A stretch of 60,733 nucleotides of DNA from Coprinopsis marcescibilis (Eukaryota; Basidiomycota; Agaricomycetes; Agaricales; Psathyrellaceae): NCBI GenBank assembly GCA_004369085.1, contig ML210296.1, positions 1 to 60,733 on the forward strand, given 5' to 3'. A program made the position numbers and the translations under genes. Below, piece by piece: positions 1-60,733 of this stretch (position 1 is the first letter of the stretch; every line of letters starts with the position of its first letter). A model generated the notes under the pieces. That model was not told the DNA's origin, did no database searches, and worked only from the letters and a program-made list of their open reading frames with translations.

Positions 1-691
1 GTAAACGAGTGGCAGGTGTATGGGTATGTTGCTGAATATTCTGCAGCCTGCAGCTTTATACCCAGCACTGTTGGTGCCATGGCTGATCGGAAAACATTGC
101 CATGGCCAGATATTTGCCTACAAATAGCCATGGTCAGCCCAAGAATAGCTATGGTCATCAAAAAAATGCATCACAATTCAGTTTATGGTAATAGTCGAGT
201 CCAGTTGTCAGTAAGCGAGTATAGGGGAGTGTACAGTAGCCCTTAGTGGGCATCGGTGAGCTTCGGCGAGCCTGGCAGTGCATGTGGGCTGATCCCATCA
301 GGGATCTATACCTGTGCATGTGTGGATGCAGCCTGCGAGTATGCATGGGGAATTTTCCGCGAAAAAGATGTCATACTCCTCATTTTCTAAGTACACAGAA
401 ATCGGACAGGCTCGCTATCTTAGTATAGGTCAAATACTGGAGCTATGACGTCTTAATCGCATTTTGTATCTGCGAAGTTCAATTGTGTGCACATCAACTT
501 GAAGTAAGTACTACGTATGCGACACCTGTCACAGTCAGACTAAGTACTACATCTCCGGAATCGGGCCGATATACGTCTTCCCCATTGAGAAGCTGGACCC
601 ACACAACCATGCAAGTATATACACCAACCCGGCTTTGTGCACTGGCAGTTGCCTGAAGTTGCCTGCCAGTGCGCGTTGCTTATCACAACTT
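1..691. other. Non-coding stretch upstream of the first gene
   Basis: No open frame here resembles a known protein. The sequence contains several scattered CCATGG-type words near 75-155, but no clear repeat unit. It presumably holds the promoter of the kinase-like gene that starts at 692. Confidence 0.4.
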
Positions 692-2030
692 ATGGACATC
701 GACACCTTGCCACCGGAGGGGCTTGATACGGGCGAAGTCTACTGGAGAGATCGCTACGACTGGTTTCTAGAGCAAGGCTATCGTTTGAGGTCTCGCTTTA
801 AGCCTGATTGGTCACCATCTTGGCTCAAGAACAAATCACTGTCTGTAGGCGCTGAGGATTACTTGAGCTTCAAGGTGGGTGGTCGAACAATAGGCGGAGC
901 AGGCACCTCTAACGCACTCACAGCTGCCTGCCTTCAATGATGCAATTACTGTTAAAAACGACAAACACGTCGTGCTTAAACGCATTGACGAGCGGAAGTA
1001 TCCTAGGGAAATCGACATCCTGCAGTATTTCAGTCGCGCAGAGATCGCTGCAGACCCTAGGAACCGATGTATACCTCTCCTTCAAGTTCTACAGGCCCCA
1101 GACGATGACGGCCATAGGATTGCTGTCATGCCCATCCTTCGACAATACGACCGACCAGAGTTCGACAGCGTCGGTGAGGTGGTTGACTTCATCAGGCAAT
1201 TACTTGAGGTATGTGGTAAGATTAATGGTCTAGACACGAGGATTAATGCTGAGAAACCAGGGCTTTGTCTTCCTACACGAGAATCGCGTCGCACATCGGT
1301 CCGTATCTGATCTGATTACGCACACCTTCTTGGCTAAACGGCTCTCCAGCGATGTCAGAGTTGAGAACATCATGATGGATCCCAGTAGCTTTGGGTTTGA
1401 GAGATTCCATTTCTGTAGACCAGAGAAAACCTTTGATTACAAGCGCAGAGTTGAAGCTCAATTTACAAGGACTGAAAGGCAGCCGAAGTATGTTCTTATA
1501 GACTTCGGATTTTCTACTCAGTTCAAACCCGATGAAATGCCACCATTCGAGCGCCCAATGCCAGCAAGCGACCGCAGTCTTCCAGAGCTCGAGAACTACT
1601 ACACACCCTGCGATCAATTCCTGGTGGACGTGTACTATGTCGGTAATATGCTGAGGATGGACTTCATAGATGTGCGTTTACAAGTTTTAATGTGCTTTTG
1701 TGAGCTGACCCATACAAGGGAGACCCCGAGGATAGGGTGCGAAAGGGTTTGCGGAGGTGTGAGTTTCTCCGACCTCTGGTGGATGCCATGATCAAGAAAA
1801 ACCCAGAGGATCCAATTACCATGATCGAAGCGGCCAAGTTATTCGAAAAGATTGTCGGGGACCTCAGTGTTTGGCAGCTCCGATCTCGTCCCACCCCTAT
1901 TCGAGGGAACGATTACTACGCCACAACGTCTTTCGACCGATTCAAAAAAAAGATGCTCCATTGGCGCAGAAAGCTTCGCTACATGGCTCGCGGAGTGCCC
2001 CCAATTCCCCACAGTTTCAACCATAGTTGA
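692..2030 (+). CDS. Basidiomycete protein kinase-like protein
   Basis: Five exons join in frame: 692-874, 924-1208, 1261-1298, 1350-1671 and 1719-2030, giving 379 residues. All four introns are 47-52 bp GT-AG. The intron at 1299-1349 splits the catalytic-loop codon; removing it restores HRDVRVEN at about residues 168-175. A lysine in HVVLKR (about residue 80) sits where the ATP-binding lysine is expected, and LIDFGF supplies the DFG motif near residue 225. The usual lysine two residues after the catalytic aspartate is replaced by arginine. The N-terminus, with WRDR and a SWL motif, resembles a kinase-like family common in Agaricomycetes. The start at 692 was chosen because it directly precedes this conserved block. 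The fold is clear. Catalytic activity is an inference because of the arginine substitution. Confidence 0.85.
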
Positions 2031-3123
2031 ACCTCAAAGTACCGAACTGTAATGTCACTATTCCATTCATCTTGATGTCGTCAGGTCTTCCCGCTGTTCT
2101 GGCGACGAGTACACCATCGTCTCTTTGCTCTCCCAGTCACCCGCTGCCAAGGGATTTTCTGGCGAGGCCTACCAGAAGCTTGTCCGCCGCATCCAATACG
2201 GCGGTGATAAACGTCTCAACTGCACGGTACATGCTACAGATGAGCGTGCACTGCCTGTTCTGTTGCTGTCAACAGTCAGGCCGTCATTACTGAGCTACTG
2301 TATAACCACGACCACGCCGTTAAGTACACTCTGTAGAAACTTCAAGTGAGCCAAATCCAAACTCAGATTAGACTCAGACCGGAATCATCCAGCGGTTGCA
2401 TGTTTTGTCTTCCTCCTACATTTCGAAAACGCACACCAAGGGGACATATTCGTTCTAGAGGCACCTGGCATGATATGTGCAGGTCCGACATAAAACTGGT
2501 ACTCTGGCAGCACGATCGCAATCAAACCTACGGATAAACTGGCAACGAAACGTACCAATCTGGTAACGCACTCCGAGTTTATTGTCTCTTCTCGTGACTA
2601 TAGCCGTCCTGCCGTAGAAGCAAGGAGGAGAAACCCGACCCCTCGTCTCGTAATCTGTCACTACCTTGATTTGTGTGGAATGATGCTTGTGCTTCCAGTG
2701 ACGACTCTTTTGTCTCGTCCATCAACTCATCAGGAACACGTTCTCGCCGACTATTGTCTCTACCTGGGTACTGCATGACCTGTCTTAGAATAACGCGACC
2801 TGCTGCAAATCTCTCCTAATTAACTCCAAGGGCGGGACTATCTTTAAACTTCGGTTGCTACGCATCTGAAGATAATAGGAATGCTTCCTCCATTAATTGT
2901 GACTGGATGACTGGGAATGATCCCTGGCATCCTTCAAAAGGACGTGTACTCTTGCATTACCGATCCCTCACTGCGGCAGCGCCCAGTGTTCATTCCCTGC
3001 CTTTTCAGCCTGCAGCCCCATCTGGTTTAGTTCTCCTGTCCTAGGAAAGTCGACCTCTTGGCATTTCGTTGGTGTTGAATTATCGGTCAAATCTCTCCCT
3101 TGACGCCTTTCTGAATTTCCTGC
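2031..3123. other. Intergenic region with possible gene remnant
   Basis: A frame at about 2095-2290 (for example [10 protein letters not shown] and [13 protein letters not shown]) reads like real protein but has no start, and I do not recognise it. It could be a decayed exon or an unassigned small gene. The remainder, 2300-3120, shows no convincing coding signal. Confidence 0.3.
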
Positions 3124-4365
3124 ATGCTCGAGAACCAGTACGCAATCTCTCAGTCAGATTTCCAGCGTACACCGGCATCGTTCAGAACCTACAAGCCAGC
3201 CGACGACCAGCAATCGAATGGAGTGGCACCCTCGGCATTCCCGCGCAGATTTCTCGCGGTACTTGCCCCTTTGTTATCCCTCCTCGCCAATCTCCTTTCA
3301 TCCCTTTGTGACATCACAAAGCGTTGCTTTTCCAAGATGAAGCACATGCAGCGACCAAGACGGCATGGTAACTCAAAGGCCGCCAGTGCCACTTCCCCCA
3401 GGCCCGCTCTGCAGGAATTCAAAAATATATACCCCCTCCCATCGTCAAATGACTCTTCGGAATCTTTCTTCTCGACAGCTTCCCTTCCTCTCCCACCTCA
3501 CTTCTTCCGCAATTCTTCATCAGCAAGGGCGTCCAGGACGAAAACGAAACCTAGGGGACACAAGAGATCGGACACCATGCCACTCCCGAGGAGCCCCTCC
3601 TTCATCCGTAAAATGCTTTCGATCAACTTTCGAAAAGACAAGGAGCAGCCAAACAAATCTGATCTCAGGAGCCGCAAGAACAGTGCACAAGTCGCGGTCG
3701 AAAACGTGTCTGATATCCGGTCTTCGGGGACTCATGGGTACACGGTGACCTCAAACACGAGAGTCTCGTCGGAATCAACCACTTCAACCGCGTCGGCGTC
3801 TTCCACTGAGTCCGGCATCGAATCTGACGCTACCCTCTGCGCGTCTGATGAAGATCTCCCCGCGTCCCTGCGAAAGTTCTCTATCCAGACCGAATACACC
3901 AGCAAGGTAAACAACTGCACCTACTCTTTGTTTTGACTTGATACTAAATATCCATCCACACCTTAGGTTTATCAACATACTGTTGTCACGTCGCCAGAAC
4001 AGGAACCAATATTTACCAACGTCAACCCCTTCAACGTGCCACCCAAAATCGTGTCTCCTTCGGCGCGTTCCGCTCCCAGGAAAAACCCACGCCCGGCATA
4101 CAAACTAAGCGACTTCCTCGCCACCAAAAGGGCTTCCGCCTTGATCATCCCCCCCGACCATCTTCATGCGACTGGATGTGGCCACGAACTCGATTCGCCC
4201 TCTTCAGACACTGACACTGAATTCGAAAACGGCAAAGGATTTCTGTACAGCTCAAATTGTGCTCGTCGTGCCTCATACAACTACGAGAGTGGTATCACCG
4301 CTTTGCCTATCCCGCCCTGGCATAGGCTGAGGAGAGCTGAAGTGGTCTTCGAACCTGAAGATTAG
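3124..4365 (+). CDS. Hypothetical serine-rich protein
   Basis: Two exons, 3124-3906 and 3967-4365, join in phase 0 across a 60-bp GT-AG intron to give 393 residues. I do not recognise a family. Residues about 40-68 form a hydrophobic leucine-rich stretch followed by a basic cluster (KMKHMQRPRRH). The rest is low-complexity, rich in Ser, Pro, Arg and Lys, with a long serine/threonine tract near residues 215-245 and an acidic serine patch near residue 335. The make-up suggests a disordered, possibly phosphorylated protein, perhaps membrane-associated through the hydrophobic stretch. The long open frame and clean intron support a real gene. The start is the first ATG of the frame and is not otherwise supported. 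Confidence 0.6.
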
Positions 4366-5096
4366 AATCTCAAACTTCAAACCTCGCCCGCACGCTTGAA
4401 ACGTATGCACCCCCCACCATTTCAGGTGGGATAACGGGAGCCATGCTCCCTACTCCTTCTCACTTGGCGCAAGTTTCGCCATTTATCTGTGTGTCGAACC
4501 ACACACTTCACGCTTTCTCGACCTATGTCCCTCATGCCCTACCCGACGAACTCTACGACCCTCTCACAGTTGACTGTGCTGGACGATCCGTATCCAAACC
4601 CCCATGATTATGCCGCACATTCAGCTTCATTGACCATCACTTGACATACCCTTTCAGCATTGCATCACTGTTCTGGAACAACTCGACATCATCTTGATAC
4701 CATTCACTCATTACTTAGCAAAGTACCATGTTATCTCATCTGCATCACCAATCATCGTTTACCATCCATCCCTGAAGCACAGCATAATCAATGTAAACCA
4801 GCATAGCATCGTCACTTTAATCATATTACATTCATTTGACCGAAAACTGCGCTGAAGGAATTTAAGCACCATGATACACTGTACAATCTCTCTGACACAA
4901 CAGCTTTCCACCGCTACACACGCTATTCAACCATGCACACATTCGTCGGCGACACGACAGCGAAGACCACAACACAAGTCGGACCCACATTCAGAGAGCT
5001 CGTACTAGAAAGCAGGAGCACCACATACGTGCTCCGACAAACAAACAAGGAAAATCACACCACAGCATTGTTACGACGATTGTCTTCATCCAATGC
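4366..5096. other. Intergenic region between convergent genes
   Basis: This 730-bp stretch separates the 3' ends of the serine-rich gene (+) and the LSM14-type gene (-). It is rich in CA/TC and AT, with no supported gene, and presumably contains both 3' untranslated regions and polyadenylation signals. Confidence 0.5.
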
Positions 5097-6688
5097 TTAT
5101 GCCCGAGTCGTGGGTTGAACCTGCTGCGCTTCCCTGGGGATATGACCGCCTCTTCCACCTCCCCTTCGTCCACGACCGCCTCCGCCGCGTCGGCCATATC
5201 CTCCCCATCCACCAACATAAGCACCAGGGCCCATCAAACCAAGTCCACCAGGTTCGCCAAAGGTAGCCACGTTCTTCTCCCTCTCCTCCTCTCTCCTGTT
5301 ACGTCCTCCTCCACCACCACCACCTCCTCCTCCACGGCCACGTCCACCACGGGCAGCACCACCACGGCCACTCTGCTCAGGCGCAGTGTTTGAAGAAAGG
5401 GTATCGAAGAACGACTTCTGAGGGTTATACGCGCCAGGTGCCTTCTCCTTTCCAGCCGCACCTGCAGGCTCCCCTTCAAGGGTCGCAGCACCGCTTGAGC
5501 TGTGAGCGGGGGCAGCTTCCTTGGGTGCAGCAGCAGCAGCCAACGCAACCTTGTCAAACTTGGCGTTCATGGTCTCGAAATCGAAATCGGTCTTGGGGAC
5601 CTTGATCTCTGCGTTTGGAGCTGCGGCACGAGGTCCACCACCGCGGCGCCCTCCGCGGCCACCGCCTGCATGGTGGCCACCTGGGGCTGCGTTGGTGCCG
5701 TTGGAGACGCGGAGGTCACCGAGGGCGCGTTCGACGGTTTCGAGGGAGGCTGAGGCGGTTTGGACGGCGTTCGGGCGACGGGCTTGGGGTTGTTGTTGGT
5801 ATTGAGCCGAGATGGGGATGGGTCCTGAGGTCGAGGTTGGGACGGGGGATTGCCCAGAGCCAGCGGGTTGGGTATGGGGTGCGGTATGGGGTACTCCTGC
5901 GCCTTGTATTTGAGGCTGCGGTTGACCCTGGGGGGGAGGACGGCCGATGTAACCGGAGGGAGGCTGCTGTTGCGGCTGTGCCTGTGGTGGCATTGCCGCT
6001 GGGGCGGGGGGCGCGTAGGGAGCATAGTTGTTGGCTGCCAAAGGAGCTGACGCCTGTGGGGGAAAGCGTGATGTCAGAATTGAGGTTCAAAAGCGAGGAT
6101 GTAGAAAATGAGGAGGTCAGAAGGAAGGCAACGGAAATATCCACAGGGTTGTATGCGCTCTCGGATAAAATGTGTATTTACATCCGTAAATGCTTCATCA
6201 TGAAGTCAAAGGAACGAGAGATGGAATCTGGACGCTCACCATTACTGCCGGGTCATCGTGGACGTTGCGCTGTTGTACTACTGGCTCGTCCACTGACAGA
6301 TCCTTCACTTCTGCTGCCTTGAAGATGATGTATTGGTATGGTTCTGCGACAGGAGGAATATAGTCAGATGGAGGCCTAGTAGATCGCAAATGAGCTTTGA
6401 ATGTAATTTTTTGTTGACAATGGTCTCCACTCACCGCCGCGACTCTGTGCCCATGGAATACACTGTTTTCAGGAAGAAGATTAGCTTGAAGGCACGAGAC
6501 ACAGCCTCGAAAAAGTCGAATACCATTGGAAAGCTGGATTGTCGAGGCAGCTGGGTCGATGCCTGCCAATATGCCTCGATACCGGACATCAGAGTGAGAA
6601 ATAAGGGAAATAGGCTTCCTGTTGCAGAATTTCAGTATCCCAGCGCACGTTCAATGTAAATGGCGTACCCGATGAAACTGAGAGCCAT
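5097..6688 (-). CDS. SCD6: Scd6/LSM14-family mRNP protein
   Basis: Five exons (6688-6669, 6618-6524, 6462-6435, 6375-6240, 6053-5097) join in frame to 411 residues. The first four exons encode the N-terminal Sm-like domain: SFIGKPISLISHSDVRYRG, then EPYQYIIFKAAEVKDLSV and a DPAV end, up to residue 93. A Pro/Gln-rich linker follows. Next come an FDF box (KTDFDFETMNAKFDK, about residue 247), an FFD-type box (YNPQKSFFDTL, about 300) and a TFG-type box (EKNVATFGEPGG, about 360), interleaved with RGG-rich tracts and ending in a long Gly/Arg tail. This is the full architecture of Scd6/Sum2/LSM14 proteins. In that family they bind eIF4G or decapping factors and act in P bodies and stress granules to repress translation. 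The 186-bp last intron is longer than its neighbours. The first exon is only 20 bp. Confidence 0.93.
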
Positions 6689-7534
6689 GGAAAAGAAGTG
6701 AAAGGGAACAAGGATAAAAGGTGGTCGTTACTGAAAGTATAGAATCAAGGAAAATGCGAGCCTGGCTTGTCGCTGCGTGGTTGACGTGTTGAGCTTAAAA
6801 CTCCGACACCAGGAGTGGAAGTCAAGTCTCACGCCCTGTATTATGCTCCTCGCCCTACAATCTCTCTGTTGTACCTCATCCTCCCCAATGATCAATCTCA
6901 TTCTTCATCGTGTTCTATCGTTGAATACAACAATGTTGAAACCTAAAGGCTAATAATAACTGGCAGATGCTGCTATCAACTGGATCATACATAACAGAGG
7001 AGACCAGGCACGTCTTATTCATCGGAAGCCTACTGAAACGTTTTGACATCTGTGCCGCAGTTCGTTCAAAATAAGCAAGGCATGAATTACTACTGGTCGA
7101 TGACTCGGAAAGATGCTTTGAAACTTTGAATACGTGGAGAACCTGTCAAGGTCAGCGGCATCCTTCATTTGTCGGCCTTCACGGTGACGCCGTGTTCTAA
7201 GAGCTTACGTCTTGCTCAGTCGCTCCGATAGATGGGCTTTTTCAATATATATTGGAGCAAAACATTGTTCCAATCGACATCGCTACCCTCTCCTGAAACT
7301 TAGGATCCGCTGACGCGTCGAAAAAGAGTTTGCCGGTTTCAACAACTGCGCAAGTCTATGCTTGCATGCACTGCAGAGGGGTGCTTATCACGACGCTTTC
7401 TTGGTCCCTGAAACCCTCCAAAAAGACTCACCAGATACTTAACAGTGGCTTGTGTCCGTGCCATCCTGCTGTTTTCTCTGACGCTGTCTTTCTACACCTT
7501 TAACACTTGCAGCTTCGGTATCTTGGCCGGTTAA
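6689..7534. other. Intergenic region between divergent genes
   Basis: This region holds the divergent promoters of the LSM14-type gene (-) and the DUF6533 gene at 7535 (+). I see no coding signal. An AT-rich TATATATT occurs near 7244. Confidence 0.4.
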
Positions 7535-9115
7535 ATGCATTCAGTTCAAGAATATCGTGACTTAATTCAATGGACAGCGTTGCATCGCGCCTGCTCGGTG
7601 AGTCATTCTTTACTATGGTCGATCTCTTCAGCGCTCTAAACTCTGACTTGTACAGTATATGACTAGTAAGCCATCAGCATGATCGTACAAGTGTACCGCT
7701 CAACGATACGTGGTAGTTGGTAGCTTCGCAGGCCTGGTGCGTGTCTTCTCCGTCGAACGCATCCCTTATCTTATACACACTCCCAGATTGCCGATTATTT
7801 TGAGACTTTCGATCTTGAGGTAATGCGAGTATAATTATTTCGTTGCTGCCTAAACTCAATCACCTCCAAGGTCGCCTATATCTGGCCTTCGCGACGGTCA
7901 CTAGTCAAAAGCATCTACTTCACCTCAAGATATATGGTGTTCTTTGACATCCCGATAGCCATCTATTGCAAGTCTCTTCCAACTTTTGCCAGGACTCGAC
8001 AGTTTACACCTCTGATAGACAACTGCGCTTCAAAGATCTCCCCCCAACTGTGTCATTTCGCCTTAGTCACTTCGACCGGTGCGTACACCCTTGTCTATAT
8101 CACAGCCTGGAATCATATTAATAGGCAATTACAGTGAGCGTTATATTCGGAACCATCGTTTCTGAAGGTCTGAGTACTTCTTTAATCTCGCTCTTCCTTG
8201 GCTGAGCGTTCATCCAGCTATTCTGTTCTTGCGGGTTTCTGCACTCGCGGGCTCGAAACGCAGTATGAATACATGCCTGTCCATCTACTTTGCAGTGGGT
8301 CCTTCAAAATACGTGTCGGGAAGCAAGCTCAACAAATGTGCAGTTCTCGGTGGCATGCCTGATAGCTGCCTACATATGGTTCATCACCAGTGTCAAACGC
8401 AAGCCTTTTTGTCGCCATTTCCTCGCAAATTTCAAAACTAACAAAAAATCCCACTAGTTATACCATCGCCTTTGCCGCAGCTCATTGGGTGCCTGGCTGC
8501 TGAAGCGTATCTCACACCGATTACAGTAGGATTTGTGATTATATTGGTAAACCAATTTGGTCCGCACATTTTATCTGCATGTTGGATGCGGAAATACTTA
8601 GATCAACTACAGTTGCAATGGGACTTAGCCTATGGCTTGGATACCGAAGACATCGACACTCGAAGAATTTCCCTTTGATCAGCATTTTCTATCGGGACAG
8701 TACTGGGTACTTCATCTTCTTATCAGGTGAGCGCATTCAGTGCACCACTACTCACGATTGACTCATGTGTCATGTTAGTTATTTCTGTGGTAAACGTTGT
8801 CATCTCTGTCGGTGGTCCTGTGCGTATATCCCACCTGATTTTCGCCCTATTACAATCTCATTTTTGTTCCTAGCCTCAATCCAGGCATTTCCTCACGATG
8901 TACGTGCTTCCCTTTACTTTGAGCTCTCCTTGTGCTTAACGCATGGTTACAGACCGCAACGGGTACTGAACTCGTGCATCTCGACGCGGATGGTTCTACA
9001 CCTTCGCGAGGCGTCTAGGACTGAGCTAGGACTTACTGTCCAAGGTCATGTTCCATCAATTGTCTTCGCTCGCAGCGATGCCTCTGAAATAACGACAATA
9101 CACTCAGTCGCTTGA
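7535..9115 (+). CDS. DUF6533 multi-pass membrane protein (distal copy)
   Basis: This is the outlying member of the DUF6533 family in the window. Exons include 7535-7597, a 10-nt microexon 7656-7665, a 20-nt exon 7717-7736, a 33-nt exon 7787-7819 and one from 7871. They encode ADYFETFDLEVAYIWPSRR and KSIYFTSRYMVFFDIPIAIY, the DUF6533 core with its transmembrane segments. The fifth exon appears to end at a GC donor (GCAAGT). Downstream exons carry ILFLRVSALAGS, then SIFYRDSTGYFIFLS, then the C-terminal STRMVLHLREASRTELG. The start at 7535 is needed for the microexon to be in phase; an ATG at 7570 would not be. The function of the family is unknown; receptor-like topology is inferred. Exon limits between about 8000 and 8900 are not fully resolved. 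Confidence 0.75.
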
Positions 9116-9600
9116 ACGGTGGCAACCAGGGTCGGGTGGAGAAACGGGATAATCTATATTGCTGGGCTGGAGCCTTGCTTGCCCAAGGTAATTCACATTC
9201 TATTCTGACGAAAGAAACCGAATTCCTAATACGTATTGATTCGCTCTCTTGACCCAATTACCATAGGACTGAGGCCAACATGGGGCGTTACGGCAATCTA
9301 TGACAAAATTGGAACTCTGGAGCTTAGTCGTCAGTGCGGGTTTTTGATCGATTCATCGAACCACAGTGCATACTGCGACGAGGTCTTTGGTACAATGCAT
9401 CACAGCCCTGACATCGAACTTTGTTGGTTGCGTGAGTGGGGAAATGTTATCAATCTGCTGGAGTTCGTCTCGTAATTTTATGATACTGCGCATATGCCCA
9501 CTATTAAGCCGAGTTTCCATGGACTTGAATTCTGTTTCCATCTTTCCCAACGCTTGGAGTCTCTCCACATGCCAACGTCGCGTCCGTGTCTGAGCCAACG
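9116..9600. other. Spacer between two membrane protein genes
   Basis: About 485 bp separates the DUF6533 gene from the next membrane protein gene on the same strand. I see no gene in it, so it probably holds a 3' untranslated region and a promoter. Confidence 0.4.
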
Positions 9601-10809
9601 ATGTCTAACCAGCATGACATCGAGCTGCAGGGTCTCGTCCTTGCAAAGGCATATTACGCTAACTTTGTAATGTCCATTTTTGCTGCAGGTCCTGCTCTCC
9701 CTTGCTTGTACTCCACAAACTGGCTTCGTTCTAAACAACATTCATCCTCATAGGTGTACAATGCTTCATGGCACTTTATTGTCTTGCTCTCTTCCTTGGA
9801 CTCCCGGCTGAGAAGAGGAAGGGACGCACCCTATATGTGGTGACTGGCTGCATAATCTTCGTGGTCTACACCACTGCTGCGTGTATGGATGTCAGCGAGC
9901 TGTTCGATCGATTGTTCGAAACTTCAAACGGAACCGATTTTCTTGCTAGACCTTTTAGAGGAGGAGATGAAGGGTATCCATGGACGACTTATGTTGGGGA
10001 AATCTGCGTTCTGTTGCTATTTTTGCTCGGAGATGGGCTTCTGGTGAGTGTTGTTCGCGAACTACATCGTCGGCATCTTATTTGGCTCATTGAGTAAATA
10101 TCAGCTCTATCGATGTTTTCTCGTTTTGTCTTGCCGGTGGCTCTTAGTCCTTCCAGCATTGACTTACTTGGCCACGTCAGGTGCGATACATCTTGCAAAT
10201 ACACAATGCACATCCATTCAAACCCATCCAAGTTCTTTATACATACGACATCACGATCACTGTGACTGGCCAAACCCGCAGCGTCAGGCTCCCATCGTCC
10301 ATTGCATGTATCCTCAACGTCGCAACGAACGTGACTCTCACATCACTCATCAGCTTCAGACTCATCAAAGCGCGCAAACAACTGTCTAAAGTACTTCCAT
10401 CGAACGGCCTTCGCGTTTACCACGAAGTTACCACCACACTCATCGAATCCGCGCTTCCACTAGCCGTGTTCGGTGTCGCATACGTTGCGACGATCATCCC
10501 TTTCGGGTCCATGTCTGCAAGCGACACCGGTACAGAGGTCATTGTGAGAGTTATTCCCGCTCAAGGCACGTTTGGGCTGCTTTACTTTGCTTTCCTGGTA
10601 CGTATTCCACCATCAGCAACTTTGACGATGATGGTGGCTGACTTCTGTGCATTGTGCAGGCGATCTCACCTTTAATGATAATATTCCGTGTCGTTACCGC
10701 AAAGACCCATACTTTCACACCGACTACGACACATTCGCACCCGATAGTGTTTGCGCAGATAGAGTTTTCTCAGCACAGTTCACAGAGTGGGGGTGATTGG
10801 AGAACTTAA
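9601..10809 (+). CDS. Seven-helix membrane protein, uncharacterised fungal family
   Basis: Five exons (9601-9688, 9754-10043, 10105-10180, 10233-10597, 10660-10809) join in frame to 322 residues, ending in TAA. The protein has about seven hydrophobic segments, including one at residues 20-45, TLYVVTGCIIFVVYTTAAC, EICVLLLFLLGDGLLLYR and WLLVLPALTYLATS, plus two near the C-terminus. The motif GDGLLLYRCF followed by RW and a leucine-rich helix is characteristic of an abundant, uncharacterised seven-helix family of Agaricomycetes. It is not the DUF6533 family. The first donor (GTCCTG) is weak but gives perfect frame continuity. A decayed copy of its 3' half lies at 14731-15004. The role is unknown; a receptor-like or transporter-like function would be a guess. 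Confidence 0.8.
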
Positions 10810-12239
10810 GGCACCAGGGTCCGAGGGATTCGATGTCACTGGTAATGGCCCTAGGGAGCTGGGAACTCTTTACAAGAGATATACTACTACTCACCTATGA
10901 CTTTGATAGGTTTTCATTGACAAATTTGATAGCTAGAGGACTGTGTGTCTGGGGCGCCTAATCATGTAAGGCCGCTGCTACCTGTTCCTCGAGTAGAAAG
11001 AGAAGCCATTCCGAAATTCTTATGCGCCTCTTTAGGACACCATTTCTTATATTGGATGCATATATCTTTGAAAAATTTGGTCCCTGAAGTAGGGCAATAA
11101 TACGTAGGATAAAGAGATGAATGCAGGCGATAAGATATAGTTATTAAATATCGCAGCTCATGGCCTTGAAAAGAAGACGGATAAAACCTCGGTTCGTGGG
11201 GTAGTGATAAAACTTCGCAATGCTGAAGCACCGTGCCCTTGGTGAGCTTGAGCTCTACGGCTACCCCAAAGCACTGCCAATGGCAGAGTATGTTGAGACA
11301 TTGCCAGCGGGAACAGGAGCGTGAAGTGGGCTCGTTATTGTCGGTTGGTAGCACAAGGTTGACGTCGCCGGCGCCTGTCCAACTGGACCACTACATTCAG
11401 CTTTACCCCTAGTTCCACTAACAGCGAAGCCTCCCGAGACCTTGCTGACGCGAGGAGGATTGATATTCCTGCTTCTGTCATAGAGGGCTGGATGGGATGA
11501 AGTCGCGGGCGCCTGTCCTGATCGAGAGTTGCCATTGTATGGGTTGTTCAAAAAGGCAACATTGCGGTTTGAGTTGGACGCATTGCAAGGTGTTCCCGAC
11601 ATTCTGGAAGACTTGTAGTGTTCTGCAGATGGCTGTACTTGAGCTCAGATGCCCGAATTTCTGGTGGTATTTATGCCTCTCAAGCCTAGCCACGACCGTG
11701 TCGGACAGGTGGACGATGACCAATAACATTTCTGAACGTGATGGCACTGGCTTCAGAGAACCCTCTCGCGCATTCGATAAAGCCATCAGCAAACGTTGAG
11801 CATTGCCGACTGTTTCCACTGGCATGCTCCATGCGTTTTTGTGATTTCCAGAAAGATTGGTGGAGTGCTGCCAGGGCTGACCTAAAATTTAAAAAAGTCG
11901 CGTTGGTTAACAGTGGGCTAAATACACCAGCATATTAAGATGCCCTAATTTTGTTAGCTACGTAGCTCGAGATTGAATAGAACCGCCAGCGGAAGGGAAC
12001 GTCGAATCGCGATTTGGACTGTCACGCTGCAAGCCTTTTGATGGTACATTGATTGAACTTGACATCAAACCAAACATACTACGCCACTTGCTTTCGACCA
12101 CCATTGTGCTCGGTTTGCCGAGACCTGAAGCCTGTGGGATATACCGTCTACGTACTTACTGAGGCTTCGTGCATGGGACAGTCACCTTCACAGGCGCCAA
12201 GACGTTTCACCTGTTGCACCTCGAACAACCTTCGACAAG
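10810..12239. other. Mostly non-coding region with a doubtful minus-strand reading frame
   Basis: Overlapping minus-strand frames between about 11825 and 11261 could be two exons of a small gene. One encodes a stretch with RLERHKYHQKFGHLS, another an Asn/Ser-rich stretch in which GQAPATS occurs twice. I recognise neither, and no splice join is compelling. The rest shows no gene. Confidence 0.3.
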
Positions 12240-14327
12240 GTCGCCTGCCCAAATAGCAAAGATATCGAGGATTCGGAGCCTGCATATCGAGTCTATTGGC
12301 TGACGACAGGCACACCTTCAAGCAACAGCAGAGCTTTTGTCAAATCCGACTTCATAACCAGGATGTTGGCTGATGAAGGTTGGGTCAAATCGCTCTACGG
12401 GTCGGTAGAAACAGCTGCCCTGATCAACAGTTACCTCAACAAGACTCCGCTCTACAAAGATGGCAGATGGACAGGACTGGGTGCTGTGATTACCTCTAAG
12501 GAGGATATTCACGAACCCATGTTCGAAATCGTCGAAGATATCTTGACGAGCTTTCCGCAGTAAATCCAAACCATCATCGTCGATTAAGGACATCAGAAGC
12601 TGGCTCACCGCCAAAACGGACCTCCCTTATATCGAAGATGAAGAACAGCAACATACACGTCGCCAGGTATCGTTATCACTGGGACTGGGCCGCCATTGGC
12701 ATACACTAAAAATGCACCTTGCTACGGGTGCCCTCTTGTGTTGTGACAGTGAACTTGATTCCAAGATTGGTGATGTTATGGAGCACATCCGACATCTGGC
12801 TGGGTATGTCAGGTACGTACCCAGCGCAGACCTTATTCAATTTAACCATGACTGACAGTATTTATAGACAAGTGCATGCTCATCAAGGGAGCCACGACTT
12901 CGCGCGTACCATGGTTCTCTCCCAATCCCGTGCTCGTCTGTTCCATTTCGACAAGAGCGGCATCCTCTATTCCAGCCCTTTCGACATTCATACCGATGCT
13001 GCTCTGTTCGTGCGATTAATACTGGTGCTTTCTTTATCAACACCTAAAGAACTCGGCTTCGATCCCACACTGGAAGGCTGCGAAAAATGGGAAGAATGTC
13101 GTTGGCACCCTTGTCGCTCCTGGTAAAAATAAGAGCCTTGTTAATTATACCATCGTCCGGGACAAGCCTAGCTTCCAGCGCTACAGTCTGTTAGGACGGG
13201 TGAAAGTGGCATGGAGAATCGTTGACGAAGATGGGAATAAACTCTTGGTCAAGGATTCGTGGCAGGCACCACCCTCCTCAACGCAAACTCCAGAGCATAA
13301 ACCGCTCAAAATGGCTAGTAATCTGACGGGTGTGAGTCGGGTGATTGCCTATGTAGAAGAAGAAGACCACCGCGATACTTTAACCCTCCGTGGACTAAAG
13401 TACATCGCTAACATTGGACATTCTTTCGAATACGGGATGAGCTAATACAATCATTATAAGTCACCGAAGGCTACACTCCGTTAATATTCTGCATCGCGAC
13501 ATAAGCATTCACAATGTCCTACTTGGAAAGCCTGACGCGCCCTCGGGCTGGCGCGGTATATTGATTGACTTGGATATGGCTGTGAACTTGTTGGAGACAG
13601 AAAATGACCATCCGCCCGCCGATTTCAGGACTGTGAGTCTTGAAAACAGCTGATCGTCAACTCGCCACTAACCTTTTAGCTGCACGGGTCAACGATGGCG
13701 CTTAGAAGTTATGATCCGAAGCACAGCCCATGTATGCTCACACAGGATTACCTTGACGATAAAGAGTCTTTCTTCTATCTGATGACCTACCTTGGAATGA
13801 GGTACACGGAAAATGGAGAGACTCGCAAGGACGTTGATAGCGAGATCCTGCTTTGGAACCATGAGGAGGCAAGAATCTCTCTGATGGCGAAGAGAGGATT
13901 CCTCTGCGGTCGTTGTATACTAGGGGAATCTCTCATAGTTGTTTCCAAACATTGGAGCAAGCTTTTCACCGGCATCCTAATCAATTTGTACAGTTTCATC
14001 AGTCAGATCTACAACGAAAGATTAGATATAATGGACGGCTGGTCTAGCACGAATATCGAAGATCTTAGAGATGGATGGCAGAGCCACTACGAAACTGTCC
14101 TCCAGATCTTCTCCGGCCCTCTTGTACAGCAAGAAAAGGAAAGGGCCAAGAATGCTCTAGAGGAAGCTGGGCTCGATGTTATCGTCGCCCCTTCTTTACA
14201 GGCTCCCATGGCTGATAGGAAGGCATCTGCCTCTCAAACGAGCCACAATATAATCAAGTCGTCACTTGCAAGAAAGCGATCCCCGGAAGAAGAGGAGTCT
14301 GCGCACAATGGCGAGAAGTCGCTTTAA
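12240..14327 (+). pseudogene. FunK1-type fungal protein kinase, probably broken
   Basis: Segments of a FunK1 kinase appear in order. They are an N-terminal part (12267-12560, with KDGRWTGLGAV), a middle part (frame of 12556-12802, then RQVHAHQGSHDFARTMVL, LFHFDKSG, SSPFDIHTDAALFVRLIL to about 13090), a segment at 13100-13440 (NYTIVRDKPSFQRYSLLGR), and the catalytic part at 13490-13630 with HRDISIHNVLLG and ILIDLDMAV. An intron at about 13633-13680 leads to the last exon ending at 14327 (DDKESFFYLMTYLG). Known FunK1 proteins share these motifs. Two frame changes, at about 12560 and 13090, have no usable intron. The stretch normally lying between the nucleotide-binding part and HRD is very short. 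I infer a damaged gene, though sequencing errors could explain the frameshifts. Confidence 0.65.
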
Positions 14328-14730
14328 TCTGCTCCAAAGCGACTACGCAGATTCAGTCGCGTAAAATCGCGCCCACTATCGTTGCATGGCCAACGCGCTT
14401 AAATTTTGTTCAAGAACACGAATCTCTTGCTAAATGTATTTTATCTATCATGATGGGGGTTTTCTATTGTATTGTTTCAGACTGATAACTTGAACTTTGT
14501 ATCATATTCGCTATCCGGCCATGTACCGCTGTGCTCTGTATGTCGATGAGTCACATATGGTTTTCGGGTGCATGTTGTTTACCCGCACGCGGCACACTGA
14601 ATGAGGGAGCAGAATCCTTCGCCGATCTATGCGCCACTTTTGCGTTGCCTCCTGCCACTATAGAATTGCCTAGAGCTGCTGAGGTGCGAAGCTTGAAGCT
14701 TGAAGCTCCATTTTGGCGCGTATAATCCAT
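14328..14730. other. Spacer without recognised gene
   Basis: An AT-rich stretch follows the FunK1 stop codon and probably holds its 3' untranslated region. No coding signal is supported. Confidence 0.4.
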
Positions 14731-15004
14731 TGCGTTTACCACGAAGGTAAGTACCACCCACCACGCGTCGAATTCGCGCTAACACTAGCCTTGTTCGGTA
14801 CCGCATACATTGCGCGATGATCATCCATTTCGGCCCTCGGGCCCATGTCCGCGAGCAAAATCGGCACCCAGGCGATTGTGAAAGTTATTCGGACTCAAAG
14901 CCTCAAGGCCCTTTGGGCAACTTTACTGTAAGTACTTCTCTGGTATATCACCATCAGTAGAGATAACCGCAAAGACCCATGCCTCGACACCGATAGAGTT
15001 TGCT
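14731..15004 (+). pseudogene. Decayed partial copy of the 9601-10809 membrane protein gene
   Basis: This stretch aligns with 10412-10770 of the seven-helix gene. Shared blocks include GCGTTTACCACGAAG, ACTAGCC.TGTTCGGT, CCATGTC.GC.AGC, GTTATTC, and then ACCGCAAAGACCCAT and CGATAGAGTTTGC. Substitutions and small indels break the frame, and the region matching the last intron is shortened. It is a relict of a duplication, about 4 kb downstream of the intact gene and on the same strand. No upstream exons are recognisable. Confidence 0.8.
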
Positions 15005-17748
15005 GATCCTCCACAGAGAGCTGCGAAGCGCTTGCGGGACACCTGATGATACTGACCGAGTCTACACGAGGTTGAGCAGTGTTGAACCCGCAAGGTGCCA
15101 TGAGGGAAGGATATTACCAGCGCTTATAGTTATGGAGGTCATGAATAGTCATAGACTACAAGGACAGATTTCTCGAGTGAAGAGGATAGCTTGTGGAGTG
15201 CGGAGGTCAGAAGATGGGCGTATCAATGCGCATGTGGCCTCTGGCATATTTCAACAATCCAAACACTCGCCTGTTCTCCCCTCACACACTCGCAGTACCG
15301 TCATTAACAAAATCGCCTAAACGGAATCATTCCCTTTTATGCAGCCGAGGAGACCTTAAGATGCTCCACAGAGGATCGACCCTTCCTTTCGAGGCTCCGT
15401 CCACGCTTGCCATGCACAGCTGTGGAGTCTTTAGGCTTTTTGCACGTCCGCCCGGTCTTATACCCAAAACGGGCATCCCGATACATCAGCCTGCATTCGG
15501 ACACAAATCCTTATGTGGAGTTTGTACTGAAACTTACCCGCGTGTGATTCCAGGGCCCAGGCATCAGTAAGTACATAAATGCACGTAAGGACGCCGCTGG
15601 ATGTGTCTACAATCCTAACAGCGAGACATCTTTCAATCGCCTGCGGTTAGCGCCCGGGTTTCCGAACAGAACGCCTTGTGTCCCAAACGTAAATACGCCG
15701 TGTAAGTATGCAGTTTGTTTTCTCATGCTAAGGGGTTGGCAGAGATAGCATCAAGTAATTCGGTGCGAGGTAATTTTAAGCGCCCGGAGTTGGCGGGCTA
15801 CAGATGGCCTCGGCGGTCTCGTCGGTCGAGAGGGTGTTCGATTCAGCCAGCGGAGTGGCGCTTGGAGGCGGATAAGGGGACCAAGTTCTCCCTTATCCTT
15901 ATCCTTATCCTGCGCTGAGAACGGAATTCCAATTTCATTCATATGTTGTCAAAATGGTAACGAAATCATTGTCCGTGGCCGGTGGATAAATGGAGGGATG
16001 AGGTAACGGCTTGGTCGCCCTGCTTTTGCCTGTCAAGGTCGGACTAATTCTCCCCTTGCATCAGATAAGTAGCTTTTTCCATGGAGAAGGGTTGGATGGT
16101 ACTTAAGCACGTACGTTTTGGGATGTGGATGGAATATTATTCATAGCGTACTGCTTGCGCTTGGAAACATATGCCAGTGGCGGCAGCTAAAAAGCTCATG
16201 GCGACATATCAAATTATGGTGGCGAGACAGGCTGAGGTACCTGTATCAACCTGTATCTTAACAACTTTAACTTTTACCGAGTCGTCAGTGGTGCCCAAGT
16301 GTGCAGTTGCAAGCCCGGGTCGTTACGCAGCAAGTACGCACCCTTGGCACGTTCCTGTCCAAGTGGAATTCATTAATTTATTTGCCCCACCTTGAAGCCC
16401 CTAGAAGGGCTGTATATACCATAACATACGCGGACAAGGACAAACTTGGAATAATAAGCTGAATAGAACGGAGGAATGCGCTCGGCAAGACTCACAGTGG
16501 CTAAGGGACGACGTAACTGACTAAATAAGCAAGTACATAGGTACTGACGTGTAAGTAGCTAAATCTGATGTTGTTCGTCGCCGTTCCCAACAACCTACCG
16601 TTCATCCTGTCAGAAGGAAGTCGGACAGTTTCAGTCTATAATTAGATTCCCAAGTTTTTCAACAACTCGAGATAAGGAGACAAGGAATCGATGCAACGCC
16701 TGTTTATGGAAAAGTTGAACATTGCCGCGTTGCGTTATTGACATCGCGCATACTCACCTTCAGCATCAATTCAGCATAGTATGTCCTATCAATCGTGTTC
16801 ATTCAAACATCCGTTGATTGATAGTGTGGATATTGGCTGACGACTGTAACAAATCAAAATGTACATATCATGTATCCAATTCATTCAATTCAAAGCACAT
16901 ACTGTATGTCATAGCAGCAGCAAGTCTAAAGATTCTGGATCTGAATTATCAACAAGGTCTCAAGTCCAACACCAAAACACCAAGAAAAATGTACTACATA
17001 CATTCAACCACACAAAGCCAAGCGAAATGGTTTTAAAAATAAGTTGTAGCATATACGACATTGGACAAGCTGCAGAGCAAAAGTGAGTTAGGTGAGCGGC
17101 GGTTCGCCAAGTACAGATTTACAAAAAGAAGGGACGGATTGTCGAATCATGAACGGTGGGTCTCGACATCATATTACAATAATTCATGGCCAAGTAAACT
17201 ATGAAGAAGGGGCAGGGATGTATGTATGTATGTAGGTAGGTAGATGGTTCTGTGAAGATGTGAATGCAAAAGAGGGAACCCGATGCAAGGATGAGAAGGA
17301 AGCCAGGCTGACAGAGAAGTTGAACGTGGCGACATGAAAAGCGGGCAAGAAGTTATAACACGCTTTCCCAACCGCCTCATGTCCTACACGCTCCGACCTT
17401 GAGTTCAAAGCTTATGCCTCGCTTGACCTTCAGAAGCACATTACTTGCATGAAAATGAACTGGAGCCGTGACAAACGTGGGTAGGATTCGAAGTGTGATT
17501 GAAGGGTGGATGGTGGATGGAGGAAGGATCGAAGGATAGAGTCAACAGTCATGGCGCGAGGTGAACGAATGTGTGAAGGGGAACGAGGACAAGGAAGACG
17601 TATGAGTGGATAGAGACGTTGAGTTGAAGTCTTGCATCATGCCCCAAACGCGTCCAAAACCCAAAACGATCGACGCGACGCCGCCGCCAAACGCACCGGG
17701 CCCGCCATCCATTGCCAAATGCACCAACACCGTCAGCCCACCACCGCA
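15005..17748. other. Long region without recognised genes
   Basis: I see no supported gene in this 2.7-kb stretch. It contains short simple repeats: CTTATC units around 15892-15910 and TATG/TAGG units at about 17219-17242. The last few hundred bases probably include the 3' untranslated region of the GH16 gene on the minus strand. Confidence 0.4.
17219..17243. repeat. Tetranucleotide microsatellite
   Basis: A short tract of TATG units passes into TAGG units. It lies about 500 bp downstream of the GH16 stop codon. It is a simple-sequence repeat with no evident function. Confidence 0.7.
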
Positions 17749-19959
17749 CTACGCCGAACAATGCTTCCACATCTTGACATAATCTACCACCATCGCGCGG
17801 TCCTCCACTTTGGTGCCCCAGGTCGGGTACCACTGCGCTGCCGCTCTCCAAAAGTCACGCATAGGATCTACGCAAAAAAGAAAAGAGCGAGGGCAATCAG
17901 CTTGCGTTCACAACTTCACAAAGACAAAGACAAAGACAAAGACAAAGGCGCATATATGCTATGCGGCCGATGCAGATTCTTGAAATAGTAGTACTCACTG
18001 CCAGCCCCGTTCAACCACGGCTTATCACCCTGCTGCTCCGGGAACCACCCGTTCGTGCCTCCAACAGCCACATTCAGAATCAAAAAGAACTCTTGGTCAA
18101 ACGGCGTGGCGTTCGTGCCGTTGGACCAGGGGTTGTGCAGCTGCGTCACGCTCTTGCCGTCGAACACCGTGGCGGGCCACTTGGCGCGGTTGAAGAACGG
18201 TTTGTCGAACCGCAAGTCGAGCAGAGTTTGCAGGCGCGAGTCTACATAGATTCGGCTGTTGTTGTAAAGGGGATAAATATATTAGTTAGAGGGGGTTATG
18301 GGGGATAGAAGGCGAGGGACGTACAGGAAGTCGGGCGTCCACTCGAGAGCGTAAGTATGGAACTTGTCGCCGAACGACTCGCGTTTATTGGACCACCAGC
18401 TGTAAGTGTTTTCTACCCCGTTCAAGCCCGGTGCGGGACCCCAATTAAGCGAGCCTTGCACATAGTTTGAGCCCCTATGGATGGAACAAGATTCGAGTCA
18501 GCATACATCATGCGTTTGCTGCTGCAAAGGGGAAAGGACGCACCGAGCTGTGTAGCGCAAGTTGTTTCCGCGGGATTCGACGATATCAATTTCACCTGTT
18601 AGGAATTTATCAGAGGAGCGTCAGGGGTGAATGTGAGAAGTGGACCTACCGCTCATTGGCCATGGTCCGTATACAGAGTCCTTGGGCAACATCCAGAGCG
18701 CAGGCCAGAGCCAGTCACTGAAGAGCATCCAATAAGCCTGTTGATACAGTGGAAAGGAAGGAGAAACGACGTACCCTTTCGGCATCTTCGCCCTAATCTC
18801 CACGCGTCCGTAGCGAATGCTAGCACTGTTTATTGTGGTCAAGCGTGCGCTCTGGACAGGGTTGATGATAGCGCCGCTGGTTGCATTCGAAACTTTGCTG
18901 CAAGCCCTGGTGTACCCCTCAACGTCAAATACCCGTTCGTTGTTGACAAGGACGTGGCCTGCGTCGGGCTGCGTCAGGTTGAAGGTGCAATCGGTAATGT
19001 TGTACACGGCCTGGTCGAGCACTGCATCCATGCCAATGTTGTCCGAGGTGAGGGTGGGCACAATGTACAACTTGCCGTCCATCACAAACGAGTTGTTGAC
19101 TGAGGACGTTGTCATTTCGAATTGTCCGTTACTATACGCATTATCAGTATATCTGAAGCAATAGCAGACAAAAAACGCACCCAAATCCATCCATGGTAAC
19201 CTCCCTAAAGAACGTGCCGCCCTCCCCAAACACAGTGTCTGGATTGCTAAAGTCCTGGTCAAGCACGATGCACAGCGGTTCCCTGTCCAGCTGCACGTTC
19301 TTCACCGCGAAAAAGCACTGGACTGCCCCACCCGCAATGCCCAAAAACGCAATGACATACACGATCCAGTACGCAAACGCCGCGCGGGGGTTCTTGACCT
19401 CTTTCCACGGCTTCTCGACCACGGTGCCTTCAGGCAACATATGGCTCTTCATGCGTCCGGCCTTGTGCTTGAGGACGGAGCCGTTGGGGTTGGGTGTTGT
19501 TGACGTCGCGGGGACGCCATAGATGCTGTTGGCGCTGGCAAATGCGAGATTGGAGATGCGCTGGGAGGAGGAGCGGGCAGAGCTATAGCCGTAGGTCGGG
19601 GGGCCACCGAGGGCACTGACGGTGTGGGTGCTGTCGCGGTAGTTGAGGATGGAGCGCGGGAGGTGGTTGGGCCCGGCGGGGAAGGAGGTTGTGGAGCCGG
19701 ACGGGCTGAGGGGGGGCCGGATGCTCGGCGGACGGCTGGAGGCGGGGGAGGCGAAGGGGTCGCTGAGGGTGGAGGAGGCCGTGTTCGGGCGGGTGGTGGA
19801 GTAGCTGTTGGTGGAGCTGTGGTGGTTTTTGGCGGGCGCGACGCTGCTGCTCGTGATTGCCACCGGCTCCAGCTGGATCGAGTCCGAGTTGGTGCTCGAG
19901 TTGGACGAGGACTTGGTGTCGCCCTTTTCGGTGCTGCTGCCGCCGATGTGGAACGACAT
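17749..19959 (-). CDS. Membrane-anchored GH16 glucanase-like protein
   Basis: Seven exons (19959-19181, 19131-18775, 18717-18650, 18595-18544, 18474-18325, 18255-17999, 17867-17749) join in frame to 593 residues. The first about 195 residues are Ser/Thr/Pro-rich and presumably cytosolic. One transmembrane segment follows (WIVYVIAFLGIAGGAVQCFF, about residues 200-222). The rest is an extracytoplasmic GH16 domain carrying the catalytic signature EIDIVE (about residues 403-408), with the nucleophile and acid/base glutamates present, plus ALWMLPKDS, HTYALEWTPDFLRIY and FFLILNVAVGG. Many NxS/T sites fit a secreted domain. GH16 enzymes act on beta-1,3/1,6-glucans or chitin-glucan links. Here a role in remodelling the cell wall is inferred. 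An upstream in-frame ATG at 20058 is possible but gives an atypical N-terminus. The sequence does not match the Kre6/Skn1 signature I know. Confidence 0.9.
17926..17949. repeat. GACAAA hexanucleotide repeat in a GH16 intron
   Basis: About four tandem GACAAA units lie inside the last intron of the GH16 gene (17868-17998). This intron, at 131 bp, is the longest of the gene, and the repeat expansion explains part of the extra length. Confidence 0.75.
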
Positions 19960-22900
19960 CTTGGAGCAGGAGAGGTGGAGAGAGAAAGGAAGGGAAGGGT
20001 CTGCTAAAGAAGGGCTACGAACGAGAGCAATGAAAGGAACGTGGGGGCCAAGTAACAAAGAAGCTGAAGAACTGTTCGCCGATTCGTCGGTGCGTTATAA
20101 GATTGATCCAACCCAACAGTCCAAAGTCCTGACCTAAAACGATAAGCGAGTAAAAATAACTCGAGGTTTGTTTCCCTAATCGTTCGAGCTGGCTGTCAAC
20201 GGTTTGGTTTCCCGGAGATTGTATCCTCTAGCCGAGGTGATGAAACAGCACGTATCGTTTGGGAGGAGGATAATAGCCTAGAGGTATTCCTGGGCGGCAG
20301 TTGCAGCGGAGGGAAGCCAAAGCCCGCAACCTACAAGTCGCCAGGTTTTAAACATCTTCTATCGATGCACGACTGTGCGAGGCATAACGTTACCCAGCTT
20401 CAGGGGACGACCCAGATCCAAATCGCACTATCCCACCAAAAAAGAATTACGAAATAATAACTCTAGGCGCAAATCTCACCAGGAAGGACGAAGAAAAAAA
20501 ACGGCCATCTGAGATTTCGTCCTGGACGACAGTGGTGGGAAAGGTTCAAGAGATGATTCGCCCATCGATCAATCAGAAAATTAATAGATTACAGGTTGAC
20601 TTGTCCCCAGTTGGAACTTGCAAGTCTTTGTTGTGCTCTAGAACTCTGCAGAGTCTTATATTATTGAGGTCAATGGTTCTGATTCAACAGGGATAAGGTG
20701 CGGCTCGTCTTACCCGCCTCCCAAGTCAAAAATAGATAGATACTCACACCTTTCAGATCGGACTCGTCATGGCAAGGGTTAAGATAGACTTTCTGGCCCG
20801 GCCATCGAGCTTCGAGCTCCACCTCTAGCAGATTCTGCAGCCGCTATCAAGGTACCTCCCACAGCCGCTCGAGTCTCCACGGCGAAACCACAGCGCACTG
20901 TTCCGGCGAGGGCACCCACTGGCAGCGCAAACCCACACCGAGGCTCAAGCCGCTTCCATTCCTTTCAAAAAACCTACGACAGCCCATTCCGTGATGCACT
21001 TAAAGTCCCCTCTGCTTCGCAGGGCTGTTCAACGTTCAGTTATCAAGCCTGAAAGTAAATGATAGATGGATCCAGCAACGCATGCATGATCATCCAGACA
21101 GACAAGCGAGGGAGACCGTTCTGATACTCCGATGTCACTGAGTTGCGTAGAGTCTTTCATCTATTCACAGGGAACAACAACACATCGAAGCTGCATATTG
21201 TGGAGCTCATCCTGGGGTGCTCGTGAGTATTGCCAGCCGACGGAACTCTAATAGTGGGTGCAGCGCATTAACGGCTCATAAGGTACATGATACCCATCCA
21301 ACTCGAACCTTGGGGCTTTCAATTGACGGCATACGTGTTCTTTGCAGCACCATCATCATAAAGAGCAATAGCTGTAGCATTAGTGGTACTTTAGCACAGA
21401 GGCGAACTTAGAGCGGAACAGATATGCCAGAAGCATCGGAGGACAGATTGAGGGGGCCTCGAATCTCTCGCTCTCTCGGTATCTCGGTAATCCATTCGCT
21501 CCACCCCCAGGAAGTTGAACAGGTACGCCCCTGGGTGCGCACATTCCGCGATCGAGTCTGCCGGCGAGTAAGTAGCAGGACACTAGATCAGCGGAAAGGG
21601 CGGGCGAGGAGAACACGATTCCATGGCTTGGGGAACTGATATCCATCGTTGCCGGCCCTTTCAGATAAGAACAAGTTAAGTACAACTTCTTTTTCATATC
21701 TGCGGGTAAATTTGCATATCTGGGGTTAAGTGTATGTATAGGTATGGCCTGGTATGCATCTGGTGCATAATCTGGATCAACTGGCACAGCTCGGAACTTG
21801 GAAGAGGATTCTAGGGCCTGAAGATCCAGAGATCATCGATATCATTGTTTGCGGTTCCTTGTCTGGAGACCTCGTGCTATGTTGGGTGGAAGGACTTCGA
21901 TTCGCGTTTGTACAGAGTTCAAGTGGGTCAGCTGGCCTGGGTGCCATAACTGCGAGTTGGGAGGTAATACTAAATGTACATTGTCCCAGTCCAGGGAAAC
22001 AACTGAACATTTTATATACTTACTGCATACTATGTACCCCTGCTATAGACGTATCCTGTTCACACTGCTCTGCGCGTGGCCGTGGCAGCGAGTTCATAGC
22101 CCGTGGACACTAGTCACTCTAACGCCCCTGCCTCCGAGTCCTCAAACTCCATCATTCCCTCAAGGCTGGGCACTGTCGCATTATTGATTGAAGGCAAGTC
22201 GATTGTTCGAGACTCGGGTACCCGACAGCCCCCTCGTTCGGGGAATTCCCAATCATGTCGACGTCAGACATGGCATCCTATGGGTGTGTATGTTTTACTG
22301 GTATTAAGTATTGGTACAATTGGTACAAGATTACTTATATTGGTGATTGGTGTCATGTACTAGGCCCTCGGGTCCACCGAGTCCAGCGGACCCACCCCTT
22401 GAATTCTTCCGTCCTTCCATCTTCTGCGACGAACCTGGCTTCCCAGCTCCCTTCTTTGACTCTAGCATCGTCAGAACCAGTCACAAGTGGAGTCCCGGCG
22501 AACTCTAAACTATTAAAACTGCAGTCGAACAAGGAAAGAAGTACAACTCCGTCAGTCCGTGCGTAAGGCACAGAGACTCGGATTCGGAGTAATTCTCTGG
22601 GGACAAACTTCGGGTGCATGGTGTGTATGTAGGAGTGTGTGGACGGATGAATTGGATATGTCAGCATCTGCATCTGCTTGTCTGTGTCCGTGTCCCTGTC
22701 AATCTCTACAAGCCGCATCATCAGATTCGATTCTTCAAACTTTGGACATATATATTCCTACTACATACTGAAATGCACATGCTTCAACCAGCCTGTGGAA
22801 CTTAACGCCCGGATAAGGGACAAGGATGAACGATGTATGTACACTGCGGAACGGAGAGTTATATTTAGACGCGCGGCGGTGGGTTTGTGCCTGCCTTGGA

Positions 22901-24589
22901 TATTGAGTCTTTTTGTTCGGAATCAAAGTTCCAAGGGACGGCGACGGGCGTGTGATGGCAGGTGGCACTGGACAGGTCTTAAGCGGCGGGTTCACGTGCA
23001 GGCAACGTGGTTGGTGCATGGCTTAGGCGGGTTCCTTTCGACGTCGCAGGTCTCAAGTGTTGTTCCCAGTTCTGAACTGGCTGGCCTGTCGTTCAGGTTG
23101 TGTTCTTGATAGATGGATGCTGATTGTGCATGCAAAGATGTGCTCTTGTGTTCCGATCCATGGGCGAAAAGTTCAACGTTTCTGGAAATGTCAGCGATGG
23201 ATTAAATAAATAAAGCATTTGATGTTGGAAAGGTTCTGTTCGAGTTCGGTGTGGTGATGCCAGTTGATTCTGACGGATTGAGCGGTTCCACCGCTCAAGT
23301 AAGGGTTTTGTGCAGTTTCTCAGGACCTGAGGTCGGAAGTTTGAATGGCAGGCTGCTTGTTTTGAACAGCTAGAACGGAGGCCCTGGTTGGTACGATGAG
23401 CTGAGCCTGTGATCAATCCAATTGGCAGGAAGTTGACGGAGATGGATCGTGATTCAAAGGCCAGTGGTCGAGGCGTCGGGTACAGCGCTCTCCGGGGCAT
23501 GTGGAGTCCGCACATGCCTACATATATCGCGCCCTCTATCTACTTATGTCCCGCCACTTACCTGATATTGCGCGCGGAAAGGTGCCATGAGAAAGTTTTG
23601 GAAAGGTTTGGGAACATCCGAAAGGAAAGGGCTATACGCGCCGCTTATCCCACCATGAGGCATGGGAAGAATACAAAAGGTGTGCGATGTTTGATTTTAA
23701 TATGGGTGTACATAAGTCCCTGATAGAACCATCATAACGTTAAAGGTACGCTGTTATCATGTATGAGAACGGGGTTGTGGAATCGCCGGAACGTGTTTTG
23801 TTATTCCAAGTTCAACGAGTACGTTGGACTGAGTACAAGCGGGGCGTAGCAAGCATGATAAGGGACAATGGGTGCGTTTGGCCTATAGTTTGTTTGACTG
23901 GACCTGAGGCACAACACACGTCGATTTTGGTTTAGGCGCCGGAGTATCGCAGTGCCCTGATTATTGCAGCGATTGCGGCTGACGGGCGGCGGGTTGGAAA
24001 GACAGCTCGGATGATATTGATGCTGCAAAAGCATAACGGCATGGTCAACGGGCGTCTATCTATAGCGAGGCTATCGCAAAAGGACATGGCCAAGTTTGTT
24101 TCCAGCGCCGAAAGGACCAAATCAGCGGCATCATTACTTATCTGCTAAGCAATAAATTTTAAATTACCGTATTAGATAATCAACTAGTTTTGGCGGTGGA
24201 CAGGTGTCTTGCAGCCAAATCGGAAATCTGGTGGACGACATCTGAGAAGCGAGCGTTCGAAGCAATCACAATCAATGTATAAAGCTCCGATCTGCCCTAC
24301 TAAACGGGGCGTTTTCCCTTGGCCCTGCTGGTGTCTTAAGGCTAGTCGTAATACAACTCAGCACTTTCCCTTGTGCGAGTCGTCCGACCTGTCCTCCTCC
24401 TCCCCCCTCGCCCTACCGTCCGCCCTCCCCTCCCTCCCATAACGCACGGGTCTTGCTTTCTGTTCACGGACGCTTACTTTCTAGGACCATCTACTCTAAT
24501 ACTTTCGCTTCTTATTACCTATACGCCTGGGCTTCGAGTCTCCAACCCAAACCTTTAATCCAACATCTACACGACTACAGAGTCCCGTA
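19960..24589. other. 4.6-kb region without recognised genes
   Basis: Both strands hold only short frames with no recognised motif and no convincing exon chain. The part next to 19960 should contain the GH16 promoter. The part before 24590 contains the promoter of the GT2 gene. I see no transposon ends or tandem repeats. Confidence 0.4.
24390..24441 (+). promoter_or_regulatory. Pyrimidine-rich promoter tract of the GT2 gene
   Basis: A run of almost pure C and T, about 150-200 bp upstream of the start codon at 24590, resembles the CT-rich tracts near transcription starts of filamentous-fungal genes. The role is inferred only from composition and position. Confidence 0.35.
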
Positions 24590-27500
24590 ATGGCGTCCTC
24601 AGCAGCAGGCTCCTCGGCCAACATCGGCCACTCGTCGCACCTGTCAATGTCCAGCGCTGCAGTCACCTTCCAAAACAGCGACTACGACCTCTGGGATGCA
24701 TGGCTGCACAAGATCTGTGCGTTCCCATTTCCCGCCTCTTCATCAGCCAGTGGTGTATTAATGCAACGGATTCTGAACAGATGAGAGCACGCAGCAGGAT
24801 AACTGGTTCATGCCCTCGGAAGAGATCATCTCGACCGGCGTGGCCATGCGCGTCGAGGACGGATTCTTCCGCGTCTTCCCCTACGAAAATCCAGCACTGG
24901 TGCCGTTTGAAGCTGCGATACGGAGGCTGAACCCGGTTGTGGCTGTCAAGATGCGTAGTGCGGCTATCTATGCTGCCATTCGTAAAGTGTGCGTGCTTTC
25001 TCTGGTCCTGGCGCCTGGGTTTCTGGGGTCGCGGGCCTTGCCATGCGGTCTCCCTTCGCATTCATTTCATTGTGCTTCTTTGCTTCGTTCCGAGAGCTGT
25101 GAGGTTACGGAATTGGTGGATGTAAATCGAGTTCTTTGCTTGCCGTCTGTCACTTTGTTGCTGTTGCTGGTGTTCTGTTTTGACGGACAATCTGCATGCA
25201 TCATCGCTATCACCCGGATGGTTACCAGTCTCTATTCCCTGCAACTCACAGCCCGTGTATTCCGAACGGTGTCCTCACCAGTCCATTTCATTGCGCATTT
25301 GGCGGGATTTCAACCTAGCTTGACGTCCTGGAGGATCCGCGTAAAGCTTACTTGCCCCTCGCTTGTTTTTTATTTGACTCGTCTCTGCCTGACATGCTCA
25401 TGCTAACTCTGTTTCCATCTCCTTAGAGGCGACCATGAAGATTCCGTATACATCGACCAAAACACACGCATCCAAATCGTGGAATCGATGGAACAGCTCC
25501 CTCTAGCCGAGAAGGACCAATGCGGCGCATTCATTGTACGTATCCGCCCCTCTCCGACCTAATCTATGCACCATTAACCCCGCATACAGCGCAACGAACG
25601 CTCCGTGATTCTCTGGTCATACAACCTCGAACACATCATCCCCCTCTGCAAAGACTTTGAGGAAAAGCTCATAAAGCACATCTGGCGCACGCGCAACATC
25701 GGGCGCAAGACCCTGAACTCTGCCTCCATCCTTGACCCTTCCCACTCCCGCACAGACTCGGGGCTCAACCTCGACGAAAAGTCACAGCTTGCCGACAAGG
25801 AAGCCGCGGAACTAGCGGACAAGGCCGAAAAGGAAAAGGCGGAGAAGGAGAAGGAGAAAGCTGCGCAGGCGGCGAAGAAGAAGAGCGCGTTTTTGAGCTG
25901 GTGGAGGCTCGGACCTAGGGATGTGAATCACAACCCGGACGAGACGGATGCTGAAAAGGCAAAGAGGAAGGAGCGAAAGCTGATCATGATTGGCCCGGTC
26001 TACGCTGGCTTGGGATGTGGATTGGCTGGCTGTGAGTGGTTGTGGTCGCTATATGCGCTTGGATATGCACTAATCATTCGCCACTTTTCTTTTGTAGATT
26101 TCTGTATTGCTGGTGTTTCCAACCTTCTCCAGGAGTGGGCTTTGGATGGGGATGTGACGCGGTTCGCGCTCGTCGTTACCCTCCCGGTCATCTTTTGCGT
26201 GTCTATCGTGCGTTTATATTCACACACACTCTCTCTCTTATCTGCTTGTTTACCGCCGTCTAACGCTTCGTCTAGTTCTTCTGTCTGCAACTTATCGGAA
26301 ACATTTGCTTGATCTTTGGACCTGTTGCGCAGTACCATGAAAACTCGATGTACTACTCTGCTGTCAAACCAGAGCCGGACCCAGCCGTCGACAACAACCT
26401 CCCGCATATTTCAATCCAGCTGCCGGTGTACAAGGAATCGTTGGAGACTGTCATGTACGTGTCTCTCTTTCCTGTGCTCTATTTTTAGAGCGTCCCGTGT
26501 TACCGATCCCTTCCCGGAGACGGATTGTTGTGTGATTCCTTTTCGGTTGCCTTTTTCGTTTCTTTTCAACAGAAATTTTTCGTTTTGCACGTTAGACTCG
26601 GGCAGGTGTCATGGATGTTTGGTTGTTGCAATCAGTTTTGGGTAGTATTGTTTTCCCATTGCTGTCGTACATAACGACCTCTAGGCTTGCTCTAGGCTCC
26701 TTGTTTCGCTTTCATCGTCCATCCATCTTTGCCGATTTGGATGTTCTGCGGGTATTGGCATGATTCGGAACTCTTTTCACTTTTTCCGTTTCCGTTTCAT
26801 CCTTCCAAATTTCAATGAACGATACTGATTACGATAAACAGTACGCCGTCTGTGATGTCGGTCAAGAAGGCAATGCAGACGTACGCCCGACAAGGCGGGA
26901 CGTCGGCTATCTTTATCTGTGACGATGGTTTGCAGCTGCTCCCCGAGGAAGCAGTCAAGGAGCGCATTGCGTTTTACGCCAATCACAACATCGGATGGGT
27001 CGCGCGGCCTGGGCATAGTTCGGCCCCGGACGGGTTCAAGCGTGCTGGAAAGTTCAAGAAGGCTAGCAAGTACGTGTTCTGCTCCTTGATGCGCGAATCC
27101 GTATGGGTTATTTATTCAATGACGTTTTTGTTGGTAGCATGAACTATGGTCTGGAGCTTTCGCTCAAGCTCGAAAAGTACCTGGCACAGCTCGAAGCGGA
27201 GGGTGCGGAGGATAACTTGGATGAGTGTCTTGAGGACCGTGCGATGAAGATGGCCCAGGAAGATATGTTTGCAGAGACTGGCGACCGGTTCAAGCCTTGG
27301 TGTGCGAATGGAAAGTCGCTTAGGATGGGCGAGATCGTGCTCATTATCGATGCGGATACCATCATTCCGGAGGTGTGTGTTCGTTTTGTGCTTATCTTTT
27401 CTCTTTCGGTTTCTCGATTGGGTTCGCACTCGCTTTTATTTTCTTTATTTATTTTCTTTATTTTGCTTTTATTTTGGGGCGCACTTTCCTTTTTGGGCAG

Positions 27501-30069
27501 GATAACTCCTTTCCCCGCTCAGCTTCAGGTGTTTGGTGAACGCCGGGCCCGAGGTTTTTTCGCCCTCGCTTGATTCGGATTTGCATTGGTTTCCGGACAA
27601 AGGTTTCTCGAAACAGCTCCGCTGTTGCATCATTTCCTCTATTGGCAGAGTTTGACGTGTCGTCGTGCCTGAGCTACGTCGAGTGTCGGACACATCGCAA
27701 CAATTTCATCTTTCTCATTTGGTCAAACTCAATTTTGCCTTGTTGCCATTCCTTTGAGCTTTCTTCCTGCGTTGTTAAGCCTCTTGTTCGCTCATTCGTC
27801 ACCAAGTTGGAATTATTGACTGACGTTGTGTTTATTTCATTCATTCGTTTCTAGGACTGCTTCAGAGATGCTGCTCGTGAGATGTACGAGGCCCCGGATG
27901 TCGCCATCATTCAACACGAATCTGGTGAGTGGCTTTGATAATTATGATTTGTTTCTTGGTTTTGTGATTTTTCACTTGGCTACTGACCTCGTTCCCATCC
28001 ATCACCGTCATATCGTTCTGGTGCCTGTTCTGCGCCACGAAGGACCCGGGGCTCGCCTCGTGCGCGCGATTCTGACGGGTAGCGCATCCAAGAGATGCTG
28101 CCATGCCACCCACAACCCTTCTCCATTCAATCACAATTTCATCTTCCTTTCCCTTCCAAACAGTCCAGACCATCAGCTAACCAACTCATCTTTGACCAGA
28201 TGTGATGCAAGTCGCCCACCACTACTTCGAGAACGGTATCACCCACTTTACGCAGCGCATCAACAAGTGCATCTCGCTTGGATGTGCCAATGGAGAGGTT
28301 GCGCCATTCGTGGGGCATAATGCATTCCTCCGGTGGTCCGCGATGCAAGATGCGTCCTTTATTGAGAACGGCAAGCGCAAGATCTGGTCCGAGGCTAACG
28401 TGTCTGAGGATTTCGATATGGCGTTGAGGTTGTTGCTCAAGGGGTACAATTTGCGCTGGGCGACCTACTCAAATGGTGGATTCAAGGAGGGTGTGTCGCT
28501 CACGATCGTCGATGAGCTTGCGAGGTGGCAGAAATACGCTTATGGTGGGTGGTTTCTTTTGCGAAGGGTGAATGGTGCACTGATTTGGTTGCTTGCTCAT
28601 GGTTAGGTTGCAATGAGATCATCTTCAATCCCATCGTCCGCTGGTGGCGTCAAGGTCCTATCAGTAAACAGCTCACTGGTTTCGTCTGGTCCAATGCTCC
28701 TCTCCACTACAAGGTCGGAATGATGTCCTGTAAGTTGGCCGGTTAATCTATCATTAATTTGGCGGAAACTCATTGTTTGTCAGATATGTTCTCGTACTGT
28801 GAGTTTCTTTAGTCCTTTCAATTATCGGGGCTTCCCAGGCTCTTTCGTCCGTCCCTGCAAATCTTTGCTGTGCGGCGATTAGGACAGAGAGATGTGATTG
28901 AGTTGAGGTGCACCTCATGGAAGGTGTGCTTAGCAAGTTGTGCTGCTTCGCCGATGTCGGATGCTATTTGGATTTGGCAATGCACCGTGAACTTTGTCTG
29001 CTCCAGTGTGTTGTTTTCACACAGGCAGTGGGCTTCGCATTTATTATCTAATGCCTCATTCTTGATCGTTAACATTGCTTCTTCCTTCTCTTTAGATGGT
29101 ATTGCGGCCGCGACGATGGGATCTATTCTTAATTATCTCTTGCTCGGCCTCGCACCCAATATCGACAGGTTCTACCTCAAGAGTTTTGAGATCCTTTTGG
29201 CCTGCACCGTCGTCTTCCCTGGTATCGGAAATGTGGGGTATACGTTGCTCGAGTATCGGTTGGGACACAAGAACTTTTTCAGTGCGCTCTTTGAGAACTT
29301 GCGATGGATTCCGTTCTTGTGAGTATCTCGGCTCTGCTTTCGGGATTATGGGATCATCGGGCTGATCATATGTCTCGTCTTTGCCCCTGTCTTTCAGCAT
29401 GTTCTTCTTTGGCGGGATGCCTATCCATCTGTCGACCGCGATTCTCGCCCATTTGTTCTCCTATAACATGTAAGTGCCGTTCGGATCTGCCATTGTTGGT
29501 GTTCGTTGCATGGAAGCTGGGGGCTAACGTCGGTGTTTCTTACAGGACTTGGGGTTCCACTGGAAAGGAAGTTGAACGGTCCTCCTTCTGGGTTGAGGGT
29601 GAGTAATGCGTTTCAAAGCTATCTATTTCATTTGTGTTATCGACGCTGGTACACCGTATCGGGACCTGTCTAGTTCTACGTTGTTCTAATTCTGCCTCTT
29701 TCTTTTCTTTTCGCCTTTGGATTATCTATCCCACTCCACAGTCATGTGCAAATGCTAACGGCAATTCTTTTTTGTTTTTTGCTCGCAGTACCGAGGATTT
29801 GGGCCAACTTCAAGCTCGTCTTCATCATCTCTTTTGCGTGCATCGCGATGATGGTCGTGTTTACCACGGACGCTATCCCTTACGAGTGGCGTATCTTCGG
29901 ATGGGAGTGGGCGCTGATAATCCCTCTTGCTATCAATGTCGGATGCCACATCCTCTTGCCTGTAAGTTCCCGCTTCCTCGAGGCTTCTGCGATTCAGTTC
30001 TCGTTGCTGACCTGTGTTCGCTGCTTTTAGGTCGTGCTCAACCCGTGGTTGATGATCTTCTCGTACTAG
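24590..30069 (+). CDS. GT2-family polysaccharide synthase-like glycosyltransferase
   Basis: Seventeen exons join in frame to 916 residues: 24590-24716, 24781-24988, 25427-25535, 25590-26031, 26098-26207, 26276-26454, 26842-27069, 27138-27372, 27855-27924, 28200-28544, 28607-28729, 28784-28798 (15 nt), 29096-29318, 29398-29469, 29546-29598, 29789-29961 and 30031-30069. A soluble N-terminal region contains a Lys/Glu-rich stretch near residues 219-250. Two membrane segments follow, then a GT-A domain with FICDDG (about 418), IIDADT (about 538), SEDFDMALRL (about 640) and ARWQKY (about 680). These are the UDP/metal-binding, DxD, catalytic-base and QxxRW-like positions of processive GT2 enzymes. 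Several C-terminal membrane helices end the protein. It resembles the fungal type 2 glycosyltransferases described in Zymoseptoria as needed for hyphal growth, rather than a chitin synthase. Substrate is unknown; a cell-surface polysaccharide is inferred. Confidence 0.9.
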
Positions 30070-30989
30070 ACCGCATTGCTATCGCTATCCGTTTACGCAA
30101 CAACATCTTTACCGCCAGACTACGACCCCCATTTTGCAATTACTTATATTATTCCCATCTACTACACAACATGTTACGCCACCAAGGACAATATTTCTAC
30201 CGGGATTCTGTTTCATCATCGTCTTGCTTTTTATATTGTTGAACACTGCGTTACTATGATCTGTCCTCTTCCACACGCTCTTTTTTACAGATGATATTAT
30301 TGCTACAGTATGCTTACTGCCTTTTTGCCTTATACATTTAATTGGGCGTCCACTCTTTTATACAGATACAACTCGCAATCGCTCTTTGACTGCATCCACT
30401 CTTTTGTTCAATTGTACATAGTAGTTACCTCCTTTTTTGGACTTTTTGGACGATCACCGTAGGGTTTATGTTTTTTTATTCTAGAAGCTGTTAGTGGGAT
30501 GGGCAGGCGGCGCGACAGTGCGATGCGACAGGGCTTGTTGTTGTACTTATCCTCGATATTCCATGTTGCATTTTGTGTCGCTCTGTTCGCGCTGTCCAGC
30601 ATGTTCAACCGCAAATGCACTTCTTTCCTTCTACTTGTAACCACCTGTTCCCGATTTTGCTTGTACAAAACTCCACTATGTAACCCCCTTTATCTCTTCT
30701 TTTCTTTGTGTTTATTAGTCCATTCCATCGTTATGAACGTAGTACATGTCATTCTTATCGATCTACATATACACGCATATGGTCTTTAATCGAGCTAGAA
30801 ATAATAAATTCTCCAGTTGCCTATACGGCTCCTCTAATCGGACACTTGAAATGAGAAACGCTGACCTTCTCGGTGTTCCCTGGTTTATCCCAATAACTGA
30901 CAGCCCCCCCTGCTCCCTGTTTCATACCAGGGCTGTCTAAATTGAAACCCCCGTATAAAAAAATGGAGGGTGCCGTTTCAGCGGTTTAT
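30070..30989. other. Intergenic region between convergent genes
   Basis: The T-rich sequence after the GT2 stop codon is probably a long 3' untranslated region. A second 3' end faces it from the reductase gene on the minus strand. No gene is supported. Confidence 0.5.
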
Positions 30990-32698
30990 TTAGAGTTTAG
31001 CAGTAGGCGTCGAGCTCTGGTGGCGAATCTTGATGACGACCTTGCCAAACTGATCTCCCCGGTTCAGCAGCTGAAAGCCCTGTTCCGCCGATTCCAACCC
31101 GTCTAGGACCTGCGAGATTACGGGGACGATCTTGTGCTCGGTGAGGAAGGCGGTGGCGTCCTCGAGATCTTTGTGCGAACCCATGGTGGAGCCTGTTGTG
31201 AATTCGAACGTTGAGAGTGATGACGGGGTGTGGGGTGGACCGTGGAGGCGGGGGAAATGAGAAGGAACGGTGAGGCGGAAGAATGGTTAAGAAGTAAGGT
31301 GGAAATTAATGAGCTGGTTAGTCCGTGAAGGCGAGTAAGGATGTGGAGCTGCGTACCGATAAGCTGTTGGTTGAACAATACTTCTCGCATTGTCATCGTG
31401 ATTTTGGGTCCCGCGGTCCTGGTAGGTGTTCGATGTCAACGACGCTTCACTTCCGACATTCGCAAGGCGAGGAAACCACTGGAAGACTGACTTACATGCC
31501 GTAGCAGACGACCTTTCCACCTGGTTTGAGGATCTTGCTGACTTTTCCGAGGATATCCCCGCCTCCGGAATCTATCACCGAGTCGAGGACACCCCCTTTG
31601 CGTTCCTTTTGCAGTTGGGCGTGAATTTCTGCAGGCCAGTTCGCTGTTGACGGATCGGGATCAGTAAGAAGGAGGAGAAGAAGAAGGAAAAGGGACCAAG
31701 AGAGAGAGATGGCGAATGGTGCGTATATGACGTTGTTGCATCTGCACCGGGAATACTGGATCAAAGATAAGGGGACGCACCGTCTTTGTAGTTCGCCCCA
31801 CCCTTCGCACCGAGGGCGACAGCACGTTCCAGCTTTTCTGGGTTGCCGCTTGTGACATAAACGGAAGCACCTGCAGCAATGCAGAGCTGGAGGGCGAGGA
31901 GGGCAACTCCACCTCCGATACCGGTTATCAAAACGTTTTGCCCTGCTTGTACTTTGGCATTGACCATCGTTGCTCTGCAGGGTGAAAGCTTAATCAAAAT
32001 GGACGAGGTTTTGAGAGAGTAGATGGACGCACCTCCAAGAGGTTACGCCGCCGAGTGGCCAGGCAGCTGCTTGAACATCGTCCAGGTGTGAGGGTGTCCG
32101 AATGAGGTGCACTCGATCGACGACGAGGTATTCGGCAAAGGTTCCCCCTGGGCTGACTGCTGCGCCCCCCATGGTGTAGAACCTGGAAGCTCCGTGGTCA
32201 AGGAAGGCATCGAGTGATAGACAGACGGCATGCGTACTTGGACTCTGGGCCGTCTGGGTTTGACCACCAGCCACGACTCGGTGTCAGAAACACCCGTTGA
32301 TTCACTAGCTCATCGTTGGAGGTTCCTGAGGCAACAACGATTCCTGAAGGAATCATAAGCTTCTGTGATGATATTAGCAGGATGGGACTCGGGTCATACC
32401 TGCGCCATCTCCTCCATAGAAACTTCCGGGTGTGATTCCAGGGTAAAGACCTTTTCTCATCCAGACCTACACATATCGCATAAGAATTGGATTTTTGGGT
32501 CTCTAATGACATAGAAAGCTGCAAGTCACTCACATCCTTGTGATTGAAGGCCACAGCGTTGACCTTGACCAATACCTGCCCTGGAAGTAGCTCGGGAATG
32601 GATTGTTCTACCACAACCGCGTCATTCTTGAAGACTGTTTCCTTGGTTTCGGTCGGCTTTATGACGATGCCCTTGGTAGTCTTTGGGATGTTGCTCAT
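30990..32698 (-). CDS. Zinc-type alcohol dehydrogenase-like oxidoreductase (MDR family)
   Basis: Eight exons (32698-32534, 32466-32400, 32343-32238, 32182-32033, 31974-31781, 31643-31496, 31418-31357, 31192-30990) join in frame to 364 residues. The N-terminal GroES-like domain shows GQVLVKVNAVAFNHKD, RKGLYPGITPGSFYGGDGAG and a GGTFAEYLVV segment. The Rossmann domain has VLITGIGGGVALLALQLC, followed by VYVTSG and LGAKGGANYKD. The cysteine and histidine ligands of classical zinc dehydrogenases are not evident, so it is more likely a zinc-independent quinone-reductase-like enzyme using NAD(P)H. The substrate is unknown. The S. pombe zinc-type alcohol dehydrogenase-like proteins are the sort of relatives I would expect. 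All splice sites are GT-AG and the length is normal. Confidence 0.9.
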
Positions 32699-34068
32699 CT
32701 CAACTTACAGAGAAGGCCCTGTCGAAGCCTGTGAAGTGTAATGCGCAGCGAAACGCAAGCGTTGGGGCAACGTTAGGGTCGGTTAAACCGGGATTGTTGA
32801 ATAGCCGGTCCCGATTGCCTCAAGATTGCCTATCCCACACTGGGTTACCGTTATACATAGTGGATCCCTAATTTCTCAGTGAAGATAGCCTGTGTCTCGA
32901 AAGACTTTTAGCTCTAGGTGGAGAGAAATAATGAAGCAAGACAAACACATCAGGCAGCCTTACTTGCAGTGTATGTCCGAACCAAAGTCGGATTTGTACG
33001 CTGCAAGTCCGCCGTGGTCCAGATCCGGTGAAGGCGAGGTAGATCAAGAAGTGAGTCTGAATATAGGCCTCCCCACGAATGAAGCGCTAGAGATAGACGC
33101 GCAAAGACACTTTTTCGCGTCAGGGTTTGTTGTTGGGAAGGCTTTCTTCAGGCCCACGCGAGTCTGCATGGAACGTGTGAGAACGATAGGCGGCCCGCCG
33201 ATGCCGGTCGACTGTCTCTTTCAAAGTTCCCACAGTCGTTCGGCATGCTGCGAGTCCGAGTCTGACACGGGCACCCCAACTTGAATGTCCATCCTGAAGA
33301 CCCTCTCCGAGTCCATCGATCCCACTTCACTTGAAACGTGGGTCTGCTTCTTTGGCGCGATGTACTTATTCAAAACACTCAGATTGCAACTCAACGGAGA
33401 GCATTCATCAGTTGTCGACGTTTACGAATAGCAGCCACCGACGACCATGACTGTTGTTCTCAAATCTATGTTCAAGTCAAAAAAATGACTGTTACTCCTG
33501 CGTTCGGATTCCCTGAATGTGTTGTCAATCCTCTTGGTTGCAGTTCCCTGTCACCGATGTTCCTCTTGGACACTGATAATCATCCGGTGTAGCCGGTGTG
33601 CTGTCCCACGATGCAGAGGCGGTCTTCTCCTGTCAATAGAAGGCTAACTTTTGACTTGTTCAGCTTCCCAAGAAGATGGTTGCCTATCGATGGCTTCACA
33701 CAAGCGACCCCGCAATCGCAAACACTCAGCGCGGAAAAGTGATGCTATTGGACATCCCATAGGCGATACGCTAAGCTATCCTGGCTCTAGATATGAACAA
33801 GACCACAAATGCCTTGTATGTGCGTAGTATAAGCTGACCTGCTAGCTGCCCCACTTCTGGACAGTGATTATAATCGATCTTCCTTTCGATGGATGATACT
33901 AACCTTACCGTATAGAAGCGAGCTAATCGTGAGTTCTGGGTGAGTGATAATGGGATACAGCGGTGGTTCCTGATCATCTGATCATGACTGCAAATAAAAG
34001 GTACCTCGTCCGCTAGGAACCACTCGGAGACTGACTCTGTCCCCCAGGTTGTTTCTTATCTTCTGAAA
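32699..34068. other. Intergenic region and promoter of the first array gene
   Basis: A plus-strand frame at 32892-33284 (130 codons) lacks recognisable motifs and may be chance. From about 33840 to 34068 the sequence resembles 43404-43634, the upstream region of the paralogue at 43635. This indicates that the promoter was duplicated with the gene. Confidence 0.5.
33993..34001 (+). promoter_or_regulatory. TATA-like box of DUF6533 gene at 34069
   Basis: AATAAAAGG lies about 75 bp before the start codon. It is kept, with flanking GGTAC, at 43550-43560 upstream of the paralogue at 43635. Conservation between the two promoters supports a core promoter role. Confidence 0.5.
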
Positions 34069-35961
34069 ATGGACAGCTTTCCGCCTAGGTTCCTCGACCA
34101 GATTGCCAGCTCTTTACTGGCCAATGTGCGTAACTACATTCTCACTTCGAATACGCGTATCTAATCAGTTGGTTCTTGCGGATCAAGTACTTCAACGGTC
34201 GGTCCTCTTCTTTGTCATACTCGGGAGGGAACTGAAGCATCGTTTGCTGCAGTGGCTTCCTTGGTAGTCTTGGTAATTACCTCTCCACTTTGTCGGCCCT
34301 GCAGATAGCCCAACGTCAGTTACAGACTTTGGAGTATTTCCAAACGGTGGGACAGGAGGTACGATTGACGGCGATTGGTCCCGTTAAATCGTGCTCAGGC
34401 TTAGCTCTAACGCCCCACCCGTATCCAACAGGCCAAGCTAATCTGGCCAACGCAATGGTCATACGTAAAGGTCATCTTCATCCTCAATCGATACCTTCCG
34501 CTGGCTCTTGTCCCGCCGATCATATACTGTGCGCATGTAATCCGTGGGATTAGTATGCAATTACTTACCCATCCACTAGATAATGTTGCACCCTTACTCC
34601 CCGCTCTTGTAAGAGACCACTGCATATATCATGGGATGGCACTGATCATCCGATAGACGTGCAAACTCCTGTTTACTGTACCAGCGAGTACGGCGATTCA
34701 ATGACCTGTGGTTGACGTGCTGACTGACACTATCACAGTCGGCATTGCATGCTCCATTTTAGTGGCGGACGGTGAGTTAAATATCAGCAGGGCGCGTTCC
34801 ACTCTGATTTCTTGACGTGCAGCCTTGCTGTACATTCGTATCTATGCGGTATCCGGAAGGTCAACAATAATGCGGAACATACTCGTCGCTAACGCATTGG
34901 TGGGTTTCCCTCGGGTGTAAGTTCCTTCACACACGAAGATCCCGCTGACAGCCGTTCATATCCAGTGCGTGTTCGGACTTGCCCTGGGGCCCTGGGCCTT
35001 TTACCTGATTAAAACAGTCTGTGAGAACTATCACACTTTGTTAAAACATTCTCTTTCACTGATCATGCCCATGCGGTCCCTTACTAGTCATTGACTCCCC
35101 ATTTCCCGAGCTGTCTGGCTGCTTTGGCTCAGAGCCGGGCCCAGTATACCTTGTGATGGTCACCTTTGGCTCACTTCTGTACAGCACCATCGGTAAGGAC
35201 GAACTGACTATTTCCACTGTCCGCGAGCGCTTACTTATCTTTAAATCCGCCACGATTAGTAACTGCTGCCCTTTTTGTGTTCTATGCTGTCAGGCTGAGC
35301 CGGACATCACGAGCGAACCCGTTACTCAAGGTGCTGTACATAGATGGGGCCCTATACTTTATATCTATTGCAGGTCAGTGTTTTCTCTCGTGCGCATGTA
35401 GATTATTACTGATATATTGGGACAACAGCACTGTCTATTATCAATGGCCTGGTCGCAGTTCTCGCCCCGGTGAGTTCATGTCACTTTTGCTCTGACTGTA
35501 TAGCTCAATGTCCGGATTGCCAGGATCGATACCGATTTCTTTTGGCAATGTGCGTTTGAATTTCTCTTGAAGACCCTGCGTTGGCCTTTAGTTGACTAAC
35601 GATTTCATTTGCGCCGCCGCCTCTATTTCCATATTATTATGGAAATGCCAGTCCTCAAGCCGTTTTCCACAACATCCTCGCCGCACGGATGGTACTCGAC
35701 ATTCGAGAAGCTGCCAGAACAGACATGGGTTTTAGATCAGTCAGTGGCTCAAAGAGGGAGACCGTCGGCGAGTTTAAAGCTCCGAGCGAGCCGCAGAAGT
35801 CGACTTTTGGGAGTGACGTTGCTACTGGTGGGGTGATCCAGAGCAAGCAATCTGATTCTACTGGTACTACCCTTCCCACTGATCCAGAGTCGCTGGAAGA
35901 CCGCACTTGGGGAACCAAGGCCCAGAGCGGGTTTAAATATCCACCCGGTGGTGGTAGATGA
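34069..35961 (+). CDS. DUF6533 multi-pass membrane protein, array copy 1
   Basis: All exons can be chained in frame: 34069-34125, 34188-34197 (10 nt), 34253-34272 (20 nt), 34326-34358 (33 nt), 34432-34528, 34580-34608, and further exons to 35961. The core reads TLEYFQTVGQE, then KLIWPTQWSYVKVIFILNR and YLPLALVPPIIY. Later exons give ALLYIRIYAVSGRS, MVTFGSLLYSTI, LYIDGALYFISIA and ARMVLDIREAARTDMG. The family motif FYRDGT is altered here to LYIDGA. After the conserved C-terminal helix comes a polar tail of about 65 residues containing DRTWGTKAQ. Its closest relative is the copy at 43635, which shares the altered motif, the tail and the promoter. Function is unknown. About six to seven membrane segments are visible. 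Confidence 0.85.
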
Positions 35962-37224
35962 TCTCACACACTGACGTGGCATAAAATTACAGTACTTGTC
36001 GTTTATGATGCATGAATTGAACCTCGGGGCTTCCTGGTTATCGATCGGTTGAGCCCGGAATAATTCGAATCACTCTGAAGTAACACCGGTCGCTCGAGCT
36101 TCTCCAGATCGAAATCACTCAAATGTGCCAGAGCTTAGCGACTCGATATCCCTGCAGTGCCCCTGAAGTCTGCGATGAAAGGATGGACTCCTGCTTTAGA
36201 CCAGGTTGATAGTGATACTTCGAGAAACTCTGAAATTCAGACTTCAATCTTGGAGTTGGCTTTAGTCGGATTTAAACATGTTTACTGGAGTCTAATCGTC
36301 TGCGAGGTGAGCATCTGTCCCACGATACGTTCACCCCTGCCCACACGCACCTTGAACCGATGTGCTGCTCAGCGCGGCAACTGGGACACTCCCACATCGT
36401 TCAAGATCGTTGGGCAAGATATCCACGGTCCAACATGAGACATACAGTACAAAGACGGAGCCACCACAGAACCTACTCTTCGTTGGTCACTCCCACAAAG
36501 AGTGTTCATAGGTGAGTCTAAGTACTACTTCAAGAGACACACACCGGCTCACCAGGGGTGTTCATAGTATTTCGCACTGCTGCCACCGCTTTTCAAATAT
36601 TTTGCACGCCGCGCGGCCATCGGTAATCACTGACTTAAGGCGGAGTCAACGGTCAAGCGCTTGTACGTCTTGAGGTATATGACCCTGGAGTATTCTCTGC
36701 AATTTCCGCGCATACCTCTTAATCCTTTGCATCGAATCAGAAGAGCTCTTAGTGCCTTCTGGTAGAGAAGCTATCCAATGTAGTTGAGAATTTAGTGTCA
36801 GCACAAAATTATGGCGTACAACCGAGGTTAAGCATCCATTTCACCATTGCTGGGATGTTTAGAGGTGCCTAAATATTCCTAACTACATTGTGAAAACCAT
36901 GTGCAAAGATCTAACCAGTGCAGCCTAGGCTCTGGAGAAGTGTTTCTGATGGCAAGCACTCAATGGCATCGGAGAAACCAACTAAATGTAAACCTTGTAG
37001 GGTCCCCGACGGCGATCAGGAACCACAGTATACCAAAGATAGACACCTCCCGTGCTGATAATGGGAACCTCTACCAGAAGTGGATAACGACACATCCGGA
37101 TAGCGATGCAGTTGAATCACAACGATCACAGGGTGTTAGGCATTTCAAGTTCTTCCATTCTTGACTGTTATCTTACTTGACTTGACATGTACGCTATTTA
37201 TGCACGCGCTACTAAACTGCATCA
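35962..37224. other. Spacer between convergent DUF6533 copies
   Basis: This 1.26-kb stretch lies between the 3' ends of array copies 1 (+) and 2 (-). Short frames at 36157-36438 and 36901-37164 carry no recognised motif. No gene is supported. Confidence 0.4.
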
Positions 37225-38843
37225 TCAGACACTGGATGTCTCACACATACGACGTACGGTGCTAAGACCTATTTCCTTTCGTGCACTGTCTTTGATATGA
37301 AGTATCATCCTAGTTGAGATAGAGCTGTCGGCCACCACTTGAATGCTAAATATACTGTGTGTTTGGCACAATGGTCGACAGAACGTGCATAGGTGGAGAC
37401 TCACGGTGCCATGATGAAACGGTATGGAGCCTGGCCAACGAAGTTAGCCAAAGACGACCCCAAGGGGTTGCAATGGAGCATGCAAAAGTAATCAGCTTAT
37501 TGACCTCCAAGGTTAGGAAGCGGTCGCACCGGCATAAACAAAGCACCCAGCCCGTTTCCGACTGACAACACTGGACCAATCAAAGTAAATAGGCATGATC
37601 CAATCAAATAAATCAAGTAGTGCTTACACGCAAGAGCGATGAAGTACACCATTCCGTCAAGATAGAATATCCTGACTATCGGCCCAGGGCATGAGGACCA
37701 GTATACCTTCACCCCAAAGTATATACAAAGTAAGGCAACCACTACGGTGATGTGTCAATCTGAGAGCCGGTGAGGAGTGAGCATGGGCAACGTACCAACC
37801 CCACTGTATAGTGCCAGTGAATAAGCCATAGTAACCAGGATCCCGTCGTACAGTCGTCCATAGCACCCTGGAATGGAGTACTTGGAAGGACCCCCTGAGT
37901 AGTATTATCAGCAATTTAGAGGCAAATAGCGAGGTCGCCTGACGTACAGGAGCTGAACATGATATACCGTGCCATCAACGCAAACGATGTCACAGAAACA
38001 ACCTAAAGAGTGCGTTGGGTCCGTTGTAACTCTCCGACATTAGGCCAACCTACAGTCCCATTTGCGATAACAAATATAAGCATCCTCCTGCTCTTTCCAG
38101 AGAGCGCTAGGACTCGAATATAGAGGATGGCTTAGTTACGGTCCATGAGAAACAGGACTCATAAACAGTTATCTTAGCCACCTTCCGAAAACAGAATTCC
38201 TGCAACGACACCCACTGTCAGTGGTAATAGGCAATGGTTACATCAGTTCTCCGTTGAACCTGTCAATAGATACCACTTACAGCATGGAATCGTGAAGATC
38301 ACTTTGCAATACTGGTTCAGTTGGTTAGGACGCTCCCTCGCATTTAATGGAATGTGTTAGGTCACACATACACTATGTGTTACTGTTGCGGTAAAGTTAT
38401 CTATCAGCCTATTGTCAGCGCAGTTCAAAGAGTGTTGGGCAGACACCTACATGCAATCATGAATGGGAGAACAGCCGGAGGAAGAAGGCGATTAATAAAG
38501 TACAGCATTTTCATTAGATTCCAAGACACCGGCCAGATGAGGGATACCTCCAGCTCGATTGTCTCAAAATACTCGGCAATCTCCCATAGTCCGTTCAGGG
38601 CTTTGCGTTGCAGATCTTGGAGCGGGCGTACGTACGAGGACAACAATGCACGCAACTTTAGCTTCAACCATCAGATATCCGTCATGGAATTTTGCCAAGT
38701 CAGGGGCAGCTCACTGTATACATACTGAGAAATCAGCTGAGACAAAAGGGTAGGACAGGGAGTTGGCAGTCACTTACAACATTGTTTCTTATACTGATGA
38801 TCTGCTCGTCCGGTGGTGCGTCTCCAAAGCTTTCCGTTGACAT
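37225..38843 (-). CDS. DUF6533 multi-pass membrane protein, array copy 2
   Basis: The minus-strand gene starts at 38843 with MSTESFGDAPPDEQ. It continues through the 10-nt microexon 38724-38715, the 20-nt exon 38655-38636 and the 33-nt exon 38580-38548, encoding IACIVVL and IAEYFETIELE. The next exon gives VSLIWPVSWN and LYFINRLLPPAVLPFMIA. Further exons carry VVALLCIYFGVKVYW and IVRIFYLDGMVYFIALA, in which the usual FYRDGT has become FYLDGM. The last exon holds SSISTRMILHIKDSARKEIG and a short tail ending at 37225. The frame is open in every exon I could place. Middle exon limits (about 38000-38350) are less certain. It shares an upstream 14-mer with copy 3. Confidence 0.8.
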
Positions 38844-39434
38844 CGTAGGGTTCAGAACTGGAGGCGCTTTCTGGGGTATTGAAGATTGGTGTGATAACCT
38901 CGTTAGGAAGTGAGTTCATCCCCTTATACCAGGTTGCCGTCGACGACCATTATCATCAAACTGCAGACAAACTCAGAGAAAAGAAGAGCTGGTTACCTGA
39001 TCGTATGATAGTGTGGCCCTACACTGAGGTTGGAAGGTTCGCTAACCTCTAATGCAATCTTTTCTGATGGAAAGATGAATATCGCGGGCAACTCGATTTC
39101 CTATTAATATGCCCTTCAAAGGATTATATAGGGAGTCTCAGAGCTATACTTCAGCCTTCGCTGCAGAAATGCTATGTTCTACAGCTCGCCACAGCCGGAT
39201 GGCCAACGCGGGATGGAAGGCCGCAGAACCGAGCTCTTATTTCGATGCATCATGGGTCTGGGCTCCACAGATCATTATCCGACTACTGAAATACGGAGGC
39301 GAATGGATACGAATCCGGAGGAAGCAAGGTCGCTCAAGAAGGGGCTCAAGAACATCGTTGAATCAGCATCATGCGATTGACACAGCTGCTCGAGTTAACA
39401 TTAGGAGAACGCATAACATTCAAATGTCAGGTTT
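38844..39434. other. Spacer with upstream region of copy 2
   Basis: This contains the promoter of copy 2 and the 3' end of copy 3. The word GATGAATATCGCGG at 39074-39087 recurs upstream of copy 3. No gene is supported. Confidence 0.45.
39074..39087. promoter_or_regulatory. 14-bp word shared by the upstream regions of copies 2 and 3
   Basis: GATGAATATCGCGG lies about 230 bp upstream of the start of copy 2. It recurs at 41320-41333, about 213 bp upstream of copy 3. The similarity extends weakly on the 5' side. It may be a retained regulatory site or simply part of the duplicated block. Confidence 0.35.
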
Positions 39435-41107
39435 TCAGATCCGACTCGGACAAGCAGTGCTGAGCCAAATACCCTCTCTCGCCCTTTCCTTCAGATGAAG
39501 TATCATCCTTGTGGAGATGGCACTATGCGCAACAGCCTGGAGCCTGGATATAGAGTCGTAAATATGCCGTGGGTCACTGAGAGGTGGACGAGACATGCGA
39601 TACTCACGGAGCCATGAGGAATCGGTAATGGGGCTGCAATGTTAAAAATGGAATGGGATGCGCATACGCCATCAGATACTTGAAGTGTATAGTATGTGAG
39701 TGGTCTCGCACCGGCATAAGCGAAGCAGCTACCCCGTTCCCGATGGAAAGTACTATATTTGTAGAAAGAGGTTCGGAATACGGATCCGCAACGTTAGAAG
39801 CTGTTTTCAGCCTTGGAAATTGAAACATGACTGCTTACATGCTAGGGCAATGAAATAGAGCGTTCCGTCTCGATAAAACACTGAGACCAGCGGACCATGT
39901 CGTTCCACCCAGTATATCTTAATACCGAAGTATACGCAAAGTAGCGCAACCACTGTCAATTAGAGTCAGTCGATAGTTTGCTCAGAACCACATCATAAAT
40001 GATCATACGTACTAATGCCACTGTATAAAGCTATTGTGTATGCAATGGTAATCAGTATACCATCGTACATTTCCCCATAACAACCAGGCAGGGAGTATTT
40101 GGATGCTCCCCCTGAACAGCGCCAACCGTAAGTTCAACTTTGGAGAGCCTGGGTAAATGAGACACGACATACATGAGCTGAGTGCAATAAATTTTCCAAG
40201 TAACGCAAAAATCGTCACGGAAACGGCCTGAAAATGGGCACTGAGTGTCATGGACTCCACAATGCGAAAAAAGAGATGTACTGCTCCATTTATGACGATA
40301 AAAACAAGTACTTTCTTGCTCATTTGAGAGAGTGCCAGAACGCGAATATAAAGGATGGCTGCGTCAGTAGAAGTTAGACTATTTGGGGCGATGAATCGAA
40401 ACTATTAGGTGGCACCTTCCGAAATCAGAATACATGCAACGATTCCCACTAGCCGTGCTGATTCAATTTGGGATCCACCCCCAGAAACAGCTACACTTAC
40501 CGGAAGGAATTGTGAATAGTATCTTGCAGGACTAAGAAGCGCTCAGGACCTTGTTCGTAAAGGAACACTTTGGAGGATACCCACGGTGTGTGTGGCACTT
40601 GTTGTAAGGTTATCTGGAACAACCAGAAAGTATAGCCACTTCACATGAAGGATGACGGATGGCACCTACATGCAATCATAAACGGGAAACTCAAGGCAGG
40701 AAGAATTCGATTTACGAAGTACAGCACTTTCACCGCACTCCGTTCTACAGGCCATATGACGGACGCCTAATCGGTTGTGTTTCAGTCTCTCTCTAAGCTC
40801 GATAGGAGCTGACGCACCTCAAGTTCAATTGTCTCCAAGTACTCGGAGATCTGCGAGAGACGGGAGTCAGTGGACGTTGTTTGGCATTAGCAAGGGCTTC
40901 TGACAATTATAACAGTAGATGCCACTTGAAGAACCAATTGATGACTTGAAAGACTTTTCTACTCTTTGAAACTTACCATATGCATACTAAGAATGTGAGT
41001 TGTCAGTGGGAGGCCTTGTGATAGAGGAAGAACATTTTGTCACGCACAACGTTGTACTGGATGCTGTCCATCTGTTCTGCAGGTGAAGCGTTGCTTAAAC
41101 CTGGCAT
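39435..41107 (-). CDS. DUF6533 multi-pass membrane protein, array copy 3
   Basis: It starts at 41107 with MPGLSNASPAEQM. The conserved small exons follow: microexon 40986-40977, 20-nt exon 40924-40905 and 33-nt exon 40850-40818, giving YAYVASTVIIISEYLETIELE. Later exons supply the helix after SKKVLVFIVINGAV, the Cys-containing block GGASKYSLPGCYG, ILITIAYTIALYSG, VVALLCVYFGIKIYW and LVSVFYRDGTLYFIALA. The final exon encodes SAISTRMILHLKERAREG and stops at 39435. The motif FYRDGT is intact here. The C-terminal tail is very short, about 12 residues. Copies 2 and 3 are adjacent and co-oriented, so one probably arose from the other by tandem duplication. Confidence 0.82.
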
Positions 41108-41576
41108 AGGGACATCCATTGGGATTAGTATCGGCCAATAGTTGTATGGGTGATGTATCGGGGTGCCTCAGCTTTTTAAACCACAACGACTGCGATGACC
41201 ATCATAGAGCGCCCAACAAAGAAGACGTTTCACTGGCCGCGTAAAGTTGCGTCTCCATGTGTTGACTCTGGAGAGTATTCAACCCTGTCGCAAATGTGTT
41301 GAACCTCGTCTGTTGACGAGATGAATATCGCGGATTCGGTCTCAAACATCCGATCGAATCTTCCTATCAACGACAGTGGTGGTCAAGCATGGAGCAGGGA
41401 GAACGAATTCGAATTCGGAAGCGACGAATCAGATCCCAACTGCGATGAACAGCTGGGCCTTCATCATTTCTCATCCAAGACTCGAGTAGATGCTAACTTG
41501 GAGAAGCGAAGCGGCTCGTGATGGGCGTCGTAGGAGAGTTCCTCCCGGCAGTAAGGTGGAAAAATCAGCATCCAAC
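41108..41576. other. Upstream region of copy 3
   Basis: This holds the promoter of copy 3 with the shared 14-mer at 41320-41333. A plus-strand frame at 41321-41521 (66 codons, acidic) is open but unrecognised. Confidence 0.4.
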
Positions 41577-41726
41577 AAAGGCTTAAAATACTAAACCAGA
41601 GTCCAGCTCACATCCGACGCACGTCGGTATTAAGTTCCATGTCTTCTCTCGCATTTTCTGTCAAATGTGATATCATCTTAATGGAGAGAGAGCTGTGCAC
41701 CACTGCCTGCAGCCTATGTGAGGCGC
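41577..41726 (-). pseudogene. Relict 3' exon of a lost DUF6533 copy
   Basis: This stretch matches 45635-45776, the last exon and 3' flank of copy 5. Shared blocks include TCTTCTCTCGCATTTTCT, ATGGAGAGAGAGCT and GCACCACTGCCTGCAGCC. On the minus strand it encodes a degenerate form of the HSSLSIRMILHLRENARED helix. Similarity stops abruptly at about 41726 and no other exons are present. It marks a deleted or truncated array member. Confidence 0.8.
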
Positions 41727-41989
41727 CGGTCCATCTTTCTCTTTTGTTCCTTGCCCGTGGTTAATTGTGAACGAGACTAACAATTAGCATGTGCACCAAA
41801 CACACTTGTGTGGTGAGTTGGGGTGGAGGGGCTCCAGTAGGAGACTCGAGCCAATCTCCAGGTCGTGGGGCGAAGGGAGACCGCCAGGCGGCGGTGGGTG
41901 ACCGTCTGTGGATGAACCCCCAAACGACCGTGGCGGGCCGATAGGTATCTGACATAGATGCAGCCTTCGATGGGTGGAGTCACTCACTA

Positions 41990-42230
41990 GGTGTAGGGGG
42001 GAAAACCCTTTCAATAGGCATAGGAAGCACCTGTCCATATGTGTAGCCTTTTGATAGGCAGAGATAGACAGCCTTTCCATGGGCGTCGGAATGTCACCTG
42101 TCCATAGGTGTAGCCGTTTGATAGGGGTAGATAGCCAGCCTTTCCATGCGCATAAAGAAGCACCTCTCCATAGGTGTGGCCTTTCGATAGGCATAGGTAA
42201 AAGAGGCCTGCCCATAGGCAAAAGACGATG
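41990..42230. repeat. Degenerate minisatellite with a unit of about 67 bp
   Basis: The word TCCATANGTGTAGCC recurs at about 42034, 42101 and 42167, with spacing 67 and 66 bp, and a weaker unit follows near 42213. Each unit also carries TTTNGATAGG and CCTTTCCATG. About three and a half copies are present. The repeat is open in one minus-strand frame, but the peptide looks artificial (Trp-, Arg- and Leu-rich), so coding is unlikely. Confidence 0.8.
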
Positions 42231-43549
42231 CCTTATCGGCAAAGCACAGCGCTCGTACAGTCGCGCAGCGTGCCAGTCCTGGTTCGGTGTCCAATTCCTG
42301 GTAGTAGATGATCGAGAACCTGATCCACGAGAACACCACGCGAGCTCCAGCTGAACTTGTAGCTGAGGGGGTTATTTGAACAATCAGGGGCGGATGAGGA
42401 AGCATAGGCCCCGTGGCCGAGTGGATAGATACGAGGGATTGCGTTGGATCCAAGCATGTATTGGGGAGCATTCCGAGGTATAGCACAGTAAGTACAATGA
42501 TTGGGGGTTAATGGTAGCGTAGCGCATCATGCGAAACTGTAGGTCGTTGTCGTTGGTGGGATTGATAGTGTCGAGTCTGGTGTCGTGTTGCTGAAGGACG
42601 CTGAGGTCATGCGTCTTGAAGGGGACGTCGATATTCTGATTGCTTGCAGTCAAGCCGTCGTTGTCGCCTGTAGCCGAAGGCGGCTCTGCGATAATGTGGA
42701 AGGCAACAGGGAGGCGCTGCCACGTCACACTGGGTGGCTGACCAGTAGATCCTAAACACAATATAAGACAGTAGAAGACGCAAATTAAGATTTTAGAAAA
42801 CGGAGAATGTAACAGAATATCAGAGAAGGGATGAGGACCGAGCCGACTGAAATTCCAGTCGGTACACCAAAGCTGTCAAGCATGCACGGGGTCACGTGTG
42901 CTTTACTCCGGGGCAAAACTTTGGATTTCAGCATTCCGTAGGGTAGCTGGAGCGTCAGATGCGCAGATCATACGAGATCTACAAGTTCCAAGTCGTTATC
43001 AAGTTGTTATTGATGTCCTCAGCTGCTCCGTCGAAGATGATAAACCCTTAAGCCGCGACGCTCCCGTTTCCATTATTTTGTCCTCCGTCCAAGCCACCGA
43101 TAAGAAGAGCTTCCTGAATCTAGACCAACTACTTTAGCGCGGCCGAGTCAACTTGATGTTCTTTTTCGTAGACATCTTTGAAAAAATCCTGTTCCGGGAT
43201 ACACCAAGTGATTCTGATGGCAATTTTGCCAATGGCCCGAATGCTGTCCTCGACGAGAGAGAGAGAGAAGCGTCGGGCTGCCCATTGATGCCCATCATTG
43301 TTGCTTTTTTCTTTCTTACTATCGTGACTCTTGACACGGGAAGTCAAGAATTCTGTCTTGCGAACATGTCAGACACAAACCATATCCCGTCGAATTCACT
43401 TCTCTTGCGACTGTTCCACATCTGGACAATGATAGCAATCGATCATCATTCGGTGAATCATGCTAGTCAAACCATATCAAAAAGAGCTAACCCGTGAGTG
43501 TTGGGTAAGACCACAGTGGTTCCTAATTATCTGATTTGATTGATACTGC

Positions 43550-43560
43550 AATAAAAGGTA
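43550..43560 (+). promoter_or_regulatory. TATA-like box of DUF6533 gene at 43635
   Basis: AATAAAAGGTA lies about 84 bp before the start codon and matches the element upstream of copy 1 in both sequence and neighbouring bases. Confidence 0.5.
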
Positions 43561-43634
43561 CTTTCAAAGAACCACTTAGAGAGTGCCTTTGACCCCCAAA
43601 CCAGTCTCACCGAGCTGTGTTCTCTCTTCCGACG

Positions 43635-45515
43635 ATGGAGAGTTCCCCGTCCGAGCTTCCAAACCTCAGCCAGCTTTCCAGCTACTTTCTGGGCACTGTG
43701 CGTAAATCCACCATTTCTTTGAGTATGCAGTTCTGATGAGTTTCTGTCCGCCATTAAATTCAGTGCTTCACTCGTTGGTGTTTCATTTGTTATACCTGGG
43801 AGGAAACTGAAGTATCATTTACTACATTAGTGGCTTCCATGGTAGTCCTAGTAGCTGCCTTTTAACTCTGTGAGGTCTGAAAATATCCTGACGCCAATTA
43901 CAGATTTTGGAGTATATCCAAACGGTAGAACAGGAGGTACGGATGATCTAGTTTGATCCAGGCCTGCTTTGTCCTTAACTCCACGTACCTAACAGGCCAA
44001 GCTGATCTGGCCTACGAAGTGGTCTGCCGTAAAGGTTATCTTCATCCTCAATCGATACCTTCCACTTGTTTTTGTCCCGCCGGTTGCATACTGTACGTAT
44101 TTTCTTACATGGGATTAGTATGCCATACTTACCCATCTCTCTAGTCAATGTTACACTCATAACCCCCACTCTTGTAAGGATCTGGTGTGTGCCTCTGAAT
44201 CACGCTTAACACCCAATAGATGTGCAAGTCCCTGTTCACTGTATTCGCAGGTACGATTCAACTTTCTTGTTTGTGGTCGATGTCCTGACATTATCGCAGT
44301 CGGCATTGCAGGGTCAGTCATAACTGCAGACGGTGAGTCAGATATTCGCTAGTAAACATCCTACTCTGAGCTCATAGCCCGCAGCCTTGCTGTATATCCG
44401 GATCTATGCTGTGTCCGGAAGGTCACAAACAGTGCGGAATATACTAATAGCTAACGCTCTGGTGGGTTTCCCTCGGGCATATGTCCCTTCGCATGAAGAT
44501 CAATCCCACTGACAGCTTCTCATGCCCAGTGTGTCCTTGGACTTACCCTTGGGCCATGGGGTGTCTACGTGTTCAAAACAACCTGTGAGAACCGCCGCAG
44601 CTTTTGTAGATATTCACTTTCACCGATCACCGCTTGTACGGTCCTTTCCAGTCGTTCAACCTCCATTTCACAGGCGTGGCTGCTTTGCCGTAGAGCCGGG
44701 CCCATCATTACTTGTAATGCTCGCTTTTGGCTCACTTCTGTATAGCACCATCTGTGAGGATGACCTGACTATCTCGACCGTTCGCAAGCGCTTAACCATG
44801 TTTAATCCGTTGATTAGTGACTGCTTCCCTTTTCGTTTTCTACGCAGCTAGGCTGAATCGAGCCTCATCACGAGTGAACCCATTGCTCAAGGTGCTTTAC
44901 ATTGACGGGGCCATGTATTTTATATTCATTGCTGGTCAGTCTTTTATACTTCTTACTAATGTGTTGTGTCATTACATTATACATTATAGCGTTTTCTATA
45001 GTCAACGGACTGGTCTCGGTTCTTTCTCCGGTGAGTTCAGATCGGGCTGTTGAGTTTCCGAACATAACTAACATTTGGGGTCCGGGTTTCTAGGAGCGAG
45101 TCCCTTACCGATTTATAGTAGTGATGTGAGTTTGAGATCCCAAAAACCTTAGTCTTTGTTGGTAGCTTAACTAACAACAACTGCACTGCTGCCGCACCTA
45201 CTTCGATACTCTTCTGACACGAACAGTCCTCAAGCCATTTCCCACAACATACTCGCTGCACGGATGGTACTCCACATACGACAAGCCGCCAGAACGGACA
45301 TGGGATTCCAATCCAGCGGCGGCTCAAAGAGAATGACCATCATCGAGTTCAAAGCTGCAAGTGAGCCGCCGAGATCAACTTCTGAAAGTGGCTTAGCTGC
45401 TGGTGAGGAGGCGCAGAGTAATCAGTCTAATTCTATTGGCAGTGGCATTCACATAGATCCAGGGTCGCTTGACGGCCGCACTTGGGGAACCAAGGCCCAA
45501 TGGCACGGTGTTTAA
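43635..45515 (+). CDS. DUF6533 multi-pass membrane protein, array copy 4
   Basis: This is the sister of array copy 1. The first exon from 43635 encodes MESSPSELPNLSQLSSYF. The 10-nt microexon is 43764-43773, with an atypical GTTGGT donor. The 20-nt exon is 43831-43850 and the 33-nt exon 43904-43936. The core exon reads KLIWPTKWSAVKVIFILNR. Downstream exons keep the copy-1 features: ALLYIRIYAVSGRS, MLAFGSLLYSTI, LYIDGAMYFIFIA, and a C-terminal ARMVLHIRQAARTDMG with a polar tail containing GRTWGTKAQ. The stop is at 45513-45515, only 145 bp from the stop of the convergent copy 5. The exon frames appear intact, so this is probably a functional recent duplicate. Confidence 0.83.
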
Positions 45516-45659
45516 ATATCCACCCATATCCACTTAACTCATCTCACACATGATGGTGGAGACATGTATGTGCACATACCATTGCTTGTTATTTATCGAA
45601 CCTCGGCGTGCTGGTTCTTGGTCGGTTGAATAAAGGCTTAAATTCAATCAGAGTCCAAT

Positions 45660-47270
45660 TCACATCCGTCGTACGGTGCTAAGTCCCATATCTTCTCTCG
45701 CATTTTCTCTCAAATGAAGTATCATCCTAATGGAGAGAGAGCTATGCACCACTGCCTGCAGCCTATGTGAGGAGCATTACCAATTCGTCAGTCGACGGGA
45801 AACAGGCGGGGCAAGGGAATTACTGACGGTGTCATGATATATCGGTACTGGGCCTAAACAGCCGGACTTAAAATCAAAAGCAAAGGCAGCGGGACGCATA
45901 CGCACCGGCATTACTAGGGCAGAGACGCCGTTTCCTATGGAAAGCACTGAAGGGTGGTCAGAGGAACAAATCGGTTATAAATAGAGATCGAAAGCTTACG
46001 CGCGAGAGCAATGAAGTACAACGTCCCATCGCGATAAAATATCTTGATTATTGGACCCGGGTGGTCCCTCCAGTAGAGTTTTACCCCGAAATACACGCAA
46101 AGGATGGCAACCACTGTGGCGTTAATGCGTTGACGTTCGACGGTGCTCGAGTATGGATCGTATATAAACGACCTACCAAGCCCACTGTATAAAGTTATCG
46201 CATATGCCATGGTAACCAATATTCCATGGCGCTGCTGTCCTACGCAGCCCGGAACAAAAGCTGACTTTGGCCCCCCTGAGAATAATCAGCAACAGTGGAG
46301 AGACAGGCAGATCAGAGACGCACATGAAGTGATTGTGACATATCGAGCCAATAAAGCGAAGGTCGACACAACAACTGCCTGGAGTGTGCTTGTTAACATT
46401 TCTTCGAGTAGGTGAGACGTGTTAGCCATACCGTTCCATTTACGATGATGAAAATCAAAATCGGCCTGCTCATCCCAGAGAGGGCTAATACTCGGATGTA
46501 GAGAATGGCTTTATTGGGGTGATCAGAGATGATTGCCATATAAAAAATCCTTTTTGTCACCTTCGGAGACCAGAGTACATCCGAGAATGCCCACTGTATC
46601 ATAGGCTTGTCAACAATGGATGTTTAAGTCCGATGGTAGAATGACGTACTGCATGAGATCGTGAAGAACAATTTACAACGCTAGGAATAGAATTTGTAAG
46701 GCTTCCGGTATGCGCGGAGGTTTGTCTCACGCACGTCGTTGGTTGCTTCTGTCGTTATATTATCTATTTCAAGGCAAATATAGGGAGCTTGGCCAACAAT
46801 TGAAGAGCGCACTTACATGCGATTACAAAGGGAATGACGGCCAGAGGGAGGAATCGGTTGGTGAAGTACAGGACTTTGACGTGGGTCCAGCCCGTGGGCC
46901 AGATGAGGGATACCTAGGATGATACCATCGACCTCTTGTTCTTGAACGAAGGGGGATTATCACGAACCTCTAGCTCTAGCGTATCCAAATACTCTGCGAA
47001 CTTTGTACGTTAGGAGTTAGCACTCGCGGATAAGCTGAAGTCAAAGGTTATGGGCTCACTAGTACAACAAGGCAAGCCACTTGATAAGGCAACCGTTCAT
47101 CAAGTAATGCTTCTTTCAATTCGTTAGAAACCTACTGGGAACATACTAGCAACATCGCCGGGTGTTGAGCAGTCTCCACCAGTGTAAATGGAGCAGTCAC
47201 TTACAACATTGTAGCGAACAAGATTGATCAAATCTTGGTGTGGGACATCGACTACACCTGTTGTTGACAT
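45660..47270 (-). CDS. DUF6533 multi-pass membrane protein, array copy 5
   Basis: The gene starts at 47270 (MSTTGVVDVPHQDLINLV). Small exons are the microexon 47145-47136, the 20-nt exon 47079-47060 and the 33-nt exon 47000-46968, giving YVPMACLVVLFAEYLDTLELE. The next exon reads VSLIWPTGWTHVKVLYFTNR and FLPLAVIPFVIA. Further exons carry AILYIRVLALSGMSR, ILVTMAYAITLYSG, VVAILCVYFGVKLYW and IIKIFYRDGTLYFIALA. The last exon encodes HSSLSIRMILHLRENARED, then GLSTVRRM and stop, so the C-terminal tail is almost absent. The first exon resembles that of copy 2 (MST start, NNV/YNV end), pointing to a common minus-strand ancestor. Confidence 0.83.
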
Positions 47271-47845
47271 AGTGCGAATCCCTACGAGGTAGGTCTTCGC
47301 GCGTGGGCAGGTTGTCAAGATGACTGCGAGTAGAACCAGGTCGTTATGCCTTCTTGTACCAGAAACTAACCGCACCTCGAGAGGCCATCGGCACAAACCT
47401 AGCCGGCAGGACGGGGTTTCTCTCTGGCGTTAAAGGGCAGCTGGGAGATCAACTGCACAGGTTCATATCGCTCTTTCATCAATAAACAACGAAACTAACA
47501 TATGACTATTGCAAACCTTTATCCATTGCGGACGGCGTTACAGGTTACGTGCAAGCCGAACAGCCCTGCGGTTAGATTGTCATGTTAGGCTCAAGGTGGT
47601 GGGTCCTAATGACGTACAATGTCAAAGATCTTTATCCAGGACTCGAGTCAGCAGTGAGTCGGAGGAAGCGGCATCGCATCATACCCTGCTGAAACAGATA
47701 TGAATTGGACACCTTTACTGACGCTCAAGAAGCTAGACGCTATTGAAGCGTATTGCGGTACCAGTACTTTAAAACCGTTGCGAGGGTCCAAGATTGAACA
47801 GGGGTAACATATCCAAAGAAAGGAAGTTCGAAATTAGGTGCGGCA
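47271..47845. other. Spacer between copy 5 and COA1
   Basis: This contains the promoter of copy 5 and the 3' flank of COA1. A frame at 47509-47703 has no recognised motif. Confidence 0.4.
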
Positions 47846-48726
47846 TTAATGGTCAATTGGAAGACTATCTGAGATGTGGATAACAGTGCCGTCGTCGCAA
47901 ATAACCTTGAAGCGTACTTAGAGCCAAGTCAGCGTGCTATCGTACCAGAAGTTGAAAAGAATGTACACACAGACTGTAAACGGAACTCCCTTCTCTTTTC
48001 GGATGCTTGTGAAATACAGGGTACCAGATCCTGTCATCTGCGGTGAGACATATTACAGGAGCACAGCCCAAGTGCTCACCTTTGGATCCCTTGACTCTGA
48101 AGCTGACGTCAATGTTGCCTTGCAACTGGCCAATCTAAATGACAGGGTGTAAAGTCAGCTTCCTTGGGTATTGAAACGGCTGTGGACTGGACAGCTTCCA
48201 GACAAGGAACCGGGAATGGTGAGAAGAGCGCAAAACACGAAACTCACCCTCCCAATCACCCTTGGGTCCCCATTCAACCACCACTCGGGCTGCGGCCTGA
48301 TCGCCTCACCCAGCACTTCACGAAGCTGAGGATCCGACCTTATCGACCTCATGATGCTGCGAAACACCGAACTGGAGAGCTTTTCTTGATTCGTTGCGTA
48401 CGTCATAAACAAGCCCCAGCACGTCCCGGCTACCACCAACGCTGCCAACGCCATTGGCCATTTGGGCTATCCAACAGTTAGTGGAAATCGTTTACTTCAT
48501 GTCTGGTGTAATTTACCTGAATTTTTGGTAGGTCTCTCGTTGGCGGGTGCTTCGCATAGTACGGTCTGGGTTTCGAGGTGTCTGCAAAAACTTCAACATC
48601 TGGCTGTTGTCGTGGCGGTGGTGGTCTGGTTGAATTTGTGGACAAAGACCTGCCAGTTGTCCTGGAGAGTCCCTGTATCAGGTATATGTTTCGGTTACAT
48701 ATCCGTGTCCTAAGAAATGAAGTCAT
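47846..48726 (-). CDS. COA1: Cytochrome c oxidase assembly protein Coa1
   Basis: Five exons (48726-48517, 48466-48248, 48134-48080, 48030-47971, 47916-47846) join in frame to 204 residues. The N-terminus is basic and Ser/Thr-rich without early acidic residues, as in a mitochondrial presequence, then Pro-rich. A transmembrane helix spans about residues 74-93 (MALAALVVAGTCWGLFMTYA). The conserved C-terminal domain follows: LREVLGEAIRPQPEWWLNGD, GNIDVSFRVKGSKGSGTLYF and a LRFKVICDDGTVI end. This matches the Coa1 family, inner-membrane proteins that help assemble the Cox1 module of complex IV. The gene lies between array copies 5 and 6 and has no link to them in function. The length is normal and all introns are GT-AG. 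Confidence 0.88.
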
Positions 48727-49729
48727 TATATGACAATCGACTCAAAAGGAAGAGAGTCGGGCGTCCGCCGTCGGCCAGGGCCCAGCACCGTCAGCAATTT
48801 CACGCGTCGTGCCGGACCAGGTCACGAGAAACATATGTAGTGTTGATCCGAAGGGAGTTCAAACCCAGCTCATACAAAATTTCTCCTTGCCTACTGGGCG
48901 CTTATGAACGTTGAATCGAGCCAGCTTCACTTAGTAGTCTTGCAGTCACTTGCCCCGCCACAGGTTCCGTCGCCACCCCTGTTTCCTTAACAATTTATGG
49001 AAATATAGGAAGACCATTGACTCTGGGTAACGATGGATGCCTGGTCTCTGCAAACTTGGACGCAAGCCGACCAACCCAATCATCAATGGTCTCGGTAGGC
49101 CGCTACCGCTTCTACATACATACTCTCTGGCGCGTCCCAAGACAGCCCAAGACTTCCGGCACTACTTACACGCGCCCCCACGTGAGCCAGCCTCTGCTGT
49201 CAGCCTTCCCTCTTACAGTATTACTTCCCTCTGCCCGCTGCATACGTACTTGCTCCTTGAACAGAACATATGCTTCCTACGCCTACGCCACCATCTCCAA
49301 TGAAACCAAATGCGCCCTGACTGTTGAGCACCTGGCATGGATCCGCTCAACGGACTTGTGCTGTACTGATCTCACAGCTGCTGCATGATGGATCGAATCG
49401 AAATTGAAAAGCTCGGGAACCAAGCTTGATTCCGAATCCCGATCTACTTGCCTTGGTCCCAAGATTCCCAACAGAAACTATGTAAGTAGTACGAGAAAGG
49501 CTCAAAACTAAACTCGAGTATTTCCTTTTGGACCCCGAACTCGCGTGTCCATACCCACGCCATCACGGTGCCAATGGTAAGTTGCAATCACAACAGTGTC
49601 ACATGGAAAATTCCAACGGTGGCGCCCCCTAAAAGCCAACAAAGTCCTTTGGCAAGGCACCTCCCTCTCGGTCTCGGATAATGTTCAGAGAGGTCTCGAC
49701 GGCACGCAACCTTTGAATGCCAGTGGACG
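48727..49729. other. Spacer between COA1 and array copy 6
   Basis: This 1-kb stretch holds the divergent promoters of COA1 (-) and copy 6 (+). The frame at 49017-49388 is open but has no recognised motif or exon partner. No gene is supported. Confidence 0.4.
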
Positions 49730-51509
49730 ATGATGCTCGAAATTGGCGGTGTATCGGTGGAAGACCATTTGTGGGGTGGCCGTATCATGGTGGTAAGTGG
49801 AATGCTTCCTACCTGCTCCCTGCTGCTTCTCAGGAACACTGAAACGATGCGATCTACCTCCAGGATCTTTCTAGTCAGTGGATGCTTCTTTTACTCTTAG
49901 CTTGAGATCGGTTGCAATAACGCATATCTATTTCAGTGGCATGTTGGGTCATCCTCGTGAGTCCCCGACTTTCATTCACTATGCCAAATACCGGATTCAC
50001 GTCTGAAACAGTTGCTTGAGTACCTTGATACATTCCGACTGGAGGTGCGTGCTTGGTCCATCGGACTATTCAAGAACTTTGGACTTATGCCATGTTGTCC
50101 AGGTCGAGCTCATTTGGCCAGCGAAATGGGGTCTCGTCAAACTGCTTTATGTCCTCGATAGATTCCTGCCATTCGTGATCCTCCCATTTGTTGGTTTCTG
50201 TTAGTAATCAATATTCTCCGACATTGCCTCAGAGGCTCATACTCCTACTTTTCAGATAATATCACGGCCAACCCGTCGAGCGATGTGTGTAGCGATCGTT
50301 TGAAACCTAGAAGAAGAAGCTGGACCTCAATGTTATAACAGTTTTGCCGCATTCTTTTTGCAATCCCTTGCAGTAAGTGCGATTAGGCATGCCTAAAACT
50401 TCCTACAGCTACTAAACCACCTTTCTTTCGCCCAGTGGGTATTATAGCATGCATATTCATAGCAGAAGGTGCGTTTAGCCTGACCGCACAGCTCACAACC
50501 ACTCAGTTCCACGCCCTTACCAGCCATTCTCTACCTCCGAGTTTTCGCTCTTTCTGGAAGAAGCAGAACAATCCTCGTTGTTATTCTCATTAATGGAATT
50601 GTGAACCAACCCTCCCTCATAAGTGAAACAGCGCGAGTCTCATCATGGAAAAATAGGTCGTCGTTGCCACATGTTGTGCTCTACTTGCACGCTACATCGC
50701 CCTTGCTACATGTACGTCTGCATTCCCTGGATTCCTTTCTGGAACCTTACGAAGCTCGTACTAGGGGACATCCCGCGACCTCCCGGTGTCTCTGGTTGCA
50801 AAGGTACATTCACGGACGGGAAGTTGGTTATGATTGGCTATGGGACAACGCTGTATAGCGGTATTCGTACGTCTTCGATCGCTCTTTTGCTGTGAATCCC
50901 TTTACTCAACGCCAACCCTCATATCGCAGTCGTTGCGGTCCTCTGCGTCTATTTTGGGATCAGACTGTACTGGTCGCGGCGGCCAGGACGCATAATTACG
51001 ATCTTCTACCGGGATGGCACCATGTACTTCATCGCCCTTTCTGGTACGCTGGCTTGCTATCCGCTAACCCCTTTGTCTGACCCGCCCTGCACCCCTCTCC
51101 CACATCGCGATAGTCATGTCCATCACGAATGTGGTGATCGCAGCCAACCTACCGGTATGAACACAATCCTACCCCTAGCTGCGAGAAAACCGTTGATTGG
51201 AATGTGAACTACACAGACCGGATTTCGATTTTTGATGGCACCGTGCGTACCCTTCTCCTTGGGATCCGTATCCCGGCCGAGCTCGCCGCAGCGCCGCCTG
51301 GCCTCTTTCTTTAAATCTTTCGCTTATAACAAATATGCAGATTCCAGGGTGTTTTAACCAGCAGCCTCTCGATTCGCATGGTCCTGCGACTCCGCCAAGG
51401 CGCGCGAGAAGACATGGGACTCACCACAGTCAAGGTGCCGGATATTGAATTCACTCCAGAGACAAGCGGTATCGCCATGGATGTCCCACGAACCCGACTT
51501 GGAGCATAG
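49730..51509 (+). CDS. DUF6533 multi-pass membrane protein, array copy 6
   Basis: Every exon can be followed. They are 49730-49792, microexon 49864-49873, 20-nt exon 49937-49956, 33-nt exon 50012-50044 and a core exon reading VELIWPAKWGLVKLLYVLDR. After these come NITANPSSD, FCRILFAIPC, GIIACIFIAE, AILYLRVFALSGRSR, VVVATCCALLARYIALAT, the Cys-containing GVSGCKGTFTDGKLVMIGYG, VVAVLCVYFGIRLYW and IITIFYRDGTMYFIALS. Then follow MSITNVVIAANLP, TGFRFLMAP and a last exon with SSLSIRMVLRLRQGARED and a tail of about 30 residues. This copy gives the clearest view of the family plan: alternating membrane helices, a conserved FYRDGT before the penultimate helix, and an amphipathic basic helix after the last one. 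Confidence 0.87.
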
Positions 51510-52261
51510 GCAGAGCGTGATGTTCAGACAATCGCTTATTGTGTGACCCAATAATATGTTTCAGCGCAGTAGACCAGGGCAAGTGAAAAGCTTGAACCCA
51601 GTTAACCATTAATACCGCTAACTTGGACGGACATATGTACATACTACTAGACTCAAATCGAACCTAGGGGCTTCATTACATACCAGCCTCTTACATAGTA
51701 TTGCCTGGTTGCGTTATGACGCAGATCAGTTGACTTGCTCGGACTAATGGGATTCTGTATTACATATATCAGACAACTAGAGTGATGGTTCCCTCACTCA
51801 TTTTGGATATCTGGAGCAAAGTGCAGATGCGGAACAAATGGCGGGGAAGGTCTGAAATTTGTCTGAAAGCTGGAATGCAACAGAATCTAACAAATTAGCA
51901 AGGGCGCCGACTCCTGGGCCGACATTCGCTCTGCTGAGTTTATAATCCCCGAACCCTATTGCAAATTGTTCAGCTGTAGTAAGCCTCTCAATCTCTTCAT
52001 ACGCCTCTTCCATGTACCCACGCCGCGGGACAACTAGTATTACTTACTGGCTCCTTGCGGCAATTGCCTCAGCCTGGGCCGTGATTGTCGTCGAGCGACA
52101 CGCTGTGTTGTCACATGGCACCGTCTGCCATTCGCAGATATAAGTGAAACCACCCGATGCCTGGGTGGTCATAGCCCTCTCCCAGCTGTCGTCCAATGCG
52201 CCCAGGATTCACCACGACGCCCGACAGGTAACTGAGCCAGAACACCGCCAAGTTCCCGATA
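51510..52261. other. Spacer between array copies 6 and 7
   Basis: A minus-strand frame at 51798-52013 contains IERLTTAEQFAIGFGDYKL but no recognised motif. The rest is the promoter of copy 7. No gene is supported. Confidence 0.4.
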
Positions 52262-54223
52262 ATGGTTCTCCGATTTGACGATGGAACGCTTGAGGAGCAT
52301 TTGACTAGCATCCCTATCAATGCGGTGAGTCGTCAGAATTTTTCTACCGTGTCCTGGGACGGTCGATGTTGAAGCGCTCGGTTGAGTTTCCAGTCCCTTC
52401 CTTGTGAGCAAACTTCTGTCTATATTATTTTGAGGTTGTCCAATTAACCCGTCGTTTCTAGTGGCGTGCTGGGTCATCCTTGTGAGTTTACGGCCGCTTG
52501 TCGACTTCCGATAACAACCAGATACTGAACCACCTAAAGATGTTAGAATATTTTGGAACCTTTTCAGAAGAGGTACGTTCCGCATTACATTTTGCGTGCC
52601 ATCAAGAAGATTGTCTGACGGTCCCCCGCCCACTGCTATCCAGGTCGAGTTCATTTGGCCGGCAAAGTGGGGTCTCGTCAAAATACTCTACTTCCTGGAC
52701 AGATTCGTCCCCCTGCTGGTCCTTCCACTTATCGTTGCTTGTGAGTGTTCTATGAGCGTTATCCTTTGGGGTTCCTAGCCATCAGTTCTAATCTCCCTGT
52801 TTAAAGATAACATCACGGATCGGCCGACTCCCGATGTACGTACGATTTAGTCAACTGAGGCCTCACCGAATGTTGACCATGTACAGGCATGCCGTGCGTT
52901 CTTCGCTATCCCTGGTGGTAAGTCGCGCGCACAAACGAGTGCCTACTTCCGCTGATCAAAAGCCTCCTTGCCCAACAGTGGGTCTTGTCCTGTGCATCTT
53001 TCTCGCCGAAGGTGCGCATTCGTACTGTACTTAAAATGCGTCTCGCCGTACTCACAAGCTCGTATTACTTTCAGGCCTTCTCTACCTCCGCGTTGTTGCT
53101 CTCTCTGGAAGGAGCAAGAGAATGATCGCGTTTATTGTTGCCAACGGAGTAGTACGTTGACCCATTCTTCCCCTCCGTGTCCTTCATAACCGACGCGAAT
53201 TGTTAGATCACGATGGGCGCATGCTTCGCTCTAATGGCGAGGTACATCCTACTCGCTACATGTGGGTCTCGTCTACCCTCATGTTCTTCTAGATGCGCAA
53301 CTCATATTCGAATCCGCTCTTCCTAGGGGACATTGAGCGACCAGCGGGTTTCCCAGGCTGCAAAGGCGTGTTTCCGAACGGGACAATAGTGATGATCACA
53401 TATGCCCTGACGCTCTACAGCGGTATCCGTATGTAACCTCGCCTTTAATCCGCGACAGGCCGTCCGCTTACGCTCTCGTCACCGATTCCTACCTACCCCC
53501 GACATACCGCATCAACTTTCATATGCCTACCCTGTCCCGTATATCCGCATCCGAATCTGCGGACGTAGTGGTTATGGCACTCTGTATCTACTACGGGTTC
53601 AAGAAGTATTGGACCAACAAACCAAGCCATATGATCAAGATCTTCTACCGGGACGGGACAATGTATTTTATCGCTCTCACCGGTACGTGTCGCAGTTCAC
53701 CTGCTTCCCTTCCTGTTGCCGAGAGCTGACCATCCCGCGTTTCCAGTCATGGCAATCTCGAATTTGCTGATCGCTGCGAATTTGCCGGTACGTATTGATA
53801 GCCAATTTGTGCACGCAGGAAAGGTGGTGCTTACTGATTATTCGTTCGTCGTCTCACAGGCTAAATTCAGATTCCTAATGACGTCGTACGTCCCTTTATC
53901 CTCCCTTCTCCCAGTCAATTCCCTCATACCCTCCACCTTCAAGGTTCCAAACCGTAATGCATAGCAGCCTCTCCATCCGAATGGTCCTGCACCTCAAAAA
54001 GAGCGCACGATCAGAAATGGGTCTGGGGAGCACCAGAGCCCCTGCTCCCTTTGGGCCACACAATAACAGCCACAGCCACACAACCACGGACTACGTTCAG
54101 CAGAGGACCGTGGATGTGCAGCTGGTGGATATTCAGAAGACGATTGACATCCATCGGAGTACTGCGCCGCCTACGCCTGCGTTTAAGAAGCCGGTGATGT
54201 ACAGGCAGTCGCTCGATCCTTGA
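52262..54223 (+). CDS. DUF6533 multi-pass membrane protein, array copy 7
   Basis: Exons 52262-52324, 52394-52403 (10 nt), 52462-52481 (20 nt) and 52540-52572 (33 nt) lead into EFIWPAKWGLVKILYFLDR and FVPLLVLPLIVAY. Downstream lie DNITDRPTPD, ACRAFFAIPG, GLVLCIFLAE, LLYLRVVALSGRSK, PAGFPGCKGVFPNGTIVMIT, YALTLYSG, VVMALCIYYGFKKYW and MIKIFYRDGTMYFIALT. The last exon gives HSSLSIRMVLHLKKSARSEMG, followed by a tail of about 65 residues that is His-, Gln- and Thr-rich. Exon 1 and the 33-nt exon have the same sizes as in copies 6 and 8. It is followed by the ornithine carbamoyltransferase gene on the other strand. All frames seen are open. Confidence 0.86.
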
Positions 54224-54586
54224 AATTTAAATCAGCGTATAATTTCTGTTGTACTAAAGGCTAAACCAAAGCCTTGCTAGAAGGAAGGAAGGAGAGTTAT
54301 TAATAATGGATGGAACGGGCGGAATGACTTTCTTCTTTCTACGGATTTTATATCGTTAGTCTCTTTGATGTACTCACACACAACACAATTCGTTCTTTAC
54401 CTGTACTAGGTTTTTTTTATTATTTCAATTTTATTTTTTATACGTATCTTATGTAGATCGGTTGTATAAAATGTGCTGTCATTGCAACACCAGAAGCATA
54501 CCATGTTATACCATCCCAATGTAACGAAATTATCTGCACTGCATGGGGTGGTGGGGAGTCGAAATACGGTGGGGATATAGGTAACT
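54224..54586. other. Spacer between convergent genes
   Basis: An AT-rich 360-bp stretch lies between copy 7 (+) and the ornithine carbamoyltransferase gene (-). It probably consists of the two 3' untranslated regions. Confidence 0.5.
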
Positions 54587-55855
54587 TTAGTCCGAGCCAT
54601 CATATTTTTTGTCGTCGCGTTTCTGGTCGGCAGTTCCATCCAGGCTCCACTTTCCGAAGAGGTTGCTACAGAAAGAAATCATGAGAGTCAGCAATTAGTC
54701 TAGGAGGTGGGGAGAATATGCAGACGCACTCGAAGAGAGCCATGATAGTCCATTTCCGGTTATCGGCTTCAGGGAACACAAGCGACCGGGGACCATAGAA
54801 GACCTCGTCGTTAACTTCCTGAGGCTTTCGGGGCAGGCAGTGGAGGAATTGCCAGTTAGGGTTCGCGCCGCCTTCTCGGCAAAGCTCCTCCGTTACTTGA
54901 TAGCCTTCGAAGTCCTTGAGGCGCTGCGCCTTCTCGGCTTCCTGACCCATAGAGATCCTAGTAACGACGTTCAGGAGCACGCATGAAGAAGAGAAGAGAG
55001 TGACAGACCATGTGTCGGTAACAACGACATCAGCACCCTTGACTGCCTCTCTGGGATCCTCGCCCCACCAGATAGCCTTATCGCAACCAAGCTCCTCGAC
55101 GCGCTTCCAGACCTCAGCTGGCGCCCGGTATTGCGGTGGGCTAGCTACTCGCAGTTGGTGTCCAAGTCGAGGGTATGTGACGAGCATGTCGTTGAGGATG
55201 TTGTTGGCATCGCCGACGTATGCGATGGTAAGTGGACGCAACTCCGGAAGTTGCTTGCTGGGCTTTTCTGGTGCAAGTTCCCCGGTGAATAGGTATGCGT
55301 GTTCGTGCAAGGTAAGAAGGTCTGCAAGGATTTGCGTTGGGTGCCAAAGTGATGATAGGGCGTTGAGGACAGGGACGGGAGAGTGTTGCGCGAGTTCCTG
55401 CGTTCGGACATTTCGGGTGAGGATGTTTGCCACGAAATGGGGAGAGAGGGATTTCGTACCTCGATTTCGGAGTGGTCGCCGACACGGGCGAAGATACCCT
55501 GGCACATTCCGCCGATTACTCGCGCAGAGTCACGAGCAGACTCGTTCACACCCAGCTGGATGTCCTCTTTACCCAGGAACAGCGCGCGTCCGCCGAGCAG
55601 CGTCGCGCTGGTTTCAGCAGCAAGCCTTGTCCGGGTGCTCCTCTTGCTAAAAAGCAAGGCAATAGTCTTGTTGAACAGAGATTGGGGAGGCAACTTCAAG
55701 TTCTTGGATTCCTTTTTGGACAAGGAGCCCTGTGGTACAAGCCATGGTTCTGAACGGCGTTTTATTGTGTAGGCATGTCGAAGGGTATTTTGGAGTTGGG
55801 GTACTGACAGGTCAGCCAGGGTCATTAAGTGGGGAACTGCCCGTTTGACGGCCAT
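54587..55855 (-). CDS. ARG3: Ornithine carbamoyltransferase
   Basis: Four exons (55855-55460, 55397-55009, 54957-54730, 54665-54587) join in frame to 363 residues. The carbamoyl-phosphate motif STRTR is present ([12 protein letters not shown], about residue 75). So are HPTQ (about 170), DTWISMGQE and the ornithine-binding HCLPR (about 310), followed by [19 protein letters not shown]. The enzyme condenses carbamoyl phosphate and ornithine to citrulline in arginine synthesis. In most filamentous fungi it is mitochondrial. The N-terminus here ([17 protein letters not shown]) is short, and a transit peptide is not obvious. The second intron has a GTCTGT donor, but removing it restores DTWISMGQE exactly. 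The gene sits inside the DUF6533 array between copies 7 and 8. Confidence 0.95.
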
Positions 55856-57554
55856 GTTGGGTGAGGAGTCAGAGATGTATAGGTTAGTGGTCGCAGCGAA
55901 ATCCTTGGACTGAGCGAGTCACTGTGAGCTGGTTTCGTATTTGTCTCTATTTAATTTGAAAGCCAATGCCTTCGAGTCTTGCCCGCGTTCGATCCCAGCT
56001 GAACGTGTCTTTCCACAACTCACTGGTTCCCGATTATACACAACTAAAAGAAAAGGAATTGCCAGGGGAAATAATACTCCTTTTGCTTCCGGCTCACATA
56101 CATCCGAGGCACTATGCACTTCCAGATGCCAATCAACTGCATCGTGGAGCATGTCGACCTCGAATCCTAATCTATCGCAACCTACCGCCAGGTGCGACTC
56201 GGACAAGAGTAATGGATGGGAAGGCGTATTCACAAGTTGGAATGACACAAATTGAAGGAAATTCTACTTGGAAACCAGTTTCCGGTACATCGGTGAGTGC
56301 AATTGTCTCGACCGTTCCAGCGCAGCACAACGCAACTGAAGTGCAGAAGTTCTAGGGCCTAGCGTGGGAAGATCCGTATCCGACCCGCGGCCAAAACCAC
56401 GGATGCCGCCGTTGACGGATACAGATACGGATTAAAACCACGGGTTGTGGTTGTATCCAGTTGTATCCGCAACAAAAAGCGTCAATAATGGCGGCAGCCA
56501 CGTTCTGGAGTCCAAAACATGCTGGTAGTGTTCCTACCACTATTTTTTTCTTGTTTGGAACAATTTTAGTCTCAAAATCCGCAACAGAGCTCGAATGTTT
56601 CAAAAAACAGAATCAAAAATAGATATAAAATCAGAAATAATATAAATAAATAATCAAATGATCCGAGAAATTCGAATTTCCTCTTGATCAACACGGCCAA
56701 TGTTGGGGAGTCCAAGCCCCACAGATGCAACCACCAAACCACGGATAACCGCGGAATTGGTTCCCACGCCCAACCAAAACCATCATAATCCGCCGAACAC
56801 GGAAACCGTGGTTGCCGTCCGCGGTTAGGCCGATCCACACTAGGCCCTATGCAGAACAGACCTTGCAGATAAGGGCAACAACCTCCGAAATAAGACAGTG
56901 CCTCTCAATTTCCGGTTCTGTGGTCTTCCATGACGAGAGGTTCCTCGGAAAAGCTCCAAAGCTGTAGTGCTGCGAATGAATATCATTACAAAGGTGAGGT
57001 ATCTTCGCTCCACGTTTATACGTCTCGCTTACTGGTCGCTGGTATTTGACCCACCAGGCTCTTACCCAGCTTCGCGGCTTATATCTACTGTCAAGTCCAG
57101 ATGACAATCAACCTCGAGGAGCGTGTGCATCTCAAACATGACTACAGTCTATTACCGGGCAAGCAGTGGGTTGGCATACGGATCAGCTGAACCTTCCCTC
57201 CAATGCCATGTATGTCCTCAAACTCCGTTTCTGGCAGCTGACCTGACCCACAATCGGCACAGGAGCACTGTACGTCATGATAGACATCGTCAACTACTTT
57301 CCCTTTCCTTGTTCAGCACACCCACACATGGTCAGGCGAGCTCGGCAAGCTCCTCAGTGTTTCTGAGCGCTAGCTTTGGAAGGCAGCTCGGCTGTGCGCG
57401 ACAAGCCAAGCCGAGTTTTCTGGATGGTTATCATGACCCTGGTTAATGAGTCCAACGAACTTAGATGTTTATAAAAGATCGTCGCAGCTCGACAATCAGG
57501 ACTCTTTCCTGACGTTCACCCCAACTGTTGCGATCCTGGTGAAGCCCTGGCGCG
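55856..57554. other. Spacer with a short inverted-repeat element
   Basis: This 1.7-kb stretch includes the promoter of the ornithine carbamoyltransferase gene, the element at 56353-56849, and the promoter of array copy 8. Other frames here show no recognised protein. Confidence 0.45.
56353..56849. mobile_element. Non-autonomous inverted-repeat transposable element (MITE-like)
   Basis: The ends are inverted repeats: TAGGGCCTAGCGTGG at 56353 and, read on the minus strand from 56849, TAGGGCCTAGTGTGG, with 14 of 15 bases matching. The inside holds several subterminal words of the type AACCACGG and CCGCGG in both orientations, and an AT-rich middle (56530-56690). No transposase frame is present. 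If the outer TA is a target duplication, the element is Tc1/mariner-like. The subterminal repeats and TAGGG end would also fit hAT. TGCAGAA occurs on both flanks but three bases off the left end. Length is about 497 bp. Confidence 0.75.
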
Positions 57555-59405
57555 ATGGACATGTTGCAGGATCTTCAAGAGCTGGAAGCGCAATACATGA
57601 GCATGCATCTCAATATAGTGAGTCTTCGACTTCTTTTAGTCCGAATAGCCTAGAAGTTCAGAATACCCTGGCTAGATGGTTGTCGGTGAGCTTCTCCTGA
57701 GCGTTCTTGTAAAGTATCATCTCAACAAAGCTGACTGTTGGTCTAGTGGCTAGTTTAACGCTTCTGGTGCGCGTCATGTCAGAGCGATCCTTATCAACGC
57801 GTACTAAACTTTTACCCAAGTTTCTTGAATATCTTCAGACCCTGGAACTCGAAGTGTGTACCGTCCTTGTGCCCACTAGTTGGAGGGATTACTTATGAAG
57901 TGAAAGGTTTCGTTGGTCTGGACGTCAGAGTGGAGCCTGGTGAAATGCCTCTACCTCATAAACCGATTCCTCCCGTTCTTCGTCTTACCATTTGCACTCT
58001 ACTGTGCGTGAATAATAATTTTGTGGCTGGAGAAACACACTGATTCCCTATAACTAACAGACAATCTCACCGCACGACCCTCACCCCAGGTAGCTACTCC
58101 GTGCACAGCGGGCAAGTTTCGCAAGTACTGACTCCTCTCTACATTGAAGGTTTGCAAAGTTGTGTTCGCCATTCCTTGTAGTGAGTCACCTATTGCGATG
58201 TTTCTCGCCACGTAACTGACCTGGCTTTGCAGTGGGAATCGCATTGTGCATCTTCATCTCAGAGGGTGAGTTCCCAAAATCTCCTCTTCCCTATTCGCCT
58301 GACATTACGTTTTCAGCAATCCTGTATCTCCGTGTTCATGCTTTGTCCGGAAAGGGAACCTGGATCCTCGTATTTATCTTGGGTAATGGAATCGTGAGTG
58401 AATGTTGGATCACCCCTTAGGTACTGACAATAACCTTCGCTAGTCCGTTTTCTGTGGGAGCATGGGCTTGCTGGGGTACTACGTCGCCTTAGGATCATGT
58501 GCGTACATATCCTCTCCCCATTTCCATATGCAAAGCTCACCAATATTTCTCAGGGGACGGCTCTGAGTTCGCTCCTTTTGTCCCTGGATGTTTTGGCAAG
58601 TTTACGGAGAACGGGCTGCTAGTCATGATCGGGTACCTTTGTCTGTTGTATAGTGGGCTCGGTACGCCTTTCCGTCATCTGGACAACGTGGCGATCTTAT
58701 TCTCATGGACGGACCGACCAACAGTGACGATGATCCTCTGCCTTTACTTTGGGTTCAAAATCCATTGGTCATCGAGACGTAGCCCGATTCTCAAGGTCTT
58801 TTATCGTGATGGGACGTTCTATTTTGTTGTTCTGGCCGGTGAGTTATTTATCGATGGTGGATGTATCTATGACGGTGCCACTGAAACCCTGTATATGCAG
58901 TCATGTCAATTGCAAATGGAGTGGCAGCGCAGTTCCTTCCAGTGTGTCCCACTTTCTCCTTTTATCGTCACAGCGAGGGTCCTAACTGGTCTCCGTGCTC
59001 TATCCAGGCTCGATACCGATTCTTGCTCGCTGCGTACGTGGCTCTATCCGACCCGCACGTTTCGCCTCAATCTCACTACTCATTGCTCGACCTGACAGAC
59101 CACAAGCAGTGATGCACAGCACCCTTTCGACGCGGATGATCCTCCATCTCCGGGAGAGTGCGAGAGCCGAGATGGGGTTCACGACGATGAAAAACATATT
59201 GTCGGCTGTGAACGAGGAGCTGGTTGTCGATCCCGATCAGATGCATACCAAAGTGTGGCAACTTGGTTCTCCGGATGTGGAACACGTTTCCGGTTCCAGC
59301 TCCGACTCTTCCAGTGCGAGTGCAAATGCAAGCACAAGTGCCAACCTTGGTGGGAGTTCTGGGAATGGAACGTGCAGCAGTGGAAGAGGGGTTGCGATCG
59401 TATAG
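57555..59405 (+). CDS. DUF6533 multi-pass membrane protein, array copy 8
   Basis: Exons 57555-57617, 57676-57685 (10 nt), 57747-57766 (20 nt) and 57821-57853 (33 nt) encode MDMLQDLQELEAQY, then VASLTLLFLEYLQTLELE. The core exon gives VSLVWTSEWSLVKCLYLINR and FLPFFVLPFALY. Later exons carry GIALCIFISE, AILYLRVHALSGKG, LVFILGNGI, the Cys-containing FVPGCFGKFTENGLLVMIGY, TMILCLYFGFKIHW and ILKVFYRDGTFYFVVLA. The final exon holds HSTLSTRMILHLRESARAEMG and the longest tail of the family, about 75 residues, rich in Ser, Gly and Asn. A second in-frame ATG at 57561 could also serve as start. It is the last member of the array. Confidence 0.86.
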
Positions 59406-59914
59406 GGCCACGTCGACGTTCATGGCTAATCTGTAGAATATGTGCAAATCTTTCTCTCGAGCGAGGGACTGAATGAGCTTTGTGGTGAGTGGATAGTGCT
59501 TCTGTGAGGGTTATGTGTGTGCTGATGTACTACACTCTGACCTGCAGCGAGAACGAGCGGGCGCAGGCCAGCCAAGCACTTATGAATGCCTTTCCACCCC
59601 TCAATCGTGTTTCCGATATCGAGGTCGGCATATATCTAACCAATGGGACATTCGAGTACTGCCAAAGCGTGTGGTGTGTGCTCACTCAGGAGTCCTGATC
59701 CTGAGGAGGTATACACGTCATCCTGCGCTGCCAACCGAAAACTTCAAGCTCGGTGTTTACTACCATAGTCTCCTAAACGTATTGATACTGTACAAGTAAA
59801 CCACCCTACTGATACGGAATACGAAGCCCTTTCAGATAGGTTATTCGATCAAAAGTGCAAGTCATAAAGTCAAGAAAAGAAACGGGCAAAAAAGGAGACG
59901 AGAGGCTTATGTTA
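59406..59914. other. Spacer between copy 8 and the last gene
   Basis: Short plus-strand frames at 59489-59799 show no recognised motif. The region lies between two convergent 3' ends. Confidence 0.4.
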
Positions 59915-60733
59915 CTAGCTCCCTCCACACCCTCCACCTCCGCATCCACCACCACCACCACCATCCCAGCTTCCACCACAGCCCGAAGAGCCACACCCTC
60001 CTTCGCCACACCCACCTCCACCACAAACCCCATTCCCATTTCCACACGCCCCTTCATGAGACACAATTCCAGGGCTGGCCGCAACACACCCAACATAAAC
60101 AGGTGCCGAGTAGTACGGGACGGGGTATAAGAATGCTCCAAGGTGTACACATGATTCAAGCAGTTGCATGTCGATAGCACGATCTTCCCCCTTCCGCTTC
60201 TCCTTCTCCTCTCTTTCTTCCCCCTTCCGCTTCTCTTCTCTTTCTTGCCTCCGCTTTTGTCTAGCCTGATGCACCATGTGATGTATCTCAAGTTCGAAAG
60301 CCGAACGTCGATTGCATGGGACAAAGTGGACACTGTTGTGCTCGCTGGCATGGGTGGCGGTGTGGCAGTCTGGTCGATCCAATGGTGCAAAGATGGAAGG
60401 TGTACTTTCAGGAGGCTTTTTGAAGGATAGGAATAGAGACAGGCGTTGTCCAATGGTGCTACCGGGAAGTGGGCAGCCGCAATAAGTGTACTGGATCTTG
60501 AACCTGTCTTCCCATGCTCTGCACGTCAAGTCAAAACCGTTGGATAGCTTGAACCCATCGACCTTATCGTCATGGTCGACGAACCTGCGTGCGTATCGCG
60601 TGCAGTCTTGCTGGTATTTCTCAGGGCAGAGCTGATGGGTGTGCCATACCAAGTCGATATCCAGCGTGGGCACAAAGAAATTGGCAGGAGATGATTGAAG
60701 GAGGTCCAGAAACGCGTGGTAACGTGCGATGGC
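59915..60733 (-). CDS. Glycine-rich domain-containing protein (GRDP/DUF1399-like), partial
   Basis: The 3' part of a minus-strand gene runs off the window at 60733, so its start is not seen. The open frame of about 272 codons begins with RYHAFLDLLQSSP and the family signature VPTLDIDLVWHTHQL, followed by CPEKYQQDCTRYARRFVDH. A charged helix rich in Arg, Glu and Lys (about 60200-60260) follows, then a C-terminal tail of Gly, Cys and Ser repeats such as CGGGGCGEGGCG. DLxWHTHxL is the hallmark of the glycine-rich domain proteins known from plants and fungi, whose biochemical role is unclear. No intron is needed in the visible part. The Gly/Cys tail is typical of basidiomycete members. Confidence 0.8.
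   Translation of the reverse strand, partial: AIARYHAFLDLLQSSPANFFVPTLDIDLVWHTHQLCPEKYQQDCTRYARRFVDHDDKVDGFKLSNGFDLTCRAWEDRFKIQYTYCGCPLPGSTIGQRLSLFLSFKKPPESTPSIFAPLDRPDCHTATHASEHNSVHFVPCNRRSAFELEIHHMVHQARQKRRQEREEKRKGEEREEKEKRKGEDRAIDMQLLESCVHLGAFLYPVPYYSAPVYVGCVAASPGIVSHEGACGNGNGVCGGGGCGEGGCGSSGCGGSWDGGGGGGCGGGGCGGS

Follow-up and report, generated by a model that had tools for sequence, protein, structure and literature searches.

Organization of the DUF6533 array

The window analysed here is the whole stretch of 60,733 nucleotides (positions 1–60733 of contig C151) from Coprinopsis marcescibilis (Psathyrellaceae, Agaricales; genome 36.3 Mb in 448 contigs). It carries nine DUF6533 genes and an orphan last exon (Table 1); the array as such represents tandem clustering within an already described Pfam family. 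The initial annotation had placed eight such genes in the order +,−,−,+,−,+,+,+ and a ninth at about 7.5 kb, and both the orientations and the outer coordinates agree with our spliced models. The models of g3, g4 and g6–g9 were obtained with a Python implementation of splice-aware profile alignment, and the first exons of g1, g2 and g5, as well as three junctions of g5, were placed by hand.

Table 1 Features located in the 60,733-nucleotide window
Feature	Coordinates	Strand	Exons	Protein (aa)	Microexon	Remarks
FDF-domain ORF	5097–6041	−
snoZ13/snR52	6108–6210	−				C/D-box snoRNA, Rfam RF00335, 85.4 bits; directly upstream, same strand, of the FDF-domain ORF
g1	7535–9115	+	14	297	7656–7665	DUF6533; exons 6 and 7 fused
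DUF7928 ORFs	24810–26312	+				two ORFs carrying portions of DUF7928 (PF25550)
g2	34069–35961	+	15	345	34188–34197	DUF6533
g3	37225–38843	−	14	283	38715–38724	DUF6533; exons 4 and 5 fused
g4	39435–41119	−	15	281	40977–40986	DUF6533; structure predicted
gx	41611–41712	−				orphan last exon, g6-like copy; 84.7% over 150 nt to g6 end
Minisatellite	42007–42193					67-base unit, ~2.8 copies; beside gx
g5	43635–45515	+	15	342	43764–43773	DUF6533
g6	45660–47270	−	15	277	47136–47145	DUF6533
g6 intron 11	46114–46176	−				63 bases, no in-frame stop
g7	49730–51509	+	15	299	49864–49873	DUF6533
g8	52262–54223	+	15	336	52394–52403	DUF6533
Ornithine carbamoyltransferase ORFs	54666–55855	−				PF00185, PF02729; between g8 and g9
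g9	57561–59405	+	15	345	57676–57685	DUF6533
GRDP-like ORF	59915–60673	−				against the end of the GRDP-like domain (PF07173), E 4.5e-6

All introns of the nine models end in AG and start with GT, except for two GC–AG introns, both in g1; a GC–AG intron also accounts for an apparent frameshift in g1, which is an artefact. Every reading frame runs from ATG to stop, and an internal stop is present in none of the nine copies. The exon lengths follow one plan (57–72, 10, 20, 33, 97, 29, 31, 33, 77, 55, 99–108, 114–117, 41, 26–32 and a variable last exon). The second exon measures 10 nt in 9/9 array genes and in 5/5 models from contig C83, and this common microexon plan is new here.

The 10-nt microexon, together with 13–14 short introns interrupting a coding sequence of about 1 kb, suggests that these genes are easily misannotated. 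Seven proteins deposited for C. marcescibilis match array genes (P0001–P0005, P0021 and P0023). Letter-for-letter identity is observed for g2, g4 and g5 with P0021, P0002 and P0023, respectively, and the spliced models of g3, g6, g7 and g9 differ from the deposited versions. P0003 (g3) differs at both ends, P0004 (g7) differs slightly near the N-terminus, P0005 (g9) has a later start, and P0001 (g6) treats intron 11 as coding, gaining 21 residues. No counterpart of g1 or g8 was found among the deposited proteins returned by protein searches.

Family membership and genome-wide distribution

The assignment to PF20151 (DUF6533) holds for all nine genes, each of which scores above the cut-off of 24.1 bits. 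The scores are 28.5–44.9 bits for g3, g4, g6, g7 and g9, via deposited P0003, P0002, P0001, P0004 and P0005, respectively, and 38.4–50.2 bits for g1 (38.4), g2, g5 and g8, via the spliced models. The motifs claimed to be common to all copies are not uniform. The FYRDGT-like motif reads FYLDGM in g3, LYIDGA in g2/g5 and FYRDST in g1; IWPxxW reads VWTSEW in g9 and IWPVER in g4; and in the tail motif STRM is replaced by AARM in g2/g5 and by SIRM in g6–g8. No solved relative was found by sequence at E 10. Weak Pfam links among 19 members scanned, namely CECR6_TMEM121 in one (E 0.0015), GPHR_N in two (best 0.027), DUF6050 in two (0.032) and others in single members, were rejected as kinship, all being below the cut-offs where these are shown and none being consistent.

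A PF20151 profile search of the genome gave 85 exon-level rows with a threshold of E 0.001 and 148 with one of E 10. The 148 rows, weak ones up to E 10 included, were merged by hand into 142 positions on 61 contigs, an approximate count, since fragments may be among the rows and only the best candidates are scored by the search. Another position lies within 10 kb for 79 of the 142, as compared with about 7.5% expected under uniform placement, and this clustering is not due to chance. Chaining at 10 kb yields eight clusters of at least three positions, on C151 (8), C328 (7), C83 (6), C131 (5), C71 (5), C72 (4), C210 (3) and C57 (3); on C151, the rows at E 10 include none past 57,981. STE3 pheromone-receptor matches occur on C24, C40 and C210 of the same genome, and 12/142 and 3/142 DUF6533 positions lie on C24 and C210, respectively.

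Predicted fold and topology

Structure prediction and structural comparison of g2 and g4 point to a seven-helix, GPCR-like bundle, and a GPCR-like predicted fold in two lineages is new here. The best structural match of the g2 model is Ste2, the class D fungal pheromone receptor (PDB 7ad3), which is also among the best matches of g4; by comparison, the identity to Ste2 is 8–9%, with no sequence-level link. According to PMC12842992, Ste2 is reported from Ascomycota only. For g4, microbial rhodopsins and adiponectin receptors come close behind GPCRs. The distinct helix 8 suggested by the initial annotation did not appear, since the corresponding motif of the g4 model lies within a continuous seventh helix (244–275). 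The putative orientation, with the N-terminus outside and the C-terminus inside, was gauged indirectly from sequons and the charge pattern. A viral structure library gave no match below E 0.001, and many of its named rows are viral GPCRs; the VIA-align lists re-examine Foldseek's own rows, so that the absence of any given family there is uninformative.

Conservation of the predicted inner face

In the 44-row alignment, mean column identity is 0.409 for the inner set (inner helix halves plus inner loops, 122 positions) and 0.275 for the outer set (145 positions), a difference reached in 0/10000 permutations. It holds for helices 1–6 but not for helix 7 (0.43 inner, 0.46 outer). Among 17 invariant columns of the 22-row alignment, 11 are inner and 6 are outer; R258 and M259, at the middle of helix 7, fall on the outer side of the cut used. 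The residues E45, W50, C163, D214, R258 and L261 (g4 numbering) are identical in 44/44 rows, R114 and K58 in 43/44, and C89 in 39/44. This conservation of what is probably the cytoplasmic face, as judged from aligned sequences, is new here.

Both cysteines of a pair at the top of helix 3 and in the second outer loop are present in 39/44 rows and probably form a disulfide bond; such a pair is common, although not universal, in GPCRs. C89 and R114 lie 25 positions apart in 33 of the 38 rows having both residues, and class A receptors show the same spacing of 25 from Cys3.25 to Arg3.50. A membrane-crossing helix would give a spacing of about 25 in any case, so that the match is consistent but does not amount to proof.

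History of the array and selection

In the maximum-likelihood tree of the 44 rows, g3, g4, g6, g7 and g8 form one clade (100/99), whereas g2 and g5 pair together (100/100) with a C83 gene as sister (100/97). The placement of g9 is weakly supported, first beside proteins from a different Coprinopsis (80/79) and, one step further out, beside C83 genes (85/82); g1 groups with two C166 genes (93/80). Identity within g2–g9 is 30–66%. The repeated duplication proposed initially is upheld in part, the genes belonging to several tree lineages rather than to a single burst. Together with the range of identities, this indicates that the array is an old cluster of mixed origin, in which copies have most likely been both gained and lost.

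Pairwise NG86 counts gave dN/dS of 0.37 for g2/g5 (dS 0.57), and of 0.17, 0.15, 0.16 and 0.22 for g3/g4, g3/g6, g4/g6 and g7/g8, respectively (dS 1.5–2.0), with g6/g7 saturated. Overall values of 0.15–0.37 indicate that purifying selection dominates. The idea of a family under diversification is borne out in part: in the youngest pair alone, g2/g5, amino-acid change is greater in the outer half, with a pN/pS of 0.66 as compared with 0.20 in the inner half (Fisher 1.6e-4); no outer-half excess of amino-acid change was found in the four older pairs (p 0.19–0.63). In g2/g5, constraint appears looser outside, possibly reflecting diversification, and positive selection is not demonstrated. The extracellular loops of this pair give a pN/pS of 3.21 (N 24/85, S 2/29; one-sided Fisher 0.013), an excess that is not significant when the N-terminus is added (0.084). 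A pair from cluster C83, the sole other one under the pS limit, shows a trend (p 0.053). The loop ratio was rejected as proof of positive selection because an unusually low synonymous count underlies it. Synonymous change in the loop codons is 2/29 sites, as compared with 76/165 in the membrane and inner parts.

Comparison with known receptor classes

Class A GPCRs are marked by a 7tm_1 match and by the D/E-R-Y, CWxP and NPxxY motifs. None of 19 members scanned matches Pfam 7tm_1, and neither CWxP nor NPxxY occurs in the nine-gene alignment. R114 is kept but is preceded by I/L/V/A, unlike D/E-R-Y. Microbial rhodopsins carry a retinal-binding lysine in helix 7; by comparison, lysine is present in 0 of 43–44 rows at each of positions 242–261. 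Comparison with one partial STE3 (class II) receptor from the same genome gave an hhalign probability of 2%, and no CFEM or fungal-rhodopsin Pfam match was found in the 19 DUF6533 members.

The same 17 fungal GPCR classes are set out in the accessible parts of PMC12842992 and PMC13308352, the former proposing DUF6534 as a further one. DUF6534 proteins are likewise a large 7TM family of mushroom-forming fungi with no known function (PMC12842992, accessible part), but they are set apart by a different Pfam model, PF20152, which has 15 matches in this genome and 0 in the window. Pth11-like receptors (fungal class XIV) likewise form a large, lineage-specific fungal 7TM repertoire (PMC12842992, PMC13308352), which PMC12842992 reports from Pezizomycotina only. 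DUF6533 is listed in some Ganoderma in the accessible part of PMC8955403. None of the open-licence texts consulted was found to describe DUF6533 proteins as GPCRs.

In the literature searched, SNB1 (Snowball) of Coprinopsis cinerea is the only DUF6533 protein for which a tested phenotype was found; its knock-out gives undifferentiated fruit bodies (PMC10949477). According to the available part of that paper, SNB1 is a predicted 7TM protein with its N-terminus outside and a long inner loop; it has its Pfam domain in common with the array proteins. Its small conserved orthogroup has 1–3 copies in most Agaricomycetes and 4–5 in Psathyrellaceae, with no major expansion, and the contrast in size between the expanded family and this orthogroup is new here. 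SNB1 is needed for mushroom patterning; the GPCR-like predicted fold, with Ste2 as the best match of g2, and the conserved inner face make the choice between receptor, channel and transporter directly testable.

Proposed function and alternative explanations

The nine genes are paralogous, intact members of one basidiomycete family, and we consider it somewhat better than an even chance that they encode GPCR-like, seven-helix membrane receptors. With the N-terminus predicted outside the cell, a putative ligand site would lie in the outer helix halves beneath the hairpin-bearing second extracellular loop, which a Cys89–Cys163 bond would tie to the top of helix 3. Ligand binding might loosen a conserved cytoplasmic polar network of E45, W50 and K58 (end of helix 1, first inner loop and start of helix 2) together with R114 and D214 (at the foot of helix 3 and near that of helix 6, respectively), including a putative R114–D214 lock, with the invariant R258 in mid helix 7 as the likely relay. 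The inner face common to all copies would then open and couple to one partner, most simply a G-alpha protein. Since the outer faces differ between copies, we propose that different ligands may be reported, and the array provides a ready-made set of paralogues that vary in their outer faces.

A broader proposal, which we hold tentatively and at less than even odds, is that DUF6533 represents an unrecognised fungal GPCR class beyond the 17 listed, with about 100 genes in this mushroom forming a chemosensory repertoire comparable to ascomycete Pth11, and with a fixed inner face and outer faces diverging after tandem duplication. This large, little-studied family may be an unrecognised sensor set.

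Two other explanations have to be weighed. The proteins could be seven-helix channels, transporters, lipid-handling or opsin-like proteins having only the shape of the bundle in common with GPCRs. This is unlikely in our estimate, although the closeness of microbial rhodopsins and adiponectin receptors to the GPCR matches of g4 and the absence of a sequence link to any GPCR family favour it. In the available part of their paper, the authors of SNB1 regard its 7TM layout as typical of GPCRs yet outside their classification, and allow a transporter, channel or receptor (PMC10949477). Improbable, too, is that the copies are SNB1-like developmental proteins, redundant and without ligand diversification, in an array shaped by neutral birth and death. 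The requirement of SNB1 for fruit-body differentiation, the low dN/dS and the copy loss marked by gx fit this explanation. It is opposed by the outer-half excess in g2/g5, and by the 1–5 copies per species of the SNB1 orthogroup (PMC10949477, accessible part) as compared with PF20151 at about 100 or more positions in this genome.
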